A stretch of 64,000 nucleotides of DNA from Arenicola marina (Eukaryota; Annelida; Polychaeta; Arenicolidae). How positions within the stretch are numbered: the stretch's first letter is position 1; the number at the start of each line of letters is the position of its first letter. The stretch is taken from contig OZ025257.1 of assembly GCA_964019135.1 (NCBI GenBank), forward strand, positions 12,365,971-12,429,970. Reading direction: 5' to 3'. Shown here piece by piece: positions 1 through 64,000 of the stretch. Below the pieces are notes generated by a model. That model had not been told where the DNA came from. It saw only the letters and a list, made by a program, of their open reading frames with translations, and searched no databases. Position numbers and translations under genes: made by a program.

Positions 1-682
1 GTTGAGGAAACGCGGATAAGAGAGGTAGTGGGGTAGAGAATGGATAGGTGGGTTTGGGGGAGGGGGCGAGGGTACTTGAAGAATCCCTTAATTGATTCAC
101 GACGAGTTTTCACGGATCCCTCTAGCGGTAAACCCGGGATCGATGCCCGGCTGTTGAAGGAGAAGCGACAGGGGGAAGCGGGGGGGGGGAGTGGGGGAGG
201 GGCTCAGGGGGGGCGTGAGGGGGTGCAGATGTTTGGCGGAGGTGTATATTGTGAAGGATGCGCCAGGGGTGTGGTGGCTACGAGGTGAGAGCGGGATGGG
301 GGGGGGGGGACACTCGTGCGGCAATAAATGCGGCATGTGTTAGCCAGTCAAGTGACCTGTCCCGCATAAAGAACACTCGCGCAATACTTGGAGTGTCCTG
401 CTGTAGAACTTGATTTCCAGAACTCCAGAACTCACTGCTCCAAACGTGCTGGATACAGCTGTGTCCTGGGGATCTGACCCAAGATCGAGCCGGAGATATA
501 GATTTTCAGTTGAAACACATATTTCTGGAAAACAGTACAACCACCCCATGAAATATTATTACGTCAAGGTAACTTCTTAATACGCTGGACAATAAACACG
601 ATACCTGACACAATCACAATCATCTTAATGACACACTCCAAAAAATACGAGCTCTGAATATTATGATCAGATCAGATCAGTC
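1..682. other. Flank without a recognisable gene
   Basis: No conserved coding segment is visible. Positions 180-310 are G-rich with runs of 8-10 G. The rest is unremarkable single-copy-looking sequence. Short open frames here show no family signature. Confidence 0.5.
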
Positions 683-1012
683 TTAAAGCAATGTGTTTCG
701 TAACTTTTATATTATCTCTTCTCTATGTCAAATAAGTATATTCTGTCTGGAATTTAAATCACGAAAGCCTGCGGGCTATCTGAAGAGAAGCAAATTTGTT
801 CACCGGAGCAGAAGTTGGTGGCCGGCTTTATACCCCTGCGCGCCTGTTCGTTGTTCGGTATTTTGTGTGATGTCGACCGCGCGCGATAGATAAACTAGTC
901 CCGCGCACATTTATGTTGAAATTGTTGCTTTACAGACTCAACGAGATATAAAACATATATGCATCATAATTTTGAGATACTTTTAGTCTTGATTCTAAAA
1001 TGTAAAAAAAAG
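683..1012 (+). mobile_element. piggyBac-like TTAA MITE, 3'-truncated copy
   Basis: This stretch is clearly related to 51547-51932: the two share long near-identical blocks, including a GGAGCAGAAGTTGGTGGCCG core and a common right part ending in a short A-run. It begins with TTAAAGCAAT, matching the left end of the complete copy. The right terminal inverted repeat present in the complete copy is missing, so this one is truncated by some tens of bases. It has no coding capacity and would be non-autonomous. Confidence 0.6.
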
Positions 1013-1089
1013 TAGGCTGCTTGGGATGGGAGGTCCACGACCAAAGTATGCGATTCTTAAGAATACTCCCGAAAACTATGCTACCCGAG

Positions 1090-1700
1090 GGCGTAGGGTT
1101 TGAAATGCGGGGTGTGGATAAGGTATTGTTGCATAGTTTGGTGTAGGTGGATAAGATGGGTGGCAGGGCTGGGGGGGATGCATTGGTGTGGGGTGGTAGG
1201 ACGGGGGCGGGGTACAGTCGGACGGTTGGTGCAATGTGGTTGGTGGTGTGGGGTGGCACGTGGGATGTGGGATGTGGAGGGTGATGGTGCGGGGTAGGTT
1301 GGCGAGGCGGTGGGTTATGGAGGGGTTCTGCTGTGTGGTGGCATGGGTGTGGGGTGGGTGTGGATGGCGGGTTTAAGGAGGTGGGTCGGTCTGGGGAAGG
1401 GGTGTGGGGCGGTGGTTGCGGGAAGGGAACTGAGTCCCTTTGTAGCTCTCCTGGCCAGCTACAGACGTCTAAACACTGAAGGGATTTGTCACTAAGCAGG
1501 TTCATGGGGATGTCTAAATATTTAGCGCTTCGTCCCTCCTGAACGGGAGAGAAGGAAACAGGAGGGTGTGTGGGGAGGAGACTGGGGGTTGGGGGGGGAG
1601 GAAGAATATTTTTGGAGGTGAGATCAACCCGTAGTCAGGATGAGGGTGTGGGGATAGGAGAGGGGGGTGAGGGGAGAGGGGGGGGGGTCAAGTTCGGCAA
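1090..1700. repeat. GT/G-rich low-complexity tract
   Basis: The plus strand is strongly G- and GT-biased (GGGTGTGG, GGTGGG and GGGGGG runs), with the complement C/A-rich. Open frames on both strands are products of composition (Pro/His-rich on minus, Gly/Trp-rich on plus). No ordered repeat unit is evident. Confidence 0.5.
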
Positions 1701-1924
1701 GGTGTGACTTGTATGGTAGCCCTTAAGGGCTGACTGAAACCATTAGCGACTGTGACAAATGAGCTCTCGAGAAGTTGACACCTGATAAAAAAGATGGCTG
1801 ATTTATGTGGATGCCACAACCAGTTTCCGGTGTCGCTATCCCCAATCCGTGTCCCTATCCTGGTCGGCAAATCCCCATCACATAGTCCTGATTAGTATGT
1901 TCCGGTTGTGAAATCCGGATAATT

Positions 1925-4330
1925 TCCGATCTAGTCCCGAACGCCCTGTCCCTATCGCCAAGTCCCGATCCCCAAATCCCGATGGCCAATTCCCGATGGC
2001 CAATTCCCGATCGCCAATTCCCGATCGCCAAGTTCCGATCGCCAATTCCCGATCCCCAAATCCCGATCCCCAAATCCCGATGGCCAATTCCCGATGGTCA
2101 AGTCCCGATCGTCCATTCCCGATCGCCAAGTCCCGATCGCCAAGTCTCGATCGCCAATTCCCGCTTGCCAAGTCCGGATTGACAAGTCCGGATGTACAAG
2201 TCCGGATTGCCAAATCCCGATTGCCAAGTCCCAATCAACAAGTCCCAATCAACAAGTCCCGATTGCCAAGTCCCGATTGCCAAGTCCCGATTGCCAAGTC
2301 CCGATTGCCAAGTCCCGATTGCCAAGTCCCGATTGCCAAGCCCCGATTGCCAAGTCCGGATTGCCAAGTCCCGATTTCCAAGTCCGAAATGCCATATCCG
2401 GATTGTCAAGTCCCGATTGCCAAGTCCCGATTGCCAAGTCCCGATTGTCAAGTCCCGATAACCAAGTCCCGATCCCCAAATCCCGATGGCCAATTCCCGA
2501 TGGCCAATTCCCGATCGCCAATTCCCGATCGCCAAGTTCCGATCGCCAATTCCCGATCCCCAAATCCCGATCCCCAAATCCCGATGGCCAATTCCCGATG
2601 GTCAAGTCCCGATCGTCCATTCCCGATCGCCAAGTCCCGATAACCAAGTCCCAATCACCAAATCCTGATCGCCAAGTTCCAATCACCAAGTCTCGATTGT
2701 CAAGTCCCGATTGCCAAATCCTGATTGCCAAATCCCGATTGCCAAGTCTCGATTGCCAAGTCCGGATTGTCAAGTCCCGACTGCCAAGTCTTGATCACTA
2801 AGTCCCAATCACCAAGACCCAATTGTCCGGAATGTCAAGTCAGTAGTCAAGTACTGATCGCCAAGTCCCGATGGCCAATTCTCGATCGTCAAGGCCCGAT
2901 CTCCAAATCCTGATCGCCAATTCCCGCTTGCCAAGTCCGGATTGCCAAGTCCGGATTGCCACGTCCGGATTGCCAAGTCCGGATTGAAAAGTCCGGGTTG
3001 CAAAGTCCGGATTGACACGTCCGGATTGTCAAGTCCGGATTGTCAAATCCCGATTGCCAAGTACGGACTGCCCAGTCCCAATGAACAAGTCCCGATTGCC
3101 AAGTCCCGATTGCCAAGTCCCGATTGCCAAGTCCCGATTGCCAAGTCCCGATTGCCAAGTCCCGATTGCCAAGTCCGAAATGCCAAGTCCGGATTGTCAA
3201 GTCTGAAATGCCAAGTCCGGATTGTCAAGTCGCGATTGCCAAGTCCCGATTGTCAAGTCCCGATTGCCAAGTCCCAATCACCAAGACCCGATTGTCAAGT
3301 CCCGATTGCCAAATCCCGATTGCCAAGTCCCGATTGCCAAATCCGGATTGTCAAGTCCCGACTTCCAAGTTCTGATCACTAAGTCCCAATCACCAAGTCC
3401 CGATTTCCAAGTCCGGATTGTCAAGTCCACATTGCCAAGTCCCAATCGCCAAGACCCGATCGTCAAGTCCTGATTGCCAGGTCTCGATTGCCAAGTACTG
3501 ATCGCCAAATCGGGGTCGCCAAGTCCCGATCGCCAAATCCCGATCGCCAAATCCCGATCTCCAAGTCCCGATCTCAATTCTCGATCGCCAAATCCCGATC
3601 GCCAAGTCCCGATCGCCAAGTCCCGATCGCCAAGTCCCGATCGCCAAGTCCTGATCTCCAAGTCCCGATCGCCAAGTCCCGATCCCCAAGTCCCGATCGC
3701 CAAATCCCGATCGCCAAGTCCCGATCGCCAAGTCCTGATCTCCAAGTCCCGAATGCCAAGTCCGTATTGCCAGGTCCGTATTGTCAAGTCCCAATTACCA
3801 AGTCCCGATCGCCAAATCCCGATCGCCAAGTCCCGATCCCAAGTCCCGATCGCCAAATCCCGATCGCCAAGTCCCGATCCCCAAGTCCCGATCGCCAAGT
3901 CCCAATCCCCAAGTCCCGATCGCCAAGTCCCGATCGCCAAATCCCGATCGCCAAGTCTCGATCCCCAAGTCCCGATCGCCAAGTCCCGATCTCAAGTCCC
4001 GATTGCCAAGTCCGTATTGTCAAGTCCCAATTACCAAGTCCCGATCCTCAAGTCCCGATCGCCAAGTCCTGATCGCCAAGTTCCGATCGCCAAGTTCCGA
4101 TTGCCAACTCCAGATTGTCCCGTCCCAATTACCAAGTCCCGATCCCAAGTCCGATCGCCAAGTCCCGATCGTCACGTCCCCTTCGCCAATTCCCGATCCG
4201 CAAGTCCTGATCGCCAGGTCCCGATCGCCAATTCCCGATCGCCAAGTCACGATTGCCAAGTCCCGATCGCCAAATCCCAATTACCAAATCCAAATTACCA
4301 ACTTCTCATCGCCAAGTTCTGCTCGCCCAT
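1925..4330. repeat. 14-bp satellite array (GCCAAGTCCCGATC-type)
   Basis: About 2.4 kb of head-to-tail 14-bp units, roughly 170 copies, of consensus CCAAGTCCCGATCG with variants GATTG, AATTC and GATCC. Blocks of one variant alternate: GATCG predominates at 3490-4230 and GATTG at 2220-2460 and 3040-3360. A 130-bp block at about 1983-2112 recurs nearly identically at about 2483-2612, giving a higher-order repeat of 500 bp. Multi-frame open frames across it are repeat artefacts. Confidence 0.95.
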
Positions 4331-4435
4331 CTCCTGAGCTGTAAGTTCCGAGTGCTGAGGGTTCAACCACTCCGTCGCCAGATAAAAAAAACAAAAAAAA
4401 CACGTAACGCCGAAACAAAAGCGCTTCGGCCACAG

Positions 4436-4505
4436 CAAATTCGGACGTGGCAGGTCTGGCCACAGCAGGTCCGGACATGGCAAGTCTGGCCACAGCGCGT
4501 ACGGC
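4436..4505. repeat. Short degenerate tandem repeat (GGCCACAGC type)
   Basis: Four to five copies of a 14-16-bp motif containing GTCTGGCCACAGC/GTCCGGACATGGC. It lies just beyond the end of the 14-bp satellite and may be an older relative of it. Confidence 0.5.
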
Positions 4506-4671
4506 CGGAACGCTTCCTTGTAGTATGAGTACTAGAATGATATGAAAAGTATAATTATTTTATGTAAAGTTACTTATAGAGCTGTTTTTTTCTATATTTG
4601 AATGTCGATTTAACAAACTATAAACACCTACCATATGCCGCCCCAAGTATCTGCCAATGACTTAAAACACT

Positions 4672-4790
4672 CCAATCTATCAGAGCGTTCATCAGGACGT
4701 CCATCAGGACGTCGATCAGAACGTCCATCAGAACGTATATCAAAACGTCCATCAGGACGTCTATCAGAACATTTGCCAGAACATCCATCT
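4672..4790. repeat. 10-bp tandem repeat (ATCAGAACGT type)
   Basis: About 12 copies of a decamer with consensus CATCAGGACG/TATCAGAACG. The open frame across it (Ser-Glu-Arg-Pro repeats) is a consequence of the repeat. Confidence 0.8.
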
Positions 4791-4799
4791 CTAAATAGC

Positions 4800-6480
4800 A
4801 ATCCTCAAATGTATCGGAATAGGAACAGGAATTTATTCAAGAAAGAAGCAAATTGAGGAAACTCACGGGAACAAAAAGTCTTTTCTCGCATATCATTTGT
4901 TTTCCCTTTCAGTTCACGAAGGGCACTAGATCTACACTCCAGGCAAGCTTCCCGCACGGTGGCGCTACGCAAGCTGAGCCCTAGCGGAGTGATTCGAAGG
5001 CAGAGAGAGAGAGTGCACTCTGTGGTGTCATTCACAGCTGCTCGAAGACAACGCAGAGGAAGGACAGATTGTCACGCAACTAAAACACACAACAATGAAT
5101 GAAACAGCGTTACGGAAGCCGCCAAAAGCCTGGCTCCTTGCCGAACCCACTCCACTCCAGCAGGGAACCGGCTCCGTCCACTTGGCCACGTAGTGGTGGC
5201 GAGCGTTGCATGACGGGAAGGTCGTGGAGTCACGTGGCATATCGACACCCTAGCCATGAGGTGGTAGGTTCTGGAAGGTAACGGGCGCGGCGTTACCCAT
5301 TTGCCTTTGCGATCAGACCAACCTGTTACACACTTGCAAACAGAGCTACCGTCTCACCTCTCGAGTCGTGTTTACCTCCAACTTCAGCCCACGTGGCGGA
5401 CTGGGCATAAATGAACCTTCGGGGAGGACCTGCGGGACCGACCGACTTCTAACACTCTAGGTTTTATCAAGATTTCACCCCAGGAGATGTGTACAGTTAG
5501 GGCCGAGAAAGGACTTTCATTGTTGTGTCCTAAGTCTATTTGGAGCGACAACGTTTTTTATTTCCAATTTATGCGGTAATGTGCTCCTTTTCTACCAAAG
5601 CGTTAAAAAGTTATTTGCAGAAACTGCATCGCTTGCTAAACAATATCTTCAAATAAATAACTGTTTTGCTTAATACTTGACTTTCTTACTCCAACTATCA
5701 ACATGTCGGCGTTTAACTTGTTCCGCGGCAGTGATCCCTGAAATAATCACCGTGTTTTCCCCTTTTTAACAAAGACATTTTTCTCGGCATAAAAAAAGAC
5801 CATCTACAAAGTCAAAATCGCATTGATTGAAGTCATCGCCTCTCAGAAGCTTTAAGAAAGGAATCGATCAGTAAACAAAGTTTGCATGTTGCCTCCTTCA
5901 TCATCCCATCTCATCGAAACCAATAGCTAGATGTTCAACTTGAGAGACGGAATGACATGACTAAAATATCTGCTTCTACTTAGTTTGCCCCATGCACCAT
6001 TAGGTCAATAGACCCTGTTTATCTAAGCAAATCAACCGCAGAAGAAACGGTTCATTAAGAACCATTGCTCGGTTAGTTTTGCTGTTTGCGGTGTTTGATG
6101 TGTTATCATCTGTGGCCAGGAAGGGCTTTTTACATCAATCGGTAGATCGTATTGTTACATAATGAGGCCACAGCTGAAATATTATAGGAAAATAAGAGAA
6201 ATTATAATTTCAATCACTAGGTTGATCGCACGGGGGCCGAGCTTTCTTACGTTTTTTACTTATAAAAAACCAAAGAAGAACTAGACAGTTGTGTTCATGC
6301 ATGTGTTGCATTGCTCGGTAAATACGTGGTATTTAACTTAGTGAATTATCAAAGGTTGGGCTGTTTCCTTTGTAAGTGGACATACGTACGGAGGCAGCAA
6401 GCTGGTCAGTCGCAGTCCTCCTTCAAGCCCCCCAAATCGATGAGCACGCAGGGCATGTGTTGTCGTCATAATTCTTACAT
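4800..6480. other. Intergenic stretch, nothing recognised
   Basis: No conserved protein segment, RNA gene or transposon terminus was recognised. The part around 5010-5300 is more GC-rich and contains a GCATGACGGGAAG motif, but no gene start could be supported beside it. Confidence 0.4.
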
Positions 6481-6484
6481 GCGT

Positions 6485-7252
6485 TCGTGTTTTGTCGACA
6501 TACCTGGTACAAGTGTCGGGTTTTGTCGACATACCTGATAAAAGGGTTGCGTTTTGTCAACATACATTGTGCAATGGTGGTGCCTTGTCGAGTTATCGGG
6601 TGCAATGGTGGTGCGCGTTTTGTCGACATACCTGGTACCATGGTCGTGTTTTGTCGACATACCTGGTACCATGGTCGTGTTTTGTCGACATATTTGGTAC
6701 AAGGGTCGGGTTTTATCGACATACCTGGTAAAATGGTGGTGTTTTGTCGACATACCTTATACAAGGGTCGTGTTTTGTCGATATATTTGGTACAAATGTG
6801 AAGTTTGGTCGACCTACCTGGTACAAGGGTCGTGTTTTGTCGACATACCTGGTACAAGGGTCGTGTTTTGTCGACATACCTGGTACAAGGGTCGTGTTTT
6901 GTCGACATATTTGGTATAAGGGTCGTGTTTTGTCGACATACCTGGTACAAGGGTCGTGTTTTGTCGACATACCTGGTACAAGGGTCGTGTTTTGTCGACA
7001 TACCTGGTACAAGGGTCGTGTTTTGTCGACATATTTGGTACAAGGGTCGTGTCTTGTCGACATACGTGGTACAAGGGCCGTGTTTTGTAGACATACCTGG
7101 TAAAAGGGTCGGGTTTTTTCGACATCCTGATAAAGGGTAGAGTTCTGTCAAAATACCTGGTGCAAGGGTCGGGTTTCGTCGACATTCCTGGTACAAGGGT
7201 CGTGTTTTGTCGACATTCCTGGTACAAGGATCGGGTTTTGTCGCCATACATG
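6485..7252. repeat. 31-bp minisatellite with GTCGAC in each unit
   Basis: About 24 tandem copies of a 31-bp unit of the form ACCTGGTACAAGGGTCGTGT plus TTTGTCGACAT. Most units keep the GTCGAC palindrome. Units near both edges are more diverged than those in the middle (6830-7060), as expected for an array homogenised from the centre. Open frames on both strands are artefacts. Confidence 0.95.
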
Positions 7253-7259
7253 CCACTTA

Positions 7260-9900
7260 TATCCAGTTTTGTCGATATAGTGGTTTCCCAGAACCCAGTT
7301 ACTTATGCCGTTACTTCACTAGACCAGCTCATTGCCGATCTGCTACTCACATCAGCCCCACAGGTTTGTTATAATATTGAACAAGTGTGCTTTTCGAAAT
7401 GTAATGAACCTTCGGTGTCTTCGGCCGCTTTGGTGCCGATGAAGAATAAATTAGCCCCAAGAAACTTTCCGGAACAGTGAAAACAGGGTTTGATGAAACA
7501 TTCTTCAGATTAAAATGCCAGGATTCGTTCTCACGACCTGTTGCTGTCATCTGGCTTACCAGTGGGGAGAGGAGCCAGCCGCGTCCAACCTTTCCAAAGA
7601 CGCCAGTGATGAGAGTCTGGAAGGGCCGAGGGCCCAGTGTCCAGTATCGTTTTTCCAAATTACTAGTGTCGAATGTCAATTTTTCAGATCCAGTGTGAGA
7701 ATTTGGGGGTCAATGTCGAATGCCGATGTTTCAAATATGCCTGAGTCGCGTTTCGCCATTTACCCTTTCCAGACCCCTAATGACGTAAATCGTTCGAACG
7801 ATGCATTAATTGTAAAGTTTCCACATCGAGAGTGAGTGACAAAGTACCAGTAATCCGACCAGAATAAAAAAACACCTGAGGCTTTTACCTGTATAAATCC
7901 TTGCGATCCTACTCCGGTCACCATGTTAAAATATAGAATACAAAGAAAAGACAGGGGGTAAAATCTGCTTGAATACACTTTATTACGATTCGACAAAGCT
8001 CCACTACTAGCTGGCTGAGGATAGGTCTGGTCAGACCTGTCCAGTCAGCCGCACTATTATGTACAACACTCGGTCAGACTGCTCCTCCGGGGCCGCACAG
8101 TGCACACACAACATCAACCACATTCGCCAGGCGGCGCCACCGTAGCGGCGTTCGCCTCGTTCTCCATCCAGTCGCCAGATGGCGGGTCATACACTCTCTA
8201 GAAAATCGTCCCAGATGTACATGGCATATGGCGATATACATCTCATATATATATGAATGACTTTGTCTCTTCTCTGGTTGAAATATACATATCCTTTGTT
8301 ACGTCACAACGATCAAAATGACAAAACAATAACCACCAGTGTAGGACAATGACCAGATATATAGCGTGTTGGATCAAATATAATGCAAATATAATCTCTA
8401 TTTTTTTTTAAACCTTTTTTGTTTAGCCGAATGTACCAGTGTGCAACAAACGAACATAGTTGTCAAAAATAAAAATGCCGGAAACACGATCGAACGATGA
8501 CCAACTGCACACGATGCGAATCTCGGAACTTAAGGAACGTTTTTCAAGTGTGTTACCAATGAATAATGCATGAGAATACGATTGACAATGTGGGCGGGGC
8601 GATTTAGTGTCAGCCACCTGACGTCACTGCTTACGTCACACGGTTGCACCAATCAGAGACAGCCAGAACCGGGGGGCGGGGGCACAAAGCATACTACAGT
8701 AAATGATCTGGTGTAAACCACGCCAAAGTCGCAATGCAAACGGCAAAATGTATAAACTTTTCTATTGAAGCTTGCCTTTAAATATACAAGGAAGGCGTAT
8801 TATGTACAATACAAATCATAATGAAGCGAAATACGTAAAACGCACTGAGACAACTTTCTCCTTGGGTTTCAGAGTCTTAAGCAGCGCTCATAGCACATCA
8901 AATGATAGTGAGAAAAAAAAAATTGCCTGTCTAACAAATAAGTTACTCCGATGGCCAGATTGAGTCGTGTCATCATCAGACACTGACTCAACAACAGTGG
9001 TGATAACGTCTACAGTGGCCTTCGCGACCACGTGCCAATTATCACACGAATAGTTGGGTGACAGCACTGACAACTCTCGTCACTGGTTGGTAAACGGGGT
9101 GCGCCAACAACATTGAACAAATCCAGTGAGCTGTGTGTTGTAGCAAGACTACAACGGTCAATCGAAAAAGAACGGAAGAAAAAAAAACTCGACCAATGAC
9201 AACAACTCAAAGGGCAAACATGCTGAGCAGACGACATTTGAAACGAAACAGCGGGTCAGTCGCGTTCGGTGAAATGTGAAAGTCTTCCCATTGCTGGGCG
9301 ATAATAGGGGATTATGGGGCCGGCGTGGTGGGGTAAAGAGAGGCAGGTCAGCCTACCGGACTATGGTGGCCACCGACCACCCCCCCCCCCCTCCCCTCCC
9401 CAACCCCGCCCTATGGCATCGAGGGTGGTATTCCATATCCAGTGTCCCGTGTCGGTGTCGTTGGGGGCAAAGTAACGGGGGTGGCGCGGAGTGGGGGGGA
9501 TGGCACACGGCTCAAGCGAGAAGTCGGCCAGGCATTACCAGGCACTTGGGGGGGGGGGGGGGTGGGGCTGGTAGACCTGGCGTCCGCTCGCTTAGCACCC
9601 CATCAGCCCCACTTCTCCGCGCAGGCGATTCAAGCGCAAGTCCATAATCCATCCAATCACTCCTCTATCGCTATTCAGCGTAGAAAAAACTCCTTCAAAA
9701 TTTACTCAAATGCTTTTCTGTATTTCACAAAACTTATTTTTTCTCTTTTTTTTATCATTATTATTTGTTGATGCTTCCATCTTCTTCTCGTCACCTAGTT
9801 GTAGGTGACTTAGGCGTTGTCTCTCGTCAGTGGTAGTAGTAGTAGTAGTACTTGGTGGCGGGTGTAGTTTGGTCGCTTGGTGACGGGAGGTGGGAGGCCC
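7260..9900. other. CNOT1 3' flank, possible 3' UTR
   Basis: No coding segment recognised. It contains C- and G-homopolymer runs at 9378-9392 and 9548-9561 and an AT-rich tract at 9690-9770. It lies downstream of the CNOT1 stop on the minus strand, and the first canonical AATAAA I find on that strand is at 7979-7984. Part of this region may therefore be 3' UTR. Confidence 0.35.
7979..7984 (-). promoter_or_regulatory. Candidate poly(A) signal for CNOT1
   Basis: Minus-strand AATAAA, followed downstream by a T/C-rich stretch. It is the first canonical hexamer found downstream of the CNOT1 stop, about 2 kb away. A non-canonical signal nearer the stop cannot be excluded. Confidence 0.3.
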
Positions 9901-9901
9901 A

Positions 9902-10070
9902 GGTTACTGGTTACCCTCTCAAAGACTAGGGGTGAGAGGCCCAGGGTTACTGAGCCTCCCCCTCTCAAAGACTAGGGGTGAGAGGCCCAGGGTTACTGGG
10001 TCTCACCCTCCCGGAGACTGGGGGTGAGAGGCCCAGGTTACTGGGTCTCACCCTCCCGGAGACTCGAGGT
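9902..10070. repeat. ~48-bp repeat overlapping the CNOT1 stop codon
   Basis: About 3.5 copies of a unit containing GGGGTGAGAGGCCCAGGGTT, then ACTGGGTCTCACCCTC. The last coding bases of CNOT1 (residues SLREGETQ and the TAA) lie inside the highest-coordinate copy, so the protein's C-terminal tail is partly repeat-derived. Confidence 0.85.
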
Positions 10071-10113
10071 TGTCCGTGCCTGCATGCAGGACTTGGCCAC
10101 AGACTCGAACAAC
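10038..10113 (-). CDS. CNOT1: CNOT1 exon 46 (terminal coding exon)
   Basis: Residues 2626-2650: [11 protein letters not shown] matches the family's last helix, then a short tail ending GETQ and TAA. The acceptor TTACAG precedes GTTGTTC, and the split AA|G codon joins exon 45. The tail after CMQ is unlike vertebrates and partly lies in the 48-bp repeat. Downstream coordinates are UTR or flank. Confidence 0.9.
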
Positions 10114-13100
10114 CTGTAAATAACGTTAAATAAAAGCGTGATAATACAAAATTACATAAAAACAATACATAATTACAGGTCATAGGTCACAATACAGATT
10201 GAACAAAACAAGGTCACACATGTTTGTAAGATATATGGAGTATGTATCATGTGACATGTAACATACCTGATCAAAAGTAATAATAGATACATGTCACAGT
10301 CACAGATCAGACGGATTCATCCTCACTTGGCATAAAAACCGTTCTCAGTTCTAAAACCCTGTAATCACAACGCCATCCAGAAATGTCGTCATAACGTCCC
10401 CACATAACAATCTAGGGTGCAAGGTATCTTTGTGGATTCGAGCGTAGATAACTGATATACAAGTTATAAAGCTGCGATATCGATGGAGGGAAACAATCTG
10501 TCGCATAAAGGACAAGATCAGAATACATATAAATGTACGGGGATCCACCGTAAACGCTGACGCTCAGAGTTCAAGGTCAAGGCCACGTGTGTACTTACTT
10601 CTGAATCTCCGGCGCGCAGTGAACGAACTCGTGGTTCCAGAACTTGAACTGCGGGTTTTTGATGAGTTCGATGAATGTGATGAGGAGACCCCAGGGGTGG
10701 GGCCGGTTGACGATCAGCCGCTCCAGCAGCACTCTGAAACCACGGTGCAAAGAGAGGGGGGAGGGGGAGGGGGTGAGTAACGCTCCGGGTAGCAATACGG
10801 GGAGTACTTGCAGCAAAACTCACACGAGACCGTTATGACACGTAACTGGTGCATTATGACCCAGCTTATTGTACCATTATGACCCAGCTTATTGTAGCAT
10901 TATGACACAGCTTATTGTAGCATTATGACACAGCTTATTGTAGCATTATGACACAGCTTATTGTACCACTATGACACAGCTTATTGTAGCATTATGACAC
11001 AGCTTATTGTAGCATTATGACCCAGCTTATTGTACCATTATGACCCAGCTTATTGTACCATTATGACCCAGCTTATTGTAGCATTATGACACAGCTTATT
11101 GTAGCATTATGACAGCTTATTGTAGCATTATGACACAGCTTATTGTAGCATTATGACACAGCTTATTGTACCATTATGACAGCTTATTGTAGCATTATGA
11201 CACAGCTTATTGTACCATTATGACCCAGCTTATTGTACCATTATGACCCAGCTTATTGTACCACTATGACACAGCTTATTGTACCATTATGACCCAGCTT
11301 ATTGTACCATTATGACCCAGCTTATTGTACCACTATGACACAGCTTATTGTACCATTATGACCCAGCTTATTGTACCATTATGACCCAGCTTATTGTACC
11401 ATTATGACACAGCTTATTGTACCATTATGACACAACTTATTGTACCATTATGACCCAGCTTATTGTACCACTATGACACAGCTTATTGTACCATTATGAC
11501 ACAGCTTATTGTACCATTATGACCCAGCTTATTGTAGCATTATGACACAGCTTATTGTAGCATTATGACACAGCTTATTGTACCATTATGACCCAGCTTA
11601 TTGTACCATTATGACACAGCTTATTGTACCATTATGACACAGCTTATTGTACCACTATGACACAGCTTATTGTACCATTATGACAGCTTATTTCACCGTT
11701 TTGACGCATACCTAGTGAACCGCCCCACGGGACCTCTCAATTCACCATTATGACATTGCCACACGAAGTGTCGCATTACGACACATCCTACTATACACCT
11801 CACCACACCATTATGGTTGTCCACTCACACATTAATAGTGATATTCCCATAATGACAATCATCACAACACTTACGTCTCACCATTATGACACTTATGTGG
11901 TAATCTGATATGTTGACACATCACATCATCACTATGACACGTATGTGGTAATCTGAGATGTTAGGACACATCAATGTGACACGTATGTTGTAATCTGATA
12001 TGTTATGACACATCATTATGACACATATGTTGTAATCTGATATGTTATGACACATCATTATGACACGTATGTTGTAATCTGATATGTTAGGACACATCAT
12101 TATGACACGTACCTGGTGATCTGTTCCTGGATGCACTCAGTGTTGGCCTCGGCGAACAGGTAGAGCAGGGTGCAGCTGAAGTAGTGCGTGTGGCTGTTGG
12201 GGTACCTCAGCTGGTTGGCGATGGCGTTCAGAAACAGGTAGCGACCTGGCGGAGGGGATGGGGGGGGGGGGGAGACACAGACAGACACGGCGCCATTAGA
12301 GGTAGACAACAGATACAGCGTCAGCGGTGGAAGTTAACAATTGTTAACAATTTTATAATACAAACTTCACCTTTTGAAATGTATAGAGTGAACTACACTC
12401 AAAGCACGTGAATGGTTGCCATTTTGCCGTATTTCGCATGTTTTATACAGCGAGATTGGACAAAATATGGAATAATACATCGTACTGAAATAACTACAAA
12501 TAGCGTGAGGGGCTAAGATGTCAAGATGTTAGGGCGCGATTCAGACCCTTCTCCATATCACATCCCAACATCTCGACTCCCCCCAACTTCCCACTTCCAG
12601 TTTACCTCTCCCCACATCACCCCCGTTAGTACCCACCCTCGGTGTCGAGGTCTACGGCCCTCACCCCACCCCACCCCCGCCCTTCCCCACACCCCCGTGC
12701 CTACTCACCCTCGGTGTCGAGGTCGACGGCCCCCCCCCCACCCCCGCTCTTCCCCACACCCCCGTGCCTACTCACCTTCGGTGTCGAGGTCTACGCCCCC
12801 CCACCCCCACCCCCGCCCTTCCCCACACCCCCGTGCCTACTCACCCTCGGTGTCGAGGTCTACGCCCCCCCCACCCCCGCCCTTCCCCACACCCCCGTGC
12901 CTACTCACCCTCGGTGTCGAGGTGTACGCCCCCCACCCCACCCCGCCCTTCCCCACACCCCCGTGCCTACTCACCCTCGGTGTCGAGGTCTACGGCCCCC
13001 CCCCCCCACCCCGCCCTTCCCCACACCCCCGTGCCTACTCACCCTCGGTGTCGAGGTCGACGCCCCCCCCCCCCCACCCCCGTCCTTCCCCACACCCCCG

Positions 13101-16100
13101 CCCTTCCCCACCCTCGGTGTCGATGTCTACGCCCCCCCACCCCCGCCCTTCCCCACATCACCCCCGTTAGTACCCACCCTCGGTGTCGAGGTCGACGGCC
13201 AGGTTCTGGAAGATGTCCATGTGGGAGGAGTGTGCGATGGTGGCCATGCTGGGGGTGTGGCCCTTGCTGTGGATGAAGCTGATGGCCTGGGTGCCCACGT
13301 ACAGCACCAGCGCGTTGATCAGCGGGATGTTGTACCGCATGCCCGGCTCGCTCGAAACCTGGCGGGGGGAGGCAAACACAACAGCCGCCGTCACACATAG
13401 ACCGATGGAGGGATGGATGGATGGATGGAGGAGTATGCGAAACATTTCCCAATGACGATGGGAATTACAAACACATCTTAGTTATTAATTGCATGATACA
13501 TACTAGGTTAATTTATTTGCAAAGGTAAACTGGGCATAGCTGTAAATTAGGCTTTACACCGAATATCCTGTAACAGGGAATCTGCCCCGTGCGTTCTACC
13601 CCCCCCCCCCACCCCCCAACTACCCCCGTCGTGCCACGCACCTGTAGTTTGCTCCTCAGCTCCGAGAGGAAGGTGACCGGGGAACGGGTCTTCAGGTAGG
13701 AATCCAGGTCCTGCAAGTCACAACAACAACATTCAACATTCGACAAAACAGAAATGTATTATGGTCCCACTGCCTTGGAAGTACGGAGTAAGGATACATG
13801 TATACATACAGTAACTTATGACTTCATCATCACAAATATTTAAATGATATAATAATACTAGTGTCAGTGGCAATATTCTCAAAAACAAGAGTTGCCCTCT
13901 TGGCCATACGATGGACCCGCAACGAACGAGAACTTTTCCACCCACATAAAGTACAGGACAATTTTAAATTCAAAGCTATTTCTTTGTACTCCTAACACCG
14001 AATGCAGAAACAATGATTCGAATATTATTACGGATACGCGATATGGCCTTGACCTCTGTAGGTCATATCGCGACAATGTGAGGGGTCAAAGCAGAGAGGA
14101 GCCGTGCCTCCGGAAGTTACAACTCTTTGCGAAGCGAAATAACGTGGGAACTCTATCCTGCACCAATAGACATTTGCGCAAGTGGGACTCGAACCACGCA
14201 CCGGCCGCTTAGGGCCGGCCTATCGGAAGAGCACACGCGAGAGAGTACACAGTACCTAACTGACTGACTGACCTTCTTGAAGGCGACCGGCTGGATCATC
14301 TTGGCGAAGTTGGTCATGATCCTGGGCGTGTGCGAGATCTCCGGGAGCACGTCCACCTTCAGGTTGGGCGTGAAGGGGTCCGGCAGCCGCATGTTGCGGG
14401 GATACGTGCTCAGGATCAGGTTCCTCATCTGGATGCAGTTGGGCGGGATGACGTCACAGAAGGCGTAGTAGTAGTCGCACAGGAACTCCGGGAAGTCGTG
14501 CAGCAGCACCAGCAGCACGCGCAGCGTCCCCTGGCGGAGGTCAAACAGAGGTCAGATCGGTGACGTCATACATAGAAAAACACACTCCAGCGGCACGCCC
14601 AGCGTTCCATGGTGGAGGTCAAACAGAGGTCAGATCGGTGACGTTATACATAGAAAAACACACTCCAGCGGCACGCCTAGCGTTCCATGGTGGAGGTCAA
14701 ACAGAGGTCAGATAGGTGACGTCATACATAAAAAACTATGTAACAGCACGTGCAGCGTGCCTCGATTGAGGTCAGAGGTCACAGTGACGTTATACATAAA
14801 GAGATCAAACAGAGGTCAGTCCAGTAACATAAGGCCTAAACAGGCGCGTTCAACAATATTTTCCTCGCCCGCGTGAGCAGATCAGCTTCTCAGTTTGCCA
14901 CGCCGCCACCGCAATATATATGTACATATGAATATGAAGTAGATATATTAATCCATTCGGCGAGAGCTGCCGCGTGAGATGCCCACCTTGTAGAGGAGCT
15001 GCGTGGGCTTGGTGAGCTCGGCGTTCCTCAGGAAAGGAGCCAGGAACTTGAAGAGGTCGATGAGGAGCTGGGCATACATGTTCCACCCCTGAGGGTTAGA
15101 AACAGTCTGCATCACTCGATTGTACAGAATCTTCAGCAACCGGTCGGCCATACATACATAGAAACAGATATATATTGCATAGATACAGACCAGGCATGGG
15201 CACAGTAGACAATTGGAGTTACGCTAATGAAATGCTACAATAGTTTATCACCTGCGGGAGGATGGGGAAGGGGTATCGAAGCTTAGCTCGAGTGAGATAC
15301 GCTAACGTACATGATCATATTTCTGGGGACAATAAATCATTTGTAAAAGAAATACGCCCAGTATAGATCGGCTAGACCGGGGTCTTGAACATAGTGAACG
15401 TGGCGTTCCAATGGAGAACAAAACTAAAAGGCAAGACATGCGTCTCAATGGATAGGTCACCGGCAATCGTGTCGTGGTTTTTCTTTTATTTGTATCGGTT
15501 AGGGCGGAGGGGGGGGGGGTGTAAGCATTTCCATATAAAGGAACACAGACAACGTATGCGTGGTTATGAGACTCTCCGACCCGAGAACGTAACTGTCCCA
15601 CCGTAGGTCTGAGAGCCCAGTGCCTTACCGGCTGAGCTGGGGAGGCCTGTCCTGACCTGGGGCCGCTGGTAGGTTCTGTCCAAGGACTACTCACCCTCTG
15701 CTGAGGGGTGATGGCCAGCATGCGGCCAATAAACACCCGATGGGAGACCAGCTCCAGCCAGGCGTACGAGAAGCCAGGGGCCTTGGCCGGCCGCAAGATG
15801 TGGAACGTGTTGCTGCAATGAAAAATCAACCCAAAATCAACCCAAAGTCAATAAATACTTAATCAAAAATCAATCAAGACTGGTTCAACAGTTGATGTTT
15901 TCTGCCAATTTCTGAACAGAACTGAAAAATTGTGCCGATACAGGCCACCAAGTACATATACCAGGGTATTGATGACGTTGGCTTGACCTATACATAAGGA
16001 ATAAAAGACAAAAAGTAAGATAAAATTAAACTTGAATAGATAATACAATAATCAACGATAACTCCAGCCTGGGCCACTCTCACGATCCAGGTAAACACAA

Positions 16101-19100
16101 TACAGGTTTACTGACCAGAATGCGGTAAGGACTTGGTAGTTTTTACTGACCAGAATGCGGTAAGAACTTGGTAGTTTTTACTGACCAGAAGCGGGTAAGG
16201 ACTTGGTAGTTTTTACTGACCAGAAGGCGGTAAGGACTTGGTAGTTTTTACTGACCAGAAGCCGGTAAGGACTTGGTAGTTTTTACTGACCAGAAGGCGG
16301 TAAGGACTTGGTAGTTTTTACTGACCAGAATGCGGTAAGGACTTGGTAGTGTTTACTGACAAGAATGCGGTAAGGACTTGGTAGTGTTTACTGACCAGAA
16401 TGCGGTAAGAATTTGGTAGTGTTTACTGACCAGAATGCGGTAAGGACTTGGTAGTGTTTACTGACCAGAAGGCGGTAAGGACTTGGTAGTTTTTACTGAC
16501 CAGAATGCGGTAAGAACTTGGTAGTTTTTACTGACCAGAAGGCGGTAAGGACTTGGTAGTTATTACTGACCAGAAGATGGTAAGGACTTGGTAGTTTTTA
16601 CTGACGAGAAGGCGGTAAAGACTTGGTAGTTTTTACTGACCAGAAGGCGGTAAGGACTTGGTAGTTTTTACTGACCAGAATGCGGTAAGGACTTGGTAGT
16701 GTTTACTGACAAGAATGCGGTAAGGACTTGGTAGTGTTTACTGACCAGAATGCGGTAAGAACTTGGTAGTGTTTACTGACCAGAATGCGGTAAGGACTTG
16801 GTAGTGTTTACTGACCAGAATGCGGTAAGAACTTGGTAGTTTTTACTGACCAGAAGGCGGTAAGGACTTGGTAGTTATTACCTACCAGAAGACGGTAAGG
16901 ACTTGGTAGTTTTTAATGACGAGAAGGCGGTAAGGACTTGGTAGTTTTTACTGACCAGAAGGCGGTAAGGACTTGGTAGTGTTTACTGACCAGAATGCGG
17001 TAAGAACTTGGTAGTTTTTACTGACCAGAAGGCGGTAAGGATTTGGTAGTTATTACCTACCAGAAGACGGTAAGGACTTGGTAGTTTTTACTGACGAGAA
17101 GGCGGTAAGGACTTGGTAGTTTTTACTGACCAGAAGGCGGTAAGGACTTGGTAGTTTTTACTGACCAGAAGGCGGTAAGGACTTGGTAGTTTTTACTGAC
17201 CAGAAGGCGGTAAGGACTTGGTAGTTGATGCTCTCCAGGATGTGTTCCGGGGCATTGAGCTCGATGAAGAGCATGATGAAGATGCGGTGGTAGGGCAGCT
17301 GTTGGAACTCGGTGTGCCGCACCTCGTGGTCCTGAAGCAGCACGCCAGCCACGATACCAAGCACCTGCGGGGAGAGTCAGTGCAGAGACAATAACCCTCT
17401 ACACAGAGACCAAGCACACGCGGGGAGAGTCAGTGCAGAGAGATTAACCCTCTACACAGAGATCAAGCACCTGCGGGGAGAGTCAGTGCAGAGAGATTAA
17501 CCCTCTACACAGAGATCAAGCACACGCGGGGAGAGTCAGTGCAGAGACATTAACCCTCTACACAGAGATCAAGCACACGCGGGGAGAGTCAGTGCAGAGA
17601 CATTAACCCTGTACACAGAGATCAAGCACACGCGGGGAGAGTCAGTGCAGAGACATTAACCCTCTACACAGAGATCAAGCACACGCGGGGAGAGTCAGTG
17701 CAGAGACATTAACCCTCTACACAGAGATCAAGCACCTGCGGGGAGAGTCAGTGCAGAGACAATAACCCTCTACACAGAGATCAAGCACACGCGGGGAGAG
17801 TCAGTGCAGAGACATTAACCCTCTACACAGAGATCAAGCACACGCGGGGAGAGTCAGTGCAGAGACATTAACCCTCTACACAGAGATCAAGCACCTGCGG
17901 GGAGAGTCAGTGCAGAGACAATAACCCTCTACACAGAGATCAAGCACACGCGGGGAGAGTCAGTGCAGAGACATTAACCCTCTACACAGAGATCAAGCAC
18001 ACGCGGGGAGAGTCAGTGCAGAGACATTAACCCTCTACACAGAGATCAAGCACACGCGGGGAGAGTCAGTGCAGAGACATTAACCCTCTACACAGAGATC
18101 AAGCACCTGCGGGGAGAGTCAGTGCAGAGACAATAACCCTCTACACAGAGATCAAGCACACGCGGGGAGAGTCAGTGCAGAGACATTAACCCTCTACACA
18201 GAGATCAAGCACACGCGGGGAGAGTCAGTGCAGAGACATTAACCCTCTACACAGAGATCAAGCACACGCGGGGAGAGTCAGTGCAGAGACATTAACCCTC
18301 TACACAGAGATCAAGCACACGCGGGGAGAGTCAGTGCAGAGACATTAACCCTCTACACAGAGATCAAGCACACGCGGGGAGAGTCAGTGCAGAGACATTA
18401 ACCCTCTACACAGAGATCAAGCACCTGCGGGGAGAGTCAGTGCAGAGACATTAACCCTCTACACAGAGACCAAGCACACGCGGGGAGAGTCAGCGTATAC
18501 AGGCATTGAACAAACATATAGAGACATTAAACCTTTAAACAGATACCAAACACCTGCGGAGAGGGGTCAATAGAGGCGACTGGCCTACCTTGTTGTGGAG
18601 GGAAAAGGGATCTCCATTCAGCACGAGAGACGGCTGGCCAGGCCTACCTTGTTGAGGAGGTTGATCTTAGTGACGGTGTTAGTCGTGTCCCCGGAGTGCT
18701 TGACGAGCAGGGCGATGAGCCTGACGAAGGCGTCCAGCGTGTGGAAGCACTTGGTGCGGATGATGGTCGGGCTGTGGCTCTGGTCAGCCAGCGCCCGGTA
18801 ACACAGGTCAACGCACATCTCCGTGCACAGCCGGAAGAACCGCGTGATCAGGTCGTCGCTCTTCAGGATACCCTGCTGGTGCATCTGGAGACACGGATGG
18901 GGGGAGTGAGAGGGATATACAGAGGTTAACTCTTCAGGATACCCTGCTGGTGCATCTGGAGACACGGACGAGGGGAGTGAGAGGGATATACAGTGGTTAA
19001 CTCTTCAGGATACCCTGCTGGTGCATCTGGAGACACGGACGTGGGGAGTGAGAGGGATATACAGTGGTTAACTCTTCAGGATACCCTGCTGGTGCATCTG

Positions 19101-22100
19101 GAGACACGGACGTGGGGAGTGAGAGGGATATACAGTGGTTAACTCTTCAGGATACCCTGCTGGTGCATCTGGAGACACGGACGGGAGTGAGAGGGATATA
19201 CAGTGGTTACCTCTTCAGGATACCCTGCTGGTGCATCTGGAGACACGGACGAGGAGAGTGAGAGGGATTTACAGTGGTTAACTCTTCAGGATACCATGCT
19301 GGTGCATCTGGAGACACGGACGGGAGGAGTGAGAGGGATATACAGCGGTTAACGATGGCGTGAAAGGCCTTGCTGCTCTCTCGGCCGGCGGCCGGGGAGT
19401 GGTACAGCGTGATCCACAGGTCTGCCCCTACCTGTGACACGGGTCTGCCCCTACCTGTGACACGGGTCTGCCCCTACCTGTGACACGGGTCTGCCCCTAC
19501 CTGTGACACGGGTCTGCCCCTCCCTGTGACACAGGTCTGCCCCTACCTGTGATACGGTCTGTCCCTACCTGTGACACAGGTCTGCCCCTACCTGTGACAC
19601 AGGTCTGCCCCTACCTGTGACACGGGTCTGCCCCTACCTGTGACGTGAGTCTGCCCGTACCTGTGACACGGGTCCACCCCTACCTGTGACACGGGCCTGT
19701 GACACGGGTCCACCCCTACCTGTGACACGGGCCTGCCCCGACCTGTGACACGGGTCTACCCCTACCTGTGACACAGGTCTGCCCCTACTTGTGACACAGG
19801 TCTGCCCCTACCTGTGACACAGGTCTGCCCCTACCTGTGACACAGGTCTGCCCCTACCTGCGACACGGGTCTACCCCTACCTGCGACACGGGTCTGCCCC
19901 TACCTGTGACACGGGTCTGCCCCTACCTGTGACACGGGTCTGCCCCTACCTGTGACACGGGTCTACCCCTACCTGTGACACGGGTCTACCCCTACCTGTG
20001 ACACAGGTCTGCCCCTACCTGTGACACGGGTCTACGCCTACATGTGACACAGGTCTGCCCCTACCTGTGACACGGATCTGCCCCTACCTGTGACACAGGT
20101 CTGCCCCTACCTGTGACACGGGTCTGCCCCTACCTGTGACACGGGTCTACCCCTACCTGTGACACAGGTCTGCCCCTACCTGTGACACGGGTCTACCCCT
20201 ACCTGTGACACAGGTCTGCCCATACCTGTGACACGGGTCTGCCCCTACCTGTGACACGGGTCTGCCCCTACCTGTGACATGAGTCTGCCCGTACCTGTGA
20301 CACGGGTCCACCCCTACCTGTGACACGGGCCTGTGACACGGGTCCACCCCTACCTGTGACACGGGCCTGCCCCGACCTGTGACACGGGTCTACCCCTACC
20401 TGCGACACGGGTCTGCCCCTACCTGTGACACGGGTCTGCCCCTACCTGTGACACGGGTCTGCCCCTACCTGCGACACGGGTCTACCCCTACTTGTGACAC
20501 AGGTCTGCCCCTACCTGCGACACGGGTCTACCCCTACCTGTGACAGGGGTCTGCCCCTACCTGCGACACGGGTCTGCCCCTACCTGCGACACGCTCTGCC
20601 CCTACCTGTGACACGGGTCTGCCCCTACCTGCGACACGGCTCTACCCCTACCTGTGACACGGGTCTGCCTTTACCTGCGACACTGGTCTGGCACCCCCTG
20701 ACACGGGTCTGCCCCTACCTGTGACAACTGACACGGGTCTGCGCCTACCTGTGACACGATGGCGTGGAAGGCCTTGCTGCTGTCTCGGCCGGCGGCCGGG
20801 GAGTGGTACAGCGTGACCCACTCCCGCAGCAGGAACTCCGTCTTCTCGTGGAGTCCCGGTGGGTCGTCAAACTCGCGGGCCTGGGTGATGCCCGACTGCA
20901 TCATGGAGGTGGGTCCCCCGGGAGCCCGGTCCAGGAGACCCCCATCGTTTTGGGTCCGGATCGTGTCAATCAGGGCCGTCAGTCTGGATCAGGGGCGGAG
21001 ACACACACAGGGATATGATCATTGTAGTTATAATTATTATAGTCTATAATATTATTATAGACCAGGGGTATAATCCTTGTAGTTATAATTATTATAGTCT
21101 ATAATATTATTATAGACCAGGGGTATAATCCTTGTAGTTATAATTATTATAGTCTATAATATTATTATAGATCAGAGGTATAATCCTTGTAGTTAATTGG
21201 TTAAGAATCCAGATCTACTATAGCCATACAGATCTACTCCATTGATCCCAATATACTTCAGTCTAACCTGGATCTATAGCAGTCAAAGGGGGGTAGGGGG
21301 CCCGGGCAGGGGGGGCACGGGGCCCGAGCAGGGGGGCAGGGGGTCCGGACAGGGGGTTAGGGAGCTTGGGCAGGGGGGGAGGGGGCTTGGGGGCCCGGGC
21401 AAGGGGGTAGGGGGTAGAGGGCAGGGGGACAGGGGGGCAGGGGGGGCAGGGGGCATGGGGCAGGGCAGGGGGCAGGGGGGGCAGGGGGACAGGGGGACAG
21501 GGGGGGAAGGGGGGCAGGGGGGCAGGGGGCTCTCCAGACACCCATCACTCACCCCTCTGGCGCCTGTCGGGAGTGCGCGGCGATCCGGGAGAGCGTTTCG
21601 ATCGTGTGGTAGTAGTCAGACTGAAGATACAATACAACAATATAGTCGGATACTATTTCTCACGTGGTTGAGAAGACAAAATGGCGTAAATGTCGCGTTT
21701 TTAACGCTGAAATAGTCCGTAATCTTCGAAAACTTTGATAGTAATCAGCGCCACTTGTTTGATATTGTGATATTGACCCTATATCTTCAATTTCAGATTG
21801 ACTGATATGTAGTTCTTGTCACCTTGACAACCATATAACACGGGCCGTCAATCATTTATTGCTGTTTTTGTCAGACGCAACGTTGTCACTTTCTGGTAGT
21901 TCTCTGAACTGACTATTCACAAGTGCAACAGGGGTTTGTCGAATATTCCACTTATTATGGAATATTAACATAAAGTATTGGCATGTAATATGAGAAGTGT
22001 GACCTCGGCGTCTGACCTCGGGGTCTGACCGTGACCTCTAAACTTTACCCTAACCTCCGGGCGTGAACCACGGAACGTTATGACCTTGACATCGCTTACC

Positions 22101-25100
22101 TCAACCTTGACCCCCTTGATCTTCAGGAGGTTCTGGAGACCCACCTCGTTGGTGCTGTTGCCGGCCTTATCGTCGACGCAGAAGCGCTGGACGAGCTGCA
22201 TGGCGAAGGCGACCACGCCGTAGTTGAGTCCGTTCTCCATGGCCTGGGCCACGTGCTGGTCGTACTGCACCATGGTAACCAGGCCGGAGCGGATCAGGCA
22301 GTCCACCGCCTCCACGTTATACTTGAACTCCTCGCGGCACTCCACCAGACACCTGTCCACGGGGGGGGGGGGGGGGGAGGGGTTAGAGGTTAGGTTGATT
22401 GTATATGGAGGACGCTATTAATTAACCACTTTTGGTCATATCGCGTCAATGGGAGAAGGGAGGAAGAGTGGAGCCATGTCCCCGGAGTAACGCCCTACAA
22501 TTTGCGAATAAGGACATGGGATCTTTACCCTGCGACCACACAGACCTGGCCAGAGCGGGCCTCGAACAATCGACCCACGTGCCGTTAGGCTCTCAGGTTG
22601 CCAGAGCACTCAATGCGAGCGCTCTAGCCCACTGAGTATCGAGCGGGCCCCGTTAGAGGTTAGGGATTTACTTGTGTATTGGACAGGAGCAGATATATAG
22701 TGCAGATATTATGGTAAATTGCGGCGAATTCCGGAGCCACTGTCAGTGTGTACTCTATAGGTCTATGATGATCGTCACTGTTGTCGAGGTATCCATAGGA
22801 CATTAACAAAGAAGGGGGGGAGGGGGAGGCAAAACGGACTACTGAGTACTGACCTGGTGACCTGCTTGTTGGTCCACTGCGGGCCGTATGCCCGCTGATC
22901 CTGAAGCCCTTTCAGCACCAGGAGGTGGCAGTCGCGGAAGCGGAGCAGCAGGTCCTCCTTGGCGGACAGCAGGCTGAGGCCCTCCAGAAGGCCCTCCACG
23001 GCCTTCTGGATCAGCGCCACGGCGGCCACGATCTCGCGAGAGTTGCGCGCCAGGACGATGGCCTCGAGCAGGGCCTGCAGTGCCGCCACCTGGGGGCTGC
23101 CCGGGGGCGCCAGGATGGTGTGCAGGTGCTGCTCGATCTCCCGGACGATCTGGTCGTAGATCTGCGTCATCTCGTCCGTCGCCGCGTTCTGGCAGGCGGC
23201 AAATAGAGCGGGTGGTTTAGGCCACTTTTGTGTGCACATGAATCAAGGAATAAAATGGAGAAATAGGGAAAAAGCTCTCGGGACAATGATATGGTGTTTG
23301 CATCAAATGCTTTATTGGTTCGCTATAAGCAGTTAATGGTTTGATTGGTTATAGCATACTTATATGTCATTCCAATCAATTGACCTGACTGGTTACTCAG
23401 CCAATCCGGTTAAACAAACAATTGATTTGTTGATTGGACAAAGCGAGGGTACAAAAGTCCGGTAGGGTGGGGTCTCTACGGGCGGACTTACCTGGTTTGG
23501 TCGGACCATGTAGGGGACACTCTGACTGGACTCCTGGGCTGTGGACAGGAACCCCGGCGTGCTCCGGGCGAACTCCTCGTACACAGCGATCTGCTGGTGG
23601 GTCACCCCGCCAACCTGAAGCGACATTTACACAGCCTATAGATAACACAGCGGCACACAGCCTATAGATAACACAGGGGCACACAGCCTATAGATAACAC
23701 AGGAGCACACAGCCTATAGATTACACAGGGGCACACAGCCTATAGATAACACAGGGGCACACAGCCTATAGATAACACAGGGGCACACAGCCTATAGTTA
23801 ACACAGGGGCAAACAGGTTCAAAACTACTTGATAGTGAACTTAATCAACTTATGTTAGTCCAGTGTTTTTGTGAACTTTGTAAGGAATTTCTACAGCATA
23901 TTCCTTTATAACCGCAGGAACTCTTGCACAAGAGGAATGCCACATGTTCCCAAATTTGTGTAAGGAGTTTCTACAACATTTTCCTTTGTAACCTCAGGAA
24001 CTCTTGCCCTAGAGGAATGCCACATTACCAAAATTTGGCGAATGGTCTGCTGACAGACAAACAACAAATGCCGTGACTGGCACACAACAGCCGTGACTGG
24101 CACACAACAGCCGTGACTGGCCCACAACAGCCGTGGCTGGCACACAACAGCCGTGACTGGCCAGGAGGTGTCCGTCCGGGCTGGTCAGCAGGTGCGCGGC
24201 GCGGTGGTCGGTCTCACCTTGAGTCGGATCTGTTCGGGCATCCTCTCGGCCTGGTAGGTGAGCACGACGGGGTCGCAGTACCGCCGGCCCTCGTTACGGG
24301 CGTGCTTGCGCAACTCGTACTCCTGTAACACAGTCAAGTCGTACCTCTATCAACACGTGGGCTTAGTGGTAGCACAAAGCAAAAGAGGATAGGATGTTCA
24401 ACCGAAACAGGGGAAAAGCTGAAGACATTTCTTTCACAATTCGTTCCAAAACAACACCTAATTTTCATCAGTATCACGTTTCTGTTAATATCTAGTATAT
24501 TCGCTGATACACATCATCCAGGGCGGGCATTTTGATCTTAAAATGTTTTGGGTCCTGTCACGGATTATGCGTTTATGATGCTTTACAGAGCAAATTGAAG
24601 CACCAACATGTCATTTCATCGCAATACAGACTGTTACTACATTAAACTTGTGTATCTAGTGCGGCCTTCATTTCATCACAATTCGCCTTCATTTCATCAC
24701 AATTCGGACAAGGCAATCGTATCGCGAGCTCTGACCTAGTAAATTAAAAAGAACATTGAAGTGAAAATTGTTGCATGAAGAGCTTTACACTAGACGATTG
24801 TGGCGACGTACCGTAGACAGGCGCTTGTCCATCTCGGGAATGGCTTTCTCGACGGCAGTCTTCTGGATGAAGGCGCAGGCCAGCTCCATGTTGTCCTGGG
24901 CGATCACCTGGGCAACCGCCTCCATCATCTCCTTCTGCTGCGGCGTGGCGCCCTGCGAGTCAAATTTTTTTTCTTCCTAATATGATTAAAATGGGGGAGT
25001 TCTTAACTAAGGCAAAACAAATCTTACGTTTGTTTCTAATTCACCATTTACGATTGCGATCAACAAGGAACGTGGCGAGGGATGGAGATCAGTAAAGGCA

Positions 25101-28100
25101 ACAAACTATTACATCGAAACTTGTGTTTTTCGATGCATATTTGGTTTGACCTTCATTCGACCTCCACGCTGTGCCAATGACCTCCGTGTACCCTAACATC
25201 CAGTTCACCGTGATACCTTCAGGCGTGGTTACTACAGGCGGTATAGTACCCAACCCCTCGTAGCTCAGCTGGTAGCACACTTTGCTTTAGATTAAGACAC
25301 CCCATTAACTAACATATACCACTAACATACTATAAATGTTTTCGCAGCGGCAAATAATTTGTTCTGATGCTATCACCTTCCGTCATTATATGCAATACCT
25401 ATGTCGTCTATCTAGTATTCTCGACCACGACTTCCCTGACCCTGACCCATCTTCACAGTTCGACCTTCCACTGACCCTGGAAGCGCTTTTGGACCCTGAC
25501 CCTCCTCACAGTTCGACCTTCCACTGACGCTGAGAGCGCTCTTACCCCCTGACCCTCCTCACAGTTTGACCTTCCACTGACCCTGAGAGCGTTCATGAAC
25601 GCTGTCTTGATGTTGTTGCTGACGCTGACGAGGAGCGGTTCTCGACACGTGATCAGAGCCATCCCTGACGTCATGAACTTGGCCATGTGGTGCGCCGCTG
25701 TGCGCATGCGCGCCTCCTCGGGGTCCAGCGCGAAGTCCTAGAATTGAAGGTTAACAATAGTGTCTTGCATAATTTATTATAAATTCTTTGTCACAAAGGG
25801 AATGACAATTTTGAGAGGTTTGTTACTTAAACAGGGCTTTATAATTGTAAGCTTCTCGTTTGGTATTTTTTCAGACGTCAAAAAAACGAGTTGAGCTAGC
25901 GGATTTGGGGTAATGCTAATAAGGGATCCATGGTCTACCTTCTTGACGATTTGCTCAGACGTCGCCAGAGCAATCTTGAGGGAGCGTTCCACCACCAGAG
26001 GGAGCATCTCCTGCACGGCGCGCTCGACGGCCGGCCACACGACCTGCTTCAGCTGCGGGTTGGCCACGAAAAACGCCAGCTGTCAACAGAAAGGAAGAGG
26101 TCAAAGGTCAAAGGTTATAGCGAGATGCTAGGCCACACGACCTACTTCCGCAGACCGGTGGCCACGAAAAACGCCAGCTGTCAACAGCAAGAAGGTCAAA
26201 GGTCAAAGGTTATAGCGTTTCACTTGAAGATTAGTAATAAAAGTAAGGAAGTATATAAAATCTTGTGTATCACTGAAAAATAAAATGCGCTAAAAAAACG
26301 CCATATAAACTGTAATAAATAAAGCATTTATATTTATTTGGCGACGGTTGTAGACTGAAATGTCAACTTAATACGAGCATCCCAATCTACGCATCCACTG
26401 TATATTTACGTCCCAAATATCATAATACATAATATCATTGTTGGTTGTTGTTGTTGGCATCCGTCAGTCTACGAAAGACGATGGATTTTGCAGCTTTGCT
26501 AGATTTCACGTGATACGATTTGCGTCGCGGCATCTGCGCTTATGACTGAACAAGCCTATCTGTGACCGACAGAGCTTGCCGCATCGATTACCCGTAGATA
26601 GGTCTTGATTTATACTCACTGGGTGCCTAGATTGGCGTTTCAAGTCTAATTTGTCAAACCAGAGCCCGTCGTAGTGGGCCATTCCCTCACGCAAGACACG
26701 TGACCATTCCCTCATAACACATAATATCATTCCACACACATGATATCACGGGTATACAAGCAGACTACCCCCTTAGCCTAATCCATTCACATTGTCCAGA
26801 ATGCGAAATGTTACATACTATGAATTTACACCAATTATGCCAAGTTTATTTGCCCATTTTTGTACCAAGCCTATCTACCCGCTGGTTGGCATCCGCCCTC
26901 TGCGAAAGACGATGTATTTGCTGCGTCTGTTGTGGCTTAAGTAATTTTGCATCGCGGTATTTACACTTATGACTGTATAAGCCTATCTGTGACCCAAAGA
27001 GCTCACAGCAGTCGTCGCATCGATGACCTGACGTTAGGTCTGGGCAATTAGCCACTACTACTGTACTAAGCACCCATAATGGACATAATGTCACACCCAC
27101 CTGCTCATTGATGGTGATGTGCTGGGCCAGGCCAGGCAGGGACAGCACGTTGATCTCGTGGTAGCCGAAGCGAGGCTGGGGCGGCAGGACCACGGGGGTG
27201 GTGGTCGTGGTGGTGGTGGTGGTCGAGGTGGTGACGGTGGCGGCCTGGGCGGCCGTGGTGGTCGGGGTGGGCATGTTGATCTGCAGTGGCTCCTCCGGCT
27301 GGGGGGTGGAGGATTCCTTGACGCGACTGGGCGCGGAGAGCTGGTGCTCAATCTTATTCAGTCGCTCTTGGTCCTTTAGGTAGTTGGACGGGTGGAGATC
27401 CTGCAGTTGCGGAGAAAAAATTAATACCATGGCGACATTAATGATAATTAATAGGCAGCTAGACGTTACCATGGCGATGTGCTTTAACATAATATGGTAG
27501 CGGACGGGGTGGAGGTCCTGCAGTGGGAGAGAAACAAATGTTACCATAGCGACATTAATGATAATCAACAGGCAGCTGGACGATACCATGGCAATGTTAT
27601 TCAATATAATATGGTAGCGGACGGGGACAATTGTTATCATGACGACAATAATCGACAGGGTGTTAAAAAGACAAAGGGTGACCGAAAGACAATATTATCT
27701 TGACGCTTTTGTCTTACATAAAAGTCGAACATTATGGAGTAAAATTGAAATATCACTAACTGAAAAACAAAGTATACCAGTTTGATTCCACTAGATTAGC
27801 GACGACACGTGCATCTATGGTTCCTTTCTTACCATAAATAAGACTAGATACATTACAAAAAACTTACGTTGATGTCTATATTGAGGTTCTTGCAGAGAAC
27901 TTCGATTTCAAACTTGAGATTGAGTTTGAGTTCTGGCTCCTGGTGGAGTTCGGCCAAGCCGTTCATGATGGCCATGGTCCAGGGGTTGGGAGGTTTGAAC
28001 ACCTGAACACAGGGAGCAAGGCTGTCAGTCAAATCTTCACAACACTGTACGAGAGTTACGGACAGAGGGGAGGTAATTCTGGGTGCATACGTCACCCACT

Positions 28101-31100
28101 TGGCTGGTAGGCTGTATATTCAGGATGCTTTAACCACTTTTGGTCATATCGCGTCAATGGCAGGAGGAAGGGAGAGAGGAGTCATGTACCCGGAGGTGAC
28201 CCCTACTCTTTGCGCAGAAGGATATGGGATCATTATCCGGCGATCACACAGGACTTCGATGGGATTTACAACAACTGTTCGGCATCAGACTAAACACTGA
28301 TACCTGGTCACACATTTGGCCATTATACTATTGACATATGGTATGCACCCACCTTGCTTTTGGCGCAGGACTCGAGCACCTTGGCGACGAAGGGCACCAC
28401 ATAGAGCAGCTCCTGTGCCCCCTTGTGGTAGGCCTCGTACAGCAGGGACTTGAGGTCGATGTCCAGCTGCAGGATGGGTTTGTTCTTGGCCAGCGTCAGC
28501 ATCCCGATCCAGTGACCCAAGTTCTTCAGCAGCGAGCGATCAGAGAAATTGGCCACGCCTTTGTCGCTACGCAGCAAAACCTGCACACAACAATACAGCG
28601 GATTCTAGTGGTGTGCTCCACGTCATTGGCGATTTGAGTGGACACTTGATACTAGATACTAAATTGGATAATTTATTCACTAATTTCTTTAAAATTACTT
28701 TACTTATGTTGAAAAAGTGAAGACAAAAATGAGGAAAAGCATCAAAACGAAAGACAAAGTGAAGAATGAAATGTGATAATTCATTGTTCATGAATATTCA
28801 TTTTTAGGTCAGTTTTAATATGCGGAACACCCAGTCCCTTGTTTTCCCCGAGTACTGACCTTGATGTTCCTGAAGGTTTCCTTGATGACCATGGCCAGGA
28901 AGTCCTTCATCCTGGAGTCCTGCAGATGGTCGATGAAGAGAGCGTAGAGCGTGTGGAAGTTGTGCTCGATGCTGGCCCTCTTCATCACCAGGTACTGCGA
29001 CACCCACGTGGTGAACTCTTCAGTCACGTGCTCCTTCAGCTCCGCAGCCTGAACAAACAACCGGCGCTGATTGGTCAATATTTGCTGGAGACCCCTTAGG
29101 ATTTATAAGATCTTACCGGGTGGCAGTGAGTTATAGGATACCCTACCACCTGTAATCGATTTCTGTGAGTATTCTCCCTCTGGTAGATCAACATATGTGT
29201 GAACATATCGCTATGGGTGAACTATGAATTACATACGTGTTGATTACGCGTATTAATCCACACCCCGCCTTCCATAGCCCCGGTGGACTGACCTTCTGGT
29301 CCATGTTGGCCAGCGAGAGGTTGTTGAAGATGAAGAAGACCTTGTCTTGGACAGATTCTGGCGGCACTTTGATCTCCTCCTTGCTGTCTGTGCCCGCCAG
29401 CAGGGTGTCAATGTTGGTGGCCGTGGCGATGGACGACTGATCCACCAGAAAGACAAATTATTTTTAATTGACAGACAACTAAATTTTTGCCAAGATAAGT
29501 ATCTGAACGTGTTTTGAAGTAAAAACTGAAATTGATTGTTCATTATTAGTTCCAGGTATATATTTTTATTCGTTTCGCCATCATTTATTTTGTATATATA
29601 CCCGAGGCTGTGTGCCGAAATAAACAATTTCATTCCTCCCTCCGGTATAAATTGACACATGCAAATGTTAAAGCTCGACAATAAATATAATGTAAAGTGA
29701 AATAGGGTAATTATGTTTTAATATCCATATTATAGTGTAATCTCGCAGCACAACATTTAGTTAGTTGCGATACTTATGCCACACATTAGTTGTAATCTCG
29801 GGCAGGTATTCCACGGCCTCACGTGATACAGCCACACCTATTCGCTACACACATCCCACACCGCTTTACTCACCCTGGTGGGGGCGGTGGTCGGCCTGGC
29901 AATGGCCCCATGGGCCCCGACGGGCGCCCCAGCCCCGGGGGTGGCAGAGCCGCCCGGGCCAGGGGTGCTGCTGGGAGCCCCCCCACCCACGGGGGTGGTG
30001 GCCCCACCGGTGGCTCCAGCCGCCCCCCCTCCCACGGGCAGGGCGCCCGAGCCTACGGGGCCGTTCATGGTGGGGAGGACCCCCGTGCCCAGACTGGCGC
30101 CCCCGGGGACGGGGGTGGTGGGGGTGGTGGAGGCGGTCGCAGGGGTCATGACGGAAGGTGTGGGCACCGACGTGGACGTCATGGAAGAGATTGGTCCCTG
30201 GGGTTTGTTCGGCGGTTCTTGAGATTGGGCTCCGTATTCGATATACTGAAACAATAATAACGATTGCAACTCGTATGTTTTTTGTACAAATAAAAAAACA
30301 GCGTTTTTATCGTTACAAATAAAATCAACTTCATTGGTAATATAAGTTACAAGTTTACTACGAGCTTAAGTAAAGGCACCACACATTTTATCATTAATTT
30401 TATGGTTTCAATACATGCATAATATTTCTGATTAATTTCATTATTAATTTTCTTTGGCTGAATAGGTTGTATGCGACAAAAAAACACGCTTGTAGCTCCA
30501 TTAACGATAAAATATTGTATTGAGAGTATCATATCATTTAGTTGTACAGATGCAATAAAGCGAATCTATGATGTCCACAACAAATTACTAACCTCTTTCA
30601 GGTGTCTTGGGAACTGGCTGAAGTGGGAAATGGAGGCCAGGAACTGGCAATATTGTGGGTAGTCCTTCAGCCTGGTCTTGAAGCGGTCCAGGGCAGCGAT
30701 GCCAAACGAGTACATCTTGCTGCCGTACTGCTTCTTGAGGGCTTCCAGAACATAGCGCAGGGCGATACCCAGGTCCATGTATCTGTAAACAGTCATTGTT
30801 AAACCATTATTACGAGTTTATGGTCGTCTTATATACATGCATGCACATGTAAAAAGACGACTGGCTCACAAGATGTGGGAAGGCTTGCAACCGCTAAACA
30901 TGTTACTTCGAACGTTGTATGAGAAAGTTACTGTTAACGCCCAGCATATATGTGAGGTCAACTTTAATTTTTAATTTAAATTTAATTCCTAATAATCATA
31001 ACAGCGCGAGTTTTACATGGCGTCATGAATTTTGTTGGCCCTTCATCAATCTGTAGTAGCCCTTCATTTTCATTATCCGCCTTCGGCCGAAAATTGGCGG

Positions 31101-34100
31101 GCTGCTACAGCTGGATGTCGGACCAATAAAATTGCCTAACGCACCACACACGCCATAGCATTAAGGCGTAGGGCCATATCCAGGTCCACTTCGCGGGAGA
31201 GGTACAGAGAGGTTCTAACGTTAATTTAAGTTAATTTTACTTACGTGACCAGGCCTTGCTCTATGATGCCTCCAAACAGCACTGCCGTGGTGTTGAGTTC
31301 CTTCTCAGGGTATTGAGGGAAGAAGCGGTACTCCTCAAAGAGATTCCTCAGCATACAAGAGAATACGTCCTGGAGGTAAGAGAGGGAAAATTCATTGATG
31401 TAAGAGCTATATTGATATGACAATAGGAACGATGAAATAATATTAGCAAAGAGCGACACAGAGACTTGACCAGGACTTACAATGGCATATATTTACAATT
31501 CGTAAAGACACTAGAAAAGAAGCGATATTGACGAGACACTAGAAAAGGAGCGATATTGACGAGACACTAGAAAAGGAGCGATATTGACGAGACACTAGAA
31601 AAGGAGCAATATTGAAATGACACTAGAAAGGGAGCAATACTGAAATGACACTAGCGAAGGAGCGATATTGACAAGAAAAGGAACGGTATAAACAAGACAC
31701 CGACAAGATACTGACATGACACTAGCGAGGAAGCAGGCCTGAAAAAGCCTAGCAACGAGAGACTAGTCGAGATATTCTATCAATATTGATAACTCTGCCA
31801 ATGGTAACACTGACAACACGGGCCACCATACCCGTTCCTGTAACACTGACAACACGGGCCACCATACCCGTTCCTGTAACACTGACAACACGGGCCACCA
31901 TACCCGTTCCTGTAACACTGACAACACGGGCCACCATACCCGTTCCTGTAACACTGACAACACGGGCCACCATACCCGTTCCTGTAACACTGACAACACG
32001 GGCCACCATACCCGTTCCTGTAACACTGACAACACGGGCCACCATACCCGTTCCTGTAACACTGACAACACGGGCCACCATACCCGTTCCTGTAACACTG
32101 ACAACACGGGCCACCATACCCGTTCCTGTAACACTGACAACACGGGCCACCATACCCGTTCCTGTAACACTGACAACACGGGCCACCATACCCGTTCCTG
32201 TAACACTGACAACACGGGCCACCATACCCGTTCCTGTAACACTGACAACACGGGCCACCATACCCGTTCCTGTAACACTGACAACACGGGCCACCATACC
32301 CGTTCCTGTAACACTGACAACACGGGCCACCATACCCGTTCCTGTAACACTGACAACACGGGCCACCATACCCGTTCCTGTAACACTGACAACACGGGCC
32401 ACCATACCCGTTCCTGTAACACTGACAACACGGGCCACCATACCCGTTCCTGTAACACTGACAACACGGGCCACCATACCCGTTCCTGTAACACTGACAA
32501 CACGGGCCACCATACCCGTTCCTGTAACACTGACAACACGGGCCACCATACCCGTTCCTTCTTGACGGGGGACTCCTTGAAGCGCCGCAACATGTCGAGC
32601 ACGTCGTCAATGGAGATGGTCGGGTGGGGCGGGTGGTTGTAGATACGCTGGAAGTACGAGTTGGCCTCGTCCTCGATCTCCTTCGAGAACTGTTGGTTCA
32701 TGGCCGGGAAGATGCTCGACGTGTCTCCCCCAAGCGCACCGGCTAAACCACAGGGAGACGTGGAGGAGGAGATTACGGTATGCATCAGTAAAACTATACA
32801 AAGGATATCAAACCAAATGAGAGTTTTTAATTAAAATTTTTTTTTTTATATATATGAAAGTAAAACCGTGAATTTTCAGCGAAGATTGTATGCTGACTAG
32901 TTACCTTAGTCATGTAAACTATATTTTTGTTGCGACCTTGTGGGTCGATACATTAGGCTTCTGTCAGGTTCCTGAATAGTTCTCATCCGACGACTGAGAT
33001 TTGCACAATAGGTTACGACCTCTTCACGCAGCAGAAGGTTGGATTCGAACCCAGCACCGGCCGCTAAGGTTGGCGGGTCTTGACGTACCTCTGTTGCCCC
33101 TGGCGATACCCTCGGCAGGGGTCGGGGGTTTGATCCCGCCAGCCTGCCCAGTCAGCGGACCCAGCGTCGGCGTCACACGCGACGTCGACATCCCCGCCAT
33201 GGCCGACGTCGTGGTCAAGGTGGAGGAGAGGCCGGTGGTGGAGAGGCCCGAGGAGAGCCCGGAGGCCAGCCCGGCAGACAGGCCCGTCGACGGCATACCC
33301 ATCGGCATGCCGGAGGGCAGCCCGGCGGACAGGCCCGACTGGAGGCCGGACGCCAAACCCGAGGGGAGACCGGACTGGAGACCAGAGGGGCCAGTCGGCA
33401 TGCCACCGCTGGACATGGTCGTCTGTAAGTTCATGCCTGGATGGCGGGTGGGGGGGGGGGGGGTAACAAAAAAGGATTGTAAAGAAGAGGAACTTTCAGG
33501 TCATTGGCTCATTTTGGGTCTACCGCTAAATCGGAATAAGGCGTTATATTTGTATAAGATTAAAATATATAATATCAAAAGGTCGGATTCAGCGATCCGT
33601 TTCTCACCTTGCAGCTGAGAGCTCAGGGACTGCAGCGAGTTGAAGCCGCCCGTCTGTCCCTGCCCCATACCGATCTGTCCCATGCTGACCTGACCCAGAC
33701 CGCCTTGACCCAGGCCGCCTTGACCCAGACCGCCTTGACCCAGGCCGCCCTGACCCATGCCGCCTTGTCCCATGCCGCCTTGACCCATGCCGACCTGACC
33801 CAGGCCGCCCTGACCCATGCCGCCCTGACCCAGGCCGCCCTGGCCCATGCCGCCCTGACCCATGCCGCCCTGGCCCATGCCAACCTGCCCAAGGCCGCCC
33901 TGGCCAAGGCCGCCCTGGCCGAGGCCGCCTGGCCCCAGGCCGGGGAAGCTCTTGGCGGGGGAGCCCGGGGTGGCCACGAGGGAGGCCAGGCTGGCGGGGA
34001 AGGCGCTGGTCAGGGCACCGCTGCTGGATACCCCGGCAGCCGCCGCTGCCGCCGCTGCCGCCGCGGCCACCGCGGGGTTAGGGCCCATGCCTAGCGAGGA

Positions 34101-35190
34101 CCCTATACTGCCCAGGGCGTCCATCTGAAAATGTGACCCAACGCGGCTGGGATTAGTAAACCAATAATGTTACACAACATTTACAAGCTTACAGTAAACA
34201 ATTGTACACAAAATATATACAATAATTTACTACAATAATAAAGAAAGTTAAGTTATACTTAATACATAAGTTATACTTAAAAAAAAGAGCAAAGCCGGAT
34301 TTTTGCTAACATTCACCTAGTCCTGATACATGGCTGCTCATACGCGCTGGTACCCGACGCGCGAGAGAGCCATGAAGTGCACCCCACATGAGGCCAGTAA
34401 TTGGTGGGGGTATCCGTGCATCGTCTAGGCTTTTGCTCTTATCAATATATATTACCTACCATCCAAAAACATTACCTAGCATCCAAAATGATAAAAGGTA
34501 ATTGCCCAAGTGTTGAACTTTTCTTTCGTTGTCTTTTATTCGATGTTCGCATTTTAAAAAGTGTCATGACTGCATAAACAACACATATTTCTCGACACTC
34601 GCTCCGCCATTTTGGCTTATTTTCCGTTGCGAGATTCTCAAAGTGGCAGAGCGAGTTTGTGTAAACTTTGCGCTATTTAGTGCATGTATAAAAGGCCAAC
34701 ATTGAGCATAAGGCAACGAAAGAAAAGTTTAACACTTGTGGAATTACTTTTCATCACTTTTGATGGTAGGCAATTTACAAGTGGGACAAATAGCTACATG
34801 ATGCACAGACGCCCCCATCAATTCTTGGTCTCATGTGGGTTGTACTTCAGGACTCTCTCGCGCGTCGGGTACCAGCCCGTATGAGAGTCATGTATCAGGG
34901 CTAACATTCACCTATTCAAAAAAATACATTTACACATTAAAAGGCCGAAGGGGTCACGTTCTCAAGAGGTTCTGATAAAAACACGTTAAGTCACATGAGG
35001 ATTCAAAAAATTCAATTGTGAACCCTCAAAACTGTGAACACTGTGAGCAATGGCCGGGTGACATGGAGGTTGCGAGACTCATTTTGACCAATACTCACTG
35101 CGTTAGAGACGGGGTTGGGCAGGCCAGGCAGAGGGGTGGGTATCCCAGGTGTCTTGGGGCCATTAACCCCCGCTCCCACCACCCCCTGCT

Positions 35191-35225
<35 letters not shown>

Positions 35226-38200
35226 TGCTGGCGTGCTTTGTGCTGGTTCAGTATGGCGTTGACGTTGGTTACCATGGTCACGATAGTGTCATGCAGCTCT
35301 TTCGCCACGCTGCTGTTAATGCAAGGTGATCATCACTATGAAATAAATGGGTCATTTAGCCCCACACGGCTAACCTGGGCCAAGAACGATGAAGGATGAA
35401 CGGAAGATACATGCCCAAGATTGTTATTTGGACATCATTATTGTTTTTAAAAAATAATTAATTCCCGAACATCATCTATTTACTCCATGTATATAATATT
35501 GTTCAAGTTAGAAAGTATCTCTCGCTTCAGGTCTTCATCCCATAAGATTCGCAACGGAGCGAGACAGACGTAATGGTATACTGTTAGCCGATAGAATTCA
35601 AAAATACGGCAGGCAAGCCGACATAACGGTTAGTTAGTTAGATCCAACCACTTTTGATAACTTTATTACTAATAGCGCCGCCAGATAAGCAGGCTAACCG
35701 GGTTCCTCCCCAGGCTACCCGGCTCCACCCTAGGCTAACCTGCTCCTCCCCAGGCCAAAACCTGTTCCACCCCAGGCTAACTTCCTCCTCCCCAGGCTAA
35801 CCTGCTCCTCCCCAGATTAACTTGCCCTTCCCAAGGCTATCTTGCCCTTCCCCAGGCTATCCTGCTCCTCCCCAAGCTAACCGGCTCCTCCCCATGCTAA
35901 CCGGCTCCTCCCCAGGCTAACCGGCTCCTCCCCATGCTAACCGGCTCCTCCCCAGACTAACTTGCCCTTCCCCAGGCTATCCTGCTCCTCCCCAGGCTAA
36001 CCGGCTCCTCCCCAGGCTATCCTGCTTCTCCCCAAGCTAACCGGCTCCTCCCCATGCTAACCGGCTCCTCCCCAGGCTAACCGGCTCCTCCCCAGTCTAA
36101 CCGGCTCCTCCCCAGACTAACTTGCCCTTCCCCAGGCTATCCTGCTCCTCCCCAGGCTAACCGGCTCCTCCCCAGGCTAACTGACTCCTCCCCAGGCTAA
36201 CCGGCTCCTCTCCAGGCTAACCGACTCCTCCCCAGGCTAACCGGCTCCTCCCCAGTCTAACTGGCTCTTCCCCAAACTAACTTGCCCTTCCCCAGGCTAT
36301 CCTGCTCCTCCCCAGGCTAACCGGCTCCTCCCCAGGCTAACCGGCTCCTCCCCAAACTAACTTGCCCCTCCCCAAACTAACTTGCCCTTCCCCAGGCTAT
36401 CCTGCTCCTCCCCAGGCTAACCGGCTCCTCCCCAGGCTAACTGGCTCCTCCCCATGCTAACCGGCTCCTCTCCAGGCTAACTGGCTCCTCCCCAGGCTAA
36501 CCAGCTCCTCCCTAGGCTAACTTGCTCCTCCCCAGGCTAACCGGCTCCTCCCCAAGCTAACCAGCTCCTCCCCAGGCTAACCACCTCCTCCCCAGGCTAA
36601 CCAGCTCCTCCCCAGGCTAACCTGCTCCTCCCCGCCAATCTTGCCAAAATAACCGACGCGCACTCTTACAATCGTTACGCATGGGTGACTCCATAACCAG
36701 AAGCAAACCACGTGGCTTCTACGGCAATCGGCGTCGAAATGATCACCCCCCCCCACTCTATATTATATCACTACAACGGTATTCTTGCTGGCGACGTTGA
36801 GACTTACTTGGCGCAGTTCTGGAGACAGGCGAGCATTATGGTGATGGTCTCGGGAGGCAGCTGCTGGCTCTTCACCTGTGGCTGCTGCTCGTCCTTCATG
36901 GCGCTGCCGATCAGCTGCGGACAGCGCCGCTTGAGGAAGTGAACGGCCACCTGCACGAAGGGCTCCTGGGGGCGGGCAGAGAGAACGCGGGCGTACAGAC
37001 TGCAGCGTAGACAGGACAGACTGCAGCATAGACATGGTGGCGCGGGACAGACTGCAGCATAGACATGGTGGCGCGGGACAGACTGTAGCATAGACATGGC
37101 GGCGCGGGAGAAACTGCAGCATAGACATGGTGACGCGGGACAGACTGCAGCATAGACATGGTGGCGCGGGACAGACTGCAGCATAGACATGGTGGCGCGG
37201 GACAGACTGCAGCATAGACATGGTGGCGCGGGACAGACTGCAGCATAGACATGGTGGCGCGGGACAGACTGCAGCATAGACATGGTGGCGCGGGACAGAC
37301 TGCAGCATAGACATGGCGGCGCGGGAGAAACTGCAGCATAGACATGGTGGCGCGGGACAGACTGCAGCATAGACATGGTGGCGCGGGACAGACTGCAGCA
37401 TAGACATGGTGGCGCGGGACAGACTGCAGCATAGACATGGTGGCGCGGGACAGACTGCAGCATAGACATGGTGGCGCAGGACAGACTGCAGCATAGACAT
37501 GGTGGCGCGGGACAGACTGCAGCATAGACATGGTGGCGCGGGACAGACTGCAGCATAGACATGGCGGCGCGGGAGAAACTGCAGCATAGACATGGTGGCG
37601 CGGGACAGACTGCAGCATAGACATGGTGGCGCGGGACAGACTGCAGCATAGACATGGTGGCGCGGGACAGACTGCAGCATAGACATGGCGCGGGACAGAC
37701 TGCAGCATAGACATGGTGGCGCGGGACAGACTGCAGCATAGACATGGTGGCGCAGGACAGACTGCAGCATAGACATGGCGGCGCAGGACAGACTGCAGCA
37801 TAGATATGGCGGCGCAGGGCAGACACTCTTGTCAGCGACGGGAATTTATACATGTGGATTCATTCAGGGGAGTAAATGGAGGGAGAATAGAGCGTGCTCA
37901 ATGAAACATAGACTTTCTTACCGTACACGACTCACATGGAGTATTCTGACCCCCCCTTAGACGCACCCCGTGTTATCCGATCCCCGCTAGATTCAACCAG
38001 TGTATTTTCCCAAGAATGTTATGCCAGTATGCCGTGATCTCCCTCGGACCTACCCCGTGCTCCCTGATCTTGTCGCTGAGCCACTTGTCCAGCTTGAGGT
38101 ACTCCCTGCGAGACGCCAGACAGGCCAGGTCGATGACGAAGGCGAACGGCGTGGCATTCAGCAACATCGACAGCGCCTGGAACAACACCAACAACATATG

Positions 38201-41200
38201 TACACGGGGGTTGCTAACCGATTACGTGTAGCACAGAATGAGAATATCATGTTTATACGTCACCGACACATCTCAGCCCATTTCCCATGTTAGAGCCCAC
38301 AAAATCGAAATTGTAAGCATGACTGAGGCATGATGAGAAGTGGCTAAAATAATGGTTCGCCTTAACGTGGAGCAACAACCAAAGTTTCTTTCACAAGGCG
38401 GCTGTAGGATAATATAAAGGGAGTTTCACAGGCCTGGCGAGGGGTTCTCTTTTACTTGTTTTAACTGCATCGGGTGGACTTAACAGTTATAAGAAAAGTT
38501 ATAATCTATATCTATCGTTCAGGTAACCTTAGAATTATCCGTTATGAGCGAAAGCGGCCACTGAATTTGGACAAATACTGCATCGATTTTCCTTCCCACA
38601 AAAGGGTTAACTAATTACCATGATAACGGCGCCTCACATTTTTGTGTTATATTACATTGCAAGGAAAGGACACCTCAACCTTCGTATGTAATCGCGATAA
38701 TGTAAAGGACAAGGTAGAGAGGAGCAATGTATTCGAGTAACGAAAGGCATAGAATCTGCATCTTGCGCAAACATAGATATTTGCACAGGTGGGGCTCAAA
38801 CCAAGCAACATCCGCTTGCGCTGGCCCATCAGCACCAAGGGGTGACCCCGACTCACACTGTCATAGAGGTTGATACATTAGACAGGAGTTACCTTGAGAT
38901 CTTGTGCCACATCGAGGATCCTGGATAGTCGGACCTGGTCATGGTGCTCACCGCGCATGTACCACTCCGCCATGGCGTGCATCACCAAGGTGCGAGTCGT
39001 GCTCGACTGGCCCTGTAATACAGACACAACTGGCCTTGTAATATATACACACAACTGGCCCTGTAATATATAGACACACAACTGCACACTACTGAGAATG
39101 TTACCAGACAGTCCCCACGCTATGACAGCGCATACAAGCAAAGATATATTGAAGCAATTATTCTTATGACGCAACACTGAACTATGTGAACTTGCATGTA
39201 TTTTACCAACTTATTTGTTAAAAATAAAATCTGTACTCTTTACTCGGAGGCAGTAAGAGACTGCGATCCAGCTATTACATGGATCTCACTTCCCTCTAGT
39301 AACACGACAAGTAACCTACCTGGCAGTGCCATGCATAGTGTAGCACTATGGCGGAGTTGGGGTGGTTGCCCAGGAAGATAGGCATCAGGTTGGATAACAG
39401 CTCGTGTTTCAATGTGTTCAATGTCGTCTGTAAAAAAAAAACAGCAAAATTATAAACAAAGAAATGGCATTTTACGAACAGCTGTGTGGTCTAAAAAAAA
39501 ATTCCATATATCAATAAAGTGATAATCACGTCATGGCAAATATACAATAGTGGAATGTTAGACTGACTAGTGTACAGAATATCAAATTAAGTATGATACT
39601 TTGATTTTGAAGGACACATCTTAATACACAAGGGAATAGTGTATATATATCTCTCTCTTTAGCCTATCGTTTGACTTTTCTTATCACATATTCGCTAAAA
39701 ATATTTGAGGAACTGGAGATGTCGCCCTAACTCATATGAATCATTGATACAAATGATAAGGCTGCATCGTTAGGCTTACAATTTGCAGTAGGGCGAGGAC
39801 TAGCATGTCTGGACAGTGCTGGACTGGGAACTTGAACAGTTCTGACACCGCTTGGTAGTGACCGGCCTCGGCCAAACGTAGCATCGTCTCCACCAAGTCC
39901 AGCGATTTCCTGCAAGCACATCACAATTTCCCAGTCATCAGCTGTTAACTGCGCAACTCTCATTGATTTTGAGACATATGGAAACAAGTGCACACATAAA
40001 ACATCATAAATATGGATACAATTGCACATACACATACATAAAACATCATAAATAGGGAAAACATTATATTTAAAACCATCAGAATCCATAGACCTATAAA
40101 TGCACATTCTATAATATATCTACTTATTTCTCTAATATGATTTTGTTCCCAAGGGACGATGATACCATAATTTGTATCCAACGGGAAACATGATATTCTG
40201 GTATTTTAACTAATCGATGCGATGAGTGAGATAAATATTATGTCAAATACAAAAAAACACAGGCAGAAAGTACGCATACACGATTCACACTTCATCCGAA
40301 AAAAAATATCAGTCTCAAAACACATGATTCATACTTCATCCAAAAAACAATATCAGTCTCAAAACACACGATTCATACTTCATCCGAAAAACAATATCAG
40401 TCTCAAAACACATGATTCATACTTCATCCGAAAAACAATATCAGTCTTATAACACACGATTCATACTTCATCCGAAAAACAATATCGGTCTCAAAACACA
40501 CGATTCATACTTCATCCGAAAAACAATATCAGTCTCAAAACACATGATTCATACTTCATCCGAAAAACAATATCAGTCTTATAACACACGATTCATACTT
40601 CATCCGAAAAACAATATCAGTCTCAAAACACACGATTCATACTTCATCCGAAAAACAATATCAGTCTCAAAACACACGATTCATGCTTCATCCGAAAAAC
40701 AATATCAGTCTCAAAACACACGATTCATACTTCATCCGAAAAACAATATCAGTCTCAAAACCATTTATGGGTGTCCTACCAACGCCTCGTAGAGACAACC
40801 TAAGCGACTGTTATTTGCCTCACCATGTTGCTATGTCTCGGTTGTCATCGTCGGGCGGCGTTTTCAGTATGTCTATAACTACAGGGTGACAAGGATAGTC
40901 GGCGAAGCAAAACACATCCGGGTTCTTCAGGGCGTGGGATATGAACGACAGCTGAAAAGGAAGGAAGAAAGATACAATTTAACGCCATCATAAAAGTATA
41001 ATATGAACAAATGGTGAGATTCAATGTGAAGCTCGTGGTCAAAATGAATTTCTGACATGGCTTTTGCTATTTATTCTTTGAAATGGCAATGCTATCATTT
41101 CGGCGACATTTCTCGTGACGAAATAAAACTATTTACCAATGTTCCGGATGGCCTTGTTGATATAATTTATGTTTTAAAGTGTTCTCACAGGAAACACACA

Positions 41201-44200
41201 AAAAATTCCTGGAATCCTCCCAGAGTCATTTCTAGTTTCCCTGAGTATCTAACCGTAAAGCGTGTAGCATTCAACCTCCCCTCATAGCCACACCTACACC
41301 ACCAAATAATTGCCCTTAAATGCTAAGCGATAGCAAGGACTTTACTGTCTATATGCCATTGCAAGTTTATACGATCAGGTCCATACCCTATGGCATAAGA
41401 TCATTTATTCTAATCATCACGATTTAATCATATTTGGATATTAATAACCATATAAGACCGGGAATTCAAAACCTTCCAGATATTAGTAATAACTGGGATT
41501 GAACAGTTACCAAAATGTGATCTAGGCTTCTACAATTATCTGTTTTTCCCTGATTTTCTCTTCAAAATTGAATTCCCTGATTTTTCCCTGCAGGCAATTG
41601 TTTTTCCTCTGTTTTTCCTGACCTGTGGAAACCCTGTTTTTACTTCCTTGAGTGCTCAATACGGCTAACCTGTGCAGCTCCCTCCCGTCGTTCAATCATA
41701 GCTCTAACCTAACTGCAGCATTAAACACGGCGACCGACTAGCCCCCCCCTCCCCCTCCCCCAGGTGGGCAGACATCCCTCCTCACCTGTCCCTCAGTGTT
41801 GTCCCACCGCTTGTAGATCAGTTCGACGGGGAATCCGTCCTGGAGCCCCCTGAAGAGTCCCTGGACAAGGAGCCGCAGTCCAGCCTTGCTGGAGATGAGG
41901 AAGCCCGGCTGATCCAGCTCGTTGACCACCTCCCGCCAGTTGAGATGCGACGCCAGGTCCCGGATGACCTGCACGAAGACGTCGACGCTCCAGCCGGAGG
42001 GCCCCATGGACTCCGGCTTGCTTTCCTTGTTCTCCATCCAGCCCCCCGCGCCACCGCCCCCGCCGGTGTTCAGGGTCTGCCGGGGAAGGGATGGATCGAG
42101 TCAGCGGTTAATAACAACATACTTTATGAGCACTTTTTAGTAGGCCTTATTCCAACGGGACAATAACATTAATAAGTAATAATAATAAAGAATAATAAAA
42201 ATTATTTTGCCGGGATTTACATATCATGATGATGTCGGTTAGACCTTTTTAACTGCATGAAACACAAACGGAGCAAGCGTCTCAAGAATTCGTTATCTTT
42301 AGTCATCAGTAAAATTTGTATAAAGCAAAGTGACCATCAATTTTAGGGTAGAGCAAGTCAACTATTTAACTCGAATATCATCGAACAAAGGACAGAATGT
42401 TACAAAATTTTCATATTGGAGTGAACGCGTTGGAATTGAAAGGGCAGTTCTTCCACGTTCTTCCACGTTACGGTGAACTATTGTTTCAGCATAGCTCACG
42501 GATCAGGTGGGTTGGTTTTATATTCAGGACGCTTTAACCACTTTTGGTTATATCGCGTCAATGGAATAAGCAAGGGAGAGTGGAGCCATGTCCCCGGGGG
42601 TAACCCCCTACTGTTTGCGAAGAAGGACATGGGATCTTCATCCTGCGACCACACAGACATGGCCACAGCGGGGCGCGAACCACCGATCCACGTACCGTTA
42701 GGCTATCAGGTGGCCAGAGCACTCAATGCGAGCGCTCTAACCCACTGAGCTACCGAGCCGGCCCCGATCTGGCGGGTGACGGCGCACTCGAACTCTCGCG
42801 TCACCAAGATTTTACCTGCATGGAGATGTGGTCGGTGAGTCCGGATGGCGTACTGGCCATCATGACGAGGACCCGCGACACCGAGGCCGGAGTGATGTGA
42901 GGAACCCCGATCTGCACCAGGTGACTGCGACATTCTTCCAACCTACAGTAATATAATGAAGCACTTAAAGGACCCTCGGATTATAATTTCTGAATCATTG
43001 CAATATTCTTTCATTCTACCATAACATAATCAAGTTCTCAATATTGCATGATATATGTTCAGAGGAGTGAATTTAATTGTTGTTTAATTTTGTCTTTTCT
43101 TTTCACTATTACCTGTATAAATAGCCCAAGGCACAAATAATGAATGCTATGGTCATTCACATGGACTAAAACTTTTGACTTACGTCACTGTGAAGCCGTA
43201 GCCCAGTTCGTGGATCATATCGGCGAGAGACACATCCATCTGTGACAGATGATAACAGAAATACATACTTTTGCTAAGACAGCAAATATGTGTTTAGATA
43301 TCTATATTCATATTTGCAAAGGTTTCAAATGCCGATACTTTAATGAGGTAGTTATTTGCGCTATGCATTACATTATCATGGCAAATTGGTTAAATAATGA
43401 TGAGAGGACACAACACATATCATAAAAACAAAGCTGGTTGATCATAAAAGAAAATTATGTAAACTTAAACCAAGGGAATAATTTTTTTTACAAAACAAAA
43501 TAACTAAAATTATTTCCATTCAAGCATTTCCTTTCCTCAACCTGTCTTTGAGCATAAAACCAATATAAATTGTGCGTGCAAATAAAAGGATTACCAACTG
43601 CCATAAAATATAGACCTAAATCTATCATAACTATGATTAATAGATAATTTACCATTGCCTTCGGCATTTTTAACGCCTGTAGGTTGATTCTGTCCAAAGC
43701 CACGTCCTCTGCCTCAGGGTAGAGAATTGGTATTTTGTCCCGCGAGAAATCTGCCAATTGCAGACAGTAAACATATTAACATAGCACAGTAGTTTATGAT
43801 CAATCCTGTAGTTTAATGCTTCCAACTTCGTATTCAAGTATATAGTTTAATAGGTATATATTATGAATACACACAATCTGAATGGATTTAAACGAACTTT
43901 CAGCATGTAATGTAACAGAACTTTCAACTGATCAAATGGTTGTATGTTCTACAATTTCTACTCCACAGCATAGACTAACTATGTACTTGACTGAAGATAT
44001 GGGGGCAAACCTTGGCGGAGTGCTTTGAAGAGCGCGTCTTTCTGTTCAGCGGTCAGGCCGAGGTTGTCTTTTGTTTCTTGCAGTGTGATAAGCAGCAGAT
44101 GGATCACTCCGATGGGAGCTTCCTTCAAACTACTCTCCGGACTGCTGACCGGGTCTGTCAACACACACATATTTTGACATCCACACCAGTAATAATTAAG

Positions 44201-47200
44201 GTAACAACCAAGTGTTATTGTCAACATCTACAATAATCTAATGTTAATAGTATAAGATCATTAATAATACCTGATGCACATATCTTAGAGAAAAATATTT
44301 AAATGTCAGTGACATGAACAGTTTTAAGGTTTCAGGGTACTTTAATGATAGATGAAGGTCATAGATCGTCAAAGGGGAAGGATCTAAGGAGATGCAGAGC
44401 CTTATAACCCCTTTTATTTTTGAAGGACACACCATCTTTATCCTGCATGAATGAACATTAGCGGGGGAAGAGCATTGACAATGTAACAAGTCTATTATTT
44501 ATCAGGCACACCATTGGATACACAACCTTCAGAAGATATGATTGGTCATTACCTGCTTCTAGATAGCTAGTGACGAGTAATGGTAGCTTCTGTCGCAGCC
44601 ACAGGCCACTTAGATGTGCTATATCCTTATCAGCTTTAAGCAGGGCAAGACCAAAGGCCACTTCCTGAAGGCGGTTAAGCCGGAGGACTTTGCTGATTTG
44701 TGAAAACAAGTGTGCTGATGGTTTAAGGCTCTGAAATAAACAAAAAGAACCACCATGAACATACCTTTCCAAATCATCTATCACACACAAAAGCACATTA
44801 GAATGTTGTCATTTGTTTTAATGTGCATTACAATGTTATTATGGTTGAACATTTCTATGCAGTTCTTTTAACATTCAGCATTACAGTAGTGCCTGCACAG
44901 TACAGGACCACATTGCTGTGCCCATCTGATTAAAGTACAAATATTCTGGGACACCTGGCTACCATTAATTCAACTCTTACCAATGTTAATTATTAATGAA
45001 GTTAAATACTTAATGCATTATGTTATACCGACCTTCTGGTGATGCAGTGGATTTGCAACAGTGTAGCAGAGAAGGGACACAAAGTTTGCCTTAGCAATAA
45101 GTGAAGCACACTCTTGGGTTAGATACTGTGTCTGGAATGTAGAGAGCAATGAATTAAGACAGGGTCAACACTACATAACAAGCATGTAAATACCAAGCAG
45201 TACTACCATTTATAGACATCTTCTATGACTGTCATATGCCAAGTGACATTTGTGAGAGAAACCTTCTATTACTTCAAGGTTGATCCTGCTACCTATATAC
45301 ACATGGACGAACAAGATATATATTTTATATGCATAGATTAGATAAAAATATACTTACTTGGTAAAAGTCTTTTCCCGTGCTTTTACCATCCCCATTAAAA
45401 TCCACATGAGAAAATAGGCACCGAAACAGATGCCTATCTGCTTCAGCCCCGTGTTGGGCTATCAGCTACAAAGGAGAAAAAAAATACATTTAATTACTGG
45501 TATATCACATCAATGACAACAAACTCAGAAAGTATTAGTATGGTATGGCTTCTGATGTGAAGCAGAAGAGTTTCCTCCCCAAAATGTATCAGCACAATAT
45601 GTTTACCTGAAAAAGTACCAAATTATTCATCAAGTCATACAGGATTTGGTTGAAAAAAATAGGCAATCAGATATGGCCCTCGGTCACATTTGTCTCGCAG
45701 TGATTACTTCAACAGTTTGCATCACTTCCTAAAGTTTAACTTAAATGGCTAGCTGGTTCAAGCTAGCAGTTGGCGCAAGTCACTTCTCCTGCCTGCTGCT
45801 TCTCACAGTAGACTTGGGCAAGATAAAAAATCACTGCACTTCACCTATGTGTTAGACACATGTTTGGTTTTATACAGTTGAAGTATTATAAACAACTCAT
45901 CGCATGATTGACTATACAAGACCATAATTACACTTGCATACAGTAGGTGACCAACAAAGGTACAATGACCACATGGTTCACAGCACACAAACATCTTTTT
46001 CCCCTTCCTAACTTGAGGGTTTACAAGCCCAAGCAAATCTGTCATTTCACTATGGATCTGAATTCATACAATATGTTGAACTTTGACAGTCAGTGAGTTT
46101 GAACACTTTGGGCAATCATGCTGGCAGCTAATATTTTACATTTCACATTCATAAGAGCTACAGTCTATTTCCTACCAGCATTTGAAGAACTGACTACAAT
46201 GCTTGAGCCAGAACATGATCTTACAACCGCACTATCAACTGAAATGTTGCATAAAACAAAACTTAATGGACACCTCATGCTGCAGAAAATTAGGCCCAGT
46301 GTCTTCCCAAAATGTGTCCATGATTATTACATTCTAAAGTAATATCAAGAAGTGCAGTAGATCATTTACAGACCCAAAGATGTAGAAAATTATGCACTTT
46401 TCTTGACATCAAAAACAAAGTATCATGTTCCCAATCTGTTACTTTCAATGAACTGATGTTTTATGTTACAATGATCCCCCCAAAGCATGTCTTACGTATT
46501 ATACAGAACATACCCAAAAGGGATAGGGGGTGGGTAATGAACAATCTGGCTGGATATGTAGAAAAATTATCTAAAATATGGCCTCAAACCTGGGTTGGCT
46601 CTCTTGGCACTTACTGAATATTTATGAATCAGTCACGTGTACACATTGTCAAGTTGTCTGTCTGGACGATTACCCTATTGCAGTTAGCATGAGGATGGCA
46701 GCTATATCAAGTTATACTGACAATGTTATGTTATGCAATTAAAGTGTTTGTACCACACCAAAACAACTTTAGGTCAAAAAAAATTTCTGTGTTTCCATGC
46801 TTATATTATTGAGCTGTAACGCCCCAAATAGTAGAAGGGCATACTTTTTCCACTTGTTTTCACACTTACAAATTTAACATCTGCGAGTGAGGAAAGTGAT
46901 GTCAAAGGGGAATACAAACGCATGTGCTTTCATATTGAGACTCTCTGCTCTGCTCTGATTCTCTCTGCTCATTAGCTTGAACTCAATGAAACGCACTCAA
47001 CCATTAGAATACACGCCCTCGACCACAGATGTCTATGCACTGCATCAAAGCTCACCTGTTAATCTTGTGACATCATTGGGGTATTTTCAAATAATGCTTA
47101 TATACTTTAAGTATTAATAATGGTAAATCCTAAATTAATTGCTACTGCATGTAGAAGGGGGATTGCTCAGATACCAGTTATTATGCACTTACTGAAATGA

Positions 47201-50200
47201 ACATTCATTATTTCATTCATGTGAAATTTTATCTAGATTTATACCAGATGTCTTCATATGTAACGCCTACCTTGACATTTCTTTTGTAAGATTTCTTGTA
47301 ATCTATATATTATTTTAACCATCTTTTACTTTGTACTCAATCACTGGTAATCTTTAATCTGATATTAGTTCTATAGATGTAGTATAGATTATAAATTTAC
47401 AAAATATAAAGAAATATATTAGAAATTATAACAATCAGATCAGTTATTCTATAGGTCAATAGATCTATATTAAAGACTAGATTTGTCAAGCGTAGCTTGA
47501 GAGGAAAGACGAAAATCGGGGTATAGGTGCAACTGACCTTGACCCGATAACTATGAAAGGTCGCAGATAAAGTTCAGAGGCCGTATTAATAAACCCGCGT
47601 ATAACATAGCTGGAGGATAGCGAGAACGTATGAATCTCAAAAAAAGTCACTGAGCGTCAAACCCGTACGGAACGAGGTCTATTGCGAAATCGGTCACCGC
47701 GCTGGCAGTCATTTGGCCTGTCGATGCTTCACAATGGGATTGGCCATGTTAATGTAAGATTATTTTTTTGCGTCATAACTACCGGTTCGATTTCGATGGG
47801 ATTTGGCACACATGATGTCAGTAATATTAGGACATATTCCACCCCACATATTTAATCTAACTACATGCATGTTGTCACATCGGTTTTTGTATCATTTTCG
47901 TTATGTGAAAATTAGATCATCTAATAACTATAAATGTGACGTGAAATCTGAGACACATTTCCTTTGCGCCTCACTCTGAGGAATACTCTGAAACAAACCG
48001 CGGATCTCTAGACCCAATATTAACGGAGTTACTGCTAAAATCATGTTCCGTGACCTTGACCTTGATTTGACCTTGACCTTTTATGCTTGACCTGGATCAG
48101 TATCGTCATCCGACCCTAAATACTAATCTTATGTCCTATGCAAAGCGTCGTTTGTCTCACTTGTACCCTTCATGGAGAAATTGAGGAGCCATTTTCCCGC
48201 CAAAATCCTCTCATAGGGGTCAATGTTAAAGTTTAAGATTTTTTTGCAGGAAAACTATTCGGGCGATTTGCAAAATTTAAAGACGACATACAAGGTACTG
48301 ATAGGCCTAATGCGGGAAATAATTTGCAGCGCGAATAAATGGAAACTGTGAACGTTATAGCGACTTGTCCGATTTTTGGTCCTATCTATCAATGGTTAAG
48401 CGAATTTCAAAAAATTCCTGTTACCTTGAAATTTGACCTACATTGCCCATCTGATAATTGGGCCTGACGATGGCCACTTTGCATCTTTTTGTGAATTTGG
48501 AAGTCGATATCGTGAGGCGTTGGAGAGATAATGCGTGACAAGACAAACAGACAGACAGACAGACAAACCGAACACACCGACATAAGACGAAAATCGCAGA
48601 TTTTCGTCTTAATAACTATTACATATAAAAATATCTATAAATAACTATAAATCTGTTTACTGCTTATCACAATCAAGAATAAGATTTAAAATAAAATATA
48701 CAATATACAACAGCTGCATGGATCTGTATATGTATTGTCAATACAGCATGTACAAGGTTATGTGATGGAGTTACATATGACAATATACTAGTATTATCAT
48801 GCTAATGACTACATTAGTAGCCTCTGAAATAGACACTAGGTGCGCTGCGATCGACCCGCTTTGGGCTGTCACATTTCTGGTTTTTAGTGGGTGCCCTTAA
48901 TTTTCGTGTTTTCCGCTAGGTAAATTCGTCTTTTAGAACTATTTTCTCTTTCCGGTCTGTTGCCTGATGCTTTGAGGTACAAGATGGCGGCTGGAGCGAG
49001 TTGAAATATGCCCTCAGTTTTTTTTATGACAATTTGAACTTTTGAAAATGGCTAAAATTTAAGAAAATGTGTTAAAGCAAATTTTTCACGTGACTCATGA
49101 GAATCTTTGATGCCTATTGTCGTGGAATAACATGTTTTCTTCATCATCCATCACATTGTTAACTTGCGCCGATGGCTTGAAAGTTGAAGCGCGAAGGCTA
49201 GTGAGCGATAATGGGTAATTTTCGGACCCGCGCCACTTAAATTTGTTGGGCTCCCGATGAGCCGCAGAGTGTTGCCGTTATCCGTTATCATCCTCCGTCT
49301 ATTCCTCTTCTATTAAATACTAAAACGTATAAACAAAGGCTTGTTTGCTACTTTGAGACAGTTTATATTCGTTCAATCCATCAATTTAATGCGAAAGTTT
49401 TTATTTTAAAAATGACCATTTTTGTGTTAGTTGTTGGTCTTTGGTTGTAAATTTATTCATTGCCGTATAGCCTTCCTGGCAGGTTTTGGCACACTCTTGA
49501 CCACATAGCAGCTTCATAAATCTTAGTTAATTAGTCAATTAATGAATAATGAGTAAACAATTATTTCATATCTGACAGGGGTTGCAGCAGGAGTTGGCAG
49601 CCCCTCCCTCACCCCGGCCCATCCCCCTACCCCACCCCGGCCCCTCCCCTACCCCCTCCCCCTGCACCAATCCTTCAACCGAGATAGGAATCCTAGAAAC
49701 TACATGCTGGAGACTTGATAACTGCTACAACCCCCCCTCCCTACCTTTTTTAAGAACACCTTTAAAAAAAATATATATTATTAGTATTATTAAACTTATT
49801 TTTATTATTTTATTTTTTATTTATTATTTTATTAGCTACATTTTAAACTTTGTAACCTTTTACCAGTTAAATTGAAAAGGTTTATGCTATCATATCATAC
49901 TATATATAATGTATATTTAATATTAAATAGCATTATTAGGGTCTTTTGTTATTAATTTTTATTATAAAAAAAGGGCATCATATAAATTATTACTGGTATA
50001 TATATGTTAAAATTTAAATTGAATTCTCATAATTATTTTTAATTATAACAGATAGGTAAATTTAGTGTGATATATATCACTATATGTATGTAGAAAATGT
50101 TATACATTTATCGCTAGCGATAATTGAGATACAGCTAAAACAAGTAGGCCTAAGACTTACATTTTGGATTAAATTTAACCCAACTTATGCCAGAAATGAG

Positions 50201-50625
50201 ACTGCGGTTTAAAATCTAGAAAATGGCATAACTTTTTTATTTAATAATATTTTTTAATGATTTTAATTCCATAGATATTCTGATGCACTCTAGTTTGCAA
50301 GTAACCCAAGAAAAAGAGTATTGTACTCCTATAAAATTCTCTTCCGGAGAGGCTAACATTAGGTCAATCAATCAGCATGCAAATTGTGATCAGGTGACCA
50401 ATCAATAATTTGTAGTAGCTAGCAATATTATGCTTTACAATGTTTCAATTAGACTCAATAGGATGAATGGCTTAGAAGTCAATCCATCACAAATGTTAAA
50501 CATTGTCTTTCGCGCTGACTTACGTGTGAGATTTCTGCAACACTCGACTTGAAACTCTTCTTTGTCAGGTTGGCCACCGAGTAACTTATTTGAGACAAGG
50601 CAAAAGATAGCGAGTCCAGATTCAT
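10038..50625 (-). CDS. CNOT1: CNOT1, CCR4-NOT complex scaffold subunit (46 coding exons, full span)
   Basis: CNOT1 is the large cytoplasmic/nuclear scaffold on which the CCR4-NOT deadenylase assembles. Known family roles: the N-terminal HEAT region binds CNOT10/CNOT11, the MIF4G domain binds CNOT7/8 (with CCR4) and DDX6, the next helical region binds CNOT9, and the C-terminal NOT1 region binds CNOT2/CNOT3. The complex shortens poly(A) tails and represses translation. Seen here: 46 exons whose phases all agree, total 7,953 nt (2,650 aa), GT-AG introns throughout. Residues 1-656 match the HEAT region, about 1310-1541 MIF4G, about 1640-1825 the CNOT9-binding region, and about 1975-2630 the NOT1 C-terminal region. 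Linkers at 657-1016 and 1186-1309 are Gln/Gly/Ala/Pro/Ser-rich and longer than in human. The start [15 protein letters not shown] matches the known family N-terminus. The start, stop and all exons lie inside the window. Many introns carry minisatellites that include splice junctions. Confidence 0.97.
10599..10733 (-). CDS. CNOT1: CNOT1 exon 45
   Basis: Residues 2581-2625, containing [19 protein letters not shown] and [13 protein letters not shown], near-identical to vertebrate CNOT1 and part of the NOT1 C-terminal region that contacts CNOT2/CNOT3. Donor GTAAGT, acceptor TTTCAG. Confidence 0.97.
10835..11695. repeat. 22-bp minisatellite in CNOT1 intron 44
   Basis: About 39 copies of a 22-bp unit (CATTATGACACAGCTTATTGTA). 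Variants are GACCC for GACAC and CACTATG for CATTATG, and a few units are 2 bp short. It does not include exon sequence. A more degenerate trail of CATTATGACA motifs continues to about 11880. Confidence 0.95.
11880..12122. repeat. 42-bp array spanning the exon 44 donor
   Basis: Six copies, 42 bp apart (one 48 bp), of a unit including ACACGTATGTTGTAATCTG. The last copy is the real junction, ACACGTAC|CTGGTGATCTG on the plus strand: ATCACCAG|GTACGT on the gene strand. In the five decoy copies the bases matching the donor have mutated (ACATACGT, AACATACGT), so these are decayed donors. Confidence 0.85.
12113..12245 (-). CDS. CNOT1: CNOT1 exon 44
   Basis: Residues 2537-2580: [20 protein letters not shown], then [16 protein letters not shown], essentially identical to vertebrate CNOT1. 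Acceptor CGCCAG|GTCGC, donor CCAG|GTACGT. The donor is the last unit of a 42-bp array. Confidence 0.97.
12633..13200. repeat. ~65-bp array spanning the exon 43 donor, 9 copies
   Basis: Nine units of about 63-69 bp, each containing on the gene strand GACCTCGACACCGAGG|GTGAGT or GTGGGT, i.e. the last ~20 bases of exon 43 plus its donor. The real junction is at 13177/13178 (lower-coordinate side intronic). Almost every copy keeps an intact GT donor. Between copies lie C-runs (G-runs in the transcript). Confidence 0.9.
13178..13358 (-). CDS. CNOT1: CNOT1 exon 43
   Basis: Residues 2477-2536: [38 protein letters not shown] and [14 protein letters not shown], in the NOT1 C-terminal region. Acceptor CGCCAG|GTTTCG, donor GAGG|GTGGGT. 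The donor heads a nine-copy tandem array of itself. Confidence 0.97.
13642..13710 (-). CDS. CNOT1: CNOT1 exon 42
   Basis: Residues 2454-2476, [23 protein letters not shown], 69 nt. It matches the conserved [15 protein letters not shown] block of CNOT1. Acceptor TTGCAG, donor GTGCGT. Confidence 0.97.
14045..14235 (-). mobile_element. tRNA-derived SINE, diverged copy
   Basis: On the minus strand it starts with a tRNA-like head that includes a clear B box (GGTTCGAGTCCC). It then passes into the body shared with the copies at 22421 and 42515 (TTGCGCAA, CATTG-CGCGATATGACC). It is inserted in intron 41 in the gene's sense orientation. Confidence 0.65.
14273..14530 (-). CDS. CNOT1: CNOT1 exon 41
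   Basis: Residues 2368-2453: [38 protein letters not shown] and [12 protein letters not shown], in the NOT1 C-terminal region. Acceptor CGCCAG|GGGACG, donor GTCAGT. The acceptor side is tandemly repeated into the intron. Confidence 0.97.
14515..14790. repeat. 78-bp array spanning the exon 41 acceptor
   Basis: About four copies. Each holds the first bases of exon 41 (plus-strand GCACGCGCAGCGTCCCCTGG in the real copy; GCACGCCCAGCGTTCCATGG in decoys) followed by GGAGGTCAAACAGAGGTCAG. In decoys the gene-strand CCAG|GGGACG reads CCATGGAACG, so the AG acceptor is lost. Confidence 0.85.
14987..15088 (-). CDS. CNOT1: CNOT1 exon 40
   Basis: Residues 2334-2367: [20 protein letters not shown], then [14 protein letters not shown]. 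Near-identical to vertebrates. Acceptor CCTCAG, donor GTGGGC. Confidence 0.97.
15560..15656 (-). mobile_element. tRNA-like SINE head (A box)
   Basis: Minus strand begins CCCCAGCTCAGCCGGTAAGG, a tRNA-style A box and D-arm, followed by a CTGGGCTCTCAGACC segment. The B box is weak. It lies about 40 bp from the exon 39 donor in intron 39 and probably represents another tRNA-derived SINE. A G-run occurs at 15509-15519. Confidence 0.45.
15695..15812 (-). CDS. CNOT1: CNOT1 exon 39
   Basis: Residues 2294-2333: [20 protein letters not shown], then [20 protein letters not shown], matching the human segment almost residue for residue. Acceptor TTGCAG|CAACAC, donor GTGAGT. Confidence 0.97.
16107..17228. 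repeat. 35-bp array spanning the exon 38 donor, 32 copies
   Basis: 32 copies at a strict 35-bp period of TTACTGACCAGAAGGCGGTA plus AGGACTTGGTAGTTT. On the gene strand each reads ACCAAGTCCTTACCGCCTTC then TG|GTCAGTAAAAACT: the last ~25 bases of exon 38 plus its donor. Most copies keep the donor GT; some have GTCATT or GTAGGT. 35 is not a multiple of three, so use of another copy would usually shift the frame. Confidence 0.95.
17201..17364 (-). CDS. CNOT1: CNOT1 exon 38
   Basis: Residues 2240-2293: [35 protein letters not shown] and [12 protein letters not shown] chose the donor copy nearest the exon body (TG|GTCAGT), which joins in phase to C-AAC-ACG of exon 39 and restores the family's TAFCNTFHI. 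Both its acceptor and its donor belong to tandem arrays. Confidence 0.95.
17351..18570. repeat. 53-bp array spanning the exon 38 acceptor, 22+ copies
   Basis: 22 copies at a strict 53-bp period and a decayed 23rd at 18541-18570. The unit is CAAGCACACGCGGGGAGAGT, then CAGTGCAGAGACATTAACCC, then TCTACACAGAGAT. The real junction (gene strand CCGCAG|GTGCTTG) is the first copy. Only five other copies keep CCTGCGG (an intact AG); about 16 read ACACGCGG, which destroys the acceptor AG. Confidence 0.95.
18575..18665. repeat. 59-bp duplication of the exon 37 donor
   Basis: GGCCTACCTTGTTGAGGAGG at the real donor recurs as GGCCTACCTTGTTGTGGAGG 59 bp further into intron 37 (decoy donor 18583-18588). The decoy keeps AACAAG|GTAGGC intact on the gene strand. 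Confidence 0.75.
18648..18884 (-). CDS. CNOT1: CNOT1 exon 37
   Basis: Residues 2161-2239: [31 protein letters not shown] and [20 protein letters not shown]. Strongly conserved NOT1 segment. Acceptor TCTCCAG|ATGCAC, donor AAG|GTAGGC. Both boundaries have tandem copies. Confidence 0.97.
18855..19350. repeat. 71-bp array spanning the exon 37 acceptor, 7 copies
   Basis: Seven copies at 71 bp (one 68 bp), including the real junction. Each contains the first 26-27 bases of exon 37 (gene strand ATGCACCAGCAGGGTATCCT, then GAAGAG) preceded by CCGTGTCTCCAG, so an intact acceptor is present in every copy. The remainder of the unit is the intronic GAGTGAGAGGGATATACAGT block. Confidence 0.93.
19353..19418 (-). 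other. Partial copy of CNOT1 exon 36 3' end inside intron 36
   Basis: About 62 bp nearly identical to 20759-20822 (the 3' part of exon 36, coding LYHSPAAGR, then a Ser-Lys-Ala-Phe block). It sits between the 71-bp and 23-bp arrays. Its donor is replaced by GTTAAC. It looks like a relic of the duplication that produced the flanking arrays. Confidence 0.8.
19418..20762. repeat. 23-bp array spanning the exon 36 donor, about 58 copies
   Basis: Roughly 58 copies of GGGTCTGCCCCTACCTGTGA plus CAC (23 bp). On the gene strand each reads GTGTCACAG|GTAGGGGCAG, i.e. the last nine bases of exon 36 and its donor. Most decoys keep a good CAG|GTAGGG donor. A block near 19636-19770 recurs near 20270-20400, which suggests a higher-order duplication. 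Confidence 0.95.
20749..20983 (-). CDS. CNOT1: CNOT1 exon 36
   Basis: Residues 2082-2160: [40 protein letters not shown] and AFHAIVSQ. It matches the human [20 protein letters not shown] block. Donor CAG|GTAGGC, acceptor GATCCAG. Confidence 0.97.
21020..21195. repeat. ~64-bp AT-rich tandem repeat in intron 35
   Basis: Three copies of a unit containing TAATTATTATAGTCTATAAT and ATTATTATAGACCAGGGG. No exon sequence is included. Confidence 0.8.
21285..21535. repeat. G-run tract (CAGGGGG-type) in intron 35
   Basis: About 250 bp of GCAGGGGGG/ACAGGGGG motifs on the plus strand, with many runs of four or more G (quadruplex-capable on the template strand). It ends about 15 bp before the exon 35 donor. 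Pro-rich minus-strand frames across it are artefacts. Confidence 0.85.
21553..21620 (-). CDS. CNOT1: CNOT1 exon 35
   Basis: Residues 2060-2081, [20 protein letters not shown], then PE and a split Gly codon; 68 nt. It corresponds to the human TIETLMRINAHSR segment. Acceptor TCTTCAG, donor GG|GTGAGT. Confidence 0.93.
22100..22352 (-). CDS. CNOT1: CNOT1 exon 34
   Basis: Residues 1975-2059: [40 protein letters not shown] and a lineage-specific end KIKGVKVE. Start of the NOT1 C-terminal region. Acceptor GGACAG|GTGTC, donor GTAAGC. A run of about 17 G lies just upstream of the acceptor on the plus strand. Confidence 0.96.
22421..22655 (-). mobile_element. tRNA-derived SINE
   Basis: Read on the minus strand: a tRNA-like head GGGGCCCGCTCGATACTCAG, then TGGGCTAGAGCGCTCGCATTG, a B box (TTGTTCGAGGCCC), a body with CATGTCCTTATTCGC, and an end in CATTGACGCGATATGACCAA. 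It is a close relative of the copy at 42515-42770. Intronic and in the gene's sense orientation. Confidence 0.8.
22854..23188 (-). CDS. CNOT1: CNOT1 exon 33
   Basis: Residues 1864-1974: [49 protein letters not shown] and [19 protein letters not shown]. It corresponds to the human segment from AQIYDKCITELEQHLH to WCNKQITR. Acceptor TGCCAG, donor AG|GTCAGT. Confidence 0.97.
23492..23614 (-). CDS. CNOT1: CNOT1 exon 32
   Basis: Residues 1823-1863: [32 protein letters not shown] and a PNQ end. It matches human [21 protein letters not shown]. Acceptor CTTCAG, donor GTAAGT. Confidence 0.97.
23622..23815. repeat. ~28-bp minisatellite in intron 31
   Basis: About seven copies of CACAGCCTATAGATAACACA plus GGGGCA. 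It begins about 8 bp upstream of the exon 32 acceptor but carries no exon sequence. Confidence 0.85.
23872..24030. repeat. ~72-bp tandem duplication in intron 31
   Basis: Two diverged copies of a block containing AGGAACTCTTGCACAAGAGG and AATGCCACAT, about 72 bp apart. Confidence 0.7.
24062..24165. repeat. 20-bp minisatellite in intron 31
   Basis: Five copies of ACAGCCGTGACTGGCACACA. It lies just downstream (in gene sense) of the exon 31 donor, without exon sequence. Confidence 0.85.
24218..24322 (-). CDS. CNOT1: CNOT1 exon 31
   Basis: Residues 1788-1822: [20 protein letters not shown], then [15 protein letters not shown]. Nearly identical to human. Acceptor TTACAG, donor GTGAGA. Confidence 0.98.
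24812..24952 (-). CDS. CNOT1: CNOT1 exon 30
   Basis: Residues 1741-1787: [40 protein letters not shown] and MDKRLST. Part of the CNOT9-binding helical region. Acceptor TCGCAG|GGCGCC, donor GTACGT. Confidence 0.97.
25255..25290 (+). mobile_element. tRNA-like A-box fragment
   Basis: Plus-strand CGTAGCTCAGCTGGTAGCAC resembles a tRNA 5' half or a SINE head. No B box or acceptor stem follows, so it is a fragment and not a working tRNA gene. Confidence 0.35.
25440..25605. repeat. 53-bp array spanning the exon 29 donor, 3 copies
   Basis: Three copies, exactly 53 bp apart, of GTTCGACCTTCCACTGACCC plus TGAGAGCGCT. The real gene-strand junction is CTCTCAGG|GTCAGTGG. The decoys read CTTCCAGG|GTCAGTGG and CTCTCAGC|GTCAGTGG, so both keep a GT donor with exon-like bases before it. 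Use of either would add 53 or 106 nt and shift the frame. Confidence 0.88.
25582..25737 (-). CDS. CNOT1: CNOT1 exon 29
   Basis: Residues 1689-1740: [40 protein letters not shown] and FMNALR. It matches human DFALDSEESRMRIAAHHMM. Acceptor TTCTAG, donor GTCAGT. Confidence 0.97.
25939..26079 (-). CDS. CNOT1: CNOT1 exon 28
   Basis: Residues 1642-1688: [20 protein letters not shown], then [19 protein letters not shown]. The conserved ERAVQE and ATSEQIVKK identify the CNOT9-binding region. Acceptor TTGACAG, donor GTAGAC. Confidence 0.98.
26030..26215. repeat. 98-bp duplication of the exon 28 acceptor
   Basis: GGCCACGAAAAACGCCAGCTGTC at the real junction recurs 98 bp upstream in the intron, with GGTCAAAGGTCAAAGGTTAT after both copies. 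The copy (26128-26215) carries a decayed start of exon 28 and an intact CTGTTGACAG acceptor. Confidence 0.85.
26440..26735 (-). mobile_element. LINE 3' end fragment (zinc-knuckle-like C-terminus plus CAA tail)
   Basis: Minus strand codes [20 protein letters not shown], the C2H2-like end found in many animal non-LTR retrotransposon ORF2 proteins. It then passes into a conserved 3' end with CTTTCGTAGACTGACGGATG and a CAACAACAACAACC simple tail. It is 5'-truncated, as is usual for LINE copies, and inserted in intron 27. Confidence 0.55.
26880..27088 (-). mobile_element. LINE 3' end fragment, second copy
   Basis: Related to the copy at 26440 over about 170 bp. Minus strand codes [18 protein letters not shown] in place of [16 protein letters not shown]. 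It ends at GGATGCCAACC without the long CAA tail. Separate insertion or older duplicate in intron 27. Confidence 0.5.
27101..27400 (-). CDS. CNOT1: CNOT1 exon 27
   Basis: Residues 1542-1641: [20 protein letters not shown], a Thr-rich linker with nine consecutive Thr, then [20 protein letters not shown] and QHITINEQ. It matches the human Thr-rich linker and YHDINVYSLAGLAPHITLN. Acceptor CTGCAG, donor GTGGGT. A copy of the acceptor lies 117 bp upstream. Confidence 0.96.
27385..27640. repeat. ~117-bp array spanning the exon 27 acceptor
   Basis: The real junction (gene strand CTGCAG|GATCTCCACCCGTCC) recurs about 117 bp upstream as CTGCAG|GACCTCCACCCCGTCC, with flanking ATTAATGATAATTAATAGGC blocks repeated too. 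A third, partial copy without the acceptor ends near 27640. The decoy acceptor looks usable. Confidence 0.85.
27868..28002 (-). CDS. CNOT1: CNOT1 exon 26
   Basis: Residues 1497-1541: [40 protein letters not shown] and NIDIN. End of the MIF4G domain, near-identical to human. Acceptor GTTCAG, donor GTAAGT. Confidence 0.98.
28105..28290 (-). mobile_element. SINE, head-truncated copy
   Basis: Shares the SINE body (CGCGATATGACCAAAAGTGG end, CATGACTCCTCTC, CCATATCCTT) with the copies at 22421 and 42515 but lacks the tRNA-like head. Intron 25. Confidence 0.65.
28353..28580 (-). CDS. CNOT1: CNOT1 exon 25
   Basis: Residues 1421-1496: [40 protein letters not shown] and [15 protein letters not shown]. 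Central MIF4G helices that contact CNOT7/8 and DDX6 in the known complexes. Acceptor GTGCAG, donor GTGGGT. Confidence 0.98.
28860..29048 (-). CDS. CNOT1: CNOT1 exon 24
   Basis: Residues 1358-1420: [40 protein letters not shown] and [10 protein letters not shown]. First half of the MIF4G domain. Acceptor GTTCAG, donor GTCAGT. Confidence 0.98.
29293..29436 (-). CDS. CNOT1: CNOT1 exon 23
   Basis: Residues 1310-1357: [20 protein letters not shown], then [20 protein letters not shown]. It matches the human [20 protein letters not shown] start of MIF4G. Acceptor GATCAG, donor GTCAGT. Confidence 0.97.
29874..30245 (-). CDS. CNOT1: CNOT1 exon 22 (Pro/Gly/Thr-rich linker)
   Basis: Residues 1186-1309: [20 protein letters not shown], then about 100 residues of Gly/Ala/Pro/Thr low complexity. 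The start matches human YIEYGQQSRDPPVKMQGSI; the linker is longer and unalignable. It separates the HEAT block from MIF4G. Acceptor TTTCAG, donor GTGAGT. Confidence 0.93.
30593..30782 (-). CDS. CNOT1: CNOT1 exon 21
   Basis: Residues 1122-1185: [40 protein letters not shown] and [11 protein letters not shown]. Matches human [21 protein letters not shown]. Acceptor TTACAG, donor GTTAGT. Confidence 0.98.
31245..31369 (-). CDS. CNOT1: CNOT1 exon 20
   Basis: Residues 1081-1121: [20 protein letters not shown], then [11 protein letters not shown]. Identical to human over [17 protein letters not shown]. Acceptor CTCCAG|GACGTA, which joins directly to the CGG end of exon 19. Confidence 0.98.
31505..31700. 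repeat. ~29-bp degenerate minisatellite in intron 19
   Basis: Five to six copies of GACACTAGAAAAGGAGCGAT plus ATTGACGA. The copies toward 31700 are increasingly diverged. Confidence 0.8.
31805..32559. repeat. 36-bp array spanning the exon 19 donor, 21 identical copies
   Basis: 21 copies of a 36-bp unit (TAACACTGACAACACGGGCC plus ACCATACCCGTTCCTG) with no variation I can see. On the gene strand each contains GAACGG|GTATGG, the last six bases of exon 19 and its donor. Reading on through the array stays open in the exon 19 frame ([12 protein letters not shown] per unit), and a stop is reached only after the array. Each unit also holds GTCAGTGTTACAG, acceptor-like, six bases before the donor. 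Confidence 0.97.
32552..32742 (-). CDS. CNOT1: CNOT1 exon 19
   Basis: Residues 1017-1080: [40 protein letters not shown] and PVKKER. It matches human [22 protein letters not shown] place the donor at the copy nearest the exon body (GAACGG|GTATGG), which joins exon 20 with the family's spacing (human KRERE-VFNC). Use of other copies would lengthen the protein in frame. Confidence 0.95.
32985..33080 (-). mobile_element. SINE fragment abutting the exon 18 donor
   Basis: Minus strand has a perfect B box (GGTTCGAATCC) after CGGCCGGTGCT, the same arrangement as in the SINE at 14045. The fragment reaches within a few bases of the exon 18 donor at 33083-33088. Confidence 0.55.
33089..33436 (-). CDS. 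CNOT1: CNOT1 exon 18 (Ser/Gly/Leu-rich linker)
   Basis: Residues 901-1016: a repetitive stretch of [14 protein letters not shown] type, then [20 protein letters not shown] and EGIARGNR. It corresponds in position to the human Gly/Ser-rich linker (GLSSQLPVGGLGTGSLTG) but is longer. Acceptor ATCCAG, donor GTACGT. The open frame and splice phases support it as coding. Confidence 0.88.
33608..34124 (-). CDS. CNOT1: CNOT1 exon 17 ([10 protein letters not shown] repeat linker)
   Basis: Residues 729-900. Begins [16 protein letters not shown], then an alanine run of about 11, [19 protein letters not shown], about 19 tandem [15 protein letters not shown] pentapeptides, and ends [12 protein letters not shown]. 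Human has the cognate AFSTPQSPAKAFPPLS and GGLSSQLP but no pentapeptide array. Acceptor TTTCAG, donor G|GTGAGA. Likely a disordered linker. Confidence 0.92.
33660..33955. repeat. 15-bp coding repeat in CNOT1 exon 17
   Basis: About 19 tandem 15-bp units (plus strand GGCCGCCCTGACCCA type) coding GQGGL or GQGGM on the minus strand. The period is a multiple of three, so copy-number change keeps the frame. Confidence 0.92.
34305..34914. mobile_element. Foldback element with 15-bp target duplication in intron 16
   Basis: Two inverted arms of roughly 280 bp (34322-34600 and 34620-34899) start CCTGATACATGGCTGCTCAT and, read inward from the other end, CCTGATACATGACTCTCAT. The whole element is close to one long hairpin with a small loop. 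It is flanked by a direct repeat GCTAACATTCACCTA at 34305-34319 and 34900-34914. No coding capacity. The family is unknown to me. Confidence 0.85.
35099..35312 (-). CDS. CNOT1: CNOT1 exon 16 (polyQ)
   Basis: Residues 657-728: [27 protein letters not shown], a run of 15 Gln coded by mixed CAG/CAA, then [20 protein letters not shown]. It matches human [21 protein letters not shown], where the polyQ is replaced by RQPPPG. Acceptor TAACAG|CAGCGT (split Asn codon), donor GTGAGT. Confidence 0.95.
35690..36640. repeat. 20-bp minisatellite in CNOT1 intron 15
   Basis: About 47 copies of GCTAACCGGCTCCTCCCCAG, with variants TATCCTGC and ACTTGCCCTT. Variant units recur in runs in the same order, suggesting multi-unit duplications. 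No exon sequence is included. Confidence 0.95.
36808..36965 (-). CDS. CNOT1: CNOT1 exon 15
   Basis: Residues 605-656: [40 protein letters not shown] and [12 protein letters not shown]. It matches human [21 protein letters not shown] and LPPETLATMLACLQACA. Acceptor CCCCAG, donor AA|GTAAGT. Confidence 0.97.
36995..37835. repeat. 31-bp minisatellite in CNOT1 intron 14
   Basis: About 27 copies of CATAGACATGGTGGCGCGGG plus ACAGACTGCAG. It starts about 30 bp upstream of the exon 15 acceptor. Long minus-strand open frames of over 300 residues in three frames ([15 protein letters not shown] type) arise because a 31-bp unit with no stop in any frame repeats; they are not genes. Confidence 0.95.
38054..38176 (-). 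CDS. CNOT1: CNOT1 exon 14
   Basis: Residues 564-604: [20 protein letters not shown], then [20 protein letters not shown]. Nearly identical to human. Acceptor GTTCCAG, donor GTAGGT. Confidence 0.98.
38690..38850 (-). mobile_element. SINE, old diverged copy
   Basis: It follows the same order of blocks as the other SINE copies (CATTATCGCGAT end, TTGCTCCTCTCTACC, TTGCGCAAGATGCAG, B-box-like GGTTTGAGCCCC) but is more diverged. Intron 13. Confidence 0.5.
38893..39012 (-). CDS. CNOT1: CNOT1 exon 13
   Basis: Residues 524-563: [20 protein letters not shown], then [20 protein letters not shown]. It matches human [24 protein letters not shown]. Acceptor TTACAG|GGCCAG, donor GTAACT. Confidence 0.98.
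39000..39085. repeat. ~25-bp array spanning the exon 13 acceptor, 3 copies
   Basis: ACTGGCCCTGTAATACAGAC at the real junction recurs twice upstream at 23-25-bp spacing (ACTGGCCTTGTAATATATAC and ACTGGCCCTGTAATATATAG). Gene strand TATTACAG|GGCCAGT: one decoy keeps ACAG|GGCC intact, the other has ACAAGGCC. Confidence 0.8.
39320..39427 (-). CDS. CNOT1: CNOT1 exon 12
   Basis: Residues 488-523: [20 protein letters not shown], then [16 protein letters not shown]. It matches human [27 protein letters not shown]. Acceptor TTTACAG, donor GTAGGT. Confidence 0.98.
39780..39909 (-). CDS. CNOT1: CNOT1 exon 11
   Basis: Residues 444-487: [20 protein letters not shown], then [15 protein letters not shown]. 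It matches human [21 protein letters not shown]. Acceptor TTGCAG, donor GTAAGC. Confidence 0.98.
40262..40765. repeat. 44-bp minisatellite in CNOT1 intron 10
   Basis: Eleven copies of CTTCATCCGAAAAACAATAT plus CAGTCTCAAAACACACGATT (44-bp period). It ends about 60 bp from the exon 10 donor with no exon sequence. Plus-strand open frames are artefacts. Confidence 0.95.
40824..40951 (-). CDS. CNOT1: CNOT1 exon 10
   Basis: Residues 402-443: [31 protein letters not shown] and DDDNRDIAT. It matches human [22 protein letters not shown]. Acceptor TTTCAG, donor TG|GTGAGG with the split Trp codon. Confidence 0.98.
41786..42076 (-). CDS. CNOT1: CNOT1 exon 9
   Basis: Residues 305-401: [58 protein letters not shown] and [15 protein letters not shown]. 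It matches human [21 protein letters not shown] and LIYRPWKHAEGQ. Acceptor CGGCAG, donor GTGAGG. Confidence 0.96.
42515..42770 (-). mobile_element. tRNA-derived SINE, best-preserved copy
   Basis: On the minus strand: GGGGCCGGCTCGGTAGCTCA, then GTGGGTTAGAGCGCTCGC (A box TAGCTCAGTGGG), a B box (GGTTCGCGCCCC), the body CATGTCCTTCTTCGCAAACA, CATTGACGCGATATAACCAA, and an end at GTCCTGAATATA. About 245 bp, in intron 8, in the sense orientation of the gene. Confidence 0.85.
42816..42942 (-). CDS. CNOT1: CNOT1 exon 8
   Basis: Residues 262-304: [20 protein letters not shown], then [20 protein letters not shown]. It matches human [29 protein letters not shown] in register. Acceptor CTGTAG, donor GTAAAA. 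Confidence 0.96.
43184..43239 (-). CDS. CNOT1: CNOT1 exon 7
   Basis: Residues 244-261: [18 protein letters not shown], 56 nt. It matches human MESSLADFMQEVGYGFCAS. Acceptor TCACAG, donor GTAAGT. Confidence 0.96.
43653..43750 (-). CDS. CNOT1: CNOT1 exon 6
   Basis: Residues 211-243: [20 protein letters not shown], then [12 protein letters not shown]. It matches human LAPLLYPEKRDILMDRI in position. Acceptor TGGCAG, donor GTAAAT. Confidence 0.93.
44011..44154 (-). CDS. CNOT1: CNOT1 exon 5
   Basis: Residues 163-210: [20 protein letters not shown], then [20 protein letters not shown] and ALFKALRQ. The N-terminal part is lineage-specific; [12 protein letters not shown] aligns with human QEQIDAFLKTLRR. 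Acceptor TTGACAG, donor GTTTGC. Confidence 0.92.
44553..44730 (-). CDS. CNOT1: CNOT1 exon 4
   Basis: Residues 104-162: [40 protein letters not shown] and [15 protein letters not shown]. It matches human [31 protein letters not shown]. Acceptor TTTCAG, donor GTAATG. Confidence 0.98.
45033..45131 (-). CDS. CNOT1: CNOT1 exon 3
   Basis: Residues 71-103: [20 protein letters not shown], then [13 protein letters not shown]. It matches human [33 protein letters not shown]. Acceptor TTCCAG, donor GTCGGT. No longer open frame marks this exon; I found it by homology. Confidence 0.97.
45358..45465 (-). CDS. CNOT1: CNOT1 exon 2
   Basis: Residues 35-70: [20 protein letters not shown], then [16 protein letters not shown]. 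It matches human [36 protein letters not shown]. Acceptor TTTGTAG|CTGATA, donor GTAAGT. Confidence 0.98.
47506..48610. mobile_element. Non-autonomous Helitron- or MITE-like element in intron 1
   Basis: The right end is a perfect hairpin (AAGACGAAAATC, loop GCA, GATTTTCGTCTT at 48584-48610), preceded by an ACAG microsatellite at 48547-48563. The same 12-mer AAGACGAAAATC opens the unit at 47506. A terminal hairpin beside a tetranucleotide microsatellite is typical of Helentron-type or ACAG-core MITE families. No transposase is coded, and the exact left end is uncertain. Confidence 0.5.
48975..49000 (+). promoter_or_regulatory. YY1-type motif in intron 1
   Basis: CAAGATGGCGGC on the plus strand is a consensus YY1 core-promoter site, inside a locally GC-richer part of intron 1 (48840-49320). 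It could mark an internal or antisense start. Transcription is not visible from sequence. Confidence 0.3.
50524..50625 (-). CDS. CNOT1: CNOT1 exon 1 (first coding exon)
   Basis: Residues 1-34: [20 protein letters not shown], then [14 protein letters not shown]. It matches human [25 protein letters not shown], which fixes the start codon. Donor CAC|GTAAGT. Followed by a 5,058-bp intron. Confidence 0.98.
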
Positions 50626-50930
50626 AATTTCAATCACACGTCGACGAAAGCCTCAAATTGCTTTGAAGCTTTCCCCAAACTACACAAAACACTTCTACCA
50701 CTTTTAAGTTCTCTCCCGAATCCAACACGCGGCCGGTACAGGGACAACATCAGGCCGTTTTTAGATAGACTTGCCGTCATATTACGGCGAACAATACCAG
50801 CCGTCGGCCATGTTGGATTCGCCAGCCCGATGGGGAGAACACTTCCGGAAGCGTGACCTTGCAAGATTGAAGTAAAGAAATATTTTATAATGAAACGTTT
50901 TCTGTTTTTATTTCGAATGAAATTCACTCA
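50626..50930 (-). promoter_or_regulatory. Likely CNOT1 5' UTR and promoter
   Basis: This is the CpG-richer stretch directly upstream of the CNOT1 ATG. On the gene strand it contains CCAACATGGCCGACGGC at about 50800-50816 (YY1-like) and no TATA box that I can see, as expected for a housekeeping gene. The transcription start is not determined. Confidence 0.45.
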
Positions 50931-51546
50931 AATTTAAATTATATATGCTTTATTGGCTTAATACTGACACTACTTTGGCATTTTTAGATAAAGCGGTACG
51001 TTTCCCGACAAATGTCACATTGTGACCATGTGACATTTAAACATTAAATCATTCTCTACGCTCTTCAATGTAGTGCATCATTTGACCGCCAGGTTTGATG
51101 AGGTGAGAGGCCGCGGTTGCTACCAGCTATATAGTAGCCTACCCAAGGCAACTCAACCGTTGCTTCATCCGAGAGCAAATGCAAAACCCTGGAAGTCAAG
51201 TCCAGCAGATATAGCTGCCTTGCGGCATAATTGTTGACGGACAAAATACTTACGATAATTGCAGCCAGGAGCCAGGGGTGGGGATGCCCAATGGGTGGGG
51301 TTCCCTGAGATAAATTCAAAAATCTAATAAACATCGCCGTTTCGGCTGTGATATATATGATGGGGGGGGGGGGGGTACCTTTTCCGATCTCCGCGATTGG
51401 TATCCAGGAATTCTTGGGGATCGTTGGGGATCGTTATCCGTATGCCTACAATTCCTGGTTCAACGCGAATTCAGACCCTTTAATTGCCTATTTACCGCGA
51501 TTCGTTATAGCAGTCTGCCAATTCCTCAAAATTCGCCACATCACCA
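50931..51546. other. Intergenic, nothing recognised
   Basis: No gene or element recognised apart from a run of about 15 G at 51361-51375. Confidence 0.4.
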
Positions 51547-51932
51547 TTAAAGCAATATATATTCTCTATTTTTTTTGTATTACCAACCTCTTCCCCATGT
51601 CAAGTATGTATAATCTGTCTTGAATTTAAATCCTGAAAGCCTGTGGGTTATACGGAGAGAAACAATTTGGTCACCGGAGCAGAAGTTGGTGGCCGGCTTT
51701 ATATATTCCCGCGCGCCTGTTCGCTGTTCGGTATTTTGTGTGTGATGTCGACCGCGGCTCGCTATCACGTCCGCGCGCGATATAAATAAACCGCGCAGTT
51801 TTATGTTGATATTGTTGTTTTACAGACTCTCAGAGATATAAAACATACATGCATCATAATTTTGAGATACTTTTAGTCTTGATTCTAAAATGTAAAAAAT
51901 CTAAGATGGCGCATGTAATTATATTGCTTTAA
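51547..51932 (+). mobile_element. piggyBac-like TTAA MITE, complete copy
   Basis: Flanked by TTAA at 51547-51550 and 51929-51932, the piggyBac target duplication. Terminal inverted repeats are AGCAATATA at the left and TATATTGCT at the right. 386 bp, no coding capacity. It shares its interior with 683-1012. Confidence 0.75.
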
Positions 51933-54900
51933 GGTGTTTCTTTCGCGCCCAGCTTTAAAATGTCGTCGTCTTGGAGATTCGATAGATCTCGATATTGCTC
52001 TCCCTAATTCTTGGGGATTCGCTATTCAGAGAGGGTATTCCCCACCCCACGACAGACGTGTCTATCCCGTGAAATAGACTACTTTGTCAGTGTCGAATTT
52101 TGAAATTGTCAGTGTCGAAATTTGTGATGTCGATTTTCAAAAACAGCAGTGTCTGTACCTTCCGGAGCTCTATTAACTATACCATCTCCCAAACTTAGTG
52201 CCCCTGAGGGGGGTGGGGGGGGGGGTGCATATCGCATGTCAATTTTATGAAGAGGTTCATGTCGCGTGTCGCTAAGTGTAAAGCCGTGGCGGTACTGTCG
52301 CTAAATCGCCTCCTGGGGTCTCCATATATATTTATATGCCCCACTCTCGAAAAAGGCCCTCTGGGCTCTAACCTTGTGGGCTCCCGTGCCCAGCTAAAAT
52401 ATTGCGCATCCATCAAGAATTTCGCCCAAATGTGTTTCCTGTGGCCGGTCAACCTAAAGCAGCGTCAGTTCAAGTGTGTTTATTGTACTATAGGGGACCA
52501 CGGGCCCATGAGTACATACAACTGAATACAACACATGCGTCAAATATAAGAATTTCTTACCTTAAATAGATTAAAAACAAAACATCCTAAATTGCAAAGT
52601 ATATGGGGATTCGATGTCGAAAAAAAAAAAATTTAGCTTTACTTGGGTTTCTGGATGAATTGGGAATAAACTTATTGCGCAAATTTGGCGTTTAATGGAC
52701 ATATCATTATAGCGTGATACTCGTCTGCAATGATGCGCGTCCCTGATAGAATACAATAGTCTATCTTCCCTGTCTAACCTACCTCGCCCTTTCTCTATGG
52801 CCAAGTTATAACTACTACAACGTAATCTACGTAATAGTGCCACCAGGTGGCGCCTGACTGTCACATGATTCAAATAACTAGCGCAACGTACGTGTCCCGT
52901 CTATTTAGGAACCATCCGGGTCACATTTGAATTTTGAACGCGCGTTAACTAGCTGGGTTACGCGCTTAATTAAGTGATTAGCTTAGGCTCGTAAGGCACT
53001 GGCTTACGCGCGTAACCTGTTGACCAATCAAGATCTTTCTTACCTCGCTATCATCTGTCTCCATTTCGGCATATTTACAAGGACATTTTTGATAGAACTT
53101 CAACGGGATCATGACCACTCTATGCGGCGTAGAATCAAGTCTAAATTCGACTCTTGTCCGTGTTCGTGACGTATTATATTGTCACGTTTAACTGTTATTT
53201 CAAGCACTGACTTCAACTGACTTAGACTTCGTTCGATTTACACTTCGTTTTTAACGAATACATTTGTCGAATACGATATTATGTTAGTGAAACATTTTGT
53301 CAAATTGCTAATTTTATGCGAATTATTCTCGTGTATGCAGGATATCGTGAAAGGTGATGGTTAAATTGGATGATGTGGTTTTATGTGAGGGACATGCCTA
53401 CCGCTCTCTGCTGTGAGGTCCCAATGGGCTGCCAGTAGTAACCAGTATGTCAACCACTTGGATGATTTGTGACTTGTGTGATATATAGGTAACAAATTGT
53501 GCACACAATAGAGATTTTTAACTGTAAGGCCCTCGCCAAGTTTTCCCGTGACGACTATGGCATCCAATTTTCAAGAAGGCTGCCGTTGTAAATGCTATGC
53601 CTAATATCTGGTAGATGGTATTTGCAGTGACGTTAAAGGTGATTTCGTGATTTCTATCTCGTAAGGGTATAATTTGTTTTATGTGATGTATCTCGCCAAA
53701 TGATCTTCTTTTCGATTCGCTTGCAGCTAATGTCTATGTCTGCATATTAATTATACGTATGTCTGAACTTATCCCGGCAAACTGTTGAATATAGGTCTTA
53801 TCCTTAAATTTCCTTATCATATCAGAACCTATCCCAGCAAAGTGCTGAAAGTATGTCTATTGTCCTTAACTTTCTTTATCATAGTGTGATTGCATTGTTG
53901 GTCTGCCAGAATCGAAGCAAACCGCCTCATTTACAAGCCGATGAGGTGCATCACTCAGCTATACATATAGGCCTACTTCTGTATCGCAGTCTTTCTTAAT
54001 AGGTATTATTTAATCCTGATACTTATATTCCTTTACTTTCAGCAGCGGCTCATGCTATGGTTGTCATGTAACCGAACGACATAATTCGGTTGTCGAAGAG
54101 ACGTTGACACACCGTTAAATGCATCAGTGACGCCAGTATAAATAGTTCCCCAGTTTGATTGGCAACGACATCTCACACAGTAGCGATGTTTTGCTCCTTG
54201 TCCCTTTATATTCTGATTATGTGCGGTATTCGATATGCCAGGTTGATTATTGTGCTAAAAAACAGAAACTCTTTAAGCCGTGCCACATACCGCAGTGGTC
54301 ACAAGGGCTATCATTTAGTGATAAATGAACCACGAAATATTTATAATAGTCAACTTATACAAAATAAATTTATTCGTAAAAAATTATCCTTCCAAACAGC
54401 AAGCCTCTTTACAGCAATTAACTAAAAACAAAGTCACAACAATGCCTAGGTCACGATTCTATTGTTACTATTATGGCAATACGACATTTTACCACGATCT
54501 GAATATTACAGCAACAATATTTGACCCTCCCTGTCTAATTGTTTCATTACTTCGAGACTTCGACTCTTATTTGTTATCACAAAAAAATCGAAAACTTTCT
54601 ATTCTTCACATATATAATACAATTAAATAAGTACATGTGATTTGCTGATTTGCTAAAGAAGAAATACGCTTTTGTGTAATTTGACTTAATGCCGCTTATT
54701 GTATTCAGCAAATTGTAGTACCAGGTTTGCAAAAAGAGGTTTAAATCTATTGTAAGGCAACAATGCACACAGATACTATAGGCCTGTCTCCAATCCCCAA
54801 ATATGTTAATTGCTCCACTTCACTCCGTCACTGGTAGATACTTGCAATGAGGACATAGATATGTAATTTGACCATTAATGCTTGTTTATTTCGACTTCCC

Positions 54901-55060
54901 TTCAGATTTATATATACGTACCGTTTTGAATGTACATCGCGAACACACGTCTAACACGCATAATGTACGACACATATAGTTGAAACTATTTGCTTATCAA
55001 TCAACGTAGGCCCCTATAACAATCAACTATTGTTTTCACTGGCGGTCCAACACTTTTCAA
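51933..55060. other. Intergenic region between CNOT1 and the LRR gene
   Basis: No protein family recognised. It contains a G-run at 52209-52225, an A-run at 52619-52631 and a diverged tandem pair at about 53770-53880 (CCTATCCCAGCAAA, about 65 bp apart). Short open frames lack recognisable motifs. Confidence 0.4.
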
Positions 55061-55066
55061 TTTATT
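55061..55066 (-). promoter_or_regulatory. Candidate poly(A) signal of the LRR gene
   Basis: Minus-strand AATAAA about 130 bp downstream of the LRR-gene stop codon, a usual position for a short 3' UTR. Confidence 0.5.
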
Positions 55067-55191
55067 TAGGGGACTTATGATAATCACGCAAATGAACACC
55101 TGTCAAGTATGCAAAGTCACAGTCACAGCAATTCTTTTACGACGAAAGTAAACTCAATAGTCCGACTTCGGAATGGAGATGGAGATGGAGA

Positions 55192-55564
55192 CTATATTTT
55201 CAGTGCCGCGTTTGCAACGGGGGGTGCGATTGGCCCTGGCTCCGTGTGGGGGAATGCGAGCGTCCCATTGGCCAATTCGTCGCTACGCTCGTCATCGATA
55301 GAGAAGGCGAGATCGGTGTCGGTTTGCATGCGATGATAGCTCGGAGTGCCCCCTAGCGAATGGCCGCGTGACTGAGCTTGGCGGGCTTTCTTCTTGGTGA
55401 TTTGGTGGTAGACGAACAATGTGAAGGCGATGACGATGCTGACGCTGAGGATGACTCCCATGGCTATCCGCACCTGGCGCTTGTGGTCGCTGTCACAGGA
55501 GTTGAACAAGGACGCGTTGACTTCATAGACGCTGTGACCCTCCGCATCGCTAGGGCTGGCGCAC
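55192..55564 (-). CDS. LRR protein exon 2: C-cap end, TM helix and tail
   Basis: Codes CASPSDAEGHSVYEVNASLF (end of the LRR C-cap, with its closing cysteine in NSCDSD), the transmembrane helix and the cytoplasmic tail with SYHRMQTDTDLAFSIDDERS. Acceptor ATCATCAG|GTGCGCC completes the Arg codon split across the intron. Stop TAG. Confidence 0.88.
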
Positions 55565-57682
55565 CTGATGATGACAATGCGCACTATGAACGATTGGTTA
55601 AAATTGAAAATGCCTGTCACGCGATATGCTAGAAATACTTACGAGATGCTAAAGGAGTTGGATGAAAGGAGTAGAATAAACTGGGTTACGCTTATAAGGG
55701 ACCTATTAACCAAGTATGGGTACGGACATGTCAGGTTGTAGCAGGCGGTTGGAGACGAATAGTTTTTACTCAGTTTAAGCAAACTTCATACCGATATATT
55801 CTGAAAGCAGAAAAGCTACATTCCTCCCTACATAAGCAGCCATGCCAGCACTAACTGATTGATTATATGTATGTTTTCTTTTTGTACTGTAGGCCTGTAG
55901 GACTCGTATACAAATAAATTTATATTATTATATTATCTTTTTTACTATCTGCACCGGTCACAATTTTGTTTGTACAGAACGAAAATCAGTTTTTACTTGT
56001 AGGACTCGTGCAAGCAGATGATGATCACTGCCCCAAAATTATGATTTAATCAGTTATCTGAATTTAAAACATAGCAAGGTTTAAGCTTGATTTGGCATTG
56101 TTAACAAAGTTACAAATACACAAGACTAACCGGAACAGGCGACAGAGATAACTTAATTATTCGAAAGTTTTGTTTGAATTGGCTGAATCTGGACGATCCA
56201 CAATCTGGATGATCCACAATCTGGATGATCCACAATCTGGATGATCCACAATCTGGATGATCCACAATCTGGATGATCCACAATCTGGATGATCCACAAT
56301 CTGGATGATCCACAATCTGGATGATCCACAATCTGGACGATCCACAATCTGGATGATCCACAATCTGGATGATCCACAATCTGGATGATCCACAATCTGG
56401 ATGATCCACAATCTGGATGATCCACAATCTGGACGATCCACAATCTGGATGATCCACAATCTGGATGATCCACAATCTGGATGATCCACAATCTGGATGA
56501 TCCACAATCTGGATGATCCACAATCTGGATGATCCACAATCTGGATGATCCACAATCTGGATGATCCACAATCTGGATGATCCACAATCTGGATGATCCA
56601 CAAACTGGATGATCCTTTGACATTCTCGTTGTTTCATTTGCCTACCTGACCGTGGCTTCTATGTTCCACTGTATGATGACAGCCTGGTTGATCAGCCAGC
56701 TGGTCTCACAGCCACAGTCCCACGGGTTGTCATGCACCAACAGCTTCGTCATCTGCTTCCAGGCTATCGTGTCCTCGCTCATCTTCCTCATGGCGTTGAA
56801 GCTGATATCGAGCTCACCCAGCTTGTCGCACTTCGCGAAGGTCTTCTCGTCAATGTAGGAGACGTTATTGCTGCGGATGTCCAGACTCACCAAGGAATGC
56901 TGGGCGCCGACCAGGGAATCCTCCCCGAGACTCGTCAGCCAATTGTACGAGAGATCCAGACGCTCCAAGGTGGTCATGTGATCACATCGGAGTCGGATCT
57001 CACGCAGATGGTTGTGGGATAGGTCCCAGCTGTGGAAGGCGTGGAGGCTGTGGTTCGGGCAGTCGATGACGGGCATTTCCGCCAAGTAGTTGTGAGACGT
57101 GTTCAGAAACCGGAGATTGGCCAATGACGTCAGAGCGTTGTCGGCGATCGCGTACAGCTGACAATGCGACAACATCAAAGTTTCCAAATTGGCCAAATTG
57201 CTACCGGCAAACGTGTTCGCCGTTATGGCGAATAACGGATTGTCTTCCAAAGTCAGCATTTTTAAATTATGCAAGCCAAGAAAGGTGCGAGGATCCAGAC
57301 TGCCCAGTAAATTATGAGCCAGACTCAGTTCTTTCAAATTTTGGAGGTCGGCAAACGCTCCGTCCTTTATCCACCGAAGCCCGTTCCGCTTCAAGTGAAG
57401 TGTGATCAGTGCGGTATAGGGCACTTTGTCAAAATACATAATGTCGTTATCCTCCACCACCAGAATGTCGCTGTTTGGCAAGTCCGTTGGCAGCGATGTG
57501 AGGTTCGCGTCTATACATTTAACCTCAAATTCAGGATCTGACCTGCAGGTGCATCCTGCTGTCATGTTGGCCGGAAGGGGGCAGATCTTGGGGCTGTGGT
57601 TCTGGGGATTGGCTGCGGTAGTGGTCGACATCATCAGGATACAGACAACCGCCATCGCTTGTTGGGGTATTCTGGGAATCAT
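55192..57682 (-). CDS. Leucine-rich-repeat type I membrane protein (two coding exons, full span)
   Basis: Two exons, 1,037 + 373 nt, give 469 aa. Seen: a hydrophobic N-terminal signal segment (AVVCILMMSTTTAA), an LRR N-cap with CPLPANMTAGCTC, about nine LRRs (for example LHLKRNGLRWIKDGAF, LKELSLAHNLLGSLD), an LRR C-cap starting NPWDCGCETSW with later cysteines in exon 2, one transmembrane helix (MGVILSVSIVIAFTLFVY), a basic stop-transfer KKKAR and a tail of about 70 residues ending AALKI. By architecture it is a plasma-membrane LRR receptor or adhesion protein, without Ig, FN3 or TIR domains. TPBG/5T4-like proteins share this layout and the spacing of the C-cap, but the match is weak and I assign no name. 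The ATG at 57682 is the first in frame after an upstream stop; an additional 5' non-coding exon is possible. Confidence 0.88.
56189..56612. repeat. 16-bp minisatellite in the LRR gene intron
   Basis: About 26 near-identical copies of GATGATCCACAATCTG; three have GACG for GATG. It lies 34 bp from the exon 1 donor of the LRR gene but carries no exon sequence. Minus-strand open frames (CGSSRLWIIQIVDHPD) are artefacts. Confidence 0.95.
56646..57682 (-). CDS. LRR protein exon 1: signal peptide, N-cap and LRRs
   Basis: Residues 1-345 plus two bases. Starts MIPRIPQQAMAVVCILMMST and ends in NPWDCGCETSWLINQAVIIQ, then WNIEATV. Donor GTCAG|GTAGGC. The single large exon carrying all LRRs is usual for this receptor class. 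Confidence 0.88.
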
Positions 57683-59280
57683 CTTGGTTGTTTGTGGTTT
57701 GTCCTCTTCTGTTCTTTTTCTACTCAATACGATTTTGAAAACGATTTACCACATGGTACCAGCTTTTATCACGCTTTTCTGTCGGCTTGATAGGAATGGT
57801 AGAGTTCAAGTCATCGATGCATTGCCCTGTGAAAGAGAAAACCCACGAAGTTGTAACATGGATGCCAACGATTATTATAGATATTATGCGATAATTTACA
57901 ACTTTGACGAGGCTGCATGTGGATGCATACCGACCATGCAATGGAGTCGACTGCGTGTCAGCTCCACAAATCTCAGCTTAAAAGCTTACCCAATATACAT
58001 ACTTATGATGTTAATTAACCATAATCCCGCACATTTATGACTGGCATTCAACGCATTTCTACCACTGACACCCATAGCAATGGGCCCGTCCCATTTTTAC
58101 CTGACACACCGTTGGTCGTCACCGAGCAGTTTGGAGCACGGCGTATATATATATATGTATATATATATACGTATATTTGGCGCGACTGCGATGACACTCG
58201 AATGGATTGACTCATTGGTGATGCCTGTGCATCGCGATCTTCCTACATAGTAACTTCGATTGGACTCCACAGCCGGCTCTTGACTGGCACATACGCAGGG
58301 TGAGTGGAGACGCAGGTACGCGCCTGGGGTCAGAGTCTAGGCAGGCAGACCCTACCTATCTCGCGCAGCCCAGCCTGCGGAGGTAGACCAACCAGCGTGT
58401 GGGACCGATAAGTACGTACCGGTGTCTATGACAGCTTCTATCTGATAGTGCTCGTGTGCTACATGTGACCGACAGGATGGAGGGGGTCGGGGGACGAAGG
58501 TGATGGGGGAGGTGATTGGGGAGAGGGGGGGGGGGGCTTTGATTGTTACTAGCCCTGGTCCCTGAATCACTCATCTGGTAATTTGGGTAATAGTAAAAAA
58601 TCTTCCACTCTGGCTTAGCACTCACACAATTTAATCTCGGAATTAAAAAATTGATAGAATCATGGTTAGAATTATATGTTGAATCGATGTTAGATGTTGG
58701 TATCTCAGGGATCGATTTCTCTGAGCTATTGATTCAACATATTTAACAATGCTAGGCAGTTCCTTTGCAGAGATAACCCACTTTTGGCTTCCGATGAAGG
58801 GTATCCATTTGCACCCGCCTGCCTTTACCACGCCCCCACCCCCACCCCGCTAAATATGAATAGGTATAAATAAATAGGTATACACACATATGCCGCCCAA
58901 ATGACCCCTTTTTTCGCATGTTTTCTGTCTTTCCTAAGAACAGAAACCTAAATATGTGCCCATCTCTCCATCCTCGAGGAAAGAAAATGCTCCATCTTTT
59001 CTTCGCATATTACATATGTGATTCCCGCGCCCGGAGATCTCAATCAGCTGGCTTCTTCCCTATATACGCTGCATAACCGTCAATGTCTAATTTTAATGCC
59101 ATTTCTTCTTTCTCGACGACCACAAAATCGTGCACTTTTCTCTCACACTCCATATGCCCTGTATGGCATGGGTGGCAGACCTCCACCACTGCAGTGAGGT
59201 AGTGCCCCCCACCCCCACCCAATCTCTCGGCTTTCGGTAAGCCTGACACAGTGACTGGTTATAGTGACTGCGTTTAAAGA
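57683..59280. other. Upstream region of the LRR gene, nothing further recognised
   Basis: Presumed 5' flank of the LRR gene. It contains an alternating TA tract at 58144-58176 and a G-run at about 58527-58536. No conserved coding segment was seen. Confidence 0.4.
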
Positions 59281-59287
59281 GGTGACT

Positions 59288-59545
59288 GCGTATACACATG
59301 TAACCTTGTGCATACATATGTGACTTTGTGCATACATATGTGACTTTTTGCATACATATTTGACCTTGTGCATATATATGACCGTGTGCATACATACGCG
59401 ACCTTGTGCATACATAAGTGACCTTATGCATACAGATGTGACCGTGTGCATACATATGTGACATTGTGCATACATATGTGACCTTATGCACACATACGCG
59501 ACCTTGTGCATACATATGTGACCTTGTGCATACATAGGTCACTGT
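59288..59545. repeat. 20-bp minisatellite, left part
   Basis: About 13 copies of TGTGACCTTGTGCATACATA with point variants (GACTTTT, GACCGTG, GACATTG). The array continues after the hAT-like insertion at 59547-59723. Minus-strand frames (YVCTRSHMYAQG) are artefacts. Confidence 0.92.
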
Positions 59546-59546
59546 G

Positions 59547-59723
59547 CAGGAGATGATCTAGGGGGGAGGGGGGGTTACGGGGGTTGCAACCCCCCCCCCC
59601 TTGGGAACCTGAACATCATACACTGTTAAGTGTATGATGTTCAGTCCCCCCCCCCCTCCCTGTCGCAAGTTTTTTCAGAGAGCAACCCCCCCTCCCCCTT
59701 GGCAAATTCCTAGATCCGCCCTG
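59547..59723. mobile_element. hAT-like MITE inserted in the 20-bp array
   Basis: 177 bp starting CAGGAGATGATCTAGG and ending CCTAGATCCGCCCTG; the reverse complement of the end, CAGGGCGGATCTAGG, is the classic hAT-type terminus. Central perfect hairpin GAACATCATACAC, TGTTAA loop region, GTGTATGATGTTC. CTGTG flanks both sides, perhaps part of an 8-bp target duplication. No coding capacity. Confidence 0.65.
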
Positions 59724-60010
59724 CTGTGTATACATAGGGGACCTTGTGCATACAGATGTGACCTTGTGCATAAAGATGTGACCTTGTGCATACAGATGTG
59801 ATCCTGTGCATACAGATGTGATCTTGTACATACAGATGTGATCTTGTACATACATATGTGACATTGTGCATACATATGTGACATTGTGTATACATAGGCG
59901 ACCTTATGTATAAATATCTGACTATACATACACTAGAGACATTCTGCATTCATAGGTTACCTTGTGCATTCATAGATTACCTTGTGCATTTATAGCTTAC
60001 CTTGTGCATA
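59724..60010. repeat. 20-bp minisatellite, right part
   Basis: Continuation of the array at 59288, about 14 copies (TGTGATCTTGTACATACAGA, then TTACCTTGTGCATTCATAGA toward the right edge). The split by the MITE dates the array as older than the insertion. Confidence 0.9.
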
Positions 60011-62750
60011 CATATGTATTACTAAGCCTAATATGGCATATAGTCAACTCAAAATACGGATACAACTCAATTGCGTCCGACAGAGTTTTGTCTACTTGAA
60101 CATATTCACGTGGCGTTGTTTGCATAGATACAAATGTGATACCAACCTTCGGTTTTAATACAAGAGTACACAATCCATGCACAATCTGTGCCCATGCGAC
60201 TTTCAATGGGTTACCACGACTGACACCTTGACTACGTGAACGACTGTTATCGTCGGTCGCAGCAATCTGGCTCTAGTGAGTCACATTGAAAATACCAAGG
60301 TTATTGGGTGATCCGAAGATCCATTGAAAGTAAGTCTCTCTCTCTCTCCCTCCCCTTCTCTCACCCCCCCCCCCCTCTCTCTCTCTCTGGATGTCTCTTT
60401 CGCCCCTCGCCCTCTCGTCTACTCTCTCAATGCTGTCTTGTCCCTCTTGGGATTGATTGCGAGATAAGCCTTGTTGTGTCCTCAGACTTCAATGGCACTT
60501 ACATGAGCATTCGTTTTAATATGTTTACTGATGATTAAGTAGCTACTTGTGACGTGAAGAACCTGGTAATTAGTTACTGTTAAAAAATTGTGTGACGTCA
60601 CGCCTTTGTGTTAAGTGTTCGTTATCTTGAAGAATGGATCGGAAAACAGACCTAGCCGTGTTGTATTAACGTAAGTATGCGTTATTCAAAACGGTAACAC
60701 AGCGCTATATTTTAAGAAAGAACGGAAAAACTGTGCGTTATCTAGATAAAGAACAGTTGTTAATATTAACTCGGCAAGTGTCACAGTATAATCAGTCGAG
60801 CTGAGCTGAGCGGAGCCGAGTTGGCTGGTGTTGATAGAACTTGCCAATTTTAAGACAAACAATGGAATGCATAAATCAGTGTTAAGTACCAAAGGGGTTA
60901 GATCAAAAATCTCAAAATATATGAAAATTCCACAGTTATCGATTGCATACATTTCTCATTATATCCGTCATATCGCTTTTCAGGGGGCGATGTTTTCACG
61001 AAACTAAGAAGCAATGACTTCCAAAATGTCTACTTCATCCACGCCTTCCCACCCCTACCCTCCCCCCTGGGGCTTCACAATGACGAACCGTTGTTTCCAC
61101 AATGTGCCTCATGTATTCGTCGGGCAGTGCATTTGACACAATAGTCAATTCCTGTGTCCAAACGTGAGCACATGTCATGCCTTGTTATAACAATTTTATA
61201 AGTACGTTAAAGAACTCGCTGTCGTGCATTCCCCAAATAAACCACTCGACGCTATCGCGTCTCGTGCTTTATTTTGTCGAATGCACTCCAGCTCGTTCTT
61301 TAACTAGTACATGATTAATTTCCTCTCTACGCAGGCTTAACTTCAGACATGGATCGGTTTCCATAAAGCATTTATGGATGGGTGGCTCTAGTGTGTGTGT
61401 GGGGGGGGGGGGGGGGGGGGGTGGGGGCAAGGGGTATTGGCGTTCCTCGGGATTGGGCTTTTCATTTCCCCGTGAACTCTGAATGAGGAAAATAATGCTT
61501 CGTGAACTGGGAATTGGGTATTAGCCGACCGCCGTGATCAAGACTTCATTAGTCATGAATTGGGAATTTTAATAGGCTATTAAATAACCTTGAATCGGGA
61601 AATCGTCAATTTAGTATCATGCATCCGCTGTTCCATTGCATGCGGAGAGTTCTGATTTTAATTAATCGTGACCTGGGAATCGTTATTTTTATGTTTTTTT
61701 ATTCTTGAAAATTATATTGTTGCAAGAAATTACAGCTGATTTGACCGTTTTTCAAGAATCTTGAAATTTTACCCCGGCCGACAGCAGCGGTAAAAGCTAG
61801 CTTGCGTAGCGCCACCGTGCGGGGAGCTTGGGGCACATAGCCTACTAGCCGGGTTAATGTAGACGCCGTAGGACAACAAAACAGATGGGAGAAACGGTCC
61901 CAGAACGAGGCGGGGTTATATAAAGGACCACATGCGTATCCCTCCACCGTGACGAAAACCCGTGAACGAGAGTAGGAGAAAGCGCCCTGACCCCCCCCCC
62001 CCCCCACCCCCCAACACTCCCGCCCTTCTCCCCCGCATGATCACGCATGCTGGGCACAAAGTTTAGACATGGTACCGACTTTTATTTTGACCCCATACGT
62101 ATAGTCCGGTACGTCTTGTCCAGTGTTTGCTTAAGTTCAACCTAATATATCTAGTTGATGAAACGACTACACATACACATATACACGTTATCACACACGT
62201 CCACCATGGCAGAATGCCAACCACCTACCTTATGTGAAGCAAAAGTACTAGCTATAATATCCATTCTTTTGGGAGCCTAGCACTCACACCATAATATATA
62301 TCGGCCTCGATCTTACATCGTCTCGACGGTCCACTAGCCCGGCATGAATGACGGGAGTAACGAACCAGGCGGATGTGCCATGCGGTTGCTCGGGGACGAA
62401 CAGCCCCCATGTAAACACTCCGCGTAGGAGGCCATATGAAATGTGGCTGTGGAGTCTACCTGATGTTAGCACCGGTGTGTATCAGCGCACAAAACACGCC
62501 CCAGACGGGCAAAACTATTGCCGTTGTGGCAAAAATGTCGAGACAAAATACACATTAGTGGAGTAAGGCTCGGCGAGCGGACATGAGAGGATAGGTCGGT
62601 CGCTGGGGGCACGTGGCCGTTATAAGAGCTCCCGGAGGTCTATAATAGTGCTAATAGTAGAGTGTATATGTAGGCCTAATATTGTTGGGGGTCAGAGTGG
62701 TGGCCAGGCTATACGGCCATGGGTTGTAGTGCATCATAAACTCAGCTATG
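60011..62750. other. Intergenic, nothing recognised
   Basis: No gene supported. It holds CT-rich and C-run tracts at 60332-60450, a G-run of about 20 at 61402-61421 and C-runs at 61991-62006. Confidence 0.4.
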
Positions 62751-62754
62751 CTCA

Positions 62755-63170
62755 CCTTGATCTATACATATTTTATCACCTTAATTGAAACATCATAGAT
62801 ATAGATCATTCATCACATTGAAAGATCACACACCTAGATATCTCCTTACCTTGAAATATCATATAGACTTAAATATATCCTCATCATCATAGATCAGACA
62901 TAGATATATCCTGACATCGAAAAAAAACATAGATTTATATATATACTCACCTTGAAATATCACAAACCTAGATATATGCTCTGCCTAAAAGATCATGAAC
63001 CTAAATATATCCTCAACTTAATAGAGCATAGAGCTAAACTTATCCTAGGCATAGACCTATGTATATATATATATATCCTGCCCTTGAACGATGTCCTACC
63101 TACATATGTATGCACCTTGAAAGATCATATGTCTAGATATATATACTCATCTTGCAAAATCGTCACATAC
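62755..63170. repeat. Degenerate ~38-bp AT-rich tandem repeat
   Basis: Roughly ten imperfect copies of a motif like CTTGAAATATCATAGACCTA plus GATATATCCTCA. Spacing varies between 30 and 45 bp. Confidence 0.7.
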
Positions 63171-63171
63171 C

Positions 63172-64000
63172 AGGGAGTGTCACATAGCACGGGGGCGTCA
63201 GGTAGCACGCAGCGTTACATAGCACGTCACATAGCACCGAGCGTCACATAACACGTAGCGTCAGATAGCACATAGCCTCACATAGCACAGTGTCATATAG
63301 CACAAAGAGTCACATAGCACGTAGCGTCACATAGCACGAAGCGTCACGTAGCACGGAGCGTCACAGCTCGGAGCGTCGCATAGCACGGAGCGTTACACAG
63401 CACGTAGCGTCAGATAGCACGTCACAGAGCACGGAGCGTCACATAGCACGGAGCGTCACATAGCACGGAGCGTCACATAGTACGGATCGTCACATAGCAC
63501 GGGGCGTAACATAGCGCGTCACGTAGTACGAAGCGTCACAAAGTATGGAGCGTCACAAAGCACGGAGCGTCACATAGCACGAAGCGTCACATAGCATGGA
63601 GCGTAACAAAGCACGGAGCGTCACATAGCATGGAGCGTCACAAAGCATGGCGCGTCACATAGTACGGAGCGTCACATAGCATGGAGCGTCACAAAGCACG
63701 GAGCGTCACATAGCATGGAGCGTCACGTAGTACGGAGCGTCACATAGCATGGAGCGTCACATAGCATGGAGCGTCACAAAGCATGGAGCGTCACATAGCA
63801 CGGAGCGTCTCATAGCATAGAGCGTCACAAAGCACGTAGCGTCACATAGCATGGAGCGTCACAAAGCATAGGGCGTCACATAGCATGGAACGTCACATAG
63901 CATGGAGCGTCACATAGCATGGAGCGTCACATAGTATGGAGCGTCACATAGCATAGAGCGTCACATAGCATGGAGCGTCACAAAGCATGGAGCGTCACAT
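63172..64000. repeat. 17-bp minisatellite running off the window end
   Basis: About 48 copies of CACATAGCACGGAGCGT, with variants CATGG, TACGG and CACAAAG. The array is still continuing at position 64000. Confidence 0.95.

Follow-up and report, generated by a model that had tools for sequence, protein, structure and literature searches.

Junction-spanning tandem copies of the mirage type at 13 of the 90 splice junctions of Arenicola marina CNOT1

Results

Extra copies at the splice junctions of CNOT1

In a 64,000-nucleotide stretch of the Arenicola marina genome (hereafter the window), 13 of the 90 splice junctions of CNOT1 carry at least one extra tandem copy of the junction itself. Eleven were detected with Tandem Repeats Finder (TRF), and the other two are two-copy cases (acceptor 28 and donor 37). 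The acceptors concerned are those of exons 13, 27, 28, 37, 38 and 41 (n=6) and the donors those of exons 19, 29, 36, 37, 38, 43 and 44 (n=7). These are exactly the 13 junctions listed in a preliminary description of this DNA, recovered here by TRF (11), blastn and alignment. Arrays of this kind are already known: they are the mirages of amphioxus (lancelet), here at high density. We consider it probable that they are ordinary local tandem duplications (mirage-type minisatellites) tolerated at junctions, with a modest junction excess that stays unexplained.

The rebuilt gene model is supported by its open frame, GT-AG introns and matches to PDB chains. The coding region occupies positions 10038..50625 of the window on the minus strand, in 46 exons, and is 7953 nt long (2650 codons plus stop, no internal stop); all 45 introns are GT-AG. 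The product matches the PDB chains of CCR4-NOT subunit 1, and the frame stays open across the 46 exons when the exon-proximal copies are taken. Eight of the 11 array-bearing introns (12, 19, 27, 29, 36, 37, 40 and 43) are gapless against the PDB CNOT1 chains, and lengths are equal at intron 26 according to the length table. At introns 38 and 44 the alignment was made with a draft lacking residues that the final model supplies through a longer exon or split codon. No inserted residues relative to these chains were found at the introns seen in the alignment.

TRF was used at score 50 and period of at least 7, with overlapping rows merged, and gave 11/90 spanned junctions. Self-comparison by blastn (same strand, E <= 1e-3, 6 or more bases on either side of the junction) also gave 11/90, adding acceptor 28 and missing acceptor 13 and donor 37. 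In the 11 spanning TRF arrays the periods range from 23 to 117 bp and the copies from about 2 to 58, the same ranges as first described. The exon part, initially put at 4-60 bases, measures 7-47: the TRF arrays include 7-26 exon bases, the copy at acceptor 28 includes 47 and that at donor 37 about 12. This part represents a small fraction of the unit (mean 0.30, P = 0.01 versus uniform). Unit length is divisible by 3 in 5/11 spanning arrays, hence no frame preference.

The coordinates below refer to the window, and all arrays lie on the minus strand. Among acceptors, exon 13 (39006..39084) has a 25-27 bp unit in about three copies with 7 exon bases, found by TRF and missed by the blastn scan. 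Both methods found the arrays of exon 27 (27386..27626; 117 bp unit, 2 copies, 15 exon bases) and exon 37 (18859..19353; 71 bp, 7 copies, 26 exon bases). At exon 28 (26033..26217) two copies stand about 98 bp apart; this duplication is supported by alignment (blastn E 4e-26) and is absent from TRF at score 50. TRF also delimited the arrays of exon 38 (17358..18493; 53 bp, 21.4 copies, 7 exon bases) and exon 41 (14509..14736; 78 bp, 2.9 copies, 22 exon bases).

Among donors, exon 19 (31804..32559) carries 21 copies of a 36 bp unit, 100% identical, with 8 exon bases and an open frame through every copy. The array of exon 29 (25438..25591; 53 bp, 2.9 copies, 10 exon bases) was found by TRF and blastn. 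That of exon 36 (19415..20756) consists of a 23 bp unit in about 56-58 copies with 8 exon bases, and results from merged TRF rows: the main 23-bp row ends 22 bases before the exon, and the junction is crossed by an overlapping 30-bp, 2-copy row (20698-20756). A search other than TRF counted 56 copies, with GT kept in 54 of the 55 extra ones. Donor 37 (18582..18659) is the weakest of the 13 cases, with a second copy of 18/19 bases about 60 bp off, visible in pairwise alignment only. The last three donor arrays come from TRF: exon 38 (16107..17226; 35 bp, 32 copies, 26 exon bases), exon 43 (12609..13200; 69 bp, 8.6 copies, 20-23 exon bases) and exon 44 (11882..12123; 42 bp, 5.6 copies, 11 exon bases).

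The units had been described as unrelated to each other, and this is correct: between TRF consensus units (period of at least 14) we found within the gene no shared sequence that might indicate a mobile unit, the best cross-array scores being C/G-rich low-complexity runs. The repeats had also been called independent. The events are not clearly so, since five consecutive junctions, from donor 36 to donor 38, are among the 13 (shuffle P = 0.0024; P = 0.008 when shuffled among the last 68 junctions).

State of the extra splice sites

GT is intact in 117/123 extra donor copies and AG in 14/33 extra acceptor copies, which gives 131 intact extra sites in CNOT1. In score, 55/117 intact donors and 6/14 intact acceptors among them equal or exceed the real site, which counts against the tolerance reading, where splicing would have to ignore them. 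Downstream of the real donor there are 20 extra sites identical over the 36-base unit at exon 19, 31 extra sites at exon 38, and 54 with GT at exon 36. Acceptor arrays place their copies upstream of the real site, where they would be encountered first. In some arrays the extra sites are degraded: GT is gone from 5/5 extra copies at donor 44, both extra copies of acceptor 41 are without AG, and GT replaces AG in 16/21 extra copies at acceptor 38. Acceptor copies are thus dead more often than donor copies, and we do not claim that selection silenced them. The site is lost in at least half of the extra copies in 3/6 acceptor and 1/7 donor arrays (Fisher P = 0.27). Changes at the splice dinucleotide are no more frequent than at other intron sites (5/26 versus 48/266, P = 0.53); this count was made without gaps, and indels in about three arrays inflate it.

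Chance and edge bias

TRF identified 27 intron-associated arrays, of which 11 span a junction and 16 are wholly intronic. Four further arrays are wholly exonic (period of at least 7, the period-3 run in exon 27 being excluded); they are in exons 16-18 and every period is divisible by 3. The proposal that repeats are tolerated only at exon edges is therefore wrong. One more array (9889..10064; 46 bp unit, 3.9 copies, TRF, minus strand) contains the stop codon TAA (10038-10040) with the 24 coding bases preceding it, where there is no splice site.

The randomised placement suggested at the outset was carried out for CNOT1 by intersecting TRF arrays with exon edges, founder units being placed at random per intron in collapsed introns. 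As these are mostly 155-571 bases long and units are 23-117 bases, a junction is often spanned by geometry alone. The observed 11/27 exceeds the expected 4.85 (P = 0.002), an excess of about twofold, in a sample of one gene chosen for its striking look. Of the seven TRF settings tried, the loosest yields 11/38 spanning arrays (expected 6.35, P = 0.029), and leaving out introns 36-38 yields 7/22 (expected 3.5, P = 0.037). An excess over the null is supported, and the initial wording "far from chance" is too strong. A whole-gene null gives 3.1 expected and P = 5e-5; we give it second place, since the long first intron (5 kb, one TRF array) inflates it.

Among 10 other ORFs of the window, a leucine-rich-repeat protein was the sole Pfam match above the curated cut-off, which left no second gene with several introns as a control. 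The donor of this gene's single intron, delimited by eye, is not spanned by the 16-bp array that the intron contains; adding this array to the test gives 11/28 spanning (P = 0.002).

Discussion

Local tandem duplication and unequal exchange would generate arrays all over the repeat-rich CNOT1 gene. A founder unit entirely within an exon would be purged by selection, save where a linker can accommodate it in frame. A unit lying across a junction would be tolerated, the extra copies landing in the intron and being spliced out, because the authentic exon edge persists in the mRNA as the exon-proximal copy. Only this copy would be used, probably through exon definition, and for donors the choice may be helped by the fact that the real site is transcribed first. 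Tolerance is favoured over a cause specific to splicing by the array at the stop codon, where constraint ends and no splice site is present. Against a purely geometric tolerance stands the P value of 0.002 obtained above. We suggest that no dedicated mechanism lies behind the roughly twofold excess, which would be a by-product of ascertainment, of persistence or of mild local fragility.

The preliminary description took the arrays to imply either a mechanism favouring exon edges or selection tolerating repeats only there; our results do not require the mechanism. Exon edges could be mutational hot spots, where a process coupled to transcription or splicing (stalled polymerase, R-loops, or the step in base composition at exon edges) favours duplication of junctions. 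The excess itself, the five junctions affected in a row, the similar involvement of donors and acceptors, and a founder coverage of 12.7% up to 5 bases from a junction versus 4-5% at 50-150 bases all speak for this, and yet we hold it to be rather unlikely. The 16 arrays that span no junction are placed about evenly and show no pull towards exon edges (mean relative position 0.44, where 0.5 is uniform), the exon-side ends are scattered over 7 to 47 bases and unanchored to the splice motif, no splice site is present at the stop-codon array, and the P value weakens to 0.03-0.04 in the two sensitivity tests of a single gene selected as striking. It appears improbable that a process coupled to transcription or splicing actively steers tandem duplication to exon edges in this genome, multiplying junctions into arrays across the gene set, with a spliceosome that reliably chooses the exon-proximal site among dozens of near-identical ones.

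We also doubt strongly that the copies are used, distal sites yielding alternative proteins or tuning splicing and the arrays being retained for that. At the exon 19 array the frame runs on without a stop for 262 codons, and its copies would lengthen the protein in steps of 12 residues. Open frames also precede exons 27 (98 codons), 13 (66) and 37 (40), and GT is retained in nearly all extra donors. However, read-through meets a stop after 3-42 codons in 6/7 donor arrays and within 1-7 codons at acceptors 41, 38 and 28, unit lengths show no frame preference, and no extra site is intact in the exon 44 and 41 arrays, nor are most of those at acceptor 38. It is very improbable that copy numbers are partly an assembly artefact. 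The 21 perfect copies at exon 19 could raise this suspicion, as could amphioxus, where published assemblies gave different copy numbers for the same arrays (PMC3902484) and one globin array was called aberrantly assembled (PMC3087553). But units have diverged in the other spanning arrays (84-96% match), a variation that errors of assembly would not create, and whether a junction is spanned is independent of copy number.

Arrays of this kind have a precedent in amphioxus, and the likeness to its Adh gene noted in the preliminary description is in the literature. Mirages are published for Adh3, the globins BflGb6 and BflGb9, PGBD5 and troponin C, with units from 10-72 bp (Adh3) to 150-160 bp (globin), splicing reported as undisturbed, and length instability in some (PMC3087553, PMC3902484). 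Like these, the CNOT1 units straddle a donor or acceptor boundary together with its splice site and are of minisatellite size (23-117 bp in the 11 TRF arrays). CNOT1 differs by its 13/90 junctions in one gene, its up to about 56 copies and the 21 perfect ones at exon 19. Normal splicing has been shown for some mirages; in the one CNOT1 sequence analysed, homology fits the use of exon-proximal copies. A study of human segmental duplications describes internal tandem repeats (mean 30-bp unit, 4 copies), also minisatellites, some at exon-intron boundaries, from which new introns were inferred; these concern recent paralogues and lie for half in coding sequence, whereas CNOT1 is a conserved gene (PMC2812944). 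A further system shares a duplication across an intron-exon boundary; there a new intron arose, and copy numbers are far higher in CNOT1 (PMC4974935). Genome-wide counts of junction-spanning arrays were not found in the open-licence papers searched.

The choice of the spliceosome among identical nearby sites is usually studied with constructs. The CNOT1 arrays pose the question of how the right site is picked among many near-identical ones, in one gene with 131 intact extra sites and a clear expectation for each. Their density, about 1 in 7 exon edges, bears on exon-edge bias and on whether introns arise by tandem duplication.

Other observations

A SINE-like string in the sequence had no match in two contig collections (genome_contigs and viral_contigs), and Rfam and tRNA scans gave no matches.

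CNOT1 gene model and its tandem arrays

CNOT1 was modelled on the minus strand, with exon cores taken from translations and splice points set by the reading frame. The model has 46 coding exons that total 7953 nt, with 2650 codons free of internal stops followed by the stop codon; each of the 45 introns has GT-AG borders. Compared with PDB in a draft lacking exons 17 and 18 as well as some further residues, the protein matches chains labelled CCR4-NOT subunit 1, which we take to be human, at its N-terminal, middle and C-terminal parts.

Using Tandem Repeats Finder (TRF; overlapping rows merged, period of 7 or more) we identified 32 arrays in the gene. They are distributed as follows: 4 are wholly exonic, 1 lies over the stop codon and 27 are intron-associated. 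Eleven of the 27 extend 7-26 bases into an exon, at the acceptors of exons 13, 27, 37, 38 and 41 and the donors of exons 19, 29, 36, 38, 43 and 44. For donor 36, the main 23-bp row ends 22 bases before the exon and an overlapping 30-bp row spans the junction. Self-comparison of the 90 junctions also identified copies at 11; it gained acceptor 28 but did not detect those of acceptor 13 or donor 37. By pairwise alignment, acceptor 28 has a clear second copy and donor 37 a short one that matches at 18 of 19 bases. The 13 junctions that the preliminary description listed as multiplied by junction-spanning minisatellites are thus correct (11 from TRF and two from alignment), donor 37 being marginal. 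Their units were said to be mutually unrelated, and we indeed observed no resemblance between units of different arrays.

Excess of arrays at exon edges

The distribution of arrays relative to exon edges was compared with chance placement. We placed the founder, i.e. the array collapsed to one repeat, instead of the full array, since growth presumably stays within the founder's limits. For each intron we computed the chance that a unit of the given length crosses one edge or the other by 4 bases or more. Eleven junction-spanning founders were seen among the 27 arrays against 4.85 expected (P = 0.002), and P ranged from 0.002 to 0.014 in six of seven TRF settings. The excess weakens to P = 0.029 in the loosest setting (11 of 38 spanning, 6.35 expected) and to P = 0.037 when introns 36-38 are left out (7 of 22, 3.5 expected). 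With both two-copy cases included, 13 of 29 span a junction (P = 0.0004), a figure biased toward the claim, since two-copy events in introns were sought less carefully. The affected junctions include five consecutive ones and are clustered relative to shuffled labels (P = 0.0024; P = 0.008 within the last 68 junctions). CNOT1 was singled out because it is striking. The earlier claim that junction placement is far from chance is supported in part: the excess is real yet modest, about twofold, and as a general rule it is unproven.

Founders cover 12.7% of sites at 5 bases or less from a junction (57/450), 5.1% at 50-75 bases (113/2221) and 4.4% at 100-150 bases (160/3615), adjacent sites being non-independent and the deep bins drawn from longer introns. 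The 16 non-spanning arrays show no pull toward the edges (mean relative position 0.44; uniform, 0.5). Exon sequence makes up a small part of the unit, on average 0.30 over the 11 arrays from TRF (test against a uniform share, P = 0.01), which fits a filter against exon-rich copies.

The 46-bp array at 9889-10064 bears on whether the cause is specific to splicing. It lies over the CNOT1 stop codon (TAA, 10038-10040) and includes 24 coding bases before it. This array resembles those at junctions in having a single functional copy on the border and surplus copies beyond it, and has no splice site. Though a single case, it speaks for tolerance where constrained sequence ends rather than for a splicing-specific cause.

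Splice sites within the arrays

Extra copies, i.e. those other than the exon-proximal one, were accepted when identity around the junction reached at least 62%. Among 123 extra donor copies GT is intact in 117, and five of the six that have lost it belong to the exon 44 array; AG is intact in 14 of 33 extra acceptor copies. With a matrix built from the other splice sites of CNOT1, scores equal to or above that of the real site were obtained for 55 of the 117 donor copies with intact GT and for 6 of the 14 acceptor copies with intact AG; strength alone therefore cannot direct the choice of the spliceosome at several arrays. At the exon 36 donor the real site (9.2) is slightly above all intact copies (8.7 at most). 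In the exon 38 acceptor array (17358-18493) the 53-bp copies are almost invariant except for the AG (of the 21 extra copies, 5 have AG and 16 have GT). Across the CNOT1 arrays, general selection against decoy splice sites finds no support.

Were a distal copy used, read-through from six of the seven donor arrays would reach a stop in 3-42 codons; from donor 19 the frame is open for 262 codons. Upstream of acceptors 41, 38 and 28 a stop closes the frame in 1-7 codons, and it is open for 98, 66 and 40 codons upstream of acceptors 27, 13 and 37, respectively. The exon 19 donor array (31804-32559) consists of 21 copies of a 36-bp unit at 100% identity, with the frame open through all of them, and any copy serving as donor would add 12-residue steps. 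Spanning units show no preference for periods divisible by 3 (5/11, P = 0.29). The wholly exonic arrays with periods of at least 7 all lie in exons 16-18, and 4/4 of their periods are divisible by 3 (P = 0.012; the count omits a run of period 3 in exon 27). Judged from sequence, these periods support the view that exonic copies would reach the mRNA and junction copies would not.

Relation to known systems

Tandem repeats over exon-intron boundaries are described in amphioxus as "mirages", in Adh3 and globins (PMC3087553) and in PGBD5 and troponin C (PMC3902484); splicing is apparently undisturbed, and intron gain has been suggested (PMC3087553, PMC3902484). Related cases are described in human (PMC2812944) and potato (PMC4974935). 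In the introns of amphioxus VCBP3, copies of whole exons or of parts of exons are noted, and some of these include splice sites (PMC2632668). The CNOT1 arrays add a new, very dense case to this known class. With a host animal other than amphioxus, the mirage class would be wider than we found in print. The twofold junction excess remains the question that these arrays raise, and they are attractive for studying splice-site choice among near-identical copies.

Other repeats

Minisatellite richness is general to the region. Outside CNOT1, a 14-bp unit is repeated 167 times at 1933-4278, and a 17-bp array at 63161-64000 continues past the end of the window. A leucine-rich-repeat gene (minus strand, 55200-57700) carries 27 copies of a 16-bp unit about 30 bases inside an intron; with the exon edge read by eye, this array does not span the donor. 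Within CNOT1, exon 17 contains an in-frame coding minisatellite (33658-33929, 15-bp unit, 18 copies) rich in Gly, Gln, Met and Leu, and a copy of the exon 36 3' end (66 bp, 95%) lies at 19352-19417, at the distal end of the 23-bp array of intron 36. A SINE-like dispersed family is present at 22426, 28134 and 42538, its members having in common CCACTTTTGGTCATATCGCGTC with at most one mismatch.
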